Origin: Promicromonospora sukumoe 327MFSha3.1
Lineage (GTDB): Bacteria > Actinomycetota > Actinomycetes > Actinomycetales > Cellulomonadaceae
Length of the DNA stretch: 64,000 bases
Assembly: GCF_000385135.1 (NCBI RefSeq)
Contig: NZ_ARQM01000015.1
Span: 1 to 64,000 of the forward strand
Reading direction: 5' to 3'
Numbering within the stretch: the stretch's first letter is position 1; every line of letters begins with the position of its first letter. The position numbers and the translations under genes are program-made. Below, in pieces: positions 1 through 64,000 of this stretch. Under the pieces are notes generated by a model that ran no database searches, was not told where the DNA came from, and was given only the letters and a program-made list of their open reading frames with translations.

Positions 1-17
1 AGGATCAAACTCTCCGT
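1..17 (-). rRNA. 16S rRNA gene, 5' end only
   Basis: The reverse complement of the first bases reads ACGGAGAGTTTGATCCT, the conserved start of actinobacterial 16S rRNA. The gene continues off the left edge of the window. The exact mature 5' end cannot be fixed from these few bases. Confidence 0.88.
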
Positions 18-203
18 AAAAGAGAAACATCCACACCCACCAGGTGGGTGCGAACAATGATACTGGCCAGATCAAAACCAAAACTGGTTTATTGTTGATC
101 CGATCCAAAAAAAGACCCTCGTCATCCCTGTCCACGCCACCATGTGGTGGAGCGACCTGAAACGCTGAGAGTCAAATGATTGGCATTGACTATCAAGCAC
201 ACT

Positions 204-221
204 GTTGAGTTCTCAAACAAC
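204..221 (-). promoter_or_regulatory. 16S leader antitermination/processing element
   Basis: On the minus strand this reads TTGTTTGAGAACTCAACAG, the motif found in actinobacterial rRNA leaders just upstream of 16S and linked to antitermination or processing. GTTGAGTTCTCAAACAAC is itself an imperfect palindrome. Its place about 190 bp before the 16S start supports the 16S call. The rest of 18-745 shows no credible gene: the open frames there lie over leader DNA and lack ribosome binding sites. Confidence 0.75.
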
Positions 222-367
222 CGACGCACACCGTCAGGACCGCGATCTTTTCGTTCGCTTCCCTGTCCGGGGCAGTTCCTTAACCTTACCAGATTCTTTC
301 GGCCGATCAAATTCGCTTCAGTTTCTGAAAACCGGAAGGAATTGCAACCCGCCTGCCGAAAATGGCG

Positions 368-397
368 ACCCTATCGACGGATTCTGGGGAACACAAA
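368..397 (-). promoter_or_regulatory. candidate rRNA promoter, proximal
   Basis: On the minus strand a -35-like TTTGTG (392-397) and a -10-like TAGGGT (368-373) are separated by 18 bp. It lies between the leader motif and a better promoter further upstream, which fits the multi-promoter layout of rRNA operons. The match to consensus is modest. Confidence 0.35.
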
Positions 398-492
398 GTT
401 CCTCGATTCTGCGATGTGGGTTTCAACCCCGGCGCGGCCACCCGGTCCCTTTCGGGCCCCGTGTCCGTCTGCCCGTCGGGCTGACCTGGAGA

Positions 493-522
493 ACATTACA
501 CACGATCCCGCGAACGCGCCAA
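493..522 (-). promoter_or_regulatory. candidate rRNA promoter, distal
   Basis: On the minus strand TTGGCG (517-522) and TAATGT (493-498) are separated by 18 bp, a good sigma-70-type match and the best one in the 730-bp region upstream of 16S. Transcription would run left into the rRNA operon. Confidence 0.5.
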
Positions 523-745
523 CTCAGCGGGAGTGGCCTGGGGCACACGGTGTTTTCGCAGGTCAGAGGCCATTTGAACGGGCTCTTGCGCAACCTCGGA
601 CGGCACTTGTGACCGGGGCCACGCCATTTGACGCACAGGTTCCCCGCATGTGCACCTCGACGAAGGTTTGTTACCCGAGTCCGCACCGGCTTTTCCGCTT
701 CCCTGCCCCAGGGGCGCTCGTGGGAGCGCGTACTACGTTCGTGTC

Positions 746-1354
746 GTGACTCCTGAGTACTCACCGGCGTCGGACGCCGGCAGCGGCACCGCCCTGCGCA
801 CCTCCACCGGCGTCGTGCGCCGGGCGACCGTCGACGACGCGGCCGAGACCGCCTGGCTCGCGGCCCTCACCTTTCCGCTGGCCTGCCCGCCCGGCACCCC
901 GGTGTCCGACATGGCCGTCCACATCGCGCACAAGCTGACCCCCGGGCACTTCCGCGAGTGGGCCACCAGCACGGAGCACGCGCTGCTCGTGCACGACGAC
1001 GGCACGCGCCTGCTCGGCTACGTGCTCCTCGTGCTGGGTGCGCCCGGCAGCGCGGCGGAGACCGACGCCGTCCGCGCCGCGAGCGGGCACGAGGCGCCGT
1101 ACGTCGAGCTGTCCAAGATCTACGTGCATCCCGACGTCCTGGGCGGCGGGGTGGCCGGCGCCCTCATGCGGGGCGCGGTCGAGGCCGCGGCCGAGCTCGG
1201 CCCGGGCCTCCCCCTCTGGCTCGGCACCAACGCGCGCAACGAGCGCGCCCAGGCCTTCTACCGCAAGAACGGCTTCGAGGTGGTCGGTAGGCGCACCATG
1301 CGGGTGGGCGACCTGGACCACGACGACGTCGTGCTGCTGCGCACCCAGGCGTAG
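746..1354 (+). CDS. GNAT family N-acetyltransferase
   Basis: Predicted 202-aa cytoplasmic acetyltransferase that would use acetyl-CoA; the acceptor is unknown. The GNAT core lies at about residues 25-200: a beta-strand 'VELSKIYVHPDVLGGGVAG' that enters the pyrophosphate-binding region (degenerate Q/RxxGxG/A), followed by 'NARNERAQAFYRKNGFE', the usual C-terminal AxxFYxxxGF motif. The frame is open back to an ATG at 650, but that start would place coding DNA on rRNA upstream sequence, and similarity to the family begins after the GTG at 746. There is no clear ribosome binding site, so it may be leaderless. It diverges from the rRNA operon and ends at a strong hairpin. Confidence 0.8.
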   Translation: MTPEYSPASDAGSGTALRTSTGVVRRATVDDAAETAWLAALTFPLACPPGTPVSDMAVHIAHKLTPGHFREWATSTEHALLVHDDGTRLLGYVLLVLGAPGSAAETDAVRAASGHEAPYVELSKIYVHPDVLGGGVAGALMRGAVEAAAELGPGLPLWLGTNARNERAQAFYRKNGFEVVGRRTMRVGDLDHDDVVLLRTQA

Positions 1355-1379
1355 TCCACCGGCAGCCCGAGAGCAGAAA

Positions 1380-1413
1380 GGTGGGGCCGACGCCCTCCGG
1401 CGTCGGCCCCACC
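1380..1413. terminator. bidirectional hairpin terminator
   Basis: A perfect 15-bp inverted repeat (GGTGGGGCCGACGCC and its complement) with a 4-nt loop lies between two convergent genes, the GNAT gene and the Tat-exported isomerase. It has no U-tract, as is common in high-GC actinobacteria. Confidence 0.8.
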
Positions 1414-1439
1414 TCACCTACCTGGCTGCGCGGGACCGG

Positions 1440-2459
1440 TCAGCAGCGCTTGGCGCGCAGCGACCGGATCTCGACGTACGACCGCTCGGCGTTGCCGAAC
1501 GAGTCGACCGGGAAGCCCGGCGCGGCCACCGAGGCGGCGTTGTCCTGCTCCCAGATGCCGTGCCGCCGGCCCGAGCCCGCGAGCGCCGACAGGAACTCGG
1601 TGTACGGCAGGTCGCCGGCCCCGAACTCCACGATGTCGTAGCCCCCGGTGTTCGCCGGGTTCGCGTCGCCGTCCTTGAGGTGCAGGAGCGGGTAGCGGTG
1701 CGGGTTGCGCTTGACGTAGTCCACCGGCTCGAAGCCCGGGTAGCGGTGCTTGCCCACGAACGCCCAGTAGACGTCCATCTCGAGGAAGACCTTCCTCGGG
1801 TCGGTGTTGTCGTAGAAGACGTCGTAGAGCCGGACGTCCGGGTCGTCGGTCGCGAAGCTGAACTCGCCGTCGTGGTTGTGCTGGTAGAACTTCAGGCCGC
1901 GGGCGCGGGCCGCCGCGCCGAAGCCGTTGAACTGCTCGGCGGCGGCGAGGTAGCCGGCGACCGTGCGGTCGTTGGTCGGAGCCTGCGCGGTGCCGACGTG
2001 CTCCATGCCGAGGGTCTCGGCGATGTCGAGCTCCTGCTCCATGTTGTTGGCGAAGTCGGAGATCCCGCGGTGGGAGCCCACGGCGCGCAGGCCGTTGTCG
2101 TCCAGCAGCTGCCGGATCTCCTGCGGGGTGATCGCCCCGACCTGGCCCTGCGTGTAGCCGGCGAACTCGACCTCGGCGTAGCCCATGTCGGCGAGCCGCT
2201 CGAACACGGTGCGGAAGCCGAGCGAGGAGACCTTGTCCCTGATCGAGTACAGCTGGATGCCGATGTGGCCTGCGGGCACGAGCACGCGGCCCCCGCCCTT
2301 GCCGGCGGCCGCTGCCCCGGTCGCCGCCGCCGGGGCGAGCGTCGCCGCGGCGGCGCTGCCCGCGAGACCGGCACCGGCCAGCGTTGCCGCACCCACGGCC
2401 ACGGTGCCGCCGGCCAGCCTCAGAAAGTTCCTGCGGTTGACGTCAGTGCGTGATTCCAT
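1440..2459 (-). CDS. Tat-exported sugar isomerase/epimerase-like TIM-barrel protein
   Basis: 339 aa. The N-terminus carries a twin-arginine signal (NRRNFLRLAGG, residues 9-19) followed by an Ala-rich hydrophobic stretch to about residue 45, so the protein should be exported folded. The rest is an AP-endonuclease-2/xylose-isomerase-like barrel: 'GIQLYSIRD' opens it, and 'QHNHDGEF', 'EMDVYWAF', 'LLHLKDGD' and 'GIWEQDNA' supply the usual His/Asp/Glu metal-ligand positions. Homologues are named sugar phosphate isomerases, but an exported one would not see sugar phosphates. Members of this superfamily act as 3-keto-glycoside lyases or hydratases, which fits the neighbours. The ATG shares one base (TGATG) with the stop of the upstream dehydrogenase gene, so translation is probably coupled. 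The exact reaction is inference. Confidence 0.85.
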   Translation of the reverse strand: MESRTDVNRRNFLRLAGGTVAVGAATLAGAGLAGSAAAATLAPAAATGAAAAGKGGGRVLVPAGHIGIQLYSIRDKVSSLGFRTVFERLADMGYAEVEFAGYTQGQVGAITPQEIRQLLDDNGLRAVGSHRGISDFANNMEQELDIAETLGMEHVGTAQAPTNDRTVAGYLAAAEQFNGFGAAARARGLKFYQHNHDGEFSFATDDPDVRLYDVFYDNTDPRKVFLEMDVYWAFVGKHRYPGFEPVDYVKRNPHRYPLLHLKDGDANPANTGGYDIVEFGAGDLPYTEFLSALAGSGRRHGIWEQDNAASVAAPGFPVDSFGNAERSYVEIRSLRAKRC

Positions 2460-5122
2460 CACTGCTCTCCTTCGGTCCGAGCGGCCCCGGTCGGGCCGGT
2501 CGAGTTCTGTGCGGCGGCCGGGGGCGTGCCCACGCCCTCGCCAACCATGGTGAGCGCGTCGAGGTCGAGGCCCCCGGTCGCGGTGATGTAGAGCGTCCCG
2601 GTGTCCGACCGGTCGCGGAAGGACAGGGCGACGTCCTTCCACGTGCGGGCGTTCACCTTCGCCGTGGCGAACGGCTTGGCCTTGGGCGAGCCCCAGCGGA
2701 GCTCGATCTTGCCCTTGCCGCGCACGGTCGCCGTCGCACTGTCGATCCCGGCGAGGCTGACGCGTTCGAGGGCGACCGAGTCCTTCTTGGCCAGTCCGGT
2801 CACGTACGCGCCGGCCGAGGCCGCCTCGTCCTCGACCACCTCGACGCCGGTGAGCTCGCCGTGCTCGGCCTGCTGCAGCTTGGGGTTCAGGCGCAGGGTG
2901 GCCTCGCCGGCGGCCGGCGGCAGGCCGTTGGCCCCGTTGTCGGTGTAGGTGATGACGACGGCGCCGTACAGGTGCGCGCCCGCTCCGTGCTCCGGGGAGT
3001 TGGGGTCGGTCGGGAACACGCCGGTGCAGCCCGTGCCCGAGACCTCGGGGTGCGCGTGCTCGTCGTGGCCCAGGCCGTAGGACCAGGCGACCCGCTCGCA
3101 GACGGTCTCGGTGCCGTCCTCGGCGTCGTTCGTGGTCACCTCGAAGGCGACCTCGTCGCCCCAGTCGAAGAACCCGCCGTCGGCCGGGAAGTCGACGGTG
3201 ATCTCGGGCGCCTCGTTGCCGACGCTGATCGACGTCGAGGTGAGCGCGCGCTTGCCGCTGCCGTCGGTGACCCGCAGGCGAGCGGTGTAGACGCCGAGCT
3301 CGGTGTAGGTGTGGGTGACCTGCGGCCCGGTGAGGTCGAAGGTGCCGTCGCCGTCGATGTCCCACTCGTAGGTGAGCGCGTCGCCGTCCGGGTCGCTGGA
3401 GGCCGACGCGTCGAGCTCGACCTCGACCGGCGCGGACGTGGACGACTCCGGCGTCGCCGTGAACTGCGCCTGCGGCGCCTTGTTCCCCTCGGCGTGGTCG
3501 ATGCGGTAGAGCCCGGAGTCCGGGTTCTGCCGGAAGAACCCGTCGCCGTACTCCAGGACGTACAGCGAGCCGTCCGGGCCGAACTCCAGGTCGATCGGGT
3601 TGTCGTTGATCGGCATGCCCGCGGCGGTGAGCGCCGAGTTGGGGAAGAAGTCCTCGATCTCCCCCACGTCGAACGTGGACCAGTCCACGCTGAACGCGGC
3701 GAGGTAGTCCTGCGAGAACTCGCCGAAGAACGCCTTGCCGTCCCAGTACTCCGGGAGCTTGCCGGGCGCCGTGCTGTCGGCGTCGTAGTGGTAGACCGGG
3801 CCGCCCATCGGGGCCTGGCCGCTGCCGGAGCCGAAGTTGACGAGCTCGTCGCGCGGCTGCTGGCCCGGCTGGTCGCCGTAGTACAGGGTGGCCGCCCGCG
3901 ACGGGGGCAGGTCGGTCAGGCCCGTGTTCCAGCGCGAGTTGTTGACGGGTGCGGCGCAGTCGAAGAACTCGCGCGGCGTGGCGGTCTCGAAGTTCCACTC
4001 GTTGTAGGCGGCGTTCGGCCCGTGGCAGTACGGCCAGCCCGCGTTGTGCGGGTCGTCGAGGCCCACGGCGTTCCACTCCACGTAGCCCATGGGGCCGCGG
4101 TCCGCGTTCGCCGCACCGGCGTCGGGCCCGTAGTCACCCCAGGTCAGGGAGTTGGTCTCGGGGTCGACCTCGATGCGGAACGGGTTGCGCACGCCCATCA
4201 CGAAGATCTCGGGCCGCGTGTTCTCGGTGCCCGGGGCGAACAGGTTGCCCGCGGGGACGTCGTAGGTGCTGCCCTCCCCCGGTGGTGTGCCGGCGGGGAT
4301 CTCGTCCTTGACGTCGATCCGCAGGATCTTGCCCCGCAGGTCGTTCGTGCTGCCCGCCCCGCGTCGCGAGTCGAAGCCCGGGTTCATGTTCGGGGCGTCG
4401 TTGTTCGGGGCGTAGCCGTTGGCGCCCGGCGTGCCGGCCGGGGTGTTGTCGCCGGTGGACAGGTAGAGGTTGCCCTCGCCGTCGAAGTCGATGTCGGCAC
4501 CGACGTGGCAGCACTGGCCGCGCTGCACCTCGATGTCGAGGATCGGCTGCTCCGAGTCGAGGTCGAGCGCGTCGCCGGTCCAGGTGTACTTGGCCAGGCG
4601 GTTCACGCCCACCCACTGGTCCCAGTAGCTCTCGTCCTCGCCCGCGGGCAGCGTGTTGGGCGCGTTGCCCGCCGGGGTGTCCGCCGCGCCGTCGCCGTCG
4701 GCGTCCCGGGGCGCGTACACGAGGTAGACCTCGTTGCTCTCCTCGAAGTCCGGCGCCAGGGCGATGCCCTGCAGGCCGTCCTCGGAGTTGGCGTAGACGT
4801 CCAGGGTGTTGGTCACCTTGGTGACGCCGGTCGCGGGGTCGGTCACGCGCACCTCACCGTTGCGCGCCGTGTGCAGCACCCGGAGGTCGGGCAGCACCGC
4901 CATGTCGATCGGCTCGCCGACGTCCTTGGTGAGCAGGATCTTCTCGTAGTTGGCCCAGTCGGTGTCGGCCGCCGCGGCGGCCTCGCCGTCGTGCTCGTCG
5001 TGCCCGGGGTGGGCGGACGCCGCCGGCATGGCGACGAGCGCCGTGCCCATCAGGGCGGCCGCCGCGAGCGCCGCGAGCGTTCTCTTTCGGCGCGCGTGCG
5101 CGCGCGTCTCGATAGTCTTCAT
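2459..5122 (-). CDS. secreted sugar dehydrogenase-like propeller protein with PKD and CBM6-like regions
   Basis: 887 aa. A Sec signal peptide (1-37) ends at 'ASAHPGHDEHD'. Residues about 55-540 form a soluble glucose/sorbosone dehydrogenase-type beta-propeller: 'QCCHVGADIDFDGEGNLY' carries the His equivalent to the catalytic base of PQQ glucose dehydrogenase, and 'GVRNPFRIE' the Arg of the cofactor site. A PKD domain follows (about 547-632, SDPDGDALTYEWDIDGDG), then a region with 'GGFFDWGD' and 'LGHDEHAHP' (640-735) that recurs in the 1868-aa protein, then a CBM6-like C-terminus (745-887). The role inferred is extracellular oxidation of sugars or glycosides; the acceptor and the presence of PQQ are unknown. 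A GAGGAG site lies 11 nt before the ATG. It is cotranscribed with the Tat isomerase. Confidence 0.85.
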   Translation of the reverse strand: MKTIETRAHARRKRTLAALAAAALMGTALVAMPAASAHPGHDEHDGEAAAAADTDWANYEKILLTKDVGEPIDMAVLPDLRVLHTARNGEVRVTDPATGVTKVTNTLDVYANSEDGLQGIALAPDFEESNEVYLVYAPRDADGDGAADTPAGNAPNTLPAGEDESYWDQWVGVNRLAKYTWTGDALDLDSEQPILDIEVQRGQCCHVGADIDFDGEGNLYLSTGDNTPAGTPGANGYAPNNDAPNMNPGFDSRRGAGSTNDLRGKILRIDVKDEIPAGTPPGEGSTYDVPAGNLFAPGTENTRPEIFVMGVRNPFRIEVDPETNSLTWGDYGPDAGAANADRGPMGYVEWNAVGLDDPHNAGWPYCHGPNAAYNEWNFETATPREFFDCAAPVNNSRWNTGLTDLPPSRAATLYYGDQPGQQPRDELVNFGSGSGQAPMGGPVYHYDADSTAPGKLPEYWDGKAFFGEFSQDYLAAFSVDWSTFDVGEIEDFFPNSALTAAGMPINDNPIDLEFGPDGSLYVLEYGDGFFRQNPDSGLYRIDHAEGNKAPQAQFTATPESSTSAPVEVELDASASSDPDGDALTYEWDIDGDGTFDLTGPQVTHTYTELGVYTARLRVTDGSGKRALTSTSISVGNEAPEITVDFPADGGFFDWGDEVAFEVTTNDAEDGTETVCERVAWSYGLGHDEHAHPEVSGTGCTGVFPTDPNSPEHGAGAHLYGAVVITYTDNGANGLPPAAGEATLRLNPKLQQAEHGELTGVEVVEDEAASAGAYVTGLAKKDSVALERVSLAGIDSATATVRGKGKIELRWGSPKAKPFATAKVNARTWKDVALSFRDRSDTGTLYITATGGLDLDALTMVGEGVGTPPAAAQNSTGPTGAARTEGEQ

Positions 5123-5290
5123 TCGTGATGCAGCTCCTCGTCGAGTTGGTCACGCCGACCGGGCCTCGTTCGCATCCCATTCGTCCGGGGCCCGGTCTTC
5201 ATGCGGTCCGGTGCCGTACGGCGACACCGGGGTGGTGCGGGTAGCTCTGTTCCTTGCCTCCCAGTCAGCGCGCTCGCCGGCGCGCGGGGT

Positions 5291-6292
5291 TCAGCGGGTC
5301 GAGAAGGCGGCGTCGAACGCGGAGTCCGGCGCGTCGTACGCGTGGGAGCGTACGAACTGGAGGGCTTCCGGAGCGCCCACGAGGCGGTCCATGCCGGCGT
5401 CCTCCCACTCCACGGAGATGGGGCCGTCGTAGCCGATGGTGTTGAGCATGCGGAAGGCGTCCTCCCACGGGACGTCGCCGTGCCCGGTGGAGACGAAGTC
5501 CCAGCCGCGGCGGGGGTCCGCCCACGGCAGGTGGGACGACAGGCGGCCGTTGCGGCCGTTGGTCATCCGCTTCTTCGTGTCCTTGCAGTCCACGTGGTAG
5601 ATCCGGTCCTTGAAGTCCCAGAGGAAGCTGACCGGGTCGAGGTCCTGCCAGACCATGTGGCTGGGGTCCCAGTTCAGCCCGAAGGCCTCACGGTGGCCGA
5701 TCGCCTCGAGTGTCCGGACGGTGGTCCAGTAGTCGTAGGCGATCTCGCTGGGGTGCACCTCGTGGGCGAACTTGACCCCCACCTCGTCGAAGACGTCGAG
5801 GATGGGGTTCCAGCGGTCGGCGAAGTCCTGGTATCCGGCCTCGATCGCGGCGTCGGAGACCGGCGGGAACATCGCCACGTACTTCCAGATCGCGGAGCCG
5901 GTGAACCCGATGACGGTCTTGACGCCGAGCTTGGCGGCGAGACGCGCGGTGTTCTTCATCTCCTCCGCGGCGCGCTGTCGCACGCCCTCGGGGTCGCCGT
6001 CGCCCCAGACGCGGTCGGAGACGATGTCGCGGTGGCGCTGGTCGATCGGGTCGTCGCAGACGGCCTGGCCCTTGAGGTGGTTGGAGATCGCCCACACCTT
6101 GAGGCCGTGCCGCTCCAGCAGCTCGAGGCGCCCGGCGACGTACTCGTCGTCGTCCCAGCGCCACGGGTCCAGGTGGTCGCCCCAGCAGGCGAGCTCGAGC
6201 CCGTCGTAACCCCATTCGGACGCGAGGCGTGCCACCTCCTCGAGCGGTAGGTCGGCCCACTGGCCGGTGAACAGGGTGATGGGTCGTGCCAT
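5291..6292 (-). CDS. cytoplasmic sugar isomerase/epimerase-like TIM-barrel protein
   Basis: 333 aa with no signal peptide, from the same AP-endonuclease-2/xylose-isomerase-like superfamily as the Tat-exported protein but from a different subfamily. '[16 protein letters not shown]' opens the barrel. Likely metal and substrate residues sit in '[11 protein letters not shown]', 'GLNWDPSHM', 'YHVDCKD', '[11 protein letters not shown]' and '[10 protein letters not shown]'. The chosen ATG has an ideal AGGAGG eight bases upstream. An upstream in-frame ATG at 6340 would overlap the previous gene's stop (ATGA) and add 16 residues with no family similarity. It would act on an imported sugar, possibly a 3-keto product, before the Gfo/Idh/MocA step; the reaction is unproven. 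Confidence 0.87.
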
Positions 6293-6336
6293 GGTGCTTC
6301 CTCCTGTAGGTGACGATCCGGCGTCTCCGGTCGTGC

Positions 6337-6957
6337 TCATCGGGGTTCGGTCCGCGGCGTGCGCCTGCGCAGGACGACGGCGGTCACCGCTCCTGCGGCC
6401 ACGAGCGCGCCGAGCACCCAGCCGGCCCAGACCGGCAGACCGCTCGACGCCGGCGAGACGTCGTCGGCCTGCGCTGCCGTGCCGGCGCCGTCCGCTCCGG
6501 CGGCCCCGGTGGTGGTATCGGCCGACGGCGAGTCGGCCGACCCGGCCTCGGACCGCTCGGGCTCTGCTTCCTCGGCGACCGGCGGTGCCACCACGTCGAC
6601 CTCGGTCTCGGCCTTCGCCTTCTTCGGCTCCTTCACCTGCGCGGTCACAGTCCAGTGCCCCTCGTCGAGCACCGCGGGTTCCGAGCGGTACCAGCCGACG
6701 CCCTCGGACGCCGAGACAAGGGTGATCGGTCCGACCTCGTCACCGGCGTCGGAGACCGCCCGCACCTCCACCACGGCCGACTCCTCGACGGGGTGCTTGT
6801 CGCCCGCCCAGACCAGTGCGGCGGAGATGCCGCCGGCGCCGTCCGTGCCGAGCTCGATGTCGACCTTGCCGCCGTGCGCGGCGGCCGGAGCCATGGCAGG
6901 CACGGCAAGCCCGAGCGCCAGCAGGAACGCCGCGCCGAGGCGGGTGAACTGTTTCAA
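6337..6957 (-). CDS. small membrane-anchored extracellular protein
   Basis: 206 aa from a TTG start, preceded by GAGAGGA six bases upstream; the frame stays open further upstream but without a site. A signal peptide ends near 'APAAAHGGK'. A beta-rich domain follows (about 30-120: '[12 protein letters not shown]', '[13 protein letters not shown]', '[23 protein letters not shown]'), resembling small Ig-like or CopC/FixH-like folds, and then an acidic Ala/Ser linker. One C-terminal transmembrane helix ('[17 protein letters not shown]') ends in a basic RRRTPR tail. Function is not recognised. It lies between the large secreted dehydrogenase and the cytoplasmic isomerase, so it may be an accessory or tether for the secreted oxidation system. 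Confidence 0.7.
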
Positions 6958-7029
6958 GATCGTTCCTCTCCGATTCACAGGGGCCCGGGGGTCACCGGCT
7001 CTGCCACTGACCCCCGGCCAGGGTGTGAC

Positions 7030-7060
7030 GGGGCGTGCACCGGTAGCCGGTGCACGCCCC
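7030..7060 (-). terminator. hairpin terminator after the giant ThuA-dehydrogenase gene
   Basis: A perfect 14-bp inverted repeat (GGGGCGTGCACCGG) with a TAG loop sits 7 bp past the stop of the 1868-aa gene, between it and the small membrane protein gene, and separates them into two transcripts. Confidence 0.7.
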
Positions 7061-7067
7061 AGGTCCG

Positions 7068-10000
7068 TCAGTCGCACCTCTCTTCGACGGTCACGATGAC
7101 GTAGGCCTTCCCGGACGGGCTGAGCACCCAGTCCCCGACCGGCGTCAGCTTCGTGTCCTTGTTCGGCGTCGCGATCACCCGGTAGTCACCCGGGGCGAGG
7201 TCGCCCAGGTCACGCGGCTTGCCGTCCGCCTCGCCGTCGACCCAGTTGTGCACGACGTAGCTCTTGACCCCGGGGAGCTCGACCGGGTCGATCGATCCCC
7301 CGGCGTCGCACGACGCCGGCGTCACCACGACGGCGGGCGTGCTCGGGTCGGGGCACTCGGGCTCCTCGAGCGTCACGAAGAGCACGGCGAGGCCGTTGGC
7401 GTTGACCTTCCAGCCGTCCTCGGCGACGAGGACGTACCCGTCGGCCGGCCGGGCCGCGACCCGGTACCTCCCGGGAGCCAGGTCGTCGAGGTCGGTCACG
7501 GCGTCACCGGCGGCGCCGTCGACCCATTCCCGCACCACGTAGGACCGCACCCCCTCCACGTCGACCGTGGAGAGCGCACCGCCGGTCACGACCTCGTTTC
7601 CGGACCGGTCGTAGGAGCACGTCGGCTGGACGACCTCGACCTTCGGCGTCGCCTCGCTGACCGCCGGCTCCGCGATGGTGAACTCGAGGGTCTCGCCGAC
7701 CACCGTCTCGCCGTCGGCCGACGCCCGCACCTGGACGGTGTGGGCGCCCGGTGTCGAGACCTCGACCGGCGCCGTGTACTCGGTCCAGCCGCCGTCGTCG
7801 ACGTTGACCTCCCGGTACACCGTCGCGCCGTCCGGACCGCCCGTGGTCTCCACCGTGACCGTGACCGGTCCGAGCCACTGCCCGTCCGGGCCGTCCGGCT
7901 CACCCGGGGACAGCGCACCGGTCACCTGGAGCGGGTCGGCCGCGCCCACCACCCGGAAGTGGTCGAACGACGCCGTGGCCGCCGACTGCTGGGAGGCGCC
8001 CAGCGCGTACAGCCCCACCCGGGCGTCCTGCAGCCCGTCGTGGGTCACCGGATCGGCGAGCGCCGTCCAGTCCTCACCGTCCGCACTGTACGCACCGGTG
8101 AACGTCGACCCCTCCTTCGACAGCCGCAGGTGCCACACGGCCGACGTCAGCTCGTTCGCGTTCGGCTGCGGGTCCTGCACCACGGAGTCGACCTCGCTGC
8201 GCAGCTCGATGCGCTGTGCGACGGCCGCTCCCGCCGCGTTGTCGGTGACGAGGTCGAGCTTGACGTAGTTGTCGTCGTCCCCGTACACGATGAGACCGCC
8301 CTGCTGGTACTGCTGGTCGAAGTCCGACCCGTCCACCAGGGTCTCGACGGTCCAGTCGTCCTCCGGCAGGTCCTGCACGACGATGTTCGGCGTGCCGGTG
8401 TTGCTGCCGGTGTAGATGTCCGTGGCCGTCGTGTCGATCTCGAGCGCGCCGCCGGTCACGCGGTGACCCGCCGGGTCCTCGCGCACGATGTCCCACCGGC
8501 AGCCGTCGAGCCCGTCACCGTCGAACTCGTCGTCCGGGGCGGGAGCCTCGGCCGTGTCGTCCGGGGTGATGTGGAACCAGTCGAACTCGGCGTCCACGAC
8601 GTCCGCGGCCGAGCCGGCGCCCGCGAGGGCGAAGAGCCCGATCCGTGGGTCGTCGATGCCGGCGAGCGACTTGGTCTGCGGCATGGCCGTGAAGGTCGAC
8701 CCGTCCGGCGAGTACGACGCCGTCAGGTCCTCGCCGTCGCTGCTGGACAGGCGGACGTACACGGTGTCCGGGTACGCCTGCCCCAGGGCAGCGGTGTTGG
8801 AGTCCCCGACCTCGTTCGGTGTGCCGTCCTCCTCACGGATGTACTGGAAGATGCGGGTCGCCGGGTCGGCTGGCGCCGAGCGTCCCTGGATCACCATCTT
8901 CGCGTAGTTGTCGGCGTCGCCGTAGACCACCAGGCCGGCCTGCTGGTACTGGGCGTAGGCCGGGATCGTGACCTTCGCCGTCGCGGTGAACGGGCCGTCC
9001 GGCAGGTCCTGCAGGACGATGTTCGGGACGGTGGAGTTACCCGTCCCGTAGAAGTCCGCGGCGGCCGCCGGGATCGTGAGCGTCCCGTCGGCGACCCGCA
9101 GGTCCTGGTTGCGGTCGAGCACGGTCCAGCGGTCCGGGTCGACGTCGTCCCCGAGGAAGTCGTCCGAGCGACCCGACAGGCACAGGTCCGGCTCCGCGAC
9201 GACCCCGGTGACCTCGACCATGACGTACTCGACCGCGTAGGCGCCGCCCTCGTCGGTGACGCGCACCTGGAGGCGGTAGGTCCCCGGCTCCTCGTAGGTG
9301 TGCTCGAACGACTGGGTGCCGTCGACGAACCCGTCACCGAGCCCGGCGTCCCAGGCGTAGGTCAGGTCGCCCGAACCGTCCGGGTCGGTGGCCTCTGCCG
9401 TCGCGGTGACGGTCAGGGGCGCGTCGCCCGCGACCGGGTCGACCGTCAGCGTGACCTCGGGCCGCTCGTTGTCGGTCACCCCGCGGCCCTCGATCTCCAT
9501 CCAGTTGGCATTGACCCCGCCGGAGAGCAGGACGAAGTGGAGCGAGCCCGAACCGGACGGGACGTCCGTCAGCGCGGTGGCGACGTCGGTGTACTGCTGC
9601 CAGCCGCCCGTGTCGGGCACCGTGATCCGGCCGATCTCCGGGCCGTCAGGTGCGTCCCAGCGCAGCGACACCTCACCGCCACCGGCCCCGGAGGCCGCAC
9701 GCAGCGAGATCTCGTCGACGTTCGCCAGGCTCACCGGTTCGTGCGCCCAGTAGTCACCGGGCTCGATGTACCCGATGTTCTGGCCGCCGCCGGCGGTGTC
9801 GCCCGTCTCCTCGATCTGGACTCCCGGGTCACCCGCCCCCTCACCGATGCCGTCCACGCGGCCGGTACCGGTGAAGAACTCCGACTGGACCAGCTTGGGC
9901 TGCAGCACCTGCAGGTCGGTCGCCGTCAGCGGTGCGCCGGCGGCGCCGCCGTCGTCCGTGTAGAAGCCCTCGATCACCCAGAAGATGTTCGACTCGATGC

Positions 10001-12674
10001 CGTGACCCTCGTCCCGGGCGGTCTGGATGACGCCCTCGCAGCCGGTCAGCTCGTCGAACGGGTGCGCGTGGGAGTCGTGCCCGAGCGAGGTGAACAGCGT
10101 GACGTCCGCGCAGTCGACCTCGCCGTCCGGGTCGTCGACCTCGATCTCGTACCGCACCTGGTCGCCCCACTCGAAGAAGCCGCCGTTCTCCGGGAAGGTG
10201 ATCGACACCTCCGGGGCGACGTTGCCGACCACGATCGTCACGTTCGCGACGCCGGTCTTGCCGGCCGCGTCGGTGGCGACGAGCTGGGCGGTGTACCTGC
10301 CGTTCTCGGTGTAGGTGTGGGTCGGGTTCGCCTCGGTGCTGGGCTCCGAGCCGTCGCCGAAGGTCCACTGCAGGGTGAGCGGCTCACCGGCCGGGTGCCG
10401 GGTGCCCTCCGAGGAGAACTGCACGGTCAGCGGCGCCAAGCCGTTCGTCACGTCGGCGGACGCCTGCGCGATGGGTGTCGGGTCGCCCTCGACGTAGTCG
10501 ACCCGGTACACGCCCGAGGTGTCGTTGTTCCCGCCGAAGCCCGAGCCCCAGTCCACGACGTACAGGGCGCCGTCGGGGCCGAAGTCGAAGTCCATCGGCC
10601 GGTCGAACCCGACGCTCGGGTCGAAGACCCCCGGCAGGACCCGGTTGATGTCCACGAGGTCGTCCCGCTGCTCGCCCGCGAGCTGGAACGAGTACATCCG
10701 GCCCTGGTTCCACTCGCCGAACAGCGCCTTGCCGTCCCAGTAGGCGGGCCACTTCGTGTCGGACTCCAGCTCCGGGTCGTAGGTGTAGACCGGGCCGCCC
10801 ATGGGCGCCCCGCCACCGCCGATCTCCGGGAACAGCGGGTTGGTCCCGTACCCGTACCAGACCTCGGCCTCCACGGCCGGCGGCAGCTGGTCGATCCCGG
10901 TGTTGTTCGGCGAGTCGTTCACCGCTCCGCCCGCGCAGTCGTACGCCGCGCCCGACTGGCCCGTGGCGAAGTCGTAGGCCCGGTAGGCGTTGTTGGCACC
11001 CGTGCAGTACGGCCAGCCGTAGAACCCGGGCTCGCTCACGACGTTCCACTCGACCGTCCCGGCAGGACCGCGGTCCGCGCTCGCCGAGCCGGCGTCCGGG
11101 CCGTAGTCGGCGACGAGCACGTTGTCGTTCGCCGGGTCGACGCCGATCCGGAACGGGTTGCGGAAGCCCATCGCGTAGATCTCGGGCAGCGTGTCCGCCG
11201 TGCCCGGGGCGAACATGTTGCCCTCGGGGATCGTGTAGGAGCCGTCGTCCTGCGGCGTGATCCGCAGGACCTTGCCGCGCAGGTCGTTGCTGTTGGCCGA
11301 CGTGCGCTGGGAGTCGTAGTTCGCGCGGCCGGAACGCTCGTCCAGCGGGGCGTACCCCTGGGACTCGAACGGGTTCGTGTTGTCGCCGGTGGCCACGTAG
11401 AGGTTTCCGGCGCCGTCGAAGACCATGTCGCCGCCCGCGTGGCAGCAGGTCTGCCGCTGCGTCGGGATGATCAGCACCGTCTCCTCGGAGGCCTGGTCGA
11501 TCGTGCCCGAGTCGGCGTCGTAGTCGAACCGGGAGACGCGGTTGTGCGGTCCGTCGTCGCCCACGTCCTGCGGGGACCAGAACAGGTACACCCATCTGTT
11601 GGTCGAGAAGTCGGGGTCGAGCACGACGCCGGTCAGGCCGTCCTCGTTGGACTGCGTCACCGGCAGCGTCATCGCGGTGCTGGTCGTGTTCGACTCCGGG
11701 TCGATCGTCTGGACCCGCCCGTCCCGCTCGACGTAGAAGACGGTGCCGTCGTCAGCCACGTCCAGCATCATCGGGTTGGCGGTGTCCTCGTCCAGGGGCA
11801 CCATCTCGTAGCTGTCGCTCTGCGTGGCGTTGCAGTCCGAGTCGACGACACCTGCCGCCGTCTGCAGACCGCCCAGCAGGTGCTCGACGAACTCGGGCTC
11901 GCTGTACGACGCGTCCGTGTGACCGCCGCCCGTGTACCAGGACCGGCCTCCGTCGTAGGCCTGGCACCAGGCGATCGGGTGGTCGGCGCCCATCGCGCCC
12001 GTCCCCGCGTCGTAGCTCGTCTCGTCCAGGGAGGCGAGGACGTGCACCTCGTCGCGCGGGTTGGTCCGGAAGTTGTACCACTCGTCGTGCCGGTCCCAGC
12101 GGTCCGGCAGGTGTGCTGTGGAGTCGTGCGCGTGGTCCTCGACCTTGACGGTGGCGTCCTGGTTCTGCGGGTGCGAGCTGAAGTACGCACCGACGAGCTC
12201 GCCGTACCACGGCCAGTCGTACTCCGTGTCGGACGCCGCATGGATGCCGGCGTAGCCGCCACCGCCCTGGATGTAGCGCTCGAACGCGGCCTGCTGCTGC
12301 TCGTCCAGGACGTCGCCCGTGGTGGACAGGAAGACGACCACCTCGTAGTCGGCGAGCCCTTCGTCGCTGAAGACGCTCGCGTCCTCGGTGGCGGTGACCG
12401 TGAAGTCGTTCTCCGCGCCGAGCTGGGTGATCGCCTCGATGCCCGCGGGGATGGAGCCGTGCCGGAACCCGGCCGTCCGGGAGAACACGAGGGCGTCGAA
12501 GGGTTCGGCCGCCGCCTCGGCGGCTGCCGGGGGCGCACCGGCCTCGACCGCGACGCCGGGGGAAGCGAAGGACGGTTCGGCGGCCGCCACCAGGGCCGGG
12601 ACACCGAGCGCGGTCACGGCCGTCGCCGCGACCACCGACCGCAGCACGCGGCGGGTTCGTAGCACTTTTCTCAC
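7068..12674 (-). CDS. giant secreted multidomain protein: ThuA, sugar dehydrogenase propeller, PKD, CBM6, DUF1349
   Basis: 1868 aa, about 195 kDa. The GTG start has GAGGAG six bases upstream. Order: signal peptide (1-37); ThuA-like domain (about 58-275, 'FDALVFSRTAGFRHGSI'); glucose/sorbosone dehydrogenase propeller (about 300-725, 'QTCCHAGGDMVFDGAGNLY' with the catalytic-type His and 'GFRNPFRIG'); PKD (735-820); the GGFFEWGD/LGHDSHAHP region shared with the 887-aa protein; CBM6-like (928-1064); second PKD (1073-1156); two DUF1349-type lectin-like domains (1170-1371, 1381-1576); an Ig/OmpL47-like segment (1585-1668); two C-terminal repeats (1678-1773, 1778-1868) around SYVV..WVDG..LAPG.YRV, each with Cys. 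ThuA belongs to a trehalose 3-keto utilisation pathway, so an extracellular oxidase binding polysaccharide is the likely role. No anchor or sorting motif is visible. Confidence 0.85.
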   Translation of the reverse strand: MRKVLRTRRVLRSVVAATAVTALGVPALVAAAEPSFASPGVAVEAGAPPAAAEAAAEPFDALVFSRTAGFRHGSIPAGIEAITQLGAENDFTVTATEDASVFSDEGLADYEVVVFLSTTGDVLDEQQQAAFERYIQGGGGYAGIHAASDTEYDWPWYGELVGAYFSSHPQNQDATVKVEDHAHDSTAHLPDRWDRHDEWYNFRTNPRDEVHVLASLDETSYDAGTGAMGADHPIAWCQAYDGGRSWYTGGGHTDASYSEPEFVEHLLGGLQTAAGVVDSDCNATQSDSYEMVPLDEDTANPMMLDVADDGTVFYVERDGRVQTIDPESNTTSTAMTLPVTQSNEDGLTGVVLDPDFSTNRWVYLFWSPQDVGDDGPHNRVSRFDYDADSGTIDQASEETVLIIPTQRQTCCHAGGDMVFDGAGNLYVATGDNTNPFESQGYAPLDERSGRANYDSQRTSANSNDLRGKVLRITPQDDGSYTIPEGNMFAPGTADTLPEIYAMGFRNPFRIGVDPANDNVLVADYGPDAGSASADRGPAGTVEWNVVSEPGFYGWPYCTGANNAYRAYDFATGQSGAAYDCAGGAVNDSPNNTGIDQLPPAVEAEVWYGYGTNPLFPEIGGGGAPMGGPVYTYDPELESDTKWPAYWDGKALFGEWNQGRMYSFQLAGEQRDDLVDINRVLPGVFDPSVGFDRPMDFDFGPDGALYVVDWGSGFGGNNDTSGVYRVDYVEGDPTPIAQASADVTNGLAPLTVQFSSEGTRHPAGEPLTLQWTFGDGSEPSTEANPTHTYTENGRYTAQLVATDAAGKTGVANVTIVVGNVAPEVSITFPENGGFFEWGDQVRYEIEVDDPDGEVDCADVTLFTSLGHDSHAHPFDELTGCEGVIQTARDEGHGIESNIFWVIEGFYTDDGGAAGAPLTATDLQVLQPKLVQSEFFTGTGRVDGIGEGAGDPGVQIEETGDTAGGGQNIGYIEPGDYWAHEPVSLANVDEISLRAASGAGGGEVSLRWDAPDGPEIGRITVPDTGGWQQYTDVATALTDVPSGSGSLHFVLLSGGVNANWMEIEGRGVTDNERPEVTLTVDPVAGDAPLTVTATAEATDPDGSGDLTYAWDAGLGDGFVDGTQSFEHTYEEPGTYRLQVRVTDEGGAYAVEYVMVEVTGVVAEPDLCLSGRSDDFLGDDVDPDRWTVLDRNQDLRVADGTLTIPAAAADFYGTGNSTVPNIVLQDLPDGPFTATAKVTIPAYAQYQQAGLVVYGDADNYAKMVIQGRSAPADPATRIFQYIREEDGTPNEVGDSNTAALGQAYPDTVYVRLSSSDGEDLTASYSPDGSTFTAMPQTKSLAGIDDPRIGLFALAGAGSAADVVDAEFDWFHITPDDTAEAPAPDDEFDGDGLDGCRWDIVREDPAGHRVTGGALEIDTTATDIYTGSNTGTPNIVVQDLPEDDWTVETLVDGSDFDQQYQQGGLIVYGDDDNYVKLDLVTDNAAGAAVAQRIELRSEVDSVVQDPQPNANELTSAVWHLRLSKEGSTFTGAYSADGEDWTALADPVTHDGLQDARVGLYALGASQQSAATASFDHFRVVGAADPLQVTGALSPGEPDGPDGQWLGPVTVTVETTGGPDGATVYREVNVDDGGWTEYTAPVEVSTPGAHTVQVRASADGETVVGETLEFTIAEPAVSEATPKVEVVQPTCSYDRSGNEVVTGGALSTVDVEGVRSYVVREWVDGAAGDAVTDLDDLAPGRYRVAARPADGYVLVAEDGWKVNANGLAVLFVTLEEPECPDPSTPAVVVTPASCDAGGSIDPVELPGVKSYVVHNWVDGEADGKPRDLGDLAPGDYRVIATPNKDTKLTPVGDWVLSPSGKAYVIVTVEERCD

Positions 12675-12741
12675 CTGGAGCTCCTCATTGAGTCGGGTCA
12701 GTACCAGTGCATTGCGGTAGTGCTCTCCCCCGGCCCGCGGT

Positions 12742-12774
12742 GGACCGGCCCGAGCGCATCGCTCAGGCCGGTCC
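12742..12774 (-). terminator. hairpin terminator
   Basis: GGACCGGCC and its complement GGCCGGTCC flank a smaller GAGCG/CGCTC stem. It lies 20 bp past the stop of the Gfo/Idh/MocA gene and ends that transcript before the ThuA-dehydrogenase gene. Confidence 0.65.
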
Positions 12775-12794
12775 TTGTGCTGGTCCGGGTCCGA

Positions 12795-13973
12795 TCAGGC
12801 GAGGGGCACCCACCCTCCACCGCCGGCGGCGCTGCGCTCGACGGCGTCCAGCACCCGCTGGACGCGGAGTCCGTCGGCGAACGACGGCGTCGGCTGGCGA
12901 CCCGCGGCCAGGTCCCCCATCAGGTCCACGACCTGGTGCGTGAACGCGTGCTCGTAGCCCAGCCCGTGCCCGGGCGGCCACCAGGCCGCGACGTACGGGT
13001 GCTCCGGCTCGGTCACCACGATCCGGCGGAAGCCCGCGATCGCCGACTCGTCCGTCGCGTCGTAGTAGTGCAGCAGGTTCATGTCCTCGAAGTCGAAGGC
13101 CAGCGAGCCCTTCGACCCGTTGACCTCCAGCCGGATCGCGTTCTTGCGGCCCCAGGCGAAGCGCGTCGCCTCGAAGGTCGCCAGCCCGCCGCCCGACAGC
13201 CGCCCGAGGAACACCGCGGCGTCGTCCACCGTGACCTGGCCGGTGCGGCCGGCGTCGGCCACCCCCGACAGGCCCGACGACGACACGGCCTCCGGACGCT
13301 CGTGCACGAACGTCTCGAGCAGGCCGCTCACCCCGGTGAGCGACTCGCCCGTGACGAACTGCGCCAGGTCCACCACGTGGGCGCCGATGTCGCCCAGGGC
13401 GCCCGAGCCCGCCTTCTGCTTGTCGAGGCGCCACGACATCGGCGCCTGCGGGTCCGCCAGCCAGTCCTGGAGGTACTGCGCGCGCACGTGCCGCACCTGG
13501 CCGATGCGCCCCTCCTGGACGAGCTGCCGGGCCAGCGCCACGGCGGGCACGCGACGGTAGGTGAACCCCACCATCGCGCGCACGCCGTGCTCGGCCGCGG
13601 CCTCGGCGGCGGCGGTCATCGCCTCCGCCTCGGCCACGGTGTTCGCCAGCGGCTTCTCGCACAGGACGTGCTTGCCCGCCTCCAGGGCGGCGACCGCGAT
13701 CTCCACGTGCGTGTCGCCCGGCGTGCAGACATCGACCAGCCCGACGTCGTCCCGGGTCAGCAGGTCCTGCCACCCGACGACGGCGTCGTCCCAGCCCAGC
13801 CGGTCGGCCGCCGCACGGACCGCGGCCCCGTCCCGCCCCGCGACCGCGCGCATGCGCGGCACGATGGGCAGGTCGAAGAACCGCGGCGCCGTGCGCCAGG
13901 CCTGCGAGTGCGCCGCACCCATGAACGCGTAGCCGACCATGCCGACGCCGAGCTCGCTCGTTCCCGTACTCAT
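12795..13973 (-). CDS. Gfo/Idh/MocA family NAD(P)-dependent oxidoreductase
   Basis: 392 aa, cytoplasmic, full family length. The N-terminal Rossmann fold starts 'GVGMVGYAFMGAAHSQAW'. 'CEKPLANT' is the family EKP motif that places the catalytic Lys, and 'GDIGAHVVDLAQF' carries the catalytic-type His and Asp. Family members oxidise or reduce sugar hydroxyls or ketones; in this context it could reduce an imported 3-keto sugar or interconvert inositol/keto-sugars. It is the last gene of a run that begins with the ABC importer (gap to the binding-protein gene 75 bp, no terminator between), so it is likely cotranscribed. ThuB of the trehalose keto-sugar pathway belongs to this family, which supports but does not prove the substrate class. 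Confidence 0.87.
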   Translation of the reverse strand: MSTGTSELGVGMVGYAFMGAAHSQAWRTAPRFFDLPIVPRMRAVAGRDGAAVRAAADRLGWDDAVVGWQDLLTRDDVGLVDVCTPGDTHVEIAVAALEAGKHVLCEKPLANTVAEAEAMTAAAEAAAEHGVRAMVGFTYRRVPAVALARQLVQEGRIGQVRHVRAQYLQDWLADPQAPMSWRLDKQKAGSGALGDIGAHVVDLAQFVTGESLTGVSGLLETFVHERPEAVSSSGLSGVADAGRTGQVTVDDAAVFLGRLSGGGLATFEATRFAWGRKNAIRLEVNGSKGSLAFDFEDMNLLHYYDATDESAIAGFRRIVVTEPEHPYVAAWWPPGHGLGYEHAFTHQVVDLMGDLAAGRQPTPSFADGLRVQRVLDAVERSAAGGGGWVPLA

Positions 13974-14048
13974 ACCGCGCCTCCCCCCACTGTGGTCTCA
14001 CCGCCGTGTTGCACGCCCGAGCGGGCGTCGTCCCGATGTGTCACAGCG

Positions 14049-15101
14049 TCAGGAGTCGAAGCCGATGGGCAGGTACTCCTCGACGTTCTCCTCCGTGACG
14101 ACGGGCGCGTAGAGCTGCACGGTGCGGGGGACGCCGATGGAGGCGAGATCGCTCACGGTCTTGTTCTGCGCGATCAGGCGGGCGAACTTGACGCCGTCCG
14201 CGGCCTGCGTGGACGGGTAGATGACCGTCGCCTTGACGACGCTCTCCGGGTCCTGGATCTCCTCCATCATGTTGTTGGAGCCCGCACCGCCGACCAGGAA
14301 GAACTCGTCGCGGCCCGCGTTCTCGATGGCGGCCAGGACGCCGATGCCCTGGTCGTCGTCGTGGTTCCAGATGGCGTCGATCTTGGGCTCGGCGGACAGC
14401 AGGTTCGCCGTCTGCTCCTCGCCGGACTCGACGGTGAACTCGGCCGCGACGCGGGCGTCGACGTCGAGCCCGCAGTCGTCGAGGGCGTCCGCGAAGCCCT
14501 TGCTGCGGTCCTGCGTGAGCGGGAGCGAGTCGATGCCGGCGATCTCGGCGACCACGGCGTCCGGGTTGTCGCCGAGCTGCTCGCAGATGTAGGTGCCGGC
14601 GCTGACGCCCATGCCGTAGTTGTCGCCGAGCACGGTGGCCCGGGCGGCGAACGGGCTGCTGAACTCGCGGTCCACGTTGATCACGGGGATGCCGGCCTCC
14701 ATGGCCTCCAGGGCCACGTCGGTCAGGGCGGCGCCGTCGAACGGCAGGAGCACGATCGCGTCGACGCCCTGGTCGATGAAGCCCTCGATCTGGCTGATCT
14801 GCACGTTGACGTCGTTGGTGCCCTCGGCGACCTGGAGGTCGACGTCCTCGTACTTGTCCGCCTCGGCGCGGGCGGCGCTGGTGATGGCGCCCATCCAGCC
14901 GTGGTCGGCGGCGGGGGCGGAGAACCCGATGACGACCTCGTCACCGGGCTCGTCGTTCTCGGTCGTCGTGACGGGGCCGGTGGCGGCTGTCTCCTCGTCA
15001 CGGGGCTCGTTGCTGGTGCAACCGGCGACGACGAGCGCCGCGCAGGCCGCGGCGATGAAGGCGCCGGAGACCCGGCGCGTGCGAACGATGGACGAGGTCA
15101 T
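14049..15101 (-). CDS. ribose-type ABC transporter substrate-binding lipoprotein
   Basis: 350 aa. The lipobox 'VVAGC' (Cys about residue 28) marks a diacylated, membrane-anchored lipoprotein. The mature part is a periplasmic-binding-protein-like type I (RbsB-family) fold: 'VVIGFSAPAADHGWMG', 'GVDAIVLLPFDG', 'GIPVINVDREF' and 'IWNHDDDQGIGVL' are typical sugar-contact strands. GGGAG stands seven bases before the ATG. It sits downstream of the permease and ATPase genes, the reverse of the common order. The ligand is probably a mono- or disaccharide, perhaps a 3-keto derivative made outside the cell. Confidence 0.9.
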   Translation of the reverse strand: MTSSIVRTRRVSGAFIAAACAALVVAGCTSNEPRDEETAATGPVTTTENDEPGDEVVIGFSAPAADHGWMGAITSAARAEADKYEDVDLQVAEGTNDVNVQISQIEGFIDQGVDAIVLLPFDGAALTDVALEAMEAGIPVINVDREFSSPFAARATVLGDNYGMGVSAGTYICEQLGDNPDAVVAEIAGIDSLPLTQDRSKGFADALDDCGLDVDARVAAEFTVESGEEQTANLLSAEPKIDAIWNHDDDQGIGVLAAIENAGRDEFFLVGGAGSNNMMEEIQDPESVVKATVIYPSTQAADGVKFARLIAQNKTVSDLASIGVPRTVQLYAPVVTEENVEEYLPIGFDS

Positions 15102-15166
15102 GGTGATCTCCCTTGATCCTGGGTGGGAATGCTGGGCTGGCTTGTGGGGTGTCTGGGTGGTCGGCG

Positions 15167-16144
15167 CTAGGTGGTCGAGACGCGCTCGCGCGAGGCGAAC
15201 CACTGCTGGAGCAGCACGGCGCCGACGATGATCGCGCCCTTGGCGATCGCCTGGACCGAGCTGTCGATGTTGTTGAGGACGAACACGTTGGTGAGCGTCG
15301 AGAAGATGAGGACACCGAGGACGGTGCCCGTGACAGTGCCTCGGCCACCCGCCAGCAGCGTGCCGCCGACGACGACCGCGGCGATGGCGTCGAGCTCGTA
15401 GAGCGAGCCGTTCGTGGAGGACCCGGCGGTGGTGCGGGCCAGGATCATCACGCCGCCGATACCCGCCGCCAGGCCGGAGAGGCCGTACAGGTACAGGGTG
15501 TGGCGCTTGATCTTGATGCCCGCCAGACGGGAGGCCTCGGCGTTGCCGCCCACCGCGACGGTGCGGCGGCCGAACGTGGTGCGGTTCAGCAGGAACCAGC
15601 CGGCCGCGGCGACCACCACGAAGATCCAGACGATCACCGGGAGGCCCAGCGGCTTGGCCTGGAAGACGTCGAAGAACGCGTCCACCTCGACCACCTGGGT
15701 CTGCCGGCCGGCGATGATCTCGGCGAGGCCGCGGGCCGCGGCCAGCATGGCCAGCGTCGCGATGAACGCCGGGACCTTGCCGTACGCGATGAGCAAGCCG
15801 TTGATGAGGCCGGCACCGAGTCCGACGGCCATGGCGGTGACAGCGATGACCCACCAGCCGTAGTCCTCGGCCGCGTACTGGGTCGCCAGGGTGGAGGCCC
15901 AGATCGACGCCAGGCCGAGCACGGAGCCGACCGAGAGGTCGATGCCACCGGAGGTGATGACGAATGTCATGCCGATGGCCACCACACCCCACACCGCCGC
16001 AAGGCTGAGGATGGTGGTGAGGTTGCCGAAGCTCCAGAACCGCTCACCGCCGGTCGCCACACCCACGACGATCAGCAGGACGAGGGCGAGCACGAGGCCG
16101 CCCATCCGCAGGGCTGGGCCGGTGAGGCCCGATCGTGCGCTCAC
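15167..16144 (-). CDS. ribose-type ABC transporter permease
   Basis: 325 aa, RbsC/BPD_transp_2 family, with about 8-10 hydrophobic segments. 'VITSGGIDLSVGSVLGL' and 'GRRTVAVGGNAEASRLAGI' are the family signatures, the latter being the cytoplasmic loop that contacts the ATPase. The GTG start overlaps the ATPase stop by four bases (GTGA), so the two are translationally coupled. It forms the inner-membrane channel of the importer. Confidence 0.92.
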   Translation of the reverse strand: MSARSGLTGPALRMGGLVLALVLLIVVGVATGGERFWSFGNLTTILSLAAVWGVVAIGMTFVITSGGIDLSVGSVLGLASIWASTLATQYAAEDYGWWVIAVTAMAVGLGAGLINGLLIAYGKVPAFIATLAMLAAARGLAEIIAGRQTQVVEVDAFFDVFQAKPLGLPVIVWIFVVVAAAGWFLLNRTTFGRRTVAVGGNAEASRLAGIKIKRHTLYLYGLSGLAAGIGGVMILARTTAGSSTNGSLYELDAIAAVVVGGTLLAGGRGTVTGTVLGVLIFSTLTNVFVLNNIDSSVQAIAKGAIIVGAVLLQQWFASRERVSTT

Positions 16145-17670
16145 GCCACACTTCCTTCCATGACCAGGTCGAGCACGGCGTGCTCGTCGATTTCGCGGGC
16201 GGAACCCTCGTGGACCGCCTTGCCGTCGGAGATGACCAGCACGCGGTCCGCGAGGCCGAGCACCTCAGGGATCTCGCTGGACACGACGATCACGGCGGCG
16301 CCGTCGTCGGCCAGGCGGCGGATCAGGTTGTAGATCTCGGCGCGGGCGCCGACGTCGACGCCCCGGGTGGGCTCGTCGAGCAGCAGGACGCGGCAGCCGT
16401 GCACGAGCCAGCGTGCGAGCAGCGCCTTCTGCTGGTTCCCGCCGGACAGCGTGCGGGCGTTCCGGTTGACGCCGGCGGGCCGCAGGTCGAGAGCCTCGAC
16501 CTGCTCGCGGGCCGCGGCCCGCTCGGCGCCCTCGTCGAGCAGCCCGCCACGCGCGATGCGCGAGAAGGTGGACAGGGTGATGTTGCGGTAGACGGGCTCG
16601 TCCAGGAGCAGGCCCTGGCTCTTGCGCTCCTCGGGACACAGGCCGATGCCGGCGGTCACCGCGGCGTCCACCGCACCGGAGCGCAGGCGCTTGCCGCCCA
16701 CGCGGACGGTGCCCGACGTCGCGCGCCGGGCGCCGTAGATCGTCTCCAGGATCTCGGAGCGGCCCGAGCCGACCAGGCCCGCCAGGCCGACGATCTCGCC
16801 GGCGCGGACCGTGAGGGAGACGTCGGAGAAGACGTTGCCGAGCCCGAGGCCGTCGACCTCCAGCACCGGGTCCGCGTCCTCGGCCACGCCGGGGCGGTCC
16901 GGGAACGCGTACTCGACGGTCCGGCCCGTCATGAGCTGGATCAGCTCCTTGGTCGGGGTGTCCGCCACGACCAGGCTCTCGGCGACCGTGCGGCCGTCCT
17001 TGAGCACCGTGATGCGGTCGCCGAGCTGCCGGATCTCCTCCAGGCGGTGCGAGATGTAGACGACGGCGACGCCGTCGGCCGTCAGCTCGCGCACGATGCG
17101 GTGGAGGTTGCCGACCTCCTCGGAGTCCAGCACGGCGGACGGCTCGTCCATGATGACGACCCGCGCGTCACGTGAGAGCGCCCGGGCGAGCTGCACGATC
17201 TGCTTGCCCGCGGCGGGCAGCGAGCCGACCTCGCGGTGCGGGGAGATCTCCTTGTGACCGAGCCGGTCGAGGATCTTGCGGGTGTTCCGGGCCGCCTCGG
17301 ACCGGCGGGTGACTCCGCCCGACGCGAGCTCGTGGCCCAGGTAGATGTTCTCGGCGACCGTGAGGCCGTCCACGACGTCGAGCTCCTGGTAGATCGTCGC
17401 GATACCGAGCCGCAGGGCGGCCACGGGGTCCGCGATGACCACCGGCTCCTCGTCGATCAGGATCTCGCCCGCCGTGGGCTGGTGGGCGCCGGCCAGGGTC
17501 TTGATCAGGGTGGACTTTCCCGCCCCGTTCTGTCCTAGCAGGCAGTGCACCTCGCCGGGACGGACCTCGAGGTCCACGCCGTCGAGCGCTCGCGCGCCAG
17601 GGAATTCCTTCACGATGCCACGCATGCGCAGCAGGGGCTGCTCTACCCCGGAGGGGTCCACGTCGACCAT
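16141..17670 (-). CDS. ribose-type ABC transporter ATP-binding protein with two ATPase domains
   Basis: 509 aa, RbsA/MglA-like. Walker A sits in the first half ('LLGQNGAGKST'), with 'VVIMDEPSAVLD' as Walker B. The second half has the family's degenerate nucleotide site 'GLVGSGRSEILE', the signature 'LSGGNQQKALLARWL' and 'LLLDEPTRGVDVG'. The start is the ATG at 17670: the open frame continues upstream but crosses the promoter and operator. It is the first gene of the importer operon, and a promoter overlapped by a ROK-type operator lies directly upstream, facing the divergent ROK gene. Confidence 0.92.
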   Translation of the reverse strand: MVDVDPSGVEQPLLRMRGIVKEFPGARALDGVDLEVRPGEVHCLLGQNGAGKSTLIKTLAGAHQPTAGEILIDEEPVVIADPVAALRLGIATIYQELDVVDGLTVAENIYLGHELASGGVTRRSEAARNTRKILDRLGHKEISPHREVGSLPAAGKQIVQLARALSRDARVVIMDEPSAVLDSEEVGNLHRIVRELTADGVAVVYISHRLEEIRQLGDRITVLKDGRTVAESLVVADTPTKELIQLMTGRTVEYAFPDRPGVAEDADPVLEVDGLGLGNVFSDVSLTVRAGEIVGLAGLVGSGRSEILETIYGARRATSGTVRVGGKRLRSGAVDAAVTAGIGLCPEERKSQGLLLDEPVYRNITLSTFSRIARGGLLDEGAERAAAREQVEALDLRPAGVNRNARTLSGGNQQKALLARWLVHGCRVLLLDEPTRGVDVGARAEIYNLIRRLADDGAAVIVVSSEIPEVLGLADRVLVISDGKAVHEGSAREIDEHAVLDLVMEGSVA

Positions 17671-17676
17671 GTATCG

Positions 17677-17713
17677 AACGTAGTTGGACTTCTGCCGACG
17701 GTCAAGCAAAAGT
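17677..17713 (-). promoter_or_regulatory. ABC operon promoter overlapped by ROK-type operator
   Basis: On the minus strand, TTGACC (17700-17705) and TACGTT (17677-17682) are 17 bp apart, a good sigma-70-type promoter for the ABC operon. A 26-bp site (17688-17713) with half-sites ACTTCTG and CAAAAGT (imperfect inverted repeats, 12 bp apart) covers the spacer and -35. The same site, 22 of 26 bases identical, overlaps the promoter at 22064-22101. Binding here would block RNA polymerase. Confidence 0.7.
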
Positions 17714-17745
17714 CGCGACTTCGCCCGCCATGATTCACTAGAGGC

Positions 17746-18927
17746 ATGGTGGAAGTGGCACGGGAAGTATTTCAGCAGGTACCCAAGGTGTCCGGCGCGG
17801 GCGATATGTTCCAGCTCCTGCGTGATGGAAGACCCCGCACGCGCGCGGACCTCGCGGCCGTCACGGGGCAGGCACGCTCCACGGTGGCGGCGCGGATCGA
17901 CCTGCTCATGGCGGCGGGACTCATCGCGCCCGCGGGCGAGGCGACGTCGACCGGTGGCCGACCGCCCGCGACCTTCGCGTTCGCCCCCTCGGCCCGGGTG
18001 GTGCTGGGGGTGGACCTCGGCGCGACGCACGCGCGGCTCGCCCTGACCGACCTCGCCTCGACCGTGCTGGCGCAGCGCGACCTGCCGCTGGTCATCACGG
18101 ACGGCCCGGACCTCGTGCTCGACCGCGTGGCCGAGAGCGGGGCCGAGCTGCTGCGCGAGGCCGGACGGTCGGCGACGGACCTCGCCGGCGTCGGCGTCGG
18201 CCTGCCAGGGCCCGTGGAGCACGCGACCGGCAAGCCGAACAACCCGCCGATCATGCCGGGCTGGGACAACGCGGACGTGCCCGCGATCCTCGGCGCGCGG
18301 TTCCACGCGCCCGTCCTCGTGGACAACGACGTGAACATCATGGCGCTGGGCGAGCACCGCGCCGCCTGGCCCGACGTGGCCGACCTGCTGTTCGTCAAGG
18401 TCGCCACCGGCATCGGCGCGGGGATCATCGCCGACGGCGCGCTGCGGCGCGGCGCGCAGGGCTCGGCGGGCGACATCGGGCACGTGGCCGTGCCGGGAGT
18501 CACCGACGTCGTGTGCCGCTGCGGCAACGTCGGCTGCCTGGAGGCCATAGCCAGCGGGCAGGCCGTCGCGAGCAGGCTGAACGGCGCGGCCTCGGCCGCC
18601 GACGTCGTCGCCCTGGTGCGGGCGGGCGACGTCAACGCGAGCCAGGCCGTGCGCCAGGCGGGCCGCGACATCGGCGCGGTGCTGGCCACGAGCGTGAGCC
18701 TGCTCAACCCGTCGATGATCGTGATCGGCGGCATCCTGGCCGACGCCGGGGAGCACATCGTGGCGGGCATCCGCGAGGTGGTCTACCAGCGGTCCCTGCC
18801 CCTGGCGACCCAGCACCTGCGGATCGTCACGGCCCGCACCGGCACCCAGGCGGGCGTGCTCGGCGCGAGCGCCATGGCCGTGGACCAGGCCCTCTCCTCC
18901 GACGCGGTGGACCGCCTGGTCGCCTGA
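17746..18927 (+). CDS. ROK family transcriptional repressor
   Basis: 393 aa. An N-terminal winged helix-turn-helix (about 15-65, 'GDMFQLLRDGRPRTRADLA..TGQARSTVAARIDLL') precedes a ROK sugar-kinase-like domain: 'GVDLGATHARL', 'GVGLPGPVEHATG', 'LVDNDVNIMALGEH' and the zinc motif 'CRCGNVGCLE'. The presence of the DNA-binding domain makes it a NagC/XylR-type repressor rather than a kinase. It diverges from the ABC operon, and a palindromic operator lies in the 75-bp gap, so it should respond to the imported sugar. A second operator upstream of the PA14-DUF1080 gene widens the regulon. The ribosome binding site is weak. Confidence 0.9.
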   Translation: MVEVAREVFQQVPKVSGAGDMFQLLRDGRPRTRADLAAVTGQARSTVAARIDLLMAAGLIAPAGEATSTGGRPPATFAFAPSARVVLGVDLGATHARLALTDLASTVLAQRDLPLVITDGPDLVLDRVAESGAELLREAGRSATDLAGVGVGLPGPVEHATGKPNNPPIMPGWDNADVPAILGARFHAPVLVDNDVNIMALGEHRAAWPDVADLLFVKVATGIGAGIIADGALRRGAQGSAGDIGHVAVPGVTDVVCRCGNVGCLEAIASGQAVASRLNGAASAADVVALVRAGDVNASQAVRQAGRDIGAVLATSVSLLNPSMIVIGGILADAGEHIVAGIREVVYQRSLPLATQHLRIVTARTGTQAGVLGASAMAVDQALSSDAVDRLVA

Positions 18928-18942
18928 CCCGGTCCACCACGT

Positions 18943-18982
18943 GTCAGACGCTCAGATCCCTCGGGGGATCTGAGCGTCTGAC
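18943..18982. terminator. bidirectional hairpin terminator
   Basis: A perfect 18-bp stem (GTCAGACGCTCAGATCCC and complement) with a TCGG loop lies between the convergent ROK and PA14-DUF1080 genes. Confidence 0.85.
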
Positions 18983-18992
18983 TTCTGTGGGT

Positions 18993-21900
18993 CTAGCTCA
19001 GGTCCTTGACCCGGACGTCGCGGTAGCTCACCGCCTCACCCTGACCGTGGTTCTGGAGCCCGATGAACCCCTGGGCGAGGTCACGCGCAGGGTCGGTGCT
19101 GACGAAGTCGTTCACCAGCTCACCGTTGAGGATGACCTTGATGGTCTGCCCCTCCACCCGGATCTCGTAGGAGTTCCAGGAGCCGACCGGCTTCAGGGCC
19201 CGCTCCACGGCCTCCGGGTCGGCGCCCTGGAAGGTGTAGATCGCGCCCGTGGTGCGGTCGGGCTCGTCGGTGGCGTCGATCTGGATCTCGTATCCCTGGT
19301 TGACGGCGATCCACGGGTCGTTGCCCGGGTCGGGGAACCCGACGAAGACACCGCCGTTGTCGTCCTTCTTGAGCTTCCAGTCGAGCTTCAGGCTGTACTC
19401 GTTCAGCTCCGTCGAGTGCCAGAGCAGGCCCATGCCCCCGCTGCCGCGCAGGGTGCAGTCGCTCTGTCGGCCGAACGAGCCCGGGCCGGCCATGTTCCAG
19501 CCGTCCAGCGAGGCCAGCGTGCCGTCGAACAGCGCGGTGTAGCCACGCTCGTACCGCTTCGGCGCGCAGATGTCGGCGGCCCCGCCACCGACCTTGAGGA
19601 GGTCAAGGTTGACGTTGCCGTCGTCGTCCTCGTCGTACCGCAGGGTGATGGTGTTGACGCCCTTCTGCAGTCGCAGGTCGCGCGTCGCCGTCGCCCAGGT
19701 CTTCCAGTCACCCGTCGACTCGAGCGCCCACGGCTCGACCTCCTGGCCGTTGACCAGCACCGAGACCGTCTTGGTCCCTTCGAACGGGTTGGGCCCGTTC
19801 GAGTAGCGCAGGCTCACGGGCTGGGTGCCCGCGCGCTTGACGGTGGTGGTGAAGGTCGCGGACGCGCCCACGTCGGTGAAGCCGGCCGCGAACCCGGAGC
19901 CGGAGTAGCCGTTGTGCTCGTTGGCCACGTTCGCGCTGCCGCGGAGCGTCGCCTCCTCGGCCTCCTGGAAACCGGTCGGGGCCTTGTACCCCGGGATCGC
20001 ATTGAGGGTGTACCAGGCCTCGGTGTTCCACAGCTCGCGGCCCTCTGCGTCCGCGAACGGACGCGGGCTGCGCAGGTGCACCACGTAGCCGGGCTGGCGC
20101 CCGTCCACCGTGAGCGTCACCTTCGTGCGGTCGCGGGAGACCTTGGCGTCCGACACGAACAGCTGCTGCTCGTCGACCTTCGGTCCGCCGTAGGCGCGCG
20201 TGGGCACGTAGCGCCAGTGGTCCATGCGGAACGCCGCGTTCGGGTCCTCGGCGATCTTGTCCACCGTCTCCTGCGAGAGCGGCTGCGTGTACTCGACCTC
20301 GAAGCCCTTCTTGGTGACCCGCATCTCGGTCATGTCGAAGGCGTCCTCGCCGTTGGGGCTGAGCTTCTGCAGGCCGTAGCGCAGCTTGCCGGGCTCGCTC
20401 CAGTTGCCGCCCTCGCCGATGCCGCCCACGTACAGGGCGCCGTCGGGCCCGACGACGGTGCGGTTCACGCCCGCCTCCAGGCCGGCCGAGTGCCGGAAGA
20501 CGGCGCCCTGGTACTCGCCGTCGACCTTCTCCAGGAAGCCGCGCTGCAGCCCGCCGTAGGTGACGTCACCGAACACGAGCTGGCCCTCGTACGGGCCGTC
20601 CTCGATCTGCACCGGGGCGCTCGGCGAGTTGCCGATCTCGTTCTGCGGTACCCACAGCGCCGGGGCGGAGACGGGCTTGTCGTCGTACGGGCCGGCCGGG
20701 TTGGTGAAGTGGTTGAAGAACTTGCCCTGCTCGATGTGCACGAGCTTGGAGCTGGGCAGCCAGGCGCCCTGGTTGTCCATCACGAACAGCTCGCCGTCCG
20801 GGCCCTTGACCATGCCGTTCGGCGTGCGCAGGCCGCCGGCCACGAACTCGACCTCGCCGGTCCTGCGGTCGACCCGGATGGCCGTGCCGCGGTTCTCCGC
20901 GGGCTGCGGGTCCGTGGTGGCTCCGCCGTTGTTGATGGCGACCGACAGGTTGACGTAGAAGTACTTGCGGTCGTGCAGCAGGCCGAAGGCGAACTCGTGG
21001 AAGTTGCCGCCGAACGGCCACTCGGCCACCGTGTGGTGGTCGTCGTAGAAGCCGTCACCGTCGGGGTCCGTGAGCTCGGTGAGCTTGTCGCGCTCCGAGA
21101 CGTAGATCGAGTCCCCGATCACGGCGATGCCCATCGGGTTGAACAGGTCGGTGGCGACCTTCTCGTACGTGACCTGGTCCTTCGAGGTCTCGCCGGTCAC
21201 GTTGTCCAGGAGGAAGACCTCGCCGGGCTCCGGGTCCTCGACCCAGCCGCCGGGGCTCACCGAGCCGGACGTGACCACGGCGAGGCGGTCGTCGTCGGTC
21301 CAGTCGAGGCCCGCGACCATGGGCTCGAAGCCGTCGGGCCGCAGGTCCGTGAGGGTGTAGCCCGGGTAGACGGAGTCCAGGCGCATGCCGTCGCCGGCCG
21401 AGTCGTCCTGGCCCTCGCAGTACTTGGTGCCCGGGGCGGTCACGCGCACGACGCCGGCCTCGGTGCTCAGCACGGTGGACGGCACGACGACGAAGTCGCT
21501 GGTGCCCGGCGTGCGCCACTCGAGCTTGAGGATGTTGTCGTTCGTGTTGTCGAAGTACTCGACGCGCAGGTCGTGGTACCCGGCGGTGAGCGCGACGGTG
21601 CCCTCCTTCGACTCCGCGCCGTGCAGACCGTCGTTGTCGATCACCTCGGCGTCGTCGATCACCAGGCGCGAGCCGTCGTCGCTGGTCAGGCGGAACTCGT
21701 AGTTGCCGTCCGCCGGCACCTCCAGGTTGGCCAGCGCGTGCGCGATGAAGCGCTCGCCCATGCCGAAGTCAGCCTCGGTCGAGTAGTCGATCGTGGGCTT
21801 GAGCTGGTCGACGTTCGGCGTCTGGCCCGAACGGAGCGTGCACAGCTCGCTGAGGTCGCGAGCCAGGTCGTAGGTGCGGAGGGTGACGCCCGGTTCCTGC

Positions 21901-22028
21901 GGCGGGAGGTCGTCGACCGCCGCCGTCGCGGCGGGGACCGTCCCCGCGAGCGTGACCGCTGTCAGTGCCACGGCGGTCGCGGCTGCGGCTGCCTGTCTCG
22001 TGCGGGTCTTGGTACCACGTTGACGCAT
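18993..22028 (-). CDS. secreted PA14, dehydrogenase-like propeller, CBM and DUF1080 fusion protein
   Basis: 1011 aa from the ATG at 22028, with GAGGAG five bases upstream; the longer open frame would run through the promoter. Order: signal peptide (1-40, ends near ATAAVDDL); PA14-like domain (about 60-185, 'FRLTSDDGSRLVID'); membrane-bound-dehydrogenase-type propeller (about 200-520, 'GNFHEFAFGLL', 'RTPNGMVKGPDGELFV'); linker; CBM6/35-like domain (about 690-810, 'EAEEATLRGSA'); C-terminal DUF1080 domain (about 825-1011, 'FDGTLASLDGWNM', 'NGGVFVGFPDPG', 'YEIQIDATDEPDRTTGAIYTF', 'GSWNSYEIRVEGQTIKVILNGELV'). DUF1080 proteins include 3-keto-disaccharide hydrolases, so one chain could both oxidise and cleave a bound glycan. 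It is single-gene, monocistronic, with its own operator-covered promoter. Confidence 0.87.
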   Translation of the reverse strand: MRQRGTKTRTRQAAAAATAVALTAVTLAGTVPAATAAVDDLPPQEPGVTLRTYDLARDLSELCTLRSGQTPNVDQLKPTIDYSTEADFGMGERFIAHALANLEVPADGNYEFRLTSDDGSRLVIDDAEVIDNDGLHGAESKEGTVALTAGYHDLRVEYFDNTNDNILKLEWRTPGTSDFVVVPSTVLSTEAGVVRVTAPGTKYCEGQDDSAGDGMRLDSVYPGYTLTDLRPDGFEPMVAGLDWTDDDRLAVVTSGSVSPGGWVEDPEPGEVFLLDNVTGETSKDQVTYEKVATDLFNPMGIAVIGDSIYVSERDKLTELTDPDGDGFYDDHHTVAEWPFGGNFHEFAFGLLHDRKYFYVNLSVAINNGGATTDPQPAENRGTAIRVDRRTGEVEFVAGGLRTPNGMVKGPDGELFVMDNQGAWLPSSKLVHIEQGKFFNHFTNPAGPYDDKPVSAPALWVPQNEIGNSPSAPVQIEDGPYEGQLVFGDVTYGGLQRGFLEKVDGEYQGAVFRHSAGLEAGVNRTVVGPDGALYVGGIGEGGNWSEPGKLRYGLQKLSPNGEDAFDMTEMRVTKKGFEVEYTQPLSQETVDKIAEDPNAAFRMDHWRYVPTRAYGGPKVDEQQLFVSDAKVSRDRTKVTLTVDGRQPGYVVHLRSPRPFADAEGRELWNTEAWYTLNAIPGYKAPTGFQEAEEATLRGSANVANEHNGYSGSGFAAGFTDVGASATFTTTVKRAGTQPVSLRYSNGPNPFEGTKTVSVLVNGQEVEPWALESTGDWKTWATATRDLRLQKGVNTITLRYDEDDDGNVNLDLLKVGGGAADICAPKRYERGYTALFDGTLASLDGWNMAGPGSFGRQSDCTLRGSGGMGLLWHSTELNEYSLKLDWKLKKDDNGGVFVGFPDPGNDPWIAVNQGYEIQIDATDEPDRTTGAIYTFQGADPEAVERALKPVGSWNSYEIRVEGQTIKVILNGELVNDFVSTDPARDLAQGFIGLQNHGQGEAVSYRDVRVKDLS

Positions 22029-22063
22029 GAGCTCTCCTCGGTCGGCGTTGACCTTGCGGAGAG

Positions 22064-22101
22064 AACCTACGGGGGACTTCTGTCGGACGTCAAGCAAAAG
22101 T
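22064..22101 (-). promoter_or_regulatory. promoter of the PA14-DUF1080 gene overlapped by the second ROK-type operator
   Basis: On the minus strand, TTGACG (22088-22093) and TAGGTT (22064-22069) are 18 bp apart. The 26-bp site at 22076-22101 has the same ACTTCTG...CAAAAGT half-sites, spacing and placement over the -35 as the site at 17688-17713. The shared layout is the best evidence that the ROK repressor also controls this gene. Confidence 0.68.
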
Positions 22102-22167
22102 TGTCAGGTGGTCAGCGTTATAGGGAGGCCGAGGTCGTGGCGCGAGCAGGCCAGGCCGGTCCGTGTT

Positions 22168-22223
22168 CGGCAGTTGGCATCGAGCTCGGCACAGGCCTGT
22201 GCCGAGCTCGATACCAACTGCCG
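22168..22223 (-). terminator. long palindromic terminator of ligA
   Basis: Two 28-base arms, adjacent with no spacer, are complementary at 27 of 28 positions (centre ACAGG|CCTGT). It lies 8 bp past the ligA stop and 66 bp upstream of the PA14-DUF1080 operator, so it would stop ligA transcripts entering that promoter. Confidence 0.75.
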
Positions 22224-22230
22224 ACTTCGA

Positions 22231-24726
<2,496 letters not shown>

Positions 24727-24796
24727 CTATCGCGCAGGAGCACGTCCCGATACCATTCGAGCAAAATGCCGCAAATCTACTGAGAGCAGGGGTCCC

Positions 24797-26329
24797 TTGA
24801 AGATCGCCGTCGTCGGTGCCGGGTTCGCAGGTCTGGCCACCGCGAAAACCCTCCGCGAGTTCGACCACGAGGTCACCGTCTTCGAAAAGGCACCGGATGT
24901 CGGCGGTGTGTGGAGCGCGACCCGTCGATACTCCGGCCTCCGGACGCAGAACAACAAGGATTCGTACGCGTTCTCGGACCTCCCGATGCCACGGGAGTAC
25001 CCGGAGTGGCCCACGGGCGAGCAGGTCCAGGCCTACCTGGAGCGGTACGTCGCGAAGTTCGGGCTGCGCCCCTACCTCCGGCTCGCGACCGAGGTCGTGC
25101 GCGCCGAGCTGACCGACGCGGAGGACGGCTGGATGGTGACGGCGCGCCGCATCGGCGCCCCCGTCTCGTCGCCCGAGCGGTTCGACCACCTGGTCGTGGC
25201 CAACGGCATCTTCTCCGACCCGGTCTTCCCGCAGTACGAGGGCTACGCCGACCTGGTCCGCGCCGGCGGCAAGCTCGTCGCGTCCAGCCAGCTCAACAAC
25301 CTGGAGGACGCCCGCGGCAAGAACGTCGTGGTCGTCGGCTACGGCAAGTCCGCGTGCGACGTCGCCGCCGAGATCGGCGTCGTCGCAGAGTCCACCACCG
25401 TCGTCGCCCGCCGTCTGCTGTGGAAGATGCCGAAGCGCATCGCCAACTCGCTGAACATGAAGTACCTGCTGCTATCCCGTCTCGGCGAGGCCCTGTTCAA
25501 GTACCAGGAGCTCGACAACGGCATGGAGCGGTTCCTGCACGGCCCGGGCGACAAGGTGCGCGCCGGCATGCTCGGCAGCATCGGGTCGGTCGCGACCTGG
25601 CAGTTCAAGCTCAAGAAGCTCGGGCTCGTGCCCACGGGCGAGTTCGCCGACATCGCCAACAGCACGGTGTCGCTGTCGACCGACGGGTTCTACGAGCAGG
25701 TCGCGAGCGGTGCGATCAAGGTGCACCGCGACACCGAGATCCAGCGCTTCGAGGCCGAGGGCGACCGCCCCGTCGCGGTGCTCAGCGACGGCAACCGCAT
25801 CCCGGCCGACCTCGTGGTCTGCGGCACCGGCTTCCACCAGCGCGTGCCGTTCCTGGACGACGCCGTGTCCGCCCGCCTCCTGGACGACGACGGCAACTAC
25901 AAGCTCTACCGCCAGATCCTGCCCGACGGCGTGCCGAACCTGACCTTCGCGGGCTACAACTCGTCGCTGTTCTCACCGCTGTCCGCCGAGGCAGGCGCGG
26001 TCTGGATCGCCGCGTACCTGGGCGGCGTCGTGGACCTGCCCCCGGTCGAGGAGCGTCGCAAGCACGTGGCCGAGCGCGTGGCGTGGATGGAGAAGCGCAC
26101 GGGCGGCAAGCACGCCCGCGGCACCAACGTCATCCCCTTCTCGATGCACCAGATCGACGAGACGCTCGACGAGGCCGGCGTCAACATCAGCCAGCGCGCC
26201 CAGGTCGTCCAGTGGCTCCTGCCGATCGACCCGTCCGTCTACAAGGGCGTGGTGCCGCGCCTCAAGGAGCGCATCCAGGCGCAGTCGGCCAAGGAGCGGG
26301 TCGGCTCCGACGCCTCGTCCGCGGGCTGA
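24797..26329 (+). CDS. flavin-containing monooxygenase / NAD(P)-binding FAD oxidoreductase
   Basis: 510 aa from a TTG start preceded by AGGGG. Two Rossmann motifs are clear: 'VVGAGFAGLATAKTL' at the N-terminus for FAD and 'NVVVVGYGKSACDVAAE' at about 176 for NADPH, plus 'VVCGTGF' near 345. This is the class B flavoprotein monooxygenase plan (FMO or Baeyer-Villiger type), but neither the FxGxxxHxxxWP nor the FMO fingerprint is intact where expected ('YEGYADLVRAGGKL'), so the substrate class is open. The gene is convergent with the conservon P450, with a terminator between them. Confidence 0.85.
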   Translation: MKIAVVGAGFAGLATAKTLREFDHEVTVFEKAPDVGGVWSATRRYSGLRTQNNKDSYAFSDLPMPREYPEWPTGEQVQAYLERYVAKFGLRPYLRLATEVVRAELTDAEDGWMVTARRIGAPVSSPERFDHLVVANGIFSDPVFPQYEGYADLVRAGGKLVASSQLNNLEDARGKNVVVVGYGKSACDVAAEIGVVAESTTVVARRLLWKMPKRIANSLNMKYLLLSRLGEALFKYQELDNGMERFLHGPGDKVRAGMLGSIGSVATWQFKLKKLGLVPTGEFADIANSTVSLSTDGFYEQVASGAIKVHRDTEIQRFEAEGDRPVAVLSDGNRIPADLVVCGTGFHQRVPFLDDAVSARLLDDDGNYKLYRQILPDGVPNLTFAGYNSSLFSPLSAEAGAVWIAAYLGGVVDLPPVEERRKHVAERVAWMEKRTGGKHARGTNVIPFSMHQIDETLDEAGVNISQRAQVVQWLLPIDPSVYKGVVPRLKERIQAQSAKERVGSDASSAG

Positions 26330-26375
26330 CCGCCCACCGACCCCTGAGCCGTCCTTCTGCGACACGGCGAGGACG

Positions 26376-26416
26376 CACCGCGGGCCCGGCCGAGAGAATC
26401 GGCCGGGCCCGCGGTG
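26376..26416. terminator. bidirectional hairpin terminator
   Basis: A perfect 18-bp GC-only-type stem (CACCGCGGGCCCGGCCGA and complement) with a GAGAA loop lies between the convergent monooxygenase and P450 genes. Confidence 0.85.
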
Positions 26417-26443
26417 TGTGGCTGCGTGTCTGACGGCGAGGCG

Positions 26444-27697
26444 TCAGGACTGGCTGCCGTCCGCCAGCGGTGACGTGAAGCGCACCGGCAGGCTGCGCGG
26501 GTACCGCGACCACGGCGAGACCGACATCTTGATCGAGTCGTAGGCCACGGTCAGCTCCATGTCGAGGATCCTGCGCAGCAGGGTGTCCACGGCGATGCGG
26601 CCGATGAGCGGACCGATGCGGTGCGCGGGGCACGAGTGGGCCCCGGCGCCCCACGTGAGGTGGAACCGGCTGCCCAGCTCCTCCCACGGGTCGTCGGTGC
26701 GGATGGCGCGGTCGGCGTTGGCCGCCGCGACGGCGGGCACCAGGGCGTCACCGAGCGCGATGCGGCGTCCGCCCAGCTCGCAGTCCTGCCGGGCGAACCG
26801 CGGCAGCACGTGCGGCGCCGGCGGGTGCCGCCGGGAGACCTCGTCCAGCGCGTCGTCGAGGTCGAGCCGGCCCCGGCGCACGCGGGCCGCGAACGCCGGG
26901 TCCGTCAGGATCATGTGCAGGGTGCTCGCGATCCAGGCGATCTCGGCGTCGTGCCCCAGGCTGAACATCACGCCGATCGAGGCCATGACCTCGACGTCGT
27001 TCGCGTGGTTCGGGTGGTTCACCAGGGCCGTGGTCAGGTCCTCGCCGGGCTCGGCCCGGTGCGTCGCCACGAGCACCGCGAGCAGCGACTCCTGCTCCAT
27101 GGCCGCCGCACGAGCCTTCTCCTTGCCCGCGTACAGGGCCTCGGTGAGCTCGTGCATCTTGTTCCCGTCGGACAGGCTCATGCCGAACATCTCGGTCATG
27201 ACCATCACGGGGACCGCCACGGCGTAGTCGCGCACCAGGTCCGCCTCGCCGCGGGGCATGAGACGGTCGATGATCGCCTCGCACGTCACCGCCACGGTGC
27301 GGGCGAGCCGCTTCTCGTCGACGGAGCCGAGGGCGTCGTCGAGGGGGGCGCGCAGCCGGCGCTGCTGCATCCCGTCGAGGAAGTAGGCGTTCTCCCGCGG
27401 CGCCAGGGCGGCGAACACCCCGGAGTCCGCGGGCAGGGACCGTTCCTGGACGTAGCGCCAGTTGCGCGAGTTGCGCGAGAACAGCAGCTCGTTGCGCATG
27501 ACGCTGCTGGCCTCGTCGTAGCCCAGCACCAGCCAGGCCGGCACGCCGGGCTCCAGGTCCATGGGAGCCACCGGACCCCACTCGTCCCGCAGCCGCTCGT
27601 ACAGCTTGTGCGGGTCACGCGCGGTCGTGATGTCCGACAGCTGCATCCGGTCCGGGATCTCCTCCAGCCGCCGATGCAGTCTGTTGGCCAACGTCAC
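26444..27697 (-). CDS. conservon-associated cytochrome P450
   Basis: 417 aa. The heme loop is 'WGAGAHSCPAHRIG', with the Cys ligand and Trp in place of the usual Phe. The K-helix ExxR is present as E-V-S-R ('DEVSRRHPP'), unlike some conservon P450s of Streptomyces in which it is lost. The I-helix reads 'SLGHDAEIAWI': the acidic residue is there but the oxygen-activating Thr is Ala, so ordinary monooxygenation is doubtful. The GTG start overlaps the GTPase stop by four bases (GTGA), tying it to the cvn operon. Substrate unknown; a role in signalling or morphology with the cvn proteins is inferred from context. Confidence 0.9.
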   Translation of the reverse strand: MTLANRLHRRLEEIPDRMQLSDITTARDPHKLYERLRDEWGPVAPMDLEPGVPAWLVLGYDEASSVMRNELLFSRNSRNWRYVQERSLPADSGVFAALAPRENAYFLDGMQQRRLRAPLDDALGSVDEKRLARTVAVTCEAIIDRLMPRGEADLVRDYAVAVPVMVMTEMFGMSLSDGNKMHELTEALYAGKEKARAAAMEQESLLAVLVATHRAEPGEDLTTALVNHPNHANDVEVMASIGVMFSLGHDAEIAWIASTLHMILTDPAFAARVRRGRLDLDDALDEVSRRHPPAPHVLPRFARQDCELGGRRIALGDALVPAVAAANADRAIRTDDPWEELGSRFHLTWGAGAHSCPAHRIGPLIGRIAVDTLLRRILDMELTVAYDSIKMSVSPWSRYPRSLPVRFTSPLADGSQS

Positions 27698-28305
27698 GCG
27701 TTGACCTTCTGGAAGACCGGGAAGGTCATGGCGTGCTCGACCAGCGTGATGAGGGTCAGGACGGCGGACTGCCGGTCCCGGGCGTCGCACTCGACGATGG
27801 GCGTCTCCGGCAGCAGGTCCAGGGCCGCGCGGACCCGCTCGAGCGGGTAGTCCGGCGAGTCCGGGAACTGGTTGACGACCACCGCGAACGGGATCTTGGT
27901 GCGCAGCTCGAGCTGGTCCAGGACCTCGAAGCTGTCCTCGAGGTGCCGGGTGTCGATCATGACCAGCGCGCCCACGGCGCCGTCCGCCAGCCCGGACCAC
28001 AGGTCCCAGAACCGGCGCTGGCCCGGGGTGCCGAACAGGTACAGCGCGATGTCCTCGGTCACGGTGATGCGACCGAAGTCCATCGCGACCGTCGTCGTGT
28101 CCTTGTTCGGCTGCCCCGGGTCGATGCCCACGCTCGCCGTCGTGATGCGCTCCTCGGTGCGCAGCGGGTCGATCTCGCTGACCGCGCCGATCAGCGTCGT
28201 CTTGCCCACGCCGAAGGCGCCCACGACGAGGATCTTGACCGACCGTGCGACGGTCGGTGCCAGATGCTGTCCGGGAACCGGTCGGTCAGAGCTTGCGGAG
28301 TCCAT
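27694..28305 (-). CDS. cvnD: conservon small GTPase, CvnD-like
   Basis: 203 aa, MglA/Ras-like GTP-binding protein of the ATP/GTP-binding DUF family found in conservons. The P-loop is 'GAFGVGKTTL' (29-38), G3 is 'LFGTPGQRRF', and G4 is 'VVNQFPD' in place of NKxD, a variant seen in this family. It should cycle between GTP and GDP and work with the roadblock protein at the membrane. It overlaps the DUF742 gene upstream (20 bp) and the P450 gene downstream (4 bp). Confidence 0.92.
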   Translation of the reverse strand: MDSASSDRPVPGQHLAPTVARSVKILVVGAFGVGKTTLIGAVSEIDPLRTEERITTASVGIDPGQPNKDTTTVAMDFGRITVTEDIALYLFGTPGQRRFWDLWSGLADGAVGALVMIDTRHLEDSFEVLDQLELRTKIPFAVVVNQFPDSPDYPLERVRAALDLLPETPIVECDARDRQSAVLTLITLVEHAMTFPVFQKVNA

Positions 28306-28639
28306 CGAGAATCTTCTCCAGGATGTCCTTGCCGGGCAGGACGTGCGCTTGGTGGTTGGAACGGATCGTCAGGTTTCCCGCGTCGACCAGGTCGGAGACC
28401 ATGACCGCCACGAGACTCACGGGTAGCGCCAGGTAGGCCGCCACCTCTGCCAGCGCGAGCGTGCCCTGGCACAGCTGCACGAGCTCACGCTCCAGCCGCC
28501 CCGCCGTCGAGAGCACCGGACGGCTCTCGACGGCGCGCACGAGCGTCTCCGGTCGCAACGTGTTCCGCGACGGGTGCGCACGCCCCGAGGTGAGCACGTA
28601 CGAGCGCACCGGGTGATCGCGGTACTCCTCGGTGTCCAT
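28286..28639 (-). CDS. cvnC: conservon DUF742 protein, CvnC-like
   Basis: 117 aa from the ATG at 28639 (GGGGGCGAGGGG just upstream); an in-frame GTG at 28705 would add 22 Pro-rich residues. 'VRSYVLTSGRAHPSRN' is the DUF742 N-terminal signature, and the C-terminal half resembles a winged helix ('AEVAAYLALPVSLVAVMVSDLVDAG'). In conservons this protein contacts the other Cvn members; it is thought to link the kinase-like protein to the GTPase. Confidence 0.9.
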   Translation of the reverse strand: MDTEEYRDHPVRSYVLTSGRAHPSRNTLRPETLVRAVESRPVLSTAGRLERELVQLCQGTLALAEVAAYLALPVSLVAVMVSDLVDAGNLTIRSNHQAHVLPGKDILEKILDGLRKL

Positions 28640-28752
28640 CCCCTCGCCCCCTGTTGGTCGATCAGGTATCGGTCGAGCTGGTGGTGCCTGATACGGCCGA
28701 GCCACGGTGGGCTCGGGTACTGCTTTCCATGAAGCCGAAGCTGGTACCGGGA

Positions 28753-29166
28753 TCAGCTGTTGATCCGGTCCGTGCCCAGCGTGCGCTCACCGATCATGAG
28801 CACCTGGGCCTGCATCTGCTGCGCAATCAGTGCCGGGTCGATCACCGTGTCCGTGATGACCGCCAGGCGGGAGCCGTCGCCGGCCCCCCGGACGAACAGG
28901 AAGCCGCCGTCGAACTCCACCATCACCTGGCGGATCGTGTCGCTGTTCCCGAACTCCCGGCTCATTCCGATCCCCAGCGCCGCTAGTCCGGCGCAAGCCG
29001 CCGCGACCTTGTCGGCCACGTCGAGCGGGGTCTGGTCGGTCCGAACCTTCATCAGCCCGTCGGAGGTGAGCACCACTACATGCCTGACCCCCCGTACACC
29101 ACTGATGAGCTCGAGCATCCAGCTGTTGCCGTCGGTGCTCGTCATGCCGTCGGCCTGCGTAGTCAT
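28753..29166 (-). CDS. cvnB: conservon roadblock/LC7 protein, CvnB-like
   Basis: 137 aa, roadblock/LC7 fold ('LDVADKVAAACAGLAALGIGMS', 'VEFDGGFLFVRGAGDGSRLAVI'), similar to MglB, which regulates small GTPases. The ATG overlaps the stop of cvnA (ATGA) and is preceded by GGAGGA. The gap to the DUF742 gene is 113 bp and contains no terminator. Confidence 0.92.
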   Translation of the reverse strand: MTTQADGMTSTDGNSWMLELISGVRGVRHVVVLTSDGLMKVRTDQTPLDVADKVAAACAGLAALGIGMSREFGNSDTIRQVMVEFDGGFLFVRGAGDGSRLAVITDTVIDPALIAQQMQAQVLMIGERTLGTDRINS

Positions 29167-30839
29167 CGGTCCTCCGAAGTTCCGTCGGCACCAGCCGACG
29201 GTTCGCTGCTGTCGTGTGAGTCCCCGAACCGCGCCTCGCTCGAGCTGAAGAAGGCGCCCATCCACTCGCCGGCCTCCTCGGCCGTCTGAGCGGGACCGGT
29301 GTCCTCGGTACGAGGCTCCGGCCTGGACTCGGCCCGGTCACCGGGCACGTCCACCTCTCCACGGCGGGACCGCCGCTGCGGAAGCGCAGCCGGCTCGGGG
29401 AACTCGTCATCCTCAGGGCGGGCTCGCCCAGGGCGTAGGGGCAGCTCGCCAGGGGCCTTCACGTGAGCACCGGCCACGGGCGTCTCCTCCTCGTCGTCGA
29501 CCACGTCGCCGCGCACGCTGAGCGGCTCGACGGGTAGCACGGTCGCGGCGTCGGGCGCCGCGGGGGCTGGCCACTCGTCGTCCTCGGCGGGCTTCGCCGT
29601 GGGCAGCTCGGGCGCCTCCACGACGGCGGTGGCGGCGCGGCTGGAGGCCAGCGCGGCAACCCCGGTGGACGGCACGTGGGCGCTCGGCAGCGTGGCTGCC
29701 GGCGTGAGCATGCCGGACGGCACCACTGCCTCGGTGAGCTCGGCCGGGATCATGACGATCGCGCGCAGGCCGCCGTACACCGACTCGGTGACGTCCACGC
29801 GGAAGCCGTGCCGGCGGGCGTAGGTGCCGACCACGGCGAGGCCCGTCTGCGGGATCTCGCCCAGCTCGGTGATGCTGATCTCGCGCTTGCCGGAGGCGAT
29901 GTCGCGCGCCTGCTCGAGCTGCTTGAGGTCGAGACCCACGCCGCAGTCGTCGATCTCGACGACGGCACCACGTTGCACCTGGCGGAGGGCCACGAGCACC
30001 TGCGTGGTGGGCGGGGAGGACTGCGTGGCGTTGGACAGCAGCTCGGCCACGAGGTGGATGAGCGGCTCGACGATCCGGGCGGAGACGGCGACGCCGGGGT
30101 CACCCGACACCTCGACCCGGTGGAACGCCGTGATGCGGCTGGCGGCGCCCTTGACGACGTCGGGCAGCGGGAGCGGCTCGCTCCACTGCTGGCCCGGCCA
30201 CTCGCCGCACAGGGCCGCGAGGCTCTGCGCCTGGCGGGCCTGCTGGGCCGCCGCGTGGTCGACGCGCATGGAGGTCTGCAGGATGTCCGCGTCGGTGGGG
30301 TGGCGCTGCACCATGCGCGCCGCCTCCTCCTGGATGCGGTGCGCGGCGGCCTGGACCTTGCGGCTCAGGGCGACCACGGCCACCTGGACCGCGTCGCGCC
30401 GGGCGACCCGCTCCTCCTGCACCCGGGCGAGCATGCCGGCGGCCTCGTCGAGCCGGGCCTGCGCACGGGCGTCGCCCGGCAGGTGCGGCAGCGGCGGGGC
30501 GGGCTCGCTCTCCAGGAACGCGGGCAGCTGCTCCTTGGCCAGCGCGTCGAGCGCCGCGGAAGCCGCGTCGGCGCGCTCCTCGGCCCGGCGGTAGGCGAGG
30601 ACCAGGTCCTCGTGCGAGGCGAGGTCGTCCCGCGAGGACCGGGCGGCGATCAGCGCGGCCACCACTGCGAGACCGACGGCGGCGGTGCCGACCAGCCAGG
30701 CGGGCCACGTGGTGCTGGCGCCGGTGGCGGTGAACAGGACGGGTGCCACGAAGACGTAGGCGATCACGCCGGCGACGCACACCCAGGGCGCGACCTGGCG
30801 CAGCCTGCTGGGCGGAGGAGCAGAAGACATCGAGCTCAC
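29163..30839 (-). CDS. cvnA: conservon histidine-kinase-like membrane protein, CvnA-like
   Basis: 558 aa from a GTG with GGGGG nine bases upstream. Two transmembrane helices ('VCVAGVIAYVFVAPVLF', 'VGTAAVGLAVVAALIAA') lie near the N-terminus, then a coiled-coil-rich segment (about 75-200) and a GHKL ATPase domain (about 225-375) with N-box 'AELLSNATQSSP', 'EIDDCGVGLD' and 'GLAVVGTYARRHG'. The canonical phospho-acceptor H-box is not evident. The last 190 residues are Pro/Ala/acidic and probably disordered. It senses or transmits a signal to CvnB-D. First gene of the operon. Confidence 0.9.
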   Translation of the reverse strand: MSSMSSAPPPSRLRQVAPWVCVAGVIAYVFVAPVLFTATGASTTWPAWLVGTAAVGLAVVAALIAARSSRDDLASHEDLVLAYRRAEERADAASAALDALAKEQLPAFLESEPAPPLPHLPGDARAQARLDEAAGMLARVQEERVARRDAVQVAVVALSRKVQAAAHRIQEEAARMVQRHPTDADILQTSMRVDHAAAQQARQAQSLAALCGEWPGQQWSEPLPLPDVVKGAASRITAFHRVEVSGDPGVAVSARIVEPLIHLVAELLSNATQSSPPTTQVLVALRQVQRGAVVEIDDCGVGLDLKQLEQARDIASGKREISITELGEIPQTGLAVVGTYARRHGFRVDVTESVYGGLRAIVMIPAELTEAVVPSGMLTPAATLPSAHVPSTGVAALASSRAATAVVEAPELPTAKPAEDDEWPAPAAPDAATVLPVEPLSVRGDVVDDEEETPVAGAHVKAPGELPLRPGRARPEDDEFPEPAALPQRRSRRGEVDVPGDRAESRPEPRTEDTGPAQTAEEAGEWMGAFFSSSEARFGDSHDSSEPSAGADGTSEDR

Positions 30840-30953
30840 CGAGCCGATCCCCCTAGTAGTTGTGTCGTCAGAGTCCGGGTGGTCCGGACGGCGGATGCCG
30901 CCACCTGGACCCCGAACTCGGCTGAAGAGGGCGAACAACCCCCTGGAGTGCAG

Positions 30954-30983
30954 TTTCTACCACAGGCCGTCCCACACGTGGAA
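30954..30983 (-). promoter_or_regulatory. candidate conservon operon promoter
   Basis: On the minus strand TTCCAC (30978-30983) and TAGAAA (30954-30959) are 18 bp apart, 115 bp before the cvnA start. The surrounding 313-bp gap (30840-31152) between cvnA and the divergent peptidase gene is AT-rich for this genome in its middle part (around 31000-31080) but shows no gene or other clear motif. Confidence 0.3.
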
Positions 30984-31152
30984 GGGCACGACCGTGGTGC
31001 GAAGTGCGAAAATATGTGCCAGTGAGGAATGGGGACAGACCGTGGCCGAGTAACCCCCCAAATCAGCAAAAAACGGGCACACACGGTTCAGGCGAGCGGC
31101 AAGCCGGCCCACCGACGGCGGACGCCGGGACCGGCCGCGTAGGGTGCTCATC

Positions 31153-33303
31153 ATGAGCGCCGAGCCCACCCAGACCGACACCCGAACCGCTCTCCCCACG
31201 ACCCCGCTCGACCCCGCGACGGACCCGTTCGCCTGGCTCGAGGACGTCGAGGGCGCGGACGCCCTGGACTGGGTCCGCGAGCGCAACGCGCACAGCGCGG
31301 CCGCCCTGGGCGGCGACCGGTTCACGACGATCGAGGGCGAGGTCCGCGAGGTCCTCGACTCGGACGACAAGATCCCGCACGTCTCGAAGGTCGGCGAGCA
31401 CTACTACAACTTCTGGCAGGACGCCGGGCACCAGCGCGGCCTGTGGCGCCGCACCACGCTCGACTCCTACCGGACGGACGCGCCGGAGTGGGAGATCGTC
31501 CTGGACCTCGACGCGCTCGCCGAGCAGGAGGGCGAGAGCTGGGTCTGGCACGGCGCGAGCGTGCTGCGCCCGACGCCGGAGCAGCTCGCGGCGGGCGAGC
31601 CCCGGCGGCACGCGCTCGTCGACCTGTCGCCCGGCGGCTCGGACGCGGACGTCACGCGCGAGTTCGACCTGGTCACCAAGCAGTTCGTGGCGCCGGAGGA
31701 CGGCGGGTTCGTCCGGGCGGAGGCCAAGGGCGGGCTGTCCTGGGTCGACGAGGACACCGTGTACGTGGCGACGGACTTCGGCGAGGGCACCATGACGCCG
31801 TCGGGGTACGCCCGGCAGGTCAAGCTGTGGCGACGGGGCACGCCGCTGGAGGAGGCCACGCTCGTCTACGAGGGCGCGGCGCAGGACATGGCCATCGGCG
31901 CCTACCGGTCGCACACGCCCGGGTTCGAGCGCGACTTCGTGTACCGCGCGCTCCGGTTCTACGCCGAGGAGACGTTCCTGGCCACGGGTGTGGGCACACC
32001 CGACCAGGAGCTGGTGAAGATCGACGTGCCCGACTCGGCGAACGCGAGCGTGCACCGCGAGTGGATGCTGGTGCGGCTGCGTGACGACTGGACGGTCGGC
32101 GGGACCACGTACCGCGCCGGGTCCCTGCTCGCCGCGCTGTTCGACGACTTCATGGCCGGCTCGCGGGACCTGGCCGTCCTGTTCGAGCCGACGGCGACGA
32201 CGTCGCTCGCCGGGGTGACCTGGACGCGCCACCACCTGGTGGTCAACGTGCTCGACGACGTGAAGAACCTGCTGCACGTGCTGACGCCGCCGGCCGCTCC
32301 GGTGGTCGACGCCGAGTGGGTGCGCTCCGAGCTGCCCCTGGGCGGCGAGCTGCTCACGGTCGGGGTGGGCGCCGTGGACGTCGTCGACTCCGACGACGTC
32401 TGGGTGGTCACCACCGGCTACCTGACGCCGTCGACCCTGGGCCGGGCGACCGTGGGCGCGCAGGAGGCGCCGGAGGTGCTCAAGTCCGCGCCGTCGTACT
32501 TCGAGGCGGCGGGCCTGGAGGTACGCCAGGAGTTCACGACGTCGGACGACGGCACGCGCGTGCCGTACTTCGTCGTCGGGCGGGCCGACCTGGTCTCGGG
32601 CGAGGCCGGTCCCGCGCCGACGCTGCTGTGGGGCTACGGCGGGTTCGAGCACGCGATCCTGCCCGGCTACTCCGGCACGATCGGGCGCGCGTGGCTGGAC
32701 CGCGGCGGCGTGTACGCCGTGGCGAACATCCGCGGCGGCGGCGAGTACGGGCCGGCCTGGCACCAGGCGGCGCTGAAGGAGAACCGGCACCGCGCGTACG
32801 AGGACTTCGCCGCCGTGGCGCGCGACCTCGTGGCCCGGGGCATCACCGTCCCCGCGAAGCTGGGCATGGAGGGCCGGTCCAACGGCGGGCTCTTGGCCGG
32901 CAACATGCTCACGCAGTACCCGGAGCTGTTCGGCGCCATCATCGTGGGCGTGCCGCTGCTCGACATGAAGCGCTACTCGCACCTGCTGGCGGGCGCGTCG
33001 TGGATGGCGGAGTACGGCGACCCGGACACGGCCGACTGGGAGTTCGTGCGGACGTTCTCGCCGTACCACCTGTTCGACGCCGCCCGGGAGTACCCGCCGG
33101 TGCTGTTCACGACGTCGACCAAGGACGACCGCGTGCACCCCGGGCACGCCCGCAAGATGGCCGCGCTCATGCTGGCCGCGGGCAAGGACGTGACGTACTA
33201 CGAGAACATCGAGGGTGGCCACGGCGGCGCGGCCAACAACGCGCAGGCGGCGTACATGGCGGCGACGCACTGGACGTTCCTCTGGAACCGCCTGGCGGGC
33301 TGA
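31153..33303 (+). CDS. prolyl oligopeptidase family serine peptidase (S9)
   Basis: 716 aa, no signal peptide, so cytoplasmic. Cuts short peptides, usually after Pro. An N-terminal beta-propeller (about 70-440) precedes the alpha/beta-hydrolase domain. Catalytic residues are visible: Ser in 'MEGRSNGGLLAG' (about 576), Asp in 'STKDDRVHPGHAR' (about 659) and His in 'IEGGHGGAANN' (about 692). 'RGGGEYGPAWHQAAL' is the S9A signature. The ATG at 31153 follows AGGG; a GTG at 31144 is possible but less good. It ends at the first member of a repeated hairpin family. Confidence 0.93.
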   Translation: MSAEPTQTDTRTALPTTPLDPATDPFAWLEDVEGADALDWVRERNAHSAAALGGDRFTTIEGEVREVLDSDDKIPHVSKVGEHYYNFWQDAGHQRGLWRRTTLDSYRTDAPEWEIVLDLDALAEQEGESWVWHGASVLRPTPEQLAAGEPRRHALVDLSPGGSDADVTREFDLVTKQFVAPEDGGFVRAEAKGGLSWVDEDTVYVATDFGEGTMTPSGYARQVKLWRRGTPLEEATLVYEGAAQDMAIGAYRSHTPGFERDFVYRALRFYAEETFLATGVGTPDQELVKIDVPDSANASVHREWMLVRLRDDWTVGGTTYRAGSLLAALFDDFMAGSRDLAVLFEPTATTSLAGVTWTRHHLVVNVLDDVKNLLHVLTPPAAPVVDAEWVRSELPLGGELLTVGVGAVDVVDSDDVWVVTTGYLTPSTLGRATVGAQEAPEVLKSAPSYFEAAGLEVRQEFTTSDDGTRVPYFVVGRADLVSGEAGPAPTLLWGYGGFEHAILPGYSGTIGRAWLDRGGVYAVANIRGGGEYGPAWHQAALKENRHRAYEDFAAVARDLVARGITVPAKLGMEGRSNGGLLAGNMLTQYPELFGAIIVGVPLLDMKRYSHLLAGASWMAEYGDPDTADWEFVRTFSPYHLFDAAREYPPVLFTTSTKDDRVHPGHARKMAALMLAAGKDVTYYENIEGGHGGAANNAQAAYMAATHWTFLWNRLAG

Positions 33304-33345
33304 CCGGGCTACCGGCCGGCCGACCAGGCCGGCTGACCCCTTCAC

Positions 33346-33409
33346 CTTCGAGGCCCCACTCTTCTTCGCTTTGGGTTACGCCAAAGCGAAGAAAAGTGGG
33401 GCCTCGAAG
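33346..33409. repeat. repeated hairpin family, copy A, bidirectional terminator
   Basis: Two 29-base arms, matching at 28 of 29 positions with a 6-nt loop, lie between the convergent peptidase and MetE-like genes. The inner stem carries TTCTTCGCTTTGG. Copies at 43381-43444 and 57730-57793 share the CTT(C/T)GAGGCC outer stem and the TTTCTTCGCTTT inner stem. Confidence 0.85.
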
Positions 33410-33414
33410 TGGAG

Positions 33415-34452
33415 TCAGGCCTCGGCCTTCTCCGCGAGGGTCTCGGCCACGCGGCCCAGGTTGGCCAGCTCCGCGCGGTGCGTGTCCACCGGGCCCAGGA
33501 CCCGGCGGGGTGCGGCCAGGAGCGTGACGGCCGAAAGGCCCGCCGCAGGCAGTCCGATGCGCCGCCAGGGCTCCGCGACGAGCTGGGCCAGCTCGCCGAG
33601 CGCCGGTCCGGCGCACTGCGAGACCTGGGCCGGCGGCAGCCCCGCCCACAGCCCCGTGCCCCGCTCGACGGCCCGCGCGATCAGCTCCCACGCCTTCTCG
33701 TTCCAGCCGCCCGGGCCGACGTCGGCCAGGTCGAGGCCCAGCGCGTCCGCACCGGCGAGCACCACGGGCGGCACGCCCACCCAGGTGCTGCCGAGGTGCA
33801 CCACGGAACGGGCGCCGGCGGCGCGGACGGCGGCGAGCACCGGCTCCAGCCCGCCGACGATCCCCGGGCCGTCCACCGCCCGCAGCCGCGAGTACCCGGA
33901 GAACGTGGGCAGCACGCCCGCGTGCACCTGACCGAGCAGCGGCTCCGCGAGCTGCACCGTGACCTCGGCGCCGGGCACCTGACCCGCGATGTCGGCCACC
34001 AGCGTGCGCAGGCCGTCCGCGAGGGCGAGCGCCAGGTCGGCGCGGGCCCCGGAGTCCGCCAGGACGCGGTCGCCGCGGGCCGACCAGAGCTGGGCCGCGA
34101 GCGTCCACGGTCCCAGCACCTCGACCGCGAGCGGTCCGGCGTGACCGTGCGCCGCGATCGCGAGCGCGCCCAGGTCCTCGCGCCAGAACGTGTCGGCCCG
34201 CCGCGCGTCGGCGCCGGGACGGTCGGTGAGCTTCCAGCCGTGCGGGCCCAGCTCGACGGGCATCTCGGTCAGCCGCGCTGCCGTCCGGCCCAGGGCGTCC
34301 GCGCCCGGGCCGCGCTGCGGCAGCTGGGTCACGAACGGCACCGCGTCGACGCCGGTCGGGAGCTCGGCGAGCTCGCCCAGGGCGATCTGCTGGGCCTCCA
34401 GCACGTCGCGCTCGCCGCCGGGCCACGGCCCGTGCCCGCTCACAGCGGTCAT
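33415..34452 (-). CDS. MetE-like (cobalamin-independent methionine synthase) family protein lacking the zinc site
   Basis: 345 aa, cytoplasmic, resembling only the C-terminal barrel of MetE ('PVELGPHGWKLTDRPG', 'VTVQLAEPLLGQVHAG', 'GPGGWNEKAWELIARAV'). Where MetE has the His-x-Cys zinc ligands this protein reads 'VVHLGSTW', and no compensating Cys pair is seen, so methyl transfer as in true MetE is unlikely. Actinobacteria carry such a protein beside mnmA and ligA; its role is unknown. GAGGAG lies five to six bases before the ATG. It follows mnmA with a hairpin between. Confidence 0.82.
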   Translation of the reverse strand: MTAVSGHGPWPGGERDVLEAQQIALGELAELPTGVDAVPFVTQLPQRGPGADALGRTAARLTEMPVELGPHGWKLTDRPGADARRADTFWREDLGALAIAAHGHAGPLAVEVLGPWTLAAQLWSARGDRVLADSGARADLALALADGLRTLVADIAGQVPGAEVTVQLAEPLLGQVHAGVLPTFSGYSRLRAVDGPGIVGGLEPVLAAVRAAGARSVVHLGSTWVGVPPVVLAGADALGLDLADVGPGGWNEKAWELIARAVERGTGLWAGLPPAQVSQCAGPALGELAQLVAEPWRRIGLPAAGLSAVTLLAAPRRVLGPVDTHRAELANLGRVAETLAEKAEA

Positions 34453-34473
34453 CAGCTCTCCTCGTTCAGGGGT

Positions 34474-34509
34474 GCGGGCCGGTGCCGGTGGTCCGGCACC
34501 ACGGCCCGC
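34474..34509 (-). terminator. hairpin terminator after mnmA
   Basis: GCGGGCC and GTGCCGG arms pair with CCGGCAC and GGCCCGC across a short loop, with a small internal bulge. It lies 57 bp past the mnmA stop, before the MetE-like gene. Confidence 0.55.
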
Positions 34510-34565
34510 GCCGAAGGTACAGCCCCGAGGGTACGGCTCGGGTGGGCCGGGTCCGGACGACGGTC

Positions 34566-35744
34566 TCAGGCCGCCGGCGCGCGCCAGGACCGCGCGACCG
34601 TGGCCTGGCCGAGCACCCGGGTGCCGCGGTAGACCACGAGCGACTGCCCCGGGGCCACGCCCCGCAGCGGCGTGCCGGTCAGCGCCACCTCGAGCGAGGC
34701 GCCGTCGGCCCGCACGCGTGCAGGGACCGGCGCCCCGTGCGCCCGGACCTGCACCTCGGCGTCGAACCAGCCGTCGGCGTCGGGCACGACGGCGCCGCCC
34801 GGCACCGCGCCGTCCGCCGCCGCACCGCTGTCGGGCAGCACCCCGTCGAACCACAGGGACTTCTCCCCCGCGATCCGGTCCACGCTCAGCAGCTCGGCCG
34901 GGCCCACGACCACGGTGTTCGTCGACGGCTGCACGTCCACCACGTAGCGCGCCCTGCCGTCGGCGGCGGGGCGGCCCAGGGCGAGCCCGCGGCGCTGCCC
35001 CACGGTGAACGCGTAGGCGCCGTCGTGCTCGCCGACCACCTCGCCGTCGACGTCCACGACCTCGCCCGGGCGGGAGCCCAGGCGGTCGCGCAGGAAGCCG
35101 CGGGTGTCGCCGTCGGCGACGAAGCAGATGTCGTAGGAGTCGGGCTTGGCCGAGACCGACAGGCCGCGGCGCTCGGCCTCGGCCCGCACCTCGTCCTTGG
35201 AGGCGAAGCCGCCCAGCGGGAACATCGCCCGCGCCAGGCGCTCCGGCCCGGCCACGGCCAGCACGTACGACTGGTCCTTGGCGTCGTTCGGCGAACGGTG
35301 CAGCTCGCGCACGGTGCGCGCGCCGCCGTCCGCCCCCGGGATCTCCCGGGTGACGATCTGCGCGTAGTGGCCGGTCGCGACGGCGTCGAACCCGAGGGCC
35401 GTCGCCTTGTCGAGCAGGGCCTCGAACTTGATGTGCTCGTTGCAGCGCACGCACGGGTTGGGGGTGCGGCCGGCCTCGTACTCGGAGAGGAAGTCGGCGA
35501 CGACGGTGTCCTCGAAGCGCTCGGACAGGTCCCAGACGTAGTACGGGATGCCCAGCATGTCGGCGGCCCGGCGGGCGTCGCCGGCGTCCTCGATGGAGCA
35601 GCAGCCGCGCGAGCCCGACCGGAACTGGTCCCGGTTGCGCGAGAGCGCCATGTGCACGCCCACGACGTCGTGCCCGGCCTCGACCGCGAGCGCGGCCGCG
35701 ACCGCGGAGTCCACGCCGCCCGACATGGCGGCCAGCACCCTCAC
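34566..35744 (-). CDS. mnmA: tRNA-specific 2-thiouridylase
   Basis: 392 aa. Adds sulfur at U34 of Glu, Gln and Lys tRNAs, with ATP. The PP-loop is '[15 protein letters not shown]'. Catalytic cysteines are in '[13 protein letters not shown]' and '[14 protein letters not shown]'. The C-terminal part, with an Ala/Asp-rich insert near residue 315 ('[13 protein letters not shown]'), is the beta-barrel. The GTG start overlaps the cysteine desulfurase stop by four bases (GTGA), coupling the enzyme to its sulfur donor. Confidence 0.95.
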
Positions 35745-37027
35745 GAGGCACCGCCCATGGCGCGACCGGACACCAGGCCCGCGGCCTGCGCCCGCGCCAC
35801 GACCTGCGGCAGGGCGGCCACGAGGCGGTCGACGTCGGACTCGGTGGACGTCGCCCCGAGCGTGAAGCGCAGGGCGCCGCGGGCCTCGGCCTCGGGGACG
35901 CCCATGGCGAGCAGCACGTGCGACGGCTGCGGCACACCGGCCTGGCAGGCCGAGCCGGTGGAGGCCTGCACGCCCGCGGAGTCCAGCAGGTAGAGCAGGG
36001 AGTCGCCCTCCGCGCCGGGGAAGGTGAAGTGCGCGTTGCCGGGCAGCCGGTCGCCCGCGGCGGGCTCGGGCCCACGCAGCACCGCGGACGGCGCGGCGTC
36101 CCGCACCCGGGCGACCAGGTCGTCGCGCAGGGCGCGCAGACGTGCGGCGCGCTGGGGCAGGCAGTCGACGGCGTGCCGGGTGGCGACGCCGAAGGCCGCG
36201 ATCGAGGCGGCGTCGAGCGTGCCGGACCGCACGCCACGCTCCTGGCCGCCGCCGTGCAGCACGGCGTCGAGCGCGAGGTCGCGCCGGGCGAGCAGCGCGC
36301 CGACGCCGACGGGGCCGCCGAGCTTGTGGGCCGAGACGGTCATGGCGTCCACGCCGGACTCCGCGAAGTCGACCTCGGTCTGGCCGACCGCCTGGACGGC
36401 GTCGGTGTGCACGGGGATGCCGTAGGGCCGGGCCGCGCGCACGACGTCGCGGACCGGCTGGACCGTGCCGACCTCGTTGTTGGCCCACATGACGCTGATC
36501 AGCGCGGTCTCGGCGGCGTGGGCGGCGAGCTCGGCGCGCAGGGCGTCGAGGTCGAGCCGGCCCTCGACGTCGACGGGCAGCAGCACGATCTCCGCGCCCG
36601 CGTGGCCCGCGAGCCAGAACGCGGGGTCGAGCACGGCGTGGTGCTCGACGGCGGAGACGAGCACGCGGGTGCGGCGCGTGTCCTGCGCGCGGCGTCCCCA
36701 GAAGATGCCCTTGATCGCGAGGTTGTCCGCCTCGGTGCCGCCCGAGGTGAAGATGACCTCGCTCGGCCGGGCGCCCAGCGATCCCGCCACCGTCTCGCGC
36801 GCCTCCTCGACGGCGCGGCGCGACGTGCGGCCCGCGGAGTGCAGCGACGACGCGTTGCCGGTGCGCTGCGCCTCGGCGACGTACGCCGCGAGCGCCGCCG
36901 CCGACATGGGCGTGGTGGCGGCGTGGTCGAGGTACGCCCCTTCGGGCTCGCGGGGCTGCTCACCGTGGGCGCCGCTCGCCGTCAGGGGCGTGCGCGCCGG
37001 GTCAGGGGGCGGAGTGGTCACGATCAT
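35741..37027 (-). CDS. cysteine desulfurase (NifS/IscS class)
   Basis: 428 aa. PLP enzyme that moves sulfur from cysteine to acceptors, here most likely MnmA. The PLP Lys lies in '[13 protein letters not shown]' and the persulfide Cys in 'STGSACQAG'; '[15 protein letters not shown]' is the N-terminal signature and '[15 protein letters not shown]' the cofactor phosphate loop. The ATG at 37027 was chosen; a GTG at 37021 is as good, and no Shine-Dalgarno is seen. First gene of the two-gene unit with mnmA. Confidence 0.93.
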
Positions 37028-37118
37028 CAAGCATACGAACGCTTCGGGGGCGGGAACGCTTCCCGCGGTGTGAGCCGCGCTATGCCCACGCCGGGCCGGC
37101 GCCCGCCCCCTGCGCTGC

Positions 37119-38699
37119 TCACTCCCTGGGGAACACGTGCCCCAGGTCGGTCTCCCACTGCTCCAGGGCGCCGGCGGGCAGCTGCCAGACGTACTCGTTC
37201 TTGAGCTTGCCGCTGTCCGTGGCGAACGGTCCGGTGCGGTGGGCGTAGAACGCGATGGTGGGCAGCGTGCCGTCGGGGGCGGTGCGCACGCCGTTGTTGA
37301 AGTCGCCGTTGCGGCGGCGCAGCTCGGTGATCACGAAGGCGCGGTACCGGTCCTGGTCCAGCGTGCCGTCCTGCGTCGCGGCGGCGCTGAGCTGGAGCGC
37401 GATGTGGAGCTGCCGGTCGCCGTTGTCGTCCTCGTAGCTGATCAGGCGGTGGTTCTCGACGGCCTCGAGGAGCTCGGGGTCGCTGTGGACCACGTCGCGC
37501 AGGGCGTCGGGGCCGATGACGGCGCCGTTGTAGTCGACGGACAGGTCGGACCGGCCGTAGTGGAACAGCAGGGGCAGGTCGAGGAACTTCTCGGTGACGA
37601 CGTCGTGGTGGCCGAGCTCCTTGAGCACGGGCAGCACGTCGCGCACGCGCAGCACGTGGCCGCGGTCGTGGATGTTGTACCGGACGCGGGGGTTGATGTT
37701 CCGGTCGCGGGCGATCGTGACGACGAGCTCGCCGGCGTCGTTGGTCTCCACGAGGTAGTCGAAGGGGTTGAACTGGAAGATCATCGGGAGCACGCCGTAC
37801 TCGCCGGTGCGGGTCAGCCGCTCGGACAGCCGCGGGTCGGCGGCGATGGCGCGGCGCAGCGCGACGGTGAAGTCGGTCTCGATGCTGAGGTTGATCTCCA
37901 GGTCGCTGGCCCCGTACGAGCCGAACACGCTGTGGGCGTACTTCAGGATGTGCGAGCGCATGTTCTCGCTGATGCCCTCGCCGCCGAACGCCGCGACGAT
38001 GTCGTAGGCGGCCCAGTCCAGCCGGTCGTCCTCGAACAGGGACTTCAGGAACGGCGGGTAGCTCGTGATGATGTAGGTGTAGTCGGTCCCGAACTCCTGC
38101 ATCGTGGCGATGATCTTGTCCTTGTCGGGCCCGCAGGACTTGATCATCGTGACCTCGGTGAGCGAGGACGTGACGTTCATGCCGGTGGCCCAGGCCCCGA
38201 GCGAGAACGCGTTCAGCACGAACGGCTTCTTGCGCAGGGACGACGCCGTCCGCGCGAAGCCCACCTGGAGCAGCTGGCGGGTGGCGGCGCGCTCCTCGCG
38301 GCCGCGCACCCAGCTGGTGGGCGTGCCGGAGCTCCCGGAGGACTCGTCGACGACGACGCCGCGCCGCGGCAGGGTGCCGCCGATGCACCGCTCGGGGATG
38401 CTCCACCGCTTGACGTAGGACTCCTTGTCCATCTCCGGGATGCCCCGGAACGTCTCGGCCAGGGAGCCCGTGCGGCGCAGCCGCGCGTCGCGGCCGTGCT
38501 CGGCGAGGAACGCGCGGTAGGCGGGCACCTCGCGCGCCGCGAGGTCGAACGTGCGCCAGGCCCGCAGGCGGCCGAGCCACCAGCGCAGCGGCTCGATGCC
38601 CGGGCCGAGCAGCACCTTGTGCGTGTGCACGCTGTGGGTCAGGGGGCGCACGACGGCGTCCACCAGGGCCACGAGGGTGAAGGCGAGTACTCGTCTCAT
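37119..38699 (-). CDS. PaaK-like adenylate-forming enzyme
   Basis: 526 aa, ANL superfamily of the phenylacetate-CoA ligase/coenzyme F390 synthetase branch. The ATP-phosphate loop is 'DESSGSSGTPTSW' (about 114-126); 'GGEGISENM' and 'FGSYGASDLEINLS' are the A4/A5-type motifs, and 'YGRSDLSVDYNG' the hinge region. It should activate a carboxylate as acyl-AMP, then pass it to a thiol or amine. A hydrophobic N-terminus ('VLAFTLVALVDAVV') may associate with membrane. The ATG overlaps the nitroreductase stop (ATGA), so the two proteins are likely partners. The pairing is not one I recognise from a named pathway. Confidence 0.85.
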   Translation of the reverse strand: MRRVLAFTLVALVDAVVRPLTHSVHTHKVLLGPGIEPLRWWLGRLRAWRTFDLAAREVPAYRAFLAEHGRDARLRRTGSLAETFRGIPEMDKESYVKRWSIPERCIGGTLPRRGVVVDESSGSSGTPTSWVRGREERAATRQLLQVGFARTASSLRKKPFVLNAFSLGAWATGMNVTSSLTEVTMIKSCGPDKDKIIATMQEFGTDYTYIITSYPPFLKSLFEDDRLDWAAYDIVAAFGGEGISENMRSHILKYAHSVFGSYGASDLEINLSIETDFTVALRRAIAADPRLSERLTRTGEYGVLPMIFQFNPFDYLVETNDAGELVVTIARDRNINPRVRYNIHDRGHVLRVRDVLPVLKELGHHDVVTEKFLDLPLLFHYGRSDLSVDYNGAVIGPDALRDVVHSDPELLEAVENHRLISYEDDNGDRQLHIALQLSAAATQDGTLDQDRYRAFVITELRRRNGDFNNGVRTAPDGTLPTIAFYAHRTGPFATDSGKLKNEYVWQLPAGALEQWETDLGHVFPRE

Positions 38700-39724
38700 C
38701 GGTCGGCTCCCAGCAGCATCGAGGCGGCCGGACGGCGGTGCGCCACCGGCGGGGTCTTGCTGTACCCGAAGCGGAACAGCATCCAGGCCATGCGGTCGCC
38801 GCTCTCGTCGGCGGAGATCTCCCGCGCGAACGCCTCGTGCGAGCCGGGGTTGGTGATCACGGTGCCGAACGGGTGCAGCCGGACGCCGTGGGCGGTGAGC
38901 TCGAGCCACAGGCGCATGAAGGTGCGGCCGGCCTCGATGTGGTCGGCCGGCCGCGCGAACGGGCCCTCCAGCCAGCCGAGCTGCCGCACCCCGCGCATCG
39001 TGTTCAGGTACATCGCGCGGATGGCCCCGCCGATCACCGGCGCGTCCCACAGGCCGCGGTGGCTCATGGCGAACCGGAGCAGGCCGCCGGGCATCAGCAT
39101 GGCCTCGGCGCTCAGTCCGTCGCCCCGGGTGCGGGCGTCGTCCTTGCTGAACCGCAGCCAGGTCATGATCTCCTCGTACACCGCGTCGTTGCGCAGGTCG
39201 GAGAAGAGCGTCGCCTGGTTGATGTGCACCAGCCGGCGCACCGTGCCCGGCTCGGCGGTGGTACGGAACGTGTGCCCGGCCTCGCCGGCGACGGCGGTCG
39301 CGGCGGCCACGACGTCGTCGGGCACCAGGCGGGCGTCGTAGGGGCGGCGCGAGGTCTGGCGGGACCGGAAGAGCTCCAGCCGCGCGCGGGCGTCGTCGGA
39401 CACCGCGCGCGGGACGAGCCGGACCGTACCCAGGTGGTGCAGGCGGTCGGTGCCGGCGAAGTCCATCTCGCCGTCGTCGATGCTCTCCTCGACCCCGTAC
39501 CCGAGCCCTTCGGCGACGGTGCGGAGCGACTCCAGGAAGACGCCGGCGCAGACGTGCCCGAACGGGATGCCGAACGACTCCGCGGGCAGCCCCAGATCGA
39601 GGTCGTAGTAGAGCTCGGCGGTGGACTCGTCCACCGGCCGCAGCTTGATGGGCTGGGAGTTGTGCGGGGACGGGTAGTGCCGGGCGTCCTCGACGATGCT
39701 CGGCCACGGCTCGGTGTGCGACAC
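38696..39724 (-). CDS. Acg-type nitroreductase family protein
   Basis: 342 aa, GTG start. Two-lobed nitroreductase-like flavoprotein of the Acg family: 'PSPHNSQPIKLRP' is the FMN-binding N-terminal motif, 'FRSRQTSRRPYDARLV' marks the internal repeat, and 'HPFGTVITNPGS' with 'MLFRFGYSKTPP' are C-terminal family signatures. Acg proteins of mycobacteria may store rather than turn over FMN. Here it is translationally coupled to an adenylating enzyme, which suggests a biosynthetic oxidation such as dehydrogenation of an activated acid or azoline; that is inference. Confidence 0.85.
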   Translation of the reverse strand: MSHTEPWPSIVEDARHYPSPHNSQPIKLRPVDESTAELYYDLDLGLPAESFGIPFGHVCAGVFLESLRTVAEGLGYGVEESIDDGEMDFAGTDRLHHLGTVRLVPRAVSDDARARLELFRSRQTSRRPYDARLVPDDVVAAATAVAGEAGHTFRTTAEPGTVRRLVHINQATLFSDLRNDAVYEEIMTWLRFSKDDARTRGDGLSAEAMLMPGGLLRFAMSHRGLWDAPVIGGAIRAMYLNTMRGVRQLGWLEGPFARPADHIEAGRTFMRLWLELTAHGVRLHPFGTVITNPGSHEAFAREISADESGDRMAWMLFRFGYSKTPPVAHRRPAASMLLGADR

Positions 39725-39817
39725 GAGCGCAACCTAGCGCGAGCCACCGACATGCCGACCCCAAAGACGTCAAAGCGTTATGCATGCAAAGTGCGGGATC
39801 GCCGGTCGAGCTTGTAA

Positions 39818-39871
39818 TCGCTGGTCGAGCTTGTCGAGACCTCACCAGGTCTCGACAAGCTCGACCAGCGA
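39818..39871. repeat. actinobacterial palindromic repeat, terminator-like
   Basis: Two perfect 25-bp arms (TCGCTGGTCGAGCTTGTCGAGACCT and complement) with a CACC loop. A partial direct copy of GGTCGAGCTTGT starts at 39804. The core GGTCTCGACAAGCTCGACCA is a palindrome I know to be scattered through many actinobacterial genomes. It lies past the PhoX-like stop and could end that transcript. Confidence 0.8.
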
Positions 39872-39885
39872 CCCCGTGCTCCGGG

Positions 39886-42051
39886 TCAGTGGCGGTCGCG
39901 GTAGACCTGGACCACCGTCGGGCGCGGGCCGCGGAAGTCGCCCGCCTCCGGGCGGACGCCGGCGGCCACGTAGTCCGGGAAGAACGAGTCGGGCGCCTCG
40001 AAGGAGCCGTTCTCGCCCGGGTGCTGCACGTTCACGTAGACCATGCCGTCGCGCGAGTCGACCAGCGGCCCGCAGGTCTCGGCGCCCGCGGGCACCGAGA
40101 GGAACTGCTGGACGTGACCGCGCTCGCGGCCCGCGACCGGGACCTTGAACAGGCCGTCGCACTTAGCGATCGCCGACGAGCTGGGCTGGCCGTCCGTCGA
40201 GATCCAGAGGTTGCCCTCGGCGTCGAACGCGAGGTTGTCGGGGCACGAGATGGGCGAGACTTTGTCCTTCGGGTAGCCCGAGAAGTACGTGCCCTCGACG
40301 GCGGGGTCGCCCGCGACCAGCAGCAGGTTCCACGTGAAGCGCGTGGAGGTCTGGTCGCCGGACGGGATGATCTCGACCACGTGGCCGTCCCGGTTGCCGT
40401 TGGTGGTCACGCCGCCGACGACCTTGTGGGTGCGCGGGTTCGCCTCGGTGGCACCCTCGGTCGCGTTGCCCGGGGTGCGGCCCGAGTTGTTGGTGCAGGC
40501 GACGTAGATGCGGCCCGTGACCGGGCTGATCTCGACGTCCTCGGGGCGGTCCATCTTGGTGGCGCCGACCTTGTCCGCGGCCAGGCGCGTGTAGACCAGC
40601 ACCTCCTCGACCGACATGCCCGGCACCTTGCTCCGGCCGTCCTTGACCAGCGGGAGCCATTCGCCCGTGCCGTCGAAGGCGCCGTCGGCCGGGACCGCGC
40701 CCGAGCCGTCGATCTGCGCGGCCGGCGAGTCGCCCGTGAACTTGGCGACGAAGAGGTCACCCTCGGACAGCAGGGTCTTGTTGTGGGTGCGCGCCCAGCG
40801 GGACTCGCCCTTGGCGACCCGCTCCTTGGACACGAACTTGTAGACGTAGTCGAACGCCTGGTCGTCGCCCATGTACGCCACGGCGTGGCCCTTGGCGGAC
40901 AGCGTGACGTTGGCGCCCTCGTGCTTGAACCGGCCCATCGCGGTGTGCTTGACGGGCTTGGCCTGCGGGTCGTACGGGTCCAGCTCGACGATCCAGCCGA
41001 AGCGGTTGGCCTCGTTCTCGTAGCCCTCGGACTGCGCGAAGCGCGGCTCGTCGGCCTCCCAGCCGTAGCTGGTGGAGCTGCCGATGCCGTACCGGGCGTC
41101 GGCGGTCGGGTTCGCTCCGGCGGCCACGAAGTAGCCGTTGAAGTTCTCCTCGCCCGACAGCACGGTGCCCCACGGCGTGGTGCCGCCGGCGCAGTTGTTC
41201 ATCGTGCCCAGCACGCGGCGGCCGGTGCGGTCCGCCGCCGTCTTGAGCAGGTCGGAGCCGGCGGCCGGCCCGTCGAGCACGAACTCGGTGTCCAGGTGGA
41301 TGCGGCGGTTCAGCACGCTGATGCGCTGGTAGTCCCACGGCTTGCCCGTGCCGCGACGGCGGACCTCGACCACGGCCATGCCGTGCGCGGCGCGCTCGAT
41401 CGCGCGCGAGTACGCGTTCTTGGTGCGGCTGCCGTCGGCAGCGATGTCCCAGTACTTCTCGGTGGGCGGGAACATGATCTCGGGGTTGGTGTACTCGAGG
41501 TTCGAGACCAGGATGCCGCGCGTCCCGCGGTGCTTCTCACCGGGGCGGATCGGCAGGATGTCGAGGTAGTCGCAGTTGTAGCCGAACTGCTTGGCCTGCT
41601 GCTCCGGCGACTGGTTGTTCGGGTCGAAGGTGCGGCCGCCCGGGAGGATCGGGTCGCCCCAGCGGATGATCGGGTCCCAGGTGTAGCCCTCGGGGACCAC
41701 CAGGGCGTCGACGTCGACCGGCTGCGGGTCGATGGCGCCGAAGGACAGGCCCTTGCCGTGGCCACCGCCCGGGAACCGGCCCTCGGGCAGCGTCGCGGCC
41801 TCGGCCGACGGCGCCGTGGCGCCCTGGGCGCCGATCACGACGGCACCGGCGGCGACCGCCAGGGTGCCGAGCATCGCGCGGCGCGACAGCACCGAGCTCA
41901 CGACGTCCTTGAAGTACTCGTTGGCGCTCTCGTTGGGAGCGGGGTGCAGGCACGCGTCGTTGCACTTGAGGCGACAGGTGACGGGGCTGCGCTTGCCACG
42001 CGCATGCGTGTGCACCGTCAGCAGCGGGCGGTTCTCAGGGGCGATCGTCAT
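39886..42051 (-). CDS. Tat-exported PhoX-like alkaline phosphatase (DUF839)
   Basis: 721 aa from the ATG at 42051 (GGAGAG upstream). A long Tat signal ('SRRAMLGTLAVAAGAVV', about residues 56-72) is preceded by a Cys-containing n-region ('TCRLKCNDACLH'), the arrangement usual in actinobacterial PhoX relatives. The mature protein is a DUF839 propeller; 'NNCAGGTTPWGTVLSGEENFNGYF' spans the Cys and Glu ligands of the PhoX iron-calcium cluster (cut here for length into NNCAGGTTPWGT and LSGEEN). It releases phosphate from organic esters outside the membrane. A Pho-box-like element upstream suggests control by phosphate. Confidence 0.88.
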   Translation of the reverse strand: MTIAPENRPLLTVHTHARGKRSPVTCRLKCNDACLHPAPNESANEYFKDVVSSVLSRRAMLGTLAVAAGAVVIGAQGATAPSAEAATLPEGRFPGGGHGKGLSFGAIDPQPVDVDALVVPEGYTWDPIIRWGDPILPGGRTFDPNNQSPEQQAKQFGYNCDYLDILPIRPGEKHRGTRGILVSNLEYTNPEIMFPPTEKYWDIAADGSRTKNAYSRAIERAAHGMAVVEVRRRGTGKPWDYQRISVLNRRIHLDTEFVLDGPAAGSDLLKTAADRTGRRVLGTMNNCAGGTTPWGTVLSGEENFNGYFVAAGANPTADARYGIGSSTSYGWEADEPRFAQSEGYENEANRFGWIVELDPYDPQAKPVKHTAMGRFKHEGANVTLSAKGHAVAYMGDDQAFDYVYKFVSKERVAKGESRWARTHNKTLLSEGDLFVAKFTGDSPAAQIDGSGAVPADGAFDGTGEWLPLVKDGRSKVPGMSVEEVLVYTRLAADKVGATKMDRPEDVEISPVTGRIYVACTNNSGRTPGNATEGATEANPRTHKVVGGVTTNGNRDGHVVEIIPSGDQTSTRFTWNLLLVAGDPAVEGTYFSGYPKDKVSPISCPDNLAFDAEGNLWISTDGQPSSSAIAKCDGLFKVPVAGRERGHVQQFLSVPAGAETCGPLVDSRDGMVYVNVQHPGENGSFEAPDSFFPDYVAAGVRPEAGDFRGPRPTVVQVYRDRH

Positions 42052-42091
42052 CGGAGGCTCTCCGGTCCGAAAAGGGGGGTAGGACGTCGTC

Positions 42092-42157
42092 AACCTAGGA
42101 GCAGGCGATGTCTGCCCCACGAAAGGTCAGGTACGACCGGGTGAACGGGAGGTGGCC
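42092..42157 (-). promoter_or_regulatory. candidate phosphate-regulated promoter with Pho-box-like repeats
   Basis: On the minus strand a TAGGTT (42092-42097) could be the -10 of the PhoX-like gene. Upstream (42125-42157) are three 11-base units beginning GGCCACC, GTTCACC and CGTACCT; the middle one (42140-42146) matches the GTTCACC core of the Streptomyces PhoP box, the outer two only partly. Confidence 0.4.
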
Positions 42158-42185
42158 AGGAGGTGGGCCTCGGCGAGAGCCGGCG

Positions 42186-43328
42186 CTAGCCGACGAGCGC
42201 GCGGCTCGTGACGTCCAGCCAGCCCTCCGCGCGCAGGAGCTGCTCGGCTCCGCGGGAGCGCAGGCCGCGCTCGCACACCACGACCACCGGGGCGTCGGCC
42301 GGGTGGTCCAGGAGCTCGGCCGGGAAGTGGCCGGCGGCGAGGTCCTCCAGGCGTGCGAAGACGGCACCGGGCACCGCGCCCGGGACCAGGCCGACGTCGA
42401 GGAGCAGGACGCCGGCGGGCGGCAGGGCGTCGGCAGGCGGCAGGGCGTCGGCGGGCGGCGTCGGATCGGGGACCGTTGCGGCACCCGGAGCGGCGGCCGA
42501 GGATTCCGGGGCAGGGGCCACGGCGGAGGGCGCGGCGGCAGCCGCCTCCGAACCGGCCACCTCAGCGGACGACGCCGGCGCCGCCAGCTCGATCGTGTCC
42601 CATCCCGAGGTGCGCGCGTCGTAGGCCAGCAGCCGGCCCAGAGCCGGGTCCCCCGTGCCGGTCAGGAGCTTGACGGCCTCGACCGCCATGGTCGAGCCGA
42701 CGACGCCGCACGCGGGGCTCAGCACGCCCACCGTCTCGCAGGACTCCCCCTCGGGCGGCTGCGGGCCGAACACGTCGGGGTAGGTGATCGCGCGCCCGTC
42801 CGGCGCGGCCGACCAGAACACGCTGACCTGCCCGTCCCAGCCCAGCACCGTGCCCCAGACGACGGGCAGGCCGAGCCCCGTGGCGGCGTCGGACACGGCG
42901 TAGCGCGTCTCAAACGTGTCGGAGCCGTCGACCACCAGGTGGTAGCCGGCCAGGATCGCGCCGGCGTTGTCCCTGGTGAGCCGCTCGCGGTGGGCGATCA
43001 CCTCGACGTCGGGGGCCAGCCCGCGCAGCGCGTCGGCGGCCGACTCGGTCTTGCCGCGTCCGACGTCGGCGGCGGTGTGCAGCACCTGGCGCTGCAGGTT
43101 GGAGACGTCGACGGCGTCGTCGTCGATGATGCCGAGCGTGCCGACGCCCGCAGCCGCGAGGTACTGGAGCACCGGCGAGCCGAGGCCGCCCGCGCCGACG
43201 ACGACCACCCGCGACGCGGCGAGGCGCTCCTGGGCGGCGAGGCCGAAGCCGTCGAGCAGGAGGTGCCGCGCGACCCGGCGTCGCTCGGCGGGCCCGAGCC
43301 CGCTTGCGGGGATCACGAAGGGCTCCAT
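42186..43328 (-). CDS. MoeB/ThiF-family adenylyltransferase with C-terminal rhodanese domain (MoeZ-like)
   Basis: 380 aa. E1-like enzyme that adenylates the C-terminus of a ubiquitin-like sulfur carrier (MoaD/ThiS/CysO type). 'VVVGAGGLGSPVLQYLAAAGVG' (nucleotide loop, about 36-57), 'IDDDAVDVSNLQRQVLH' and 'VVDGSDTFETRYAVSD' are E1 motifs. The rhodanese part (about 320-380) keeps the active loop CERGLRS. Between them lies an Ala/Pro linker (about 255-320) with a tandem 'PPADAL' repeat. No carrier or cofactor biosynthesis gene is adjacent. Ends just before the PhoX-like promoter. Confidence 0.9.
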   Translation of the reverse strand: MEPFVIPASGLGPAERRRVARHLLLDGFGLAAQERLAASRVVVVGAGGLGSPVLQYLAAAGVGTLGIIDDDAVDVSNLQRQVLHTAADVGRGKTESAADALRGLAPDVEVIAHRERLTRDNAGAILAGYHLVVDGSDTFETRYAVSDAATGLGLPVVWGTVLGWDGQVSVFWSAAPDGRAITYPDVFGPQPPEGESCETVGVLSPACGVVGSTMAVEAVKLLTGTGDPALGRLLAYDARTSGWDTIELAAPASSAEVAGSEAAAAAPSAVAPAPESSAAAPGAATVPDPTPPADALPPADALPPAGVLLLDVGLVPGAVPGAVFARLEDLAAGHFPAELLDHPADAPVVVVCERGLRSRGAEQLLRAEGWLDVTSRALVG

Positions 43329-43380
43329 CACGTCATTCCACCACCTCGGAGGGGGTCCTGACACCTTCCTGGCGCCCTCC

Positions 43381-43444
43381 CCTTCGAGGCCTAGGTTTCT
43401 TCGCTTTGCGGCAGCCGAAAGCGAAGAAACCTAGGCCTCGAAGG
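43381..43444. repeat. repeated hairpin family, copy B, terminator-like
   Basis: Two perfect 27-bp arms with a 10-nt loop, sharing CCTTCGAGGCCTA and TTTCTTCGCTTT with copy C. It lies 25 bp past the etfA stop on the minus strand and upstream of the MoeZ-like gene, so it would end the etf transcript. Confidence 0.83.
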
Positions 43445-43469
43445 AGAGCGGGCCGGGCTGCCCCGGGCC

Positions 43470-44447
43470 TCAGCCCTTGCGCTTGCGGATCTCCGCCGCG
43501 GCCTGCGGGAGCACGTCGGCGAGCTGCCCCACGACGGCGAAGTCGCAGATCTCGAAGATCGGCGCCTCCGGGTCGCTGTTCACGGCGACGATCACCTGGG
43601 ACGCCTGCATGCCGCCCCGGTGGTGCGGCGCGCCCGAGATGCCGGCGCCGATGTACACGCGCGGGGCGACCGTGACGCCGGTCTGCCCCACGTACGAGTC
43701 CCACCAGCCCTCGAACGCCGCGTCGCGGGACGCGCCGACGGCGGCACCGAGCGCGTCCGCGAGGTCCTCGACGGGACCGAAGTCGCCGTCCGTGCCGCGC
43801 CCGCCCGCCACCACGACGGCGGCCTGGTCCAGCGGTGGCCGGCCGCTCGTGTCGGCCTTGACCGTCCGGGACAGCAGCGTGACCGGGGAGGCGGCGACCT
43901 CGACGGCGTAGCCCTCGGTCACCGGCTCGACGGCGGCCGGCGCGGGCTGCGCGACCGCGGAGTTGGCGCGGACCGTCACCACGGCGACGTCGGACGTCAC
44001 CGCGCACTCGGTGTCCCACGAGCCGGCGAAGACCCGCTTGCCGGCCACGACCCGGCCGTCCACGTCGCGCACGGCGGAGGCGTCGATGACGAGGCCCGCG
44101 CCCAGGTCGTGGGCGGCCAGGGCGGCGGCCTCCTTGGCGGCGAACGACGTGGGCAGCAGCACCACGTCGGCGTCGGTCAGGCGCACGGCGGCGGCCAGCG
44201 CGGCCGCGACGACGGCGGGCAGGTGCAGCTCGTCGCCGCTCACGCACGAGCCGGCGCGGGCGGGCTCCGCCTGGTGCACGGTCTCGACGCCGTACGCGCC
44301 GAGCTGCGCCAGCACCTCGACGGTCGGCGCCTCCAGGGCGACTGCCTCGACCCGGCCCAGGGCGCGGGCGATGGTGAGCAGCTCCAGCGTGCTGGTGCGG
44401 ACCTCGGTCGCGGGGTCGAGCAGGACCAGGACGGTGCGGTTCGTCAT
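43470..44447 (-). CDS. etfA: electron transfer flavoprotein subunit alpha
   Basis: 325 aa. Carries FAD and, with EtfB, moves electrons from acyl-CoA or other dehydrogenases to the quinone pool. The C-terminal FAD domain shows 'VYIGAGISGAPHHRGGM', 'VAVNSDPEAPIFEICDF' and 'VGQLADVLP', the family signature. Of two adjacent ATGs, the one at 44447 leaves a proper five-base gap from GAGGAG. It follows etfB by 108 bp. No dehydrogenase or ETF-quinone oxidoreductase gene lies beside it. Confidence 0.95.
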   Translation of the reverse strand: MTNRTVLVLLDPATEVRTSTLELLTIARALGRVEAVALEAPTVEVLAQLGAYGVETVHQAEPARAGSCVSGDELHLPAVVAAALAAAVRLTDADVVLLPTSFAAKEAAALAAHDLGAGLVIDASAVRDVDGRVVAGKRVFAGSWDTECAVTSDVAVVTVRANSAVAQPAPAAVEPVTEGYAVEVAASPVTLLSRTVKADTSGRPPLDQAAVVVAGGRGTDGDFGPVEDLADALGAAVGASRDAAFEGWWDSYVGQTGVTVAPRVYIGAGISGAPHHRGGMQASQVIVAVNSDPEAPIFEICDFAVVGQLADVLPQAAAEIRKRKG

Positions 44448-44555
44448 CATGTCTCCTCGGAGCGCTCAAGCTCTGTCTTTGCTGGTCTGAGCCTGCGGTT
44501 CGGCTGCGGGCGCGTGCCTCGTTCCTCGGCCCCCACCCTTCGCCTCACCTCCGGC

Positions 44556-45368
44556 TCAGACCAGGTCGTTGCGGATCAGGAAGTCGGCCAGCGCCACGCC
44601 ACCCTCGCCCTTGTCGGTGACGAGCTCCACCTCGGGGCGCGCCGGGCGGGGCGCCGCCGACAGCGTCTCGGTACGGGCACCGGCCGCGCCCGCGACGGCG
44701 GGGTCGAACCCGAGGTCGGCCGGCGACCAGACCTCGATCTCCTTGCTGCGCGCCGCCATGATGAGCTTGAACCCGGGGAACCGCGGCTGGTTGGCCCCGT
44801 CCGTCACGGACAGGACGGCCGGCAGCGGCGCGGTCAGGGACTCGGTGACGTCGTCGATCTCGCGCGTGATCGTCAGCACGCCGTCGGCCAGCTCGACCTT
44901 CTTGGCGAGGTTCAGCGTGGGCAGGCCCAGCTCGGCGCCCAGCAGCGTCGGGACCACGGAGCCCAGGCCGTCCAGGGCGGCCATGCCCGTCACCACGAGG
45001 TCGACGGGCGCCTGCTCGCCGAGCTTGCGGACGGCGGCGGCGAGCACCGCGGCGGTGCCGAAGTAGTCGGAGCCGGCCAGGGCGTCGTCGGACACGCGGA
45101 TGCCGCGGTCCACGCCGAGCTGGAACGCCTTGCGCAGCGCGACGTCGCCGTCGGGGCCGGCCATCGTGACCACGACCACCTCGCCCTCGCCGGCCCCGAG
45201 GCGGCCGGCCTCGCGCTCGGCCTCGACGAGCCGCAGGGCGGCCTCGATGGCGTTCTCGTCCAGCTCGTTGAGGGTGCCCTCCCCGGCGGTGCGCACCACG
45301 CGGCCCTCGGAGAAACCACGCTCCGTGTTGATGTCCGGGACGTACTTGGCGGTGACCACGATGCGCAT
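44556..45368 (-). CDS. etfB: electron transfer flavoprotein subunit beta
   Basis: 270 aa. 'MRIVVTAKYVPDINTERGF' opens the ETF-beta fold, with 'NELDENAIEAALRL' and 'TGMAALDGLGSVVPTLLGAELGLP' (AMP-binding region; shown in parts) as expected. 'REIDDVTESLTAPLPAVLSV' is the recognition-loop region that docks partner dehydrogenases. First gene of the etf pair, divergent from glgX with a 62-bp gap that must hold both promoters. No strong Shine-Dalgarno. Confidence 0.95.
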   Translation of the reverse strand: MRIVVTAKYVPDINTERGFSEGRVVRTAGEGTLNELDENAIEAALRLVEAEREAGRLGAGEGEVVVVTMAGPDGDVALRKAFQLGVDRGIRVSDDALAGSDYFGTAAVLAAAVRKLGEQAPVDLVVTGMAALDGLGSVVPTLLGAELGLPTLNLAKKVELADGVLTITREIDDVTESLTAPLPAVLSVTDGANQPRFPGFKLIMAARSKEIEVWSPADLGFDPAVAGAAGARTETLSAAPRPARPEVELVTDKGEGGVALADFLIRNDLV

Positions 45369-45430
45369 GGGGTAACCGTACGTCGTCCGGCGGCGTGGGA
45401 CGGATCCGGTCCACAGGCGGGCCTGAGACC

Positions 45431-47755
45431 ATGGTGCATATGTCGCAGTCACGACGTGCAGAACCGCAGCGGGCCCCGGGCGACCCGGTGCCCCGCCCGG
45501 TCGTCCGGCCGCTGATCCGGCCCACGGCCCGCCGCAGCCACGTGCCGCCGCTCGGCGTGTACGTCACGCCCGACGGCGGAATCGACGCGGCGGTCCTCGC
45601 GTCGCACGCGACCGCCGTGGACCTGTGCCTGATCGACGTCACCGACCCGGCCCTGGACGAGCACGACCCGGCCCGCTACCGCGAGCGCCGGTTCGAGATG
45701 GTGGGCCCGGTGTACGGCGTCTGGCACACGCACGTACCGGACGTCGCTCCTGGTCAGCGCTACGGCTTCCGAGTGTACGGGCCGTGGGAGCCGCGCGCGG
45801 GGATGCGGCACAACCCGGCCAAGCTGCTGGTGGACCCGTACGCCCGCGGGTTCGCGGGGCGGCTGCGGTACGGGCCCGAGGTCGTCGGGTCGGTGAGCAC
45901 GGAGCGCGAGGACGGCTGGTGGCTCGGCGACCCGTACGGCGCGCCGGACGAGACCGACTCGCTGCCGTACGTGCCGCACTCCGTCGTCGTCGGGCAGCTG
46001 CCGCCGCCCCCTCCCCTGACCCGGCCGCGCGTGCCGTGGGCCGAGACGGTGGTCTACGAGGCGCACGTGCGCGGGCTGACGATGCTGCGCGAGGACATCC
46101 CGGAGGAGCTGCGGGGCACGTACGCGGGCATGGCGCACCCGGCCGTCGTCGAGCACCTGAAGAGCCTCGGGGTGACGACGCTGGAGCTGCTGCCGATCCA
46201 CAAGAGCGTGGCCGAGCCGCGGCTCGCGGCGCACGGGCTGACGAACTACTGGGGCTACAGCACGCTCGGCTTCTTCGCGCCCAACGCGGCGTACGCGACC
46301 CGGGCCGCGCAGGAGCAGGGCGCCGAGGCGGTGCTGGACGAGGTGCGCGGCATGGTGCACCTGCTGCACGAGGCGGGCATCGAGGTGCTGCTCGACGTTG
46401 TCTACAACCACACCTGCGAGGGCGGCGACGACGGCCTGCACCTGGCCTGGCGCGGCCTGGACAACCCGGTGTACTACCTGCACGACGGCGCCTCGCCGGC
46501 CGCGCTCGCGGACGTCACGGGCACGGGCAACTCGCTGGACTTCCGGCGTCCGCGGGTGATCCAGCTCGCCCTGGACTCGCTGCGGTACTGGGCGCAGACC
46601 GTGGGCGTGGACGGCTACCGGTTCGACCTGGCGGTGACGCTGGGCCGGGGCAACGTGGGGTTCGACCCGGACCACCCGTTCCTGGTGGCCCTGCAGACGG
46701 ACCCGGTGCTGTCCGGCCTCAAGCTGGTCATGGAGCCGTGGGACGTGGGGCCGGGCGGCTGGCAGACGGGCTCGTTCCCGCCGCCGATGGCGGAGTGGAA
46801 CGACCGGTTCCGCGACGCCGCGCGCGGGTTCTGGCTGGACGCGCCCAAGCAGGGCGTGCGCGGGCAGGAGATGCGCGGGCTGCGCGACCTGGCCACGCGC
46901 CTGGCCGGGAGCGCCGACCTGTTCGGGCCGGGCGACCCGCCGCTGGTGCGCGGCCCGGTCGCGTCGGTGAACTACGTGACGGCGCACGACGGCTTCACGC
47001 TGGCCGACCTGGTCGCCTACGACCACAAGCACAACGAGGCGAACGGCGAGGACAACCGCGACGGCTCGGACAACAACCTGTCGTGGAACCACGGCATCGA
47101 GGGCCACACGTCGTCGGGCGACGACGCGACCACCGAACCGTGGCAGGCGATCGTGCCGCCCCGGCGCAAGTCGCAACGCAACCTGCTGGCCACGCTGCTC
47201 CTGGCGGCGGGCACGCCCATGCTCACGGCGGGCGACGAGCTGGGCCGCAGCCAGGGCGGCAACAACAACGCCTACGTGCAGGACAACGAGACGTCCTGGA
47301 TCCGGTGGGCTGTGGACGACGCCGCCACGGACCTCCTGGAGACCACGCGCTACCTGCTGGCGCTGCGGCGCGAGCACCCGGCGCTGCGCGCGGACTCGTT
47401 CTACCTGGGCTCGCCCCGCCCGCACGAGACGGACCCGGACCTGCTCTGGTACTCCGAGACGGGCGCGCCCATGGAGGTGGACACCTGGAACCAGCCCGGG
47501 CGGCGTGTGCTGCAGATGCTGCGGCCGGGCCCGGCGGCGGGCGACGCCGACGTGCTGCTCGTCATCAACGGCGGCCTGGACGACGTCGAGATGACGCTGC
47601 CGCCGCGCGACGGCGCGGCGCCCTGGGAGCTGGTCTGGGACTCCGCGTGGGACGCCCCCGGGGTGCCCGACGACGAGCGGGGCCCGCGGACGTCGGTGAC
47701 GCTGGACGCACTGAACATCAACGTGCTGCTGTCGCAGGGGGACCGTCCTGGCTAG
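45431..47755 (+). CDS. glgX: glycogen debranching enzyme / isoamylase-type glucan hydrolase
   Basis: 774 aa. GH13 enzyme cleaving alpha-1,6 branches of glycogen. After a basic Arg/Pro-rich leader (1-35) come a CBM48-like domain (about 40-140, 'VYGVWHTHVPDVAPGQRYGF') and the catalytic barrel: 'DVVYNHTCEGG', nucleophile Asp in 'VDGYRFDLAVTLGR', acid/base Glu in 'LVMEPWDVGPGGWQTG', third Asp in 'VTAHDGFTLADLV'. 'GTPMLTAGDELGRSQGGNNNAY' (in parts) is typical of GlgX. The ATG at 45440 is an alternative start. It is followed after 9 bp by the KstD-like gene. Confidence 0.93.
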   Translation: MVHMSQSRRAEPQRAPGDPVPRPVVRPLIRPTARRSHVPPLGVYVTPDGGIDAAVLASHATAVDLCLIDVTDPALDEHDPARYRERRFEMVGPVYGVWHTHVPDVAPGQRYGFRVYGPWEPRAGMRHNPAKLLVDPYARGFAGRLRYGPEVVGSVSTEREDGWWLGDPYGAPDETDSLPYVPHSVVVGQLPPPPPLTRPRVPWAETVVYEAHVRGLTMLREDIPEELRGTYAGMAHPAVVEHLKSLGVTTLELLPIHKSVAEPRLAAHGLTNYWGYSTLGFFAPNAAYATRAAQEQGAEAVLDEVRGMVHLLHEAGIEVLLDVVYNHTCEGGDDGLHLAWRGLDNPVYYLHDGASPAALADVTGTGNSLDFRRPRVIQLALDSLRYWAQTVGVDGYRFDLAVTLGRGNVGFDPDHPFLVALQTDPVLSGLKLVMEPWDVGPGGWQTGSFPPPMAEWNDRFRDAARGFWLDAPKQGVRGQEMRGLRDLATRLAGSADLFGPGDPPLVRGPVASVNYVTAHDGFTLADLVAYDHKHNEANGEDNRDGSDNNLSWNHGIEGHTSSGDDATTEPWQAIVPPRRKSQRNLLATLLLAAGTPMLTAGDELGRSQGGNNNAYVQDNETSWIRWAVDDAATDLLETTRYLLALRREHPALRADSFYLGSPRPHETDPDLLWYSETGAPMEVDTWNQPGRRVLQMLRPGPAAGDADVLLVINGGLDDVEMTLPPRDGAAPWELVWDSAWDAPGVPDDERGPRTSVTLDALNINVLLSQGDRPG

Positions 47756-47764
47756 AGTGCCCAC

Positions 47765-49480
47765 ATGACTGACTCCGTCCACAACAAAGACGTTGCCACC
47801 ACGGGGAACACCGACGTCATCGTCATCGGCGCGGGCCTGTCGGGCCTGGTGACGGCGACCGAGCTGACCGCTGCGGGCAAGCGCGTGGTCCTGCTCGACC
47901 AGGAGCCGGCCGCCTCGCTGGGCGGGCAGGCCTGGTGGTCGTTCGGCGGGCTGTTCCTGGTCGACTCGCCGGAGCAGCGCCGGCTCAAGGTGCGCGACTC
48001 GGCCGAGCTCGCGTTCTCCGACTGGCTGGGTTCGGCGCAGTTCGATCTCGGCGCGGAGCGCGGCGAGGGCCCGGACCGCTTCGGGTACCGGTGGGCCAAG
48101 GGGTTCGTCGAGTTCGCCGCGGGCGACCTGCGGCCCTGGCTGCACGCCAAGGGCGTGCGCTGGTTCCCGCTGGTGCAGTGGGCGGAGCGCGGCGGCTACC
48201 CCGCCGGCGGGCACGGCAACTCGGTGCCGCGCTTCCACGTCACGTGGGGAACCGGCCCGGCGGTCGTCGAGCCGTTCGTCGCCGCGGCGCACGAGGGCAA
48301 CCGGGCCGGGCTGCTCGACCTGCGCTTCCGGCACCGGGTCACCTCCCTGGTGGTCACCGACGGCCGGGTCACGGGCGTGCGCGCCGAGGTCCTGGCCGAC
48401 GACGACGCGGGGCGCGGCGAGCCGTCCAGCCGCACCGTGACGGGCGAGGTGGAGCTGTCCGCGCAGGCGGTCGTGATCGCCAGCGGCGGCATCGGCGCCA
48501 ACCACGAGCTGGCCCGGGCCCGCTGGTCCGCGGAGGCCGGGCACCTGCCCGGGCGCATGCTGTCGGGCGTGCCGGACTCCACGGACGGGCTCATGCTGGG
48601 CGTCGCCGCCGCGTCCGGGGCAGCGCTGGTGCACGAGGACCGGATGTGGCACTACCCGGAGGGCATCGCGAACCACTCCCCGGTCTGGACGCAGCACGGC
48701 ATCCGCATCCTGCCCGGGCCGTCCTCGCTGTGGCTCGACGCCGACGGCAACCGGCTGCCGGGCCCGCTGTTCCCCGGGTTCGACGCCCTGGGCGCGCTCC
48801 AGCACGTGACCACCCGCGGCGACGACCACTCCTGGTTCGTGCTGAACAAGACGATCATGGAGAAGGAGTTCGCGCTGTCGGGCTCCGAGCAGAACCCGGA
48901 CCTGACCGGCAAGTCGGTGCCGCTGCTCCTGGAGCGGGTGCGCGGCCGTTCGGTGCCGGTGCGCACCTTCGCCGAGCAGTCGGAGGAGTTCCTCTGGGCC
49001 GACACCCCGGCCGAGCTCGCCGGGAAGATGAACGCGCTGACGGAGGCCACGGAAGGGTCTCGCGGGCACGTCGACGGGGAGTCCCTGGCCGCCCTGATCG
49101 CGGCCCGCGACGCCCAGGTCGCGACCGGTCTGGGCAAGGACCCGCAGGTCGTCGCGACGGCGGCCGCGCGGCACTTCGTCGTGGACAAGACCATCCGCGT
49201 CTCGCCGCCGCGGGCGCTGACCGCCCCGCAGGACGGGCCGCTGCTGGCCGTGCGCCTGTCGGTGCTGACCCGCAAGACGCTGGGCGGCCTGTGGTGCGAC
49301 GAGACCGGCCGCGCCCTGACGCCCGACGGCGAGGTCCTGGAGGGCCTCTGGGCCGTCGGCGAGGCTGCGGGCTTCGGCGGTGGCGGCTCGCACGGGCACC
49401 GCGCGCTGGAGGGCACCTTCCTGGGGGGCTGCCTCTTCACGGGCCGGACGACGGGCCGCGCCTTGGCTGCTTCTCTGTAA
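47765..49480 (+). CDS. FAD-binding dehydrogenase, 3-ketosteroid delta1-dehydrogenase/fumarate reductase type
   Basis: 571 aa. The FAD Rossmann motif is 'VIVIGAGLSGLVTATEL' (18-34), then 'LGGQAWWSFGGLFLVDSPEQ' (substrate-domain entry), 'VIASGGIGANHEL' and the C-terminal FAD site 'GLWAVGEAAGFGGGGSHGHRALEGTFLGG' (in parts). Homologues are annotated as KstD-like or simply FAD-binding dehydrogenases; steroid activity cannot be claimed because the locus has no steroid genes. Only 9 bp from glgX, so likely cotranscribed, though no functional link is obvious. Confidence 0.87.
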   Translation: MTDSVHNKDVATTGNTDVIVIGAGLSGLVTATELTAAGKRVVLLDQEPAASLGGQAWWSFGGLFLVDSPEQRRLKVRDSAELAFSDWLGSAQFDLGAERGEGPDRFGYRWAKGFVEFAAGDLRPWLHAKGVRWFPLVQWAERGGYPAGGHGNSVPRFHVTWGTGPAVVEPFVAAAHEGNRAGLLDLRFRHRVTSLVVTDGRVTGVRAEVLADDDAGRGEPSSRTVTGEVELSAQAVVIASGGIGANHELARARWSAEAGHLPGRMLSGVPDSTDGLMLGVAAASGAALVHEDRMWHYPEGIANHSPVWTQHGIRILPGPSSLWLDADGNRLPGPLFPGFDALGALQHVTTRGDDHSWFVLNKTIMEKEFALSGSEQNPDLTGKSVPLLLERVRGRSVPVRTFAEQSEEFLWADTPAELAGKMNALTEATEGSRGHVDGESLAALIAARDAQVATGLGKDPQVVATAAARHFVVDKTIRVSPPRALTAPQDGPLLAVRLSVLTRKTLGGLWCDETGRALTPDGEVLEGLWAVGEAAGFGGGGSHGHRALEGTFLGGCLFTGRTTGRALAASL

Positions 49481-49496
49481 GGGAGCCGGCACTCAG

Positions 49497-49545
49497 CAGG
49501 CCGGAGGCGACCGTTACCCGGCGGTCTACGGTCGCCTCCGGCCTG
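49497..49545. terminator. bidirectional hairpin terminator
   Basis: A perfect 18-bp stem (CAGGCCGGAGGCGACCGT and complement) with a 13-nt loop lies between the convergent KstD-like and tyrA genes. Confidence 0.85.
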
Positions 49546-49571
49546 ATGAGCCGCCGCTCACCCCGACGGAG

Positions 49572-50582
49572 TCAGCGGAGGAGCGCCTGGCCCTGGTCCA
49601 GGGCCACCAGCACCGCGCCCCGAGAGCACGCCGCCACGAGCGCGGCGGGCCAGTCGCCCGTCAGCGGGACCGACTCGACGTCCGGGGCGCCCGCGACGTC
49701 GGCGCCGTCGCCCGGTCGCAGGCCCGTGACACGCGCCGTCCCGCCGGGGCGGATCCGCTCCCGCACGGGCTCCGGCCGGTCGAAGAACCAGTGCGTGGGC
49801 GCGTTGGAGTCCAGGGCGTCCGCGAGCCGCTCCAGGTCGCGGGCCGCGAGCCGCAGCACGGGGGCCACCCACGCGGAGTTCTCGGTGACCATGGCCTCGG
49901 TGCGGCGCGGGTCCGTCAGGCCCACCCGCGTGCCGTCGCGGAACGAGCCCGCGGCCAGCCGCAGCGCCACGTCGCGCACCGGGGCGCTCGCCACCGAGCC
50001 CAGGAGCTGGGTGGCCAGCACGTGCGGCACGTGGGACACGAGCGCGACCGACTCGTCGTGCAGCTCGTCGGTCAGCACCGCCGCCGTGCCGCCCAGCGGG
50101 CCCGTGACCAGGCTCAGCACCTGGAGCAGCCGCTCCGGGTCGGTCTCGCCGGTCACCGTCACCGCCCACGGCACGCCCTGCATCAGGGCCGCCGACGACG
50201 CCGCGAAACCGCTGTGCTCGGTACCCGACATCGGGTGCGCGCCGACGTACCGCCGGCCCAGCCCGGCCTCCGTGACCGCGTCCCGCACGGGACCCTTGAC
50301 CGAGCCGACGTCGGTCACGGTCGGGTCCCAGCCCGGCTCGTCCGCCAGGGCCTCGGCGAGCTCGCCGGCCACCGACCGCATGGCGCGCAGCGGCGCGGCG
50401 AGCACCACGACGTCGGGCCGGTTGGCGGCCAGGCGGGCGACGTCGTCGGCGACCGTGAGGCCCGCCGCGCGGGCCTCGCCGCCGGACGCCGGGTCGGTCG
50501 CGACCACGGGCACGCCCGCCGCCTGGAAGGCGCGCGCGAGCGAGCCGCCGATCAGCCCCAGCCCGACGACGCCGACGCTCAC
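49572..50582 (-). CDS. tyrA: prephenate dehydrogenase
   Basis: 336 aa. Converts prephenate to 4-hydroxyphenylpyruvate for tyrosine. 'GVVGLGLIGGSLARAF' is the NAD loop; 'GAHPMSGTEHSGF' carries the catalytic His; 'VSHVPHVLATQLL' the second conserved His; 'NSAWVAPVLRL' is the dimer helix. Two GTG codons in tandem could start it; the one at 50582 overlaps the pheA stop by four bases (GTGA). Last gene of the ACT-pheA-tyrA operon. Confidence 0.93.
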   Translation of the reverse strand: MSVGVVGLGLIGGSLARAFQAAGVPVVATDPASGGEARAAGLTVADDVARLAANRPDVVVLAAPLRAMRSVAGELAEALADEPGWDPTVTDVGSVKGPVRDAVTEAGLGRRYVGAHPMSGTEHSGFAASSAALMQGVPWAVTVTGETDPERLLQVLSLVTGPLGGTAAVLTDELHDESVALVSHVPHVLATQLLGSVASAPVRDVALRLAAGSFRDGTRVGLTDPRRTEAMVTENSAWVAPVLRLAARDLERLADALDSNAPTHWFFDRPEPVRERIRPGGTARVTGLRPGDGADVAGAPDVESVPLTGDWPAALVAACSRGAVLVALDQGQALLR

Positions 50583-51562
50583 CACAGCAGGCCCTGGTCG
50601 CGCGCCGGCGCCTCGTCCTGGGCCGACACCGAGCCGACCGGGACGTGGTCCGGGTCGAGCACGCCGTCGAGCGCCCGGAAGCCGGCGCCGGCGGGGAACA
50701 GGCCGAGCGTCTTGAGGGCGTCGCCCGCGGCGAGCAGGTCACCCAGGACGTCTCGCGCGCCGGGGGCCCAGGGCGCCTCGTCGAAGGTCACCACGAACAC
50801 GTACTTGCTCTCCTGCGCCTTCAGCGGGCGCGTGATCAGGCTCGACATGTTGACGCCCCGGTCGCCGAACGCGGTGGTGATCCGCGCCAGCACGCCAGGC
50901 CCGGTCACCGACGGGGTGATGGCCAGCATCGTCTTCCAGTCCGTCTCGCCGGCCGCGCGCGACCGCGCCAGGTGCGCGGCGGCGGCGCTGCGCCGGGTCA
51001 GCACCAGGAACCGGGTGCGGCCGCCACGGAAGTCCTCCACCGCCGTCGCGTAGGTGTCGAGGCCGTAGAGCTCCCCGCAGATCGTGGGGCCCAGGGCGAT
51101 CGTCCCCGGCCCGGCGTCGCGGCACGCCGCCGCGTTGGACGACGCCGGAGCGGTCCCGAGCCCCGTGCCCGTGACGAAAGCGGAGCACTGCGCCAGCCCG
51201 TGGGGGTGCGCGGAGACCTCGGTCAGCTCGCCGTGGTCCGGCCGCACGAACGCGTCGAACGACACGTCGAGCGCCACCTCGTCGACGGCCACGACGTCCG
51301 CGCTGGACAGCAGCGTGTCCAGGGACGGCACCACGTAGCCCTCGACGGAGGACTCGATGGCGACCACGCCGACGTCGGCCCTGCCCGTGGCGACGGCGTC
51401 GTGCACGTCGCGGACGGTGTCCAGGGGCTCGGCGGTCACGGCGGCGTCGTCGTCCCCCGTGCCGGACGCCGCATGCCCGCGCGCCCACTGCAGCGCGGCC
51501 TGGTGGGTGAACGTGCCCTCGGGACCCAGGTACGCGACCCGGGTGCCGCCCGGCGCCGTCAT
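50579..51562 (-). CDS. pheA: prephenate dehydratase
   Basis: 327 aa. Converts prephenate to phenylpyruvate for phenylalanine. The catalytic domain shows 'YLGPEGTFTHQAAL', 'GVVAIESSVEGYVVPSLD' and the catalytic 'GGRTRFLVLTR' (TRF motif). A C-terminal ACT domain (about 215-300, 'GVLARITTAFGDRGVNMSSLITRP') is the usual feedback site for Phe. The ATG overlaps the upstream ACT-protein stop (ATGA). Confidence 0.95.
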   Translation of the reverse strand: MTAPGGTRVAYLGPEGTFTHQAALQWARGHAASGTGDDDAAVTAEPLDTVRDVHDAVATGRADVGVVAIESSVEGYVVPSLDTLLSSADVVAVDEVALDVSFDAFVRPDHGELTEVSAHPHGLAQCSAFVTGTGLGTAPASSNAAACRDAGPGTIALGPTICGELYGLDTYATAVEDFRGGRTRFLVLTRRSAAAAHLARSRAAGETDWKTMLAITPSVTGPGVLARITTAFGDRGVNMSSLITRPLKAQESKYVFVVTFDEAPWAPGARDVLGDLLAAGDALKTLGLFPAGAGFRALDGVLDPDHVPVGSVSAQDEAPARDQGLLW

Positions 51563-52398
51563 GCCCACCGCGGGGTCAGGGTGTCGGGCCCGGGCACGAA
51601 CGACTCGCCCGGCAGCACGGCCAGCGTGCGGTGCGCGACGCCGCGGTCGGTCAGGGCGTCGACCAGCACGGACAGCTTGTCGGAGGTCGGGCAGGAGAAG
51701 GACGCGAAGAACACGTGCGGCCCCTCCGACGACGGCTGGCTGCGCAGGTGGTCCAGGTCCAGCCCGGCGTCCGCGATGATCGCGAGGGTGGGCTGCAGGG
51801 AGCCGAGGTGGTCGTCGGCCGGGCCGAACGCGAGCCACACCTGCGCCGGCGTCGTGAACGGGGGCCAGTCGTCCCGGGACTCCAGCAGCCCGTACCAGAT
51901 GGGACCGCCCTCGGCGAGGGCCGCGCTGTCCGGCAGCTCCGCGAAGCCCGCCGGGACCCGCGGCCGCTCGATCACCAGGGACCCGCCCTCGCCGGCGAGC
52001 GCGATGCGCTCCTCGACGCTGGTGCGGGTGGGCACCAGGCGCGGGCTCACGCCGAGACCACGCAGCACGCTCGCGCAGTCCCGCATGCCCGCCTCGTCGA
52101 TGACGACCTGACCCACCGTCGCACCGGCGCCGACCCAGACCCACTGGCCCGGCACCGCCACGGCCGCCGTCATGATGAGCGACGGCGCGCCCTCCAGGAG
52201 GGCGCGCTCGAGGCCCGGCGCCGGGTGCTCCGGGTGTCCCAGGTGCACCACGGCCGCCAGGGCCTCGATGCTCGCGACCGTGGCGAGCGTGTCCGCCGTG
52301 GTCCCGAGGTCGAGCAGCTCGACCGGGTCGTTCCATCCCGCCATCCGCGCGGCAAGCACCGCGTGCGCGGGAGACTCCCGCTCGCTACGTCCAAGCAT
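51559..52398 (-). CDS. ACT-domain protein, degenerate prephenate-dehydratase-like
   Basis: 279 aa, cytoplasmic. The last 75 residues ('GSLQPTLAIIADAGLDLDHLRSQPSSEG', 'PHVFFASFSCPTSDKLSVLVDALTDRG') follow the layout of the prephenate dehydratase ACT domain, with RSQP in place of ESRP. The first 200 residues lack the TRF motif and other catalytic residues; they resemble no enzyme I recognise. As first gene of a coupled operon with pheA and tyrA, it is likely a regulatory or scaffold protein of aromatic amino acid synthesis. Confidence 0.65.
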   Translation of the reverse strand: MLGRSERESPAHAVLAARMAGWNDPVELLDLGTTADTLATVASIEALAAVVHLGHPEHPAPGLERALLEGAPSLIMTAAVAVPGQWVWVGAGATVGQVVIDEAGMRDCASVLRGLGVSPRLVPTRTSVEERIALAGEGGSLVIERPRVPAGFAELPDSAALAEGGPIWYGLLESRDDWPPFTTPAQVWLAFGPADDHLGSLQPTLAIIADAGLDLDHLRSQPSSEGPHVFFASFSCPTSDKLSVLVDALTDRGVAHRTLAVLPGESFVPGPDTLTPRWA

Positions 52399-52438
52399 GT
52401 GCCGAACCTACCGCCGCTCGGGCCTCAGAGCCGCACCG

Positions 52439-55400
52439 TCAGTCGCACACGACGGGGTTGTCGGGGTTGTACGTGTGGTTGAACGAGTTCTCCTTGACGA
52501 CCTTGCCGTCGTGCAGCACCTTGCGGGAGATGGTCACGGAGAAGCCGTCCTCGCCGCCGGGGTACGGCTGGCAGTCGGCCGACGAGTCGTGGATCGTCGT
52601 GGTGGGCACGACGTTCTGCTTGTCGCTCGTGCTGTCCTGCACCGTGTAGTACTTCGTGCTCCAGATCCGGACTGTCAGCTGGTTGCCCGACACGAACGCC
52701 TGCATGACCGCGCCGTACGGGCTGTCGTTCTTGAACTTCATGTCCTTGGCGCCCACGTAGATCGTGGCCTCCCGGCCCGCGGGGTAACGCGGGAACCAGA
52801 AGGAGTGCGCGTGGTGCTCGACGTCGTCGAACCCGGCGAAGAAGCCCGCGTTGAACGACGTCGTGGCCATCTGCGAGAGGCCACCGCCCACGGCCTCGAC
52901 GTGCCGGCCGTTCTCGATCACGCCCGCGTCGAAGTACCCGTTCTCCAGGGTGATCGGGGCCAGCGCCTCCAGCAGGGAGAAGGTCTCGCCCGGCTTGATG
53001 AGGTTGCCCGTGACCATCTCGGCGCCGCGCACCAGGTTCTGGGTGCGGATCTGCTCGTCGGTCAGGGGGGTGCTGAACTCGGAGACGATCTCCTTGACGC
53101 CCAGGGCCTCGAGCGACTCGACGGTGTCCTTCGGGTCCTGCTCGACGAGCTCGACCGAGGTCTCGCGGTCGTCACCGGTCGCGGCGATCCGCACGGCCTT
53201 GGCGGCCCCGCCCGGGTTGATCGTGGTTCCGGCCTTGCCGCCGACCACCGTCGGCTTGCCGCCCGCGAACTCGAAGTGCGCGTCGGACGGGTCGTCCAGC
53301 AGGTTCGTGGTGCCGGCGACGATCGCCTCGACCGTGGCCTTGCGGTCCACGAAGGCGACGAGCTGGTCGTCCTTCGGCTCGAACCGGATGATCCCGGCGA
53401 GCACCTCGGGCGTCAGCACGGGCTGCTGGCCGCCCACGGACACCGTGACCGGCCCCGAGACGATCTTCTGCGCGACCGCGAACTGCTTCTCGGTCTGCGC
53501 CTGCGTGATCACCGGCTCCACGGGCTCGACCGGCAGGTCGAACGGGCCCTCGGCCTGCAGCCAGCGCTCCTGGATGACGCGCGAGGTCTCGCTCGCGACG
53601 ATCCGCGTGCCCTCCTTCGCGTCGGTCTTGACGGCCTGGCCGTCCACGAACCCGACGGTGCCGTCCACGGGCTCCACGGCCAGCGACTCCTCGAGCCCCG
53701 CGACGGCGGCGTCGAACTTCTTGTCGTCGATGTCCAGGAGGAGCGGCTGCTCGGAACCGCCGAACATGTGCGCCCACATGCGTGTGGGGCTGAGCGAGAA
53801 GCCGGTGAGGCCGGCCGCCGTACCCTCGGCGTCGATCGCGAGGCCGCTCTTCTCCGGGGAGAGCTGGGCCTTGCCCTCGCCGGCCGTGAGGTCGATCGGC
53901 TCCGCGATGCGCGGGCCGAGCTGCTCCGTCAGCGCGGACGCCGCCTCGGACGGGGTCATGCCGCCCACGTTCACGCCGGCGACCGTGGTCTCGCGCGGCA
54001 CCGTGTCGCTCACGCTCCACGCCGAGAAGGCGTAGATCGCGAACAGCACGACGACGCCCAGGACCGTGAACAGCGCGATCTTGGGGCCGCGGCTCGGGGC
54101 GCCGTCACCGGCGAGCCCGAAGAAGCCGTCCGGGCCGGCGGCACCCGGGCCGACGGGTCCGTTCGGTCCGGCAGGACCGTTCGGGCCGGCAGGACCGTTC
54201 GGGCCGGCGGGGATGCCGGGGCCGCCCGGGCCCTCGGCGGCGTTCGCCGACGGCGTCGCCTCCGGGCGCACGGGCGCCCAGCTCGTCAGGGGTCGCGCCA
54301 CGCGCTGGATCGCTCCGGTCAGAGGCTTGAGGAACGGGATCTGGCCGCCGTCCGCGTTCGGCACGGCGTTCGGGTCCGACGGCGCGGCCGGGGCGCCCGG
54401 GGCGCCCGGCTGCCCGGCGAGCGGGACCGCCGGGGGCGGGACAGCCGCGCCGGCGTCGGCCGGGGTGCCGGGGGCTGCGGGGGCGCCGGGGGCGGCCGGC
54501 GTGCCGGAGGCTGCCGGGGTACCTGAGGCTCCCGGCGTGCCGGAGCCTCCCGGGGTGCCGGGCTTGGCCGGCGAGACGGAGGGCGGGGTCGAGCCGGTAG
54601 CTGCGGCGGCTGCTCCGGCGCCGGCCGCAGCGGCGCCGGCGGCCGGGATGCTGCCCGGCCGGGTCTGGCTCGTCGCCGCGCCGGTCTTGGGCGGCCGGTC
54701 GAACGCGAAGACGCGCGGGGTGTAGCCGCTGCGCGGCTTGGACGCCTTGGTCGGTGGGGTGGCCAGCTCCTGGACGACGGTCTCCAGCACGGTCACCTGG
54801 TCCGGGCTGTCCGCGTCGGGCTCGGCGGGCTTGTCCTGCGCGGCCTGCTTGGTGCCCGGGTCGGACTCGGTCGCGGCGGGCTCGGCGGCGGGCTTGGCCG
54901 CGGCCGGCTTGGTGGCGTCCGGCTTCGTCGCGTCCGGCTTGGCGTCGGCGGCGGGCGCCGGCGTCGCAGGGGCGGGCGGCGCGGCGGCGGGCGTCGCGGC
55001 GGCGGGCGTCGCGGCGGAATCAGCGGCACGCGGCGCGGACGCCGGAGCGTCGGCGGGCGTCCCGGCGGCCGACGCGGACGCGGCAGCAGCGGACGTCGCG
55101 GCAGCAGCGGCCGCAGCAGTAGCGGGCTTCGCGGCAACGGGCGCGGGCGTCGCAGCGGCGGGTGCGGCCGGCGGAACCGCAGGCGGGGCAGCCGTCGTCG
55201 CGGCCGACGCGGACTGGTCGGCCGACTCAGGCGTCGTCGTCGCGGTGGACTCGGCCGAAGCGGGCACGGTCGAAGCGGGCTGGGCTGCAGCAGCGGGCCG
55301 GGCCGCAGCGGACGCGGCGCCTGCCGACGAGACCGCCGGCGGGGTCGCGGCAGGCGTAGCCGAGGCAGCGGACTCGGCCTCGACGGGCGCGGTCTCGGCG

Positions 55401-56419
55401 GGCGCCGGGGTCGCACCGGACGCGGGCGTGGCTGCCGCAGGCGAGGCGGCTGCTTCAGACCTGGTCGCGGTGTCCGGCTCGGTCTCCGCAGCGGGGGTGT
55501 TCGGAGCGGAGGGGTTCCCCGCGACGGGCGCGGCCGGGGCCACCGGGGCCGCCGGAGCAGCCTGGGTCGCAGGAGCGGCGGGCTCGTCCGCGTCCGAGGA
55601 GTTCGCGGCACCCGGCGCCCCGGCGTCAGGCCGGTTCGCGGCCTCTGCCTGGTTCACCGTGCCGGCGGAGGACTCGCCGGCACCGGCAGGAGCTCCGGCG
55701 TCGGACGTGCTCGGCGCCTCGTTCGCGGAGTCGCCGGAACGTTCGGCCGCGGACGCCGCCGCACCGACGGACGCCGCGGCGGCCGCGGGCGCGACAGGAG
55801 ACGCGGGGGCGTCAGCGCCAGGCCCAGAGTTATCAGCGGCAGGCACGACGACCGGCACGGCGGGCGCCTCAGCGGCACCGCGAGCGGCTCCGACGGCAGG
55901 CGCGTCGGCGTCCGACACGTCGTCGGCGGGCGCGCCCTCGCGGGCGCCGCTCTCGCCGGCGCTGTTCGCGGGCACGCTGTTCACGGCCGCACTGCCGGCG
56001 GCCGCACCGCTCGAGGGCGCGACACTGGCGGGCGCGCCGCTCTCGCCGACGTCGCTCGCAGGCGCACTGTTCTCGGGCGCACCGTTCTCAGGCGCGTTCT
56101 CGGGCGCGGCGGGGACCCCCGCGGGCGGTGCGGCGGGGACGGGCTGGGCCTTCGTAGGCTCGGACTGCTCCGGAGCGGTCACGGGTTCGACCTTGTCTGC
56201 GGATCGGGGAACCGGCTGTGCGGTCGGTCGACCGGCCGGTACTGCGGGCTGCGCGGCCTGGGTGGCCGACGGACGTGCTGGGGGTTGCGACTCCTGTCGC
56301 GGCACGCTGCCAGGGCGTTTCTGGTACAAGCGAGGCGGAATGGCCGGGGCGTGATTCGTCCCGGCGTTCTCGTCTGATGTCGGCTCGAGCGGTTCGTCAC
56401 GCTCGGTCGGCTGACCCAT
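52439..56419 (-). CDS. VanW family membrane protein with long Ala/Pro-rich cytoplasmic region
   Basis: 1326 aa. The ATG at 56419 has CGGAG seven bases upstream. Residues 1 to about 775 are low complexity: Ala, Pro, Glu, Ser, Thr and Val, later Gly/Pro repeats such as GPAGPNGPAGPNG near 755. One transmembrane helix follows ('IALFTVLGVVVLFAIYAF', about 780-798). The outside part has YoaR/PG-binding-4-like repeats (about 805-1120, 'TVAGVNVGGMTPSEAASAL') and a VanW domain (about 1130-1260, 'IKPGETFSLLEALAPI', 'EAVGGGLSQMATTSF', 'SFWFPRYPAGREATI'). VanW proteins act at the cell wall, sometimes tied to glycopeptide resistance clusters, but their biochemistry is unsettled. The huge tail is exceptional. 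Confidence 0.87.
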   Translation of the reverse strand: MGQPTERDEPLEPTSDENAGTNHAPAIPPRLYQKRPGSVPRQESQPPARPSATQAAQPAVPAGRPTAQPVPRSADKVEPVTAPEQSEPTKAQPVPAAPPAGVPAAPENAPENGAPENSAPASDVGESGAPASVAPSSGAAAGSAAVNSVPANSAGESGAREGAPADDVSDADAPAVGAARGAAEAPAVPVVVPAADNSGPGADAPASPVAPAAAAASVGAAASAAERSGDSANEAPSTSDAGAPAGAGESSAGTVNQAEAANRPDAGAPGAANSSDADEPAAPATQAAPAAPVAPAAPVAGNPSAPNTPAAETEPDTATRSEAAASPAAATPASGATPAPAETAPVEAESAASATPAATPPAVSSAGAASAAARPAAAAQPASTVPASAESTATTTPESADQSASAATTAAPPAVPPAAPAAATPAPVAAKPATAAAAAAATSAAAASASAAGTPADAPASAPRAADSAATPAAATPAAAPPAPATPAPAADAKPDATKPDATKPAAAKPAAEPAATESDPGTKQAAQDKPAEPDADSPDQVTVLETVVQELATPPTKASKPRSGYTPRVFAFDRPPKTGAATSQTRPGSIPAAGAAAAGAGAAAAATGSTPPSVSPAKPGTPGGSGTPGASGTPAASGTPAAPGAPAAPGTPADAGAAVPPPAVPLAGQPGAPGAPAAPSDPNAVPNADGGQIPFLKPLTGAIQRVARPLTSWAPVRPEATPSANAAEGPGGPGIPAGPNGPAGPNGPAGPNGPVGPGAAGPDGFFGLAGDGAPSRGPKIALFTVLGVVVLFAIYAFSAWSVSDTVPRETTVAGVNVGGMTPSEAASALTEQLGPRIAEPIDLTAGEGKAQLSPEKSGLAIDAEGTAAGLTGFSLSPTRMWAHMFGGSEQPLLLDIDDKKFDAAVAGLEESLAVEPVDGTVGFVDGQAVKTDAKEGTRIVASETSRVIQERWLQAEGPFDLPVEPVEPVITQAQTEKQFAVAQKIVSGPVTVSVGGQQPVLTPEVLAGIIRFEPKDDQLVAFVDRKATVEAIVAGTTNLLDDPSDAHFEFAGGKPTVVGGKAGTTINPGGAAKAVRIAATGDDRETSVELVEQDPKDTVESLEALGVKEIVSEFSTPLTDEQIRTQNLVRGAEMVTGNLIKPGETFSLLEALAPITLENGYFDAGVIENGRHVEAVGGGLSQMATTSFNAGFFAGFDDVEHHAHSFWFPRYPAGREATIYVGAKDMKFKNDSPYGAVMQAFVSGNQLTVRIWSTKYYTVQDSTSDKQNVVPTTTIHDSSADCQPYPGGEDGFSVTISRKVLHDGKVVKENSFNHTYNPDNPVVCD

Positions 56420-56632
56420 CGGCACGCTCCGTGCAACTACCCGAGACGCGGGCTTTCCGCGTCCCCCGAAGGGCGCACCTGACCTGCGGCGAATCCGCTG
56501 GACGGAATCGCCCTGGCGGGCATCCTATCCAGCGAGAATCCTGCCCAAGGCCTCGTACCGGACGCCCCGAGGTGGAGGTTTCGTATCAATCCTGCCCACC
56601 ATCCTGAACCACCCTGCGAAGAACCGCAGAGG

Positions 56633-57031
56633 TCAGGCAGCAGGCCGATCCCGCCGTGCCGGAACCTCGGAGAACCAGGACGACGGCAGGAACGCGACGA
56701 TCGCCAGGATCGCCACCCCCGAGTACGACCAGACCATGCCGAGAACGCCCGCCGGGACCACGACGTCGCCCCCGGAACCCGGCAGCGACAGGGCCTGCAC
56801 GGCGGCGACCCAGCCCACGCCGAAACCGAGCAGCGTGCCGTAGCCCGCCCAGGCGCGGGCGAGCACGCCGGCCGCGGCCGTGAGCGCGAACGCGAGCACC
56901 AGGCCGAGGTACAGCGAGTCGTCCCCGTACCGGTGCACGACCGTCCCGAGGGCGCCCATCACCACGCCGAGCGCGACGGCCAGCAGGGTGCGGACGATCG
57001 TTCGTCCGAGAGGACGCCGGGGTGAGTTCAC
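56633..57031 (-). CDS. small integral membrane protein (DUF6113-like)
   Basis: 132 aa from a GTG; an ATG at 57049 is an alternative and neither has a good ribosome binding site. Four hydrophobic segments ('VRTLLAVALGVVMGALG', 'LYLGLVLAFALTAAAG', 'LLGFGVGWVAAVQAL', 'WSYSGVAILAIVAFL') fill most of it. Similar small proteins sit near mshB in other actinobacteria, as here. Function unknown. Divergent from the LURP-one-like gene, starts 56 bp apart. Confidence 0.7.
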   Translation of the reverse strand: MNSPRRPLGRTIVRTLLAVALGVVMGALGTVVHRYGDDSLYLGLVLAFALTAAAGVLARAWAGYGTLLGFGVGWVAAVQALSLPGSGGDVVVPAGVLGMVWSYSGVAILAIVAFLPSSWFSEVPARRDRPAA

Positions 57032-57087
57032 CCGAGCATTGTCCAGCATGCGGCTGGGAGCACACTGCATGTGGAACACTCCCGCGG

Positions 57088-57657
57088 GTGAACACCCTCC
57101 AGGCACAGACGCAGCTCATCGTCCGACAGCGGATCCGCATGCTGGTCAACCAGTACGAGGTCCGGGGCGCGCTGCCCGACGGCTCCGAGGGCGACCTCTA
57201 CGCCTTCGCCCAGCAGAAGCGCGTCGCGTTCCGCGAGCAGGTCACGCTCTACACCGACGACACCAAGCGGGAGGCGGTGCTCGGCTTCAAGGCCCGCCAG
57301 GTCGTCGACCTCGGCGCCACCTACGACGTCGTCGACGCGGGCGGCACCCCGATCGGCACGTTCCGCAAGGACTTCGCCAAGTCGCTGCTGCGCAGCACCT
57401 GGCACGTCGAGCAGCCGGGCCTCGGCGTCGCGACGGGAACCGAGCGCAGCCTGCCGATCGCCATCATCCGGCGGCTCATCGAGCTCGAGTGGCTGCCGTA
57501 CCACTTCGACTTCGTGATCGACGGACGCCCCGCGTTCAGCGTCGAGAAGAAGTGGGGCCTGCGCGACCGGTACGTCGTGAACGTCCAGGACCCGCGGCTC
57601 GACCGCCGGCTCGTGACCGCCATGGCGATCGGCCTGGACGCCCTCCAGGAGCGCTGA
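57088..57657 (+). CDS. LURP-one-related / tubby-like protein
   Basis: 189 aa from the GTG at 57088. The fold is suggested by strand-rich 'VRQRIRMLVNQYEVRG', 'FAQQKRVAFREQVTLYTDD', 'FKARQVVDLGATYDVVDAGG' (in parts) and 'GTFRKDFAKSLLRSTWHV', the LOR pattern of a 12-stranded barrel round a central helix. Bacterial members may bind phospholipid or be scramblase-like; the role is unknown. It ends 72 bp before hairpin copy C. Confidence 0.78.
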   Translation: MNTLQAQTQLIVRQRIRMLVNQYEVRGALPDGSEGDLYAFAQQKRVAFREQVTLYTDDTKREAVLGFKARQVVDLGATYDVVDAGGTPIGTFRKDFAKSLLRSTWHVEQPGLGVATGTERSLPIAIIRRLIELEWLPYHFDFVIDGRPAFSVEKKWGLRDRYVVNVQDPRLDRRLVTAMAIGLDALQER

Positions 57658-57729
57658 CCCCGCCGTCGTCCGCCGCCCGCCGTCCGCCGCCCGACCTGCA
57701 GCAACGGACCGATCTCGGCGAGGCGATCC

Positions 57730-57793
57730 CCTTTGAGGCCTAAGTTTCTTCGCTTTGTGGCTGCGCAAAGCGAAGAAACTTAGGCCTCAAAGG
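57730..57793. repeat. repeated hairpin family, copy C, bidirectional terminator
   Basis: Two perfect 28-bp arms with an 8-nt loop lie between the convergent LURP-one-like and mshB genes. Left arm begins CCTTTGAGGCCTAAG and ends TTCTTCGCTTTG. Confidence 0.85.
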
Positions 57794-57826
57794 TGTCCGG
57801 GCTACCGGGTACCGGTCAGCTGCCGG

Positions 57827-59107
57827 TCAGCGGAGCGGGTCGACGACGGCGTAGGTCTCCGTCGTCAGGATCGGGGCCAGCACCCCGTTCGACAGCGCGT
57901 ACCACCCGGCGACCGCCCCGACGGCCTCCGGCAGGGCGCCCGCGTGCTGCACCTGGGTCGCATGGGCCCGCATCGCGCCCACGACCGACCCGAGCACGCC
58001 GCGAATCTCGACCCGCGCGGTAGGGCCGATCCGGGTGATCGGTAGTCCGTCAGATGATCGGTAGTCCGGGCTGCCGACCACCTGACGTTCTGCCGACCAC
58101 TCGGGCAGGCCCTCCTTCGCGAACGGCGGGAGGTCCTCCGCCGGGTCCGGGAGGGCGAGGGCGTGGGCGGCGGCCAGGGCCTGCGCCTCGGGCAGGGCGG
58201 CGAGCGTCGCGCGCGCCGCGCGCACCTCCGCCGCCGGGGCGACGGCCTGCCACAGCTCGGCCCCGGCCCAGGGCTCGCTCCGCCGTCCGACGCCGGAGCC
58301 CGCCTCACCTCCGCGAACCGGCTCGGCACTCCCCTGCCCGACGCCGGAACCGTGCTCACCCTTGCCCCGCTGCCCGACGCCGCCGTCCTGCTCCCCCGCG
58401 AGCACGTCGCCCGGCTCCCACGCCGGATCAGCCGCGAGGCGCAGTGCCCGCACCGTCACCTCGTGCGCGCGCACATGGTCGGGGTGCCCGTATCCGCCGC
58501 CGGGCTCGTACGTGGCGACGACGGCGGGGCGGCACTCGCGGATCAGCGCCGCGAGCCGCCCGGCGGACTCGTCGAGCGGCACCCGCGCGAACGCCGTCGG
58601 CGGGGAGTCGGGCGCCGGGCCGGCGACGCCGGGCGCGACCCAGGCCATCCCGGAGTCCTCGTACCGCACCCCGTCCGCCGCGCCGGAGACCACCCCGGAG
58701 CCCGACCCCGCCGACGCACCCGAATCAGCGTCCACAACCCCGTTTACCTGCGCAGATACCCCGGGAAGACCGTCCAGGAACGAGTGCCGGATCGCGCCGT
58801 CCGCCCCGCCGGCCAGCGCCGTGAGCGCACGGGCCAGCTCGGTCTCGCGGTACGCGCCTAGCGCGGCGCCGTCGCCCTCCAGCCCGGCCCGGCCCTCCGA
58901 CGTCGTACCGGGCAGGGCGATGACCTCGCCGCGTTCCCCGCGGGTACAGGTCACGACATGCGCCGGCCGCCCGGCCGCCGCGAACGCGGCGATCAGCCCA
59001 CCGGTGGACAGCGTCTCGTCGTCCGGGTGCGCGTGCACCGCAAGCAACCCGGATGCCCCGGAGAAAGCACTGAGTGCTGGGCCTTCGCCCGCGGAACGAA
59101 AGTTCAT
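57827..59107 (-). CDS. mshB: mycothiol precursor deacetylase (GlcNAc-Ins deacetylase)
   Basis: 426 aa, longer than the usual 290-310. Removes acetate from GlcNAc-inositol in mycothiol synthesis, with zinc. Motifs 'VHAHPDDETLSTGG' (metal ligands and base, about 24-37) and 'GGGYGHPDHVRAHEV' (about 200) are intact. Extra length comes from a Gly/Ser insert near 130 and a low-complexity insert near 240-280 with repeated GSGVG(Q/R). The ATG at 59107 touches the arm of a hairpin; a TTG at 59047, four codons before AHPDDE, is an alternative start. Confidence 0.88.
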   Translation of the reverse strand: MNFRSAGEGPALSAFSGASGLLAVHAHPDDETLSTGGLIAAFAAAGRPAHVVTCTRGERGEVIALPGTTSEGRAGLEGDGAALGAYRETELARALTALAGGADGAIRHSFLDGLPGVSAQVNGVVDADSGASAGSGSGVVSGAADGVRYEDSGMAWVAPGVAGPAPDSPPTAFARVPLDESAGRLAALIRECRPAVVATYEPGGGYGHPDHVRAHEVTVRALRLAADPAWEPGDVLAGEQDGGVGQRGKGEHGSGVGQGSAEPVRGGEAGSGVGRRSEPWAGAELWQAVAPAAEVRAARATLAALPEAQALAAAHALALPDPAEDLPPFAKEGLPEWSAERQVVGSPDYRSSDGLPITRIGPTARVEIRGVLGSVVGAMRAHATQVQHAGALPEAVGAVAGWYALSNGVLAPILTTETYAVVDPLR

Positions 59108-59128
59108 GGGCGAAGGTCCAGCACTCAG
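59070..59128 (-). promoter_or_regulatory. hairpin spanning the typA-mshB junction and the mshB start
   Basis: Arms 59070-59090 and 59108-59128 (CTGAGTGCTGG..., 20 of 21 paired) enclose a 17-nt loop. On the minus strand it starts 11 nt past the typA stop. The mshB ATG (59105-59107) is at the loop's edge, so the structure is either the typA terminator with mshB starting later, or a translation-controlling hairpin. Confidence 0.6.
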
Positions 59129-59138
59129 CGGTGGAACG

Positions 59139-61082
<1,944 letters not shown>

Positions 61083-61225
61083 GGAGCACTCATTTCCAGA
61101 AGGGAGGTCAGGGGCGCGGACTCTGGCCCGAACGGACCGGTCTCGCAGCACCACCCATCTTACCCGCGAATCGAAATCGCCAGGTGTCGACCGTGTCACT
61201 GTGCGGTGAACACCCCCGGAAGCGA

Positions 61226-61261
61226 CAGACCCTCGGGTCACCGGAGTGTCCCGAGGGTCTG
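61226..61261 (-). terminator. hairpin terminator of the peptide ABC operon
   Basis: CAGACCCTCGGG and its exact complement with a 12-nt loop, 22 bp past the stop of the peptide ABC ATPase gene on the minus strand. Confidence 0.7.
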
Positions 61262-61283
61262 CCACGTACTCACAGGGAGCGGG

Positions 61284-63029
61284 TCAGCCGCCGATCTCCA
61301 GGCTCGCGCCCGGGATGGCCGCCAGGAGGTCCCGCGTGTACTCCTGCTGCGGGTTGTCGAACACCTCGTCGGTGGTCGCGTGCTCCACGATGCTCCCGTC
61401 CTTCATCACGGCCACCAGGTCGGCGATCTGCCGGACCACGGCCAGGTCGTGCGTGATGAAGAGGAAGGACAGCCCGAGCTCGGCCTGCAGGTCGTTGAGC
61501 AGCGTCAGGATCTGCGCCTGGACCAGCACGTCGAGCGCCGAGACGGCCTCGTCGAGCACGAGCACCTCGGGCTTGAGCGCCAGCGCACGCGCGATCGCGA
61601 TGCGCTGCCGCTGCCCGCCCGACAGCTCGTTCGGGAACCGGCGCATGGTGGCCTGCGGCAGCGACACCATGTCGAGCAGCTCCCGCACCCGCGCCTCGCG
61701 CGCCTTGCGGTCACCCACCTTGTGCAGGACGAGCGGCTCCTCGATCGACCGGAAGATCGAGTACGTCGGGTCCAGGGACCCGTACGGGTTCTGGAACACC
61801 GGCTGCACGCGGCGGCGCAGCGCGAACTGCTCCTTGGCGGACATCTTCATGACGTCCTTGCCGTCGAACATGACGGTGCCCGACGTCGGCTCGAGCAGAC
61901 CCAGCACCATGTTGGCCGCCGTGGACTTGCCGGAGCCCGACTCGCCCACCAGCGCCAGGGTGTGACCCTTGGGCAGCGTGAAGTCGATGCCGTCCACCGC
62001 GGTGAAGTTCGTGTGCGAACCCGGCCGGGAACCACGGATGGTGAAGACCTTGGTCAGGTCCTTCGCCACGACGACGTCGGGCGCCGTCGTCTCCGCCTCG
62101 TCCGCGTGCTCGGCGAGCAGGTCGTCCGACTCCTGCCCGCGCTCGTGCGCGGACTGGATGCGCCGGGAGGCCAGCGACGGGGCCGAGGACACGAGCCGCT
62201 TGGTGTACTCGTGCTGCGGGTCCTTGAGGATCTGCAGCGCGGGCCCGGACTCGACGACCCGGCCCTTGTACATGACGACGAGGTGCTCGGCGCGCTCGGC
62301 GGCCAGGCCCAGGTCGTGCGTGATGAACAGGACCGCGGTGCCCAGCTCGGCGGTGAGGCCGTCCAGGTGGTCCAGGATCTTCTTCTGGACCGTCACGTCG
62401 AGGGCCGACGTCGGCTCGTCCGCGATGAGCAGCTTGGGCCGCGAGGCCAGGCCGATCGCGATGAGCGCGCGCTGGCGCATGCCGCCCGAGAACTCGTGCG
62501 GGAACTGGCGGGCACGCCGCTCGGCGTCGGGCAGACCGGCCTCGCTGAGCAGCTCGGCGACGCGCGCGGTGCGCTCCGCCTTGCCGCCCTGGAAGCCGTT
62601 GGCGACGAGCGCCTCGTCGATCTGGGCGCCGATGCGCCACACCGGGTTCAGGTTGGACATCGGGTCCTGGGGAACCAGGCCGATCTCCCGCCCGCGCAGG
62701 TCCTCGACCTGCTTGCGCCCCAGCCCGACGAGCTCGCGCCCACCGAACGAGATGGACCCGCCGGTCACCTTGCCGGTGCCCGGCAGCAGGTCGATGATCG
62801 CGTGCGCCGTGGTCGACTTGCCCGAGCCCGACTCGCCCACGATCGCCACGGACTGCCCCGGGTAGACCGTGAGGTCGACGCCGCGGACGGCCTCCACGGT
62901 GCCGGTCGCCGTGGTGAACGAGATCTTCAGGTCCTTGATCTCGAGCAGCGGGGTGGTGTCGTCGTGCTTCTCGACGGGCACCGGGGCTTCCTCGGTGGTC
63001 CCGTCGGTGAGGGTGATCGTGGTGCTCAT
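61284..63029 (-). CDS. peptide/oligosaccharide ABC transporter ATP-binding protein, fused DppD-DppF type
   Basis: 581 aa. Two full ATPase domains in one chain: Walker A 'GESGSGKSTTAH' (about 61) and 'GESGSGKSTAAN' (about 367), signatures 'FSGGMRQRALIA' and 'LSGGQRQRIAIA', Walker B 'LLIADEPTSALD' and 'VLVLDEAVSALD' (Ala for Pro in the second). Each ends in an Opp/Dpp C-terminal segment ('PQHEYTKRLV', 'PQQEYTRDLL'). It powers import of peptides or similar solutes. ATG overlaps the permease stop (ATGA). Confidence 0.93.
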   Translation of the reverse strand: MSTTITLTDGTTEEAPVPVEKHDDTTPLLEIKDLKISFTTATGTVEAVRGVDLTVYPGQSVAIVGESGSGKSTTAHAIIDLLPGTGKVTGGSISFGGRELVGLGRKQVEDLRGREIGLVPQDPMSNLNPVWRIGAQIDEALVANGFQGGKAERTARVAELLSEAGLPDAERRARQFPHEFSGGMRQRALIAIGLASRPKLLIADEPTSALDVTVQKKILDHLDGLTAELGTAVLFITHDLGLAAERAEHLVVMYKGRVVESGPALQILKDPQHEYTKRLVSSAPSLASRRIQSAHERGQESDDLLAEHADEAETTAPDVVVAKDLTKVFTIRGSRPGSHTNFTAVDGIDFTLPKGHTLALVGESGSGKSTAANMVLGLLEPTSGTVMFDGKDVMKMSAKEQFALRRRVQPVFQNPYGSLDPTYSIFRSIEEPLVLHKVGDRKAREARVRELLDMVSLPQATMRRFPNELSGGQRQRIAIARALALKPEVLVLDEAVSALDVLVQAQILTLLNDLQAELGLSFLFITHDLAVVRQIADLVAVMKDGSIVEHATTDEVFDNPQQEYTRDLLAAIPGASLEIGG

Positions 63030-63985
63030 CGCTTCCTCGCCTTCGGGTCGAGGGCGTCGCGCACGACGTCGCCCATCATGATGAAGCTCAGCACGGTCAG
63101 CGCGAGCGCGGTCGCCGGGTAGATCATGATCTCCGGGGCGATCCGGATCGACTCCTGCGCCTTGTCGAGGTCGCCGCCCCACGAGACGGTCGACGTCGGC
63201 AGGCCGATGCCGAGGAAGCTCAGCGTGGCCTCCGCGACGATGAACGTACCGAGCGCGACGGTCGCGTAGACGATGATCGGCGCGGCCGAGTTGGGCAGCA
63301 CGTGCTTGCCGAGGATCGCGCCCCGGCTCATGCCGAGCGCCTTGGCGGCGGTGACGAACTCGTTGTTCTTCACGCCGAGCACCGCACCGCGCGTGATCCG
63401 GGCGATGGACGTCCAGCCGAACACCGCCAGCACCACGGCGACCACGAGCGCGTTCCGGTCGTCGAGCAGGCTCATGATGACGATCGCGGCGAGCACGAAC
63501 GGCACCGCGAAGAAGATGTCGGTGAACCGGGACAGCACGGTGTCGAGCCAGCCGCCGAAGTAGCCGGCGATCGCACCGATGAGGGTGCCGATCACGACGA
63601 CGAACACCGTGGACAGGATGCCCACCGTGACCGACGCGCGCGCCCCGTAGACCGCACGGGCGTAGATGTCGCAGCCCTGCTTGTCGAACCCGAAGATGTG
63701 CCCCGCGGTGGGCCCGCCCAGCGAGTCCTCCAGGTGGCACTCCGTCGGGCTGGTCGTGGTGAACAGTCCGGGGAACACCGCCATGAGGACGACGAAGACG
63801 ATCAGGGCCGCGGACACCCAGAACAGCGCCCGGTGGCGCATGTCGCGCCAGGCGTCGGCCCAGAGGCTGCTCGGCGCCTCGGAGGTGTCGACGGCGTCGA
63901 TCACGCCGACCTTGACTTCTTCCGGAGGCGCGACGTAGCGCTCCTGCCCCGGACGGGGAGTCTTCTCGTAGCGGTTGTCAGGCAT
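63026..63985 (-). CDS. peptide ABC transporter permease, DppC/OppC type
   Basis: 319 aa, about six transmembrane helices. N-terminal OppC_N segment ('WADAWRDMRHRALFWVSA') and the EAA loop 'AAKALGMSRGAILGKHVLPN' that docks the ATPase. 'GTDKLGRD' of the family is here 'GFDKQGCDIYARAVYG', with the cysteine unusual. GAGGA precedes the ATG by six bases. The companion permease and binding protein should lie upstream, past the right edge of the window. Confidence 0.93.
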   Translation of the reverse strand: MPDNRYEKTPRPGQERYVAPPEEVKVGVIDAVDTSEAPSSLWADAWRDMRHRALFWVSAALIVFVVLMAVFPGLFTTTSPTECHLEDSLGGPTAGHIFGFDKQGCDIYARAVYGARASVTVGILSTVFVVVIGTLIGAIAGYFGGWLDTVLSRFTDIFFAVPFVLAAIVIMSLLDDRNALVVAVVLAVFGWTSIARITRGAVLGVKNNEFVTAAKALGMSRGAILGKHVLPNSAAPIIVYATVALGTFIVAEATLSFLGIGLPTSTVSWGGDLDKAQESIRIAPEIMIYPATALALTVLSFIMMGDVVRDALDPKARKR

Positions 63986-64000
63986 AACGGATCCTCGGGT

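Follow-up and report, generated by a model that had tools for sequence, protein, structure and literature searches.

In the gut, a BT2156-2160-type pathway described by Nasseri and colleagues in 2024 reportedly combines relatives of TIM-barrel lyases and hydratases with DUF1080 and Gfo enzymes, and its oxidation is said to be carried out by NAD enzymes of the Gfo/Idh/MocA family; we take PDB entries 8tcd, 8tcs and 8tct to be TIM-barrel enzymes of this type of pathway. Propellers of the sGDH family are described as oxidising at C1, and we know of none of this fold that has been shown to act at C3. From fitness data, and in the portion of the account available to us, others have proposed that a DUF1080 protein is a periplasmic 3'-ketolactose hydrolase. 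In Agrobacterium, AtOGE, AtHYD and a Gfo enzyme are encoded in one operon, and the metal and catalytic residues reported for AtOGE are His-x-His, Asp, His and Glu (available sections of PMC10628242).

The window analysed here, a stretch of 64,000 nucleotides from Promicromonospora sukumoe 327MFSha3.1, holds an island of co-regulated genes with which this soil bacterium probably attacks plant or microbial polysaccharides: their sugars would be oxidised outside the cell, then split and taken up, ordinary sugar-cutting enzymes not being used. We read the island as part of a regulon, most likely under ROK control, for oxidoreductive glycoside degradation split across the membrane, and give this reading a probability of about 55%. 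In the open-licence literature no title or abstract opening was found to name such an island, and no paper was found on ThuA with GSDH or DUF1080 or on an extracellular 3-ketoglycoside dehydrogenase.

Gene content of the island

1440..2459, minus strand: Tat-exported xylose-isomerase-like TIM barrel, predicted 3-keto-glycoside beta-eliminase (RRNFLRL motif, PDB matches, invariant residues)
2459..5122, minus strand: secreted GSDH-like propeller with PKD and CBM6-like domains, 887 aa (Pfam GSDH 91 bits; CBM6 below cut-off)
5291..6340, minus strand: cytoplasmic TIM barrel, 2-hydroxy-3-keto-glycal hydratase-like (PDB 2zds, 8ro4)
6337..~6978, minus strand: small secreted protein with C-terminal membrane anchor (start codon uncertain; alignment of 17, AlphaFold2)
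7068..12674, minus strand: secreted ThuA-GSDH propeller-PKD-CBM6-PKD-2xDUF1349/GH43_C2-like protein, 1868 aa (Pfam; propeller-domain model and Foldseek)
12795..13973, minus strand: Gfo/Idh/MocA dehydrogenase, levoglucosan-dehydrogenase-like (NF052479, PDB 4h3v, 6a3f)
14049..15101, minus strand: substrate-binding lipoprotein (SBP) of a ribose-type ABC importer (Pfam Peripla_BP_4)
15167..16144, minus strand: ABC importer permease (Pfam BPD_transp_2)
16141..17670, minus strand: ABC importer ATPase, AraG/XylG type (Pfam; NCBIfam below cut-offs)
17688..17713, no strand: operator ACTTCTGCCGACGGTCAAGCAAAAGT, between ROK and ATPase (site at the same promoter in 13/13 genus genomes)
17746..18927, plus strand: ROK-family regulator, divergent (Pfam ROK 200 bits)
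18993..22028, minus strand: secreted PA14-propeller-CBM35-DUF1080 (3keto-disac_hyd) fusion (Pfam; DUF1080-region PDB matches)
22076..22101, no strand: second operator ACTTCTGTCGGACGTCAAGCAAAAGT, upstream of the DUF1080 fusion (pattern match)

Gene content, synteny, domain fusions, operator and conserved residues are read directly from the sequence, and every family named in the original prediction is present: GSDH propellers, ThuA, DUF1080, barrels, Gfo enzyme, importer and ROK protein. The three secreted propellers were as described, two of them carrying CCHxG (7068-12674 and 2459-5122) and the divergent third (18993-22028) FHEF. One Tat-exported and one cytoplasmic barrel had also been claimed; both exist, but their placement had to be corrected, the Tat-type motif RRNFLRL belonging to the 1440-2459 protein and the cytoplasmic barrel, with no signal peptide by eye, lying at 5291-6340. 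The claim that the island lacks a classical glycoside hydrolase held, as no catalytic GH domain was found in the island proteins scanned; GH43_C2 in the ThuA-GSDH protein is an accessory domain, not a GH catalytic domain. The small protein at 6337..~6978, with a signal peptide and a membrane helix, had been missed, and the right edge formerly given, 22028, coincides with the start codon (ATG) of the DUF1080 fusion, 48 bases downstream of where the second operator begins.

The exported barrel matches 8tcd (7e-31) and 8bvk (2e-8), and its HxH, D, H and E residues are invariant in all 14 exported-type barrels aligned, namely 13 of the 28 profile matches listed plus L225, island barrel included. 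It is a predicted 3-keto-glycoside beta-eliminase of the AtOGE type. The cytoplasmic barrel matches 2zds (5e-169); against 8ro4, a 2-hydroxy-3-keto-glucal hydratase, it aligns over residues 33-344 of 349 (3.7e-34) and keeps the E, D and E motifs, with one 8ro4 His aligned to Asp, ligand roles being assumed. The strand bearing this Asp-for-His exchange probably carries a ligand.

Levoglucosan dehydrogenase is an NAD-dependent C3 oxidase. The island Gfo enzyme scores 366.8 bits against the equivalog model for it (NF052479), below the cut-off of 650, and matches 4h3v (624 bits), 6a3f (301 bits) and 5ya8, a scyllo-inositol dehydrogenase (202 bits). The enzyme had been cast as a reductase; its presence is borne out, but its likeness to levoglucosan dehydrogenase makes an oxidase role possible, and because of this likeness some or all of the oxidation could be cytoplasmic.

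The DUF1080 domain of the 18993-22028 fusion is well above the Pfam cut-off (PF06439, 131 bits against 26.8), and the region matches 3imm, 3s5q and 3h3l. Of 20 class loci, 9 have ThuA, GSDH and DUF1080 in one open frame, in two domain orders; the 20 had all been picked for a GSDH match, and four of them for likeness to one such fusion (L154). Another locus (L241) carries a compact array of ROK, ATPase, permease, SBP, Gfo and cytoplasmic barrel genes with a GSDH-ThuA-DUF1080 fusion. Our in-house DUF1080 profile missed the copy in L153, which Pfam finds.

For the small secreted protein, a His directly after the likely cleavage site and a DxH motif are invariant in 17/17 sequences aligned (of 32 matches). 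No Pfam family exceeded its cut-off, a PDB sequence search gave no match below E 0.35, and Foldseek matches to the AlphaFold2 model include FetP, CopC and CrdA weakly, none at E<=0.001. On these results we do not treat the protein as a proven CopC homologue; a copper-binding Ig-like fold is possible.

Residues and cofactor of the secreted propellers

Two propellers (7068-12674 and 2459-5122) pass Pfam PF07995, one with 91 and the other with 117 bits (cut-off 25), and the third (18993-22028) does not match it, giving in Pfam only DUF7133, below its cut-off. The propeller-domain model of the ThuA-GSDH protein (pLDDT 88) finds 2ism (1.8e-20) and 1c9u (3.5e-20) as best Foldseek matches. Past its likely cleavage site, the 2459..5122 propeller begins HPGHDEHDG.

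Residues were compared, in sGDH numbering, for 152 island-type propellers (147 distinct) and 27 classical GSDHs. The catalytic His144 and the Arg228 and Asn229 residues are kept in 152/152, and the calcium-loop Gly in 145. The Arg228-Asn229 pair surrounds the PQQ ketones in sGDH. An arginine equivalent to R408, a PQQ contact in typical GSDHs, occurs in none of the 152 island-type propellers vs 25 of the 27 classical ones; R148-type and Q174-type residues are likewise absent from all 152, and an R406-type residue is present in 63. No PqqE over cut-off was found in the genome (best score 50.6 bits, cut-off 381), and the same search gave one among 98 class genomes. The PqqC profile was left out of the evidence because it matched nothing anywhere, controls included. 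PQQ synthesis by the host is not strictly defining for a PQQ-dependent GSDH; PQQ could come by uptake from outside.

The original prediction had the propellers oxidising glycosides at C3 outside the cell. Its order of steps is supported, but because the propellers lack the R408-type arginine and the genome lacks a PqqE over cut-off, we only infer extracellular C3 oxidation by these proteins.

Co-occurrence, operator and the copper operon

Whether these genes co-occur outside the strain had been named beforehand as a refutation test; in other genomes of the genus they do. Each of the other components is present in 8 to 12, and most of them in 10-12, of 12 loci from such genomes that were selected because they hold an orthologue of ThuA-GSDH; in 36 control stretches each component appears 0-2 times, except the ATPase (12). 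Genus and family loci repeatedly hold the importer alongside the two cytoplasmic enzymes. Few of the 80 named loci have all the genes; the counts are 26 for Gfo, 22 for the cytoplasmic barrel, 15 for fused DUF1080, 12 for a separate GSDH frame (the ThuA-GSDH protein itself not counted) and 9 for the exported barrel. The ThuA-GSDH query has strong matches, in part to the propeller only, in 66 of 150 genomes of the family, and relatives are present in many other actinobacteria, in Planctomycetota, Rhodothermales and Balneolaceae contigs and on one haloarchaeal plasmid.

A palindromic operator lies at the ROK/importer promoter in 13/13 genus genomes. The refined pattern has 19 exact places in these genomes, 13 at ROK/ATPase and 6 before a multicopper oxidase gene, and the reversed pattern none. 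P. kroppenstedtii (L038) also has two exact sites. With up to 2 mismatches the operator was seen in only 15 of the 80 named loci; one 2-mismatch site lies near an inositol-1-phosphate-synthase-like gene. The ROK protein would bind this operator and most likely controls a regulon of glycoside oxidation genes, and the second operon, of the multicopper oxidase type, appears from its operator to be under the same switch.

Multicopper oxidase and cupredoxin genes are not in the island itself. A scan of 163 sequences (the window and 162 loci) gave eight multicopper oxidase matches, and next to each one follow genes for a ThuA-GSDH-DUF1080 protein and for a cupredoxin. In L095 and L096, both from Amycolatopsis, the copper operon lies in one stretch with ThuA-GSDH, an exported-type barrel, a cytoplasmic barrel, Gfo and SBP genes. 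Both copper genes are near 2/80 named, 0/20 family and 4/20 class ThuA-GSDH loci, the last being the four picked for likeness to L154; with 1/36 control stretches, these counts rule out multicopper oxidase as a general companion of ThuA-GSDH loci. The control match (L173) is another L154-type operon, which ties the copper genes to operons of this type. Since the same operator stands on the operon for multicopper oxidase, ThuA-GSDH-DUF1080 and cupredoxin, transfer of electrons to oxygen via copper proteins is suggested, and these proteins may serve in this way.

Proposed pathway, alternatives and known systems

An order of oxidation, elimination or hydrolysis, then hydration, import and reduction is well supported as a prediction by homology, conserved catalytic residues, fusions, synteny and the shared operator. 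With CBM6, CBM35 and PKD domains anchoring them to polysaccharide, the ThuA-linked GSDH-like propellers would oxidise terminal glycosyl residues to 3-keto-glycosides. Judging by homology and invariant residues, the Tat-exported barrel would beta-eliminate these to 2-hydroxy-3-keto-glycals, and the DUF1080 fusion, by homology, would cleave or hydrate other products. The ribose-type ABC importer would take up the keto-monosaccharide or glycal, the 2ZDS/8RO4-type cytoplasmic barrel would hydrate glycal to 3-keto-sugar, and the levoglucosan-dehydrogenase-like Gfo enzyme would reduce 3-keto-sugar or oxidise imported anhydro-sugars at C3. Proteins of the copper operon would pass electrons to oxygen. 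The reactions catalysed, their position at C3, the substrate and the route of the electrons are all predicted from sequence. Tentatively, a remodelled quinoprotein-type propeller joined to ThuA, and often to DUF1080, might itself oxidise at C3 and give its electrons to the secreted cupredoxin and multicopper oxidase, glycosidic bonds being cut outside by oxidation and elimination and the cofactor or its binding mode perhaps differing from classical PQQ.

C3 oxidation might instead take place inside only, with an imported small glycoside or anhydro-sugar oxidised by Gfo with NAD and passed to the cytoplasmic barrel, and the outer propellers oxidising reducing ends at C1, which would loosen or tag the polysaccharide. 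The resemblance to levoglucosan dehydrogenase, the C1 chemistry described for sGDH relatives and the finding that the importer keeps company with the two cytoplasmic enzymes across genus and family loci speak for this. Yet the exported eliminase-type barrel and exported DUF1080 would be left without a substrate made outside, and fusions of ThuA, GSDH and DUF1080 into a single protein occur repeatedly; we regard such an arrangement as rather unlikely. Loss of redox activity altogether, with propellers that only bind carbohydrate or protein like the related fold of Hedgehog-interacting protein and exported enzymes that scavenge the 3-keto-glycosides of others, would fit the changed PQQ-contact positions, the lack of a PqqE over cut-off and the fact that profile and fold searches both brought up Hedgehog-interacting protein. 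Retention of the catalytic His and Arg-Asn pair throughout, and of the calcium-loop Gly in nearly all sequences, would not be expected after loss of function, making this explanation improbable. A system for inositols or inososes, not 3-keto-glycosides, seems very improbable: both barrels have weak iolE similarity, 5ya8 is among the Gfo matches and a 2-mismatch operator lies by the inositol-1-phosphate-synthase-like gene, but iolE and inositol dehydrogenase scores fall far below NCBIfam cut-offs, matches to keto-glucal hydratase and levoglucosan dehydrogenase are stronger, and the presence of CBMs, DUF1080 and ThuA suggests glycans.

If this reading holds, the ThuA-GSDH matches in all these genomes would be part of an overlooked extracellular breakdown of polysaccharide that hydrolase activity screens would miss. 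Through the operator one could learn which genes act in concert and what sugar induces them, and the copper operon opens the identity of the electron acceptor to experiment.

Compared with PQQ-dependent sGDH, YliI/Asd and AA12 (as far as PMC6881810 was available), the island propellers have the same fold, catalytic His, Arg-Asn pair and calcium loop, but have lost R148-, Q174- and R408-type residues and are fused to ThuA and CBMs. The LacABC and DUF1080 pathway for 3-ketolactose, in the available part of PMC9007349, resembles our scheme in making a 3-keto-disaccharide in the periplasm, where its cleavage is also proposed; LacABC is described as a membrane-bound three-component dehydrogenase, and such a gene set was not identified in the island by Pfam. 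Levoglucosan dehydrogenase operons pair a related Gfo enzyme with a barrel gene, as the island does, although the island Gfo, at 367 bits, falls short of the 650-bit equivalog cut-off. In contrast to the gut BT2156-2160-type pathway, the candidate oxidants here are GSDH-like propellers. Oxidation in the Agrobacterium tumefaciens GlycDH-AtOGE-AtHYD-Gfo operon falls to GlycDH rather than propellers, and the available description does not include ThuA, a DUF1080 fusion, copper proteins or any mention of its barrels being exported; however, its eliminase barrel has the same HxH/D/H/E site, and both systems hold a hydratase-type barrel and a Gfo reductase (PMC10628242, same sections). The island and second operon are a variant of an already known oxidoreductive glycoside pathway.

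Conservation of the island genes

At the level of sequence, it is well supported that the island genes form one unit, by four lines of evidence: synteny, paralogous loci, gene fusions and a shared operator. The window lies at the start of contig C15 in a genome totalling 6.25 Mb, and the closest named relatives of its ThuA-GSDH protein are from Promicromonospora kroppenstedtii (97%) and P. panici (93%). Every gene family claimed for the island in the original prediction was matched by Pfam, which confirms that observation. The claimed pair of Tat-exported and cytoplasmic barrels is also present, with positions amended from the translations to 1440-2459 (exported) and 5291-6340 (cytoplasmic). 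Start codons taken from translations are 17670 for the ATPase and 15101 for the SBP of the importer. For the DUF1080 fusion the start is best put at the ATG at 22028, because the longer frame is overlapped by an operator. Signal peptides and their cleavage sites were assigned by visual inspection.

Additional features of the island
6337 to ~6978: small gene found by translation, with a likely signal peptide and C-terminal membrane helix
17688-17713: operator 1, between the ROK and ATPase genes
22076-22101: operator 2, upstream of the DUF1080 fusion

Elsewhere in the window, a tRNA-Ser (cga) call at 46849-46941 falls within a long open frame at 45395-47755 that matches CBM48 and, weakly, alpha-amylase; one of these two annotations may be spurious.

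To assess co-occurrence, we took the ThuA-GSDH orthologue with its surroundings from other genomes of the genus, 12 loci in all. The exported barrel, cytoplasmic barrel and separate GSDH are found in all 12; ThuA and GSDH lie within one frame in 11, the Gfo, SBP, permease, ATPase and ROK genes are present in 11 each, and the fused DUF1080 and small protein in 10 and 8, respectively. By comparison, 36 control stretches taken at fixed positions from 12 one-contig family genomes gave 0 or 1 of each component, except for the permease (2) and the ATPase (12), the latter because it is a common domain. The cytoplasmic barrel, Gfo, SBP, permease, ATPase, ROK and small protein occur in 8/8 further family loci, with the fused DUF1080 in three and the exported barrel in two. 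Among 80 named loci, likewise selected for ThuA-GSDH, we see the ATPase in 46, SBP in 41, permease in 38, Gfo and ROK in 26 each, cytoplasmic barrel in 22, fused DUF1080 and small protein in 15 each, and exported barrel in 9. Contig ends truncate several of the scanned loci, and two of the genus loci share genomes with named loci (L133 with L038, L137 with L039).

Two paralogous loci are present in this genome. The first, L153, encodes a separate GSDH, an exported-type barrel and a PA14-propeller-DUF1080 protein, and the second, L154, holds ThuA, GSDH and DUF1080 in a single 1344-residue frame. A single open frame joins the same three domains in 9 of 20 class loci, in the order ThuA-GSDH-DUF1080 in seven and GSDH-ThuA-DUF1080 in two. 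All 20 had been selected by GSDH match, four of them for likeness to L154.

A shared operator and a copper operon

The two island operators are near-identical palindromic sites of the form ACTTYTGY-N10-RCARAAGT. At up to three mismatches the pattern has 2 matches in the window against a shuffle mean of 0.25 (2 of 100 shuffles reach 2), and at up to two it occurs at six places in the whole genome, three of them exact, against one for the backward pattern. The third exact site (C5:75181, on another contig) stands immediately before the gene for a secreted AP_endonuc_2 barrel that carries an F5/8 domain (L225:9255-11051); this gene is likely a further regulon member. Two-mismatch sites are found at C10:1063098, upstream of a multicopper oxidase gene, and at C10:46765, close to a gene resembling inositol-1-phosphate synthase that has an AP_endonuc_2 gene next after it (L226:6594-9924). 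An operator-like site with two mismatches was also seen on the window's own contig, beyond the window, at C15:267928-267953.

With up to two mismatches, the operator is present in 11/12 genus, 6/8 other family and 15/80 named loci versus 1/36 controls, and the P. kroppenstedtii locus L038 holds two exact sites. From the position of its gene, we infer that the ROK protein binds this operator. A refined pattern, modelled on the ROK-promoter sites and C10:1063098, matches exactly at 19 places across 13 genus genomes, against 0 when reversed. Each of the 19 is at the ROK/ATPase promoter (13/13 genomes) or immediately precedes a multicopper oxidase gene (6 genomes), the island sites mostly having been seen beforehand and this genome's two sites having gone into the pattern. 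The DUF1080 and C5 sites do not match it and are thus left out of the 19. The cleanest operator test comes from genomes other than this one, in the form of five sites before multicopper oxidase genes.

Multicopper oxidase, ThuA-GSDH-DUF1080 and plastocyanin-like genes are adjacent in L154, where the operon members match Pfam Cu-oxidase_2/3 and Copper-bind, and in four loci of other class families, which were picked because their GSDH match equals that of L154 in both extent and frame length. Across 163 sequences (the window and 162 loci) there are eight multicopper-oxidase matches, all beside a fusion and a cupredoxin: L154, the four class loci, L173 from the control stretches, and L095 and L096 from Amycolatopsis. 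In these last two, the copper operon shares the same 22 kb with ThuA-GSDH, exported-type barrel, cytoplasmic barrel, Gfo and SBP genes. No multicopper oxidase or cupredoxin gene was found inside the island itself. In the small protein, a His right behind the probable cleavage point and a DxH motif do not vary across the 17 sequences aligned out of 32 matches, and its predicted model is an Ig-like sandwich with weak fold matches only, copper proteins among these. Past its likely cleavage site, the second GSDH (2459-5122) starts with HPGHDEHDG (HEGHD or HDGHD in relatives); among 11 genus orthologues, His comes first after the likely cleavage site in 10 and the start reads HxGH in 8. This His-rich N-terminus is a possible metal site, and these features of both proteins suggest a possible copper role.

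Proposed chemistry and known systems

A set of 152 island-type propellers (147 distinct, overlapping loci and paralogues included) was compared with 27 classical GSDHs. The predicted fold clearly belongs to the GSDH family, and the catalytic His, Arg-Asn pair and calcium-loop Pro are invariant in 152/152, with the preceding Gly in 145. In the numbering of the PQQ-dependent sGDH, the R408-equivalent Arg is seen in 0/152 versus 25/27 classical proteins (the remaining two are gaps), the R148 type in 0/152 versus 27/27, and the R406 type in 63/152 versus 26/27; last-blade mapping was anchored on a conserved GPDG at low identity. No PqqE above cut-off was found in this genome, and 1 of 98 class genomes reaches it. 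As fold and catalytic residues are kept while the PQQ-contact Arg is lost and PqqE missing, the propellers look catalytic yet non-classical. C3 specificity is putative, proposed from the company that the propellers keep with ThuA, DUF1080 and an eliminase-type barrel.

The exported barrel can be aligned to PDB 8tcd, 8tcs and 8tct, which we take to be gut-bacterial lyases, and to 8bvk, presumably AtOGE, the Agrobacterium 3-keto-glycoside beta-eliminase. As described in excerpts of PMC10628242, AtOGE binds Mn through His132, Asp163, His189 and weakly Glu233, with His134 as catalytic residue. The equivalent HxH, D, H and E show no variation in any of the 14 exported-type barrels aligned (13 of 28 profile matches, plus the operator-linked L225 protein). 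The cytoplasmic barrel resembles 2ZDS (5e-169) and also matches 8ro4, deposited as 2-hydroxy-3-keto-glucal hydratase, at 4e-34. For the Gfo protein the best PDB match is 4h3v (deposited as oxidoreductase domain protein), followed by 6a3f, presumably levoglucosan dehydrogenase; its match to the NCBIfam levoglucosan dehydrogenase model is under cut-off. In Agrobacterium, a single operon combines eliminase, hydratase and Gfo reductase (excerpts of PMC10628242). Here the eliminase would act outside and the hydratase inside, with the importer between, which fits if a glycal or keto-sugar is imported. The predicted route, in which glycosides are oxidised at C3 outside the cell, cleaved, imported and reduced, is partly supported: there is good evidence for the pathway and for its being one unit, but not for the oxidising step.

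A DUF1080 protein has been proposed to hydrolyse 3'-ketolactose in the periplasm (excerpt of PMC9007349), and 3-keto-sugar chemistry outside the cytoplasm thus has a precedent. The family may have other roles too, given the proposal, in an excerpt of PMC5673643, that DUF1080 proteins are xanthan-cleaving glycosidases. Among open-licence papers, nothing was found that combines ThuA with GSDH or DUF1080. Compared to the closest systems in the papers cited here, what is new is the propeller-ThuA-DUF1080 fusion family under an operator shared with a multicopper-oxidase operon.
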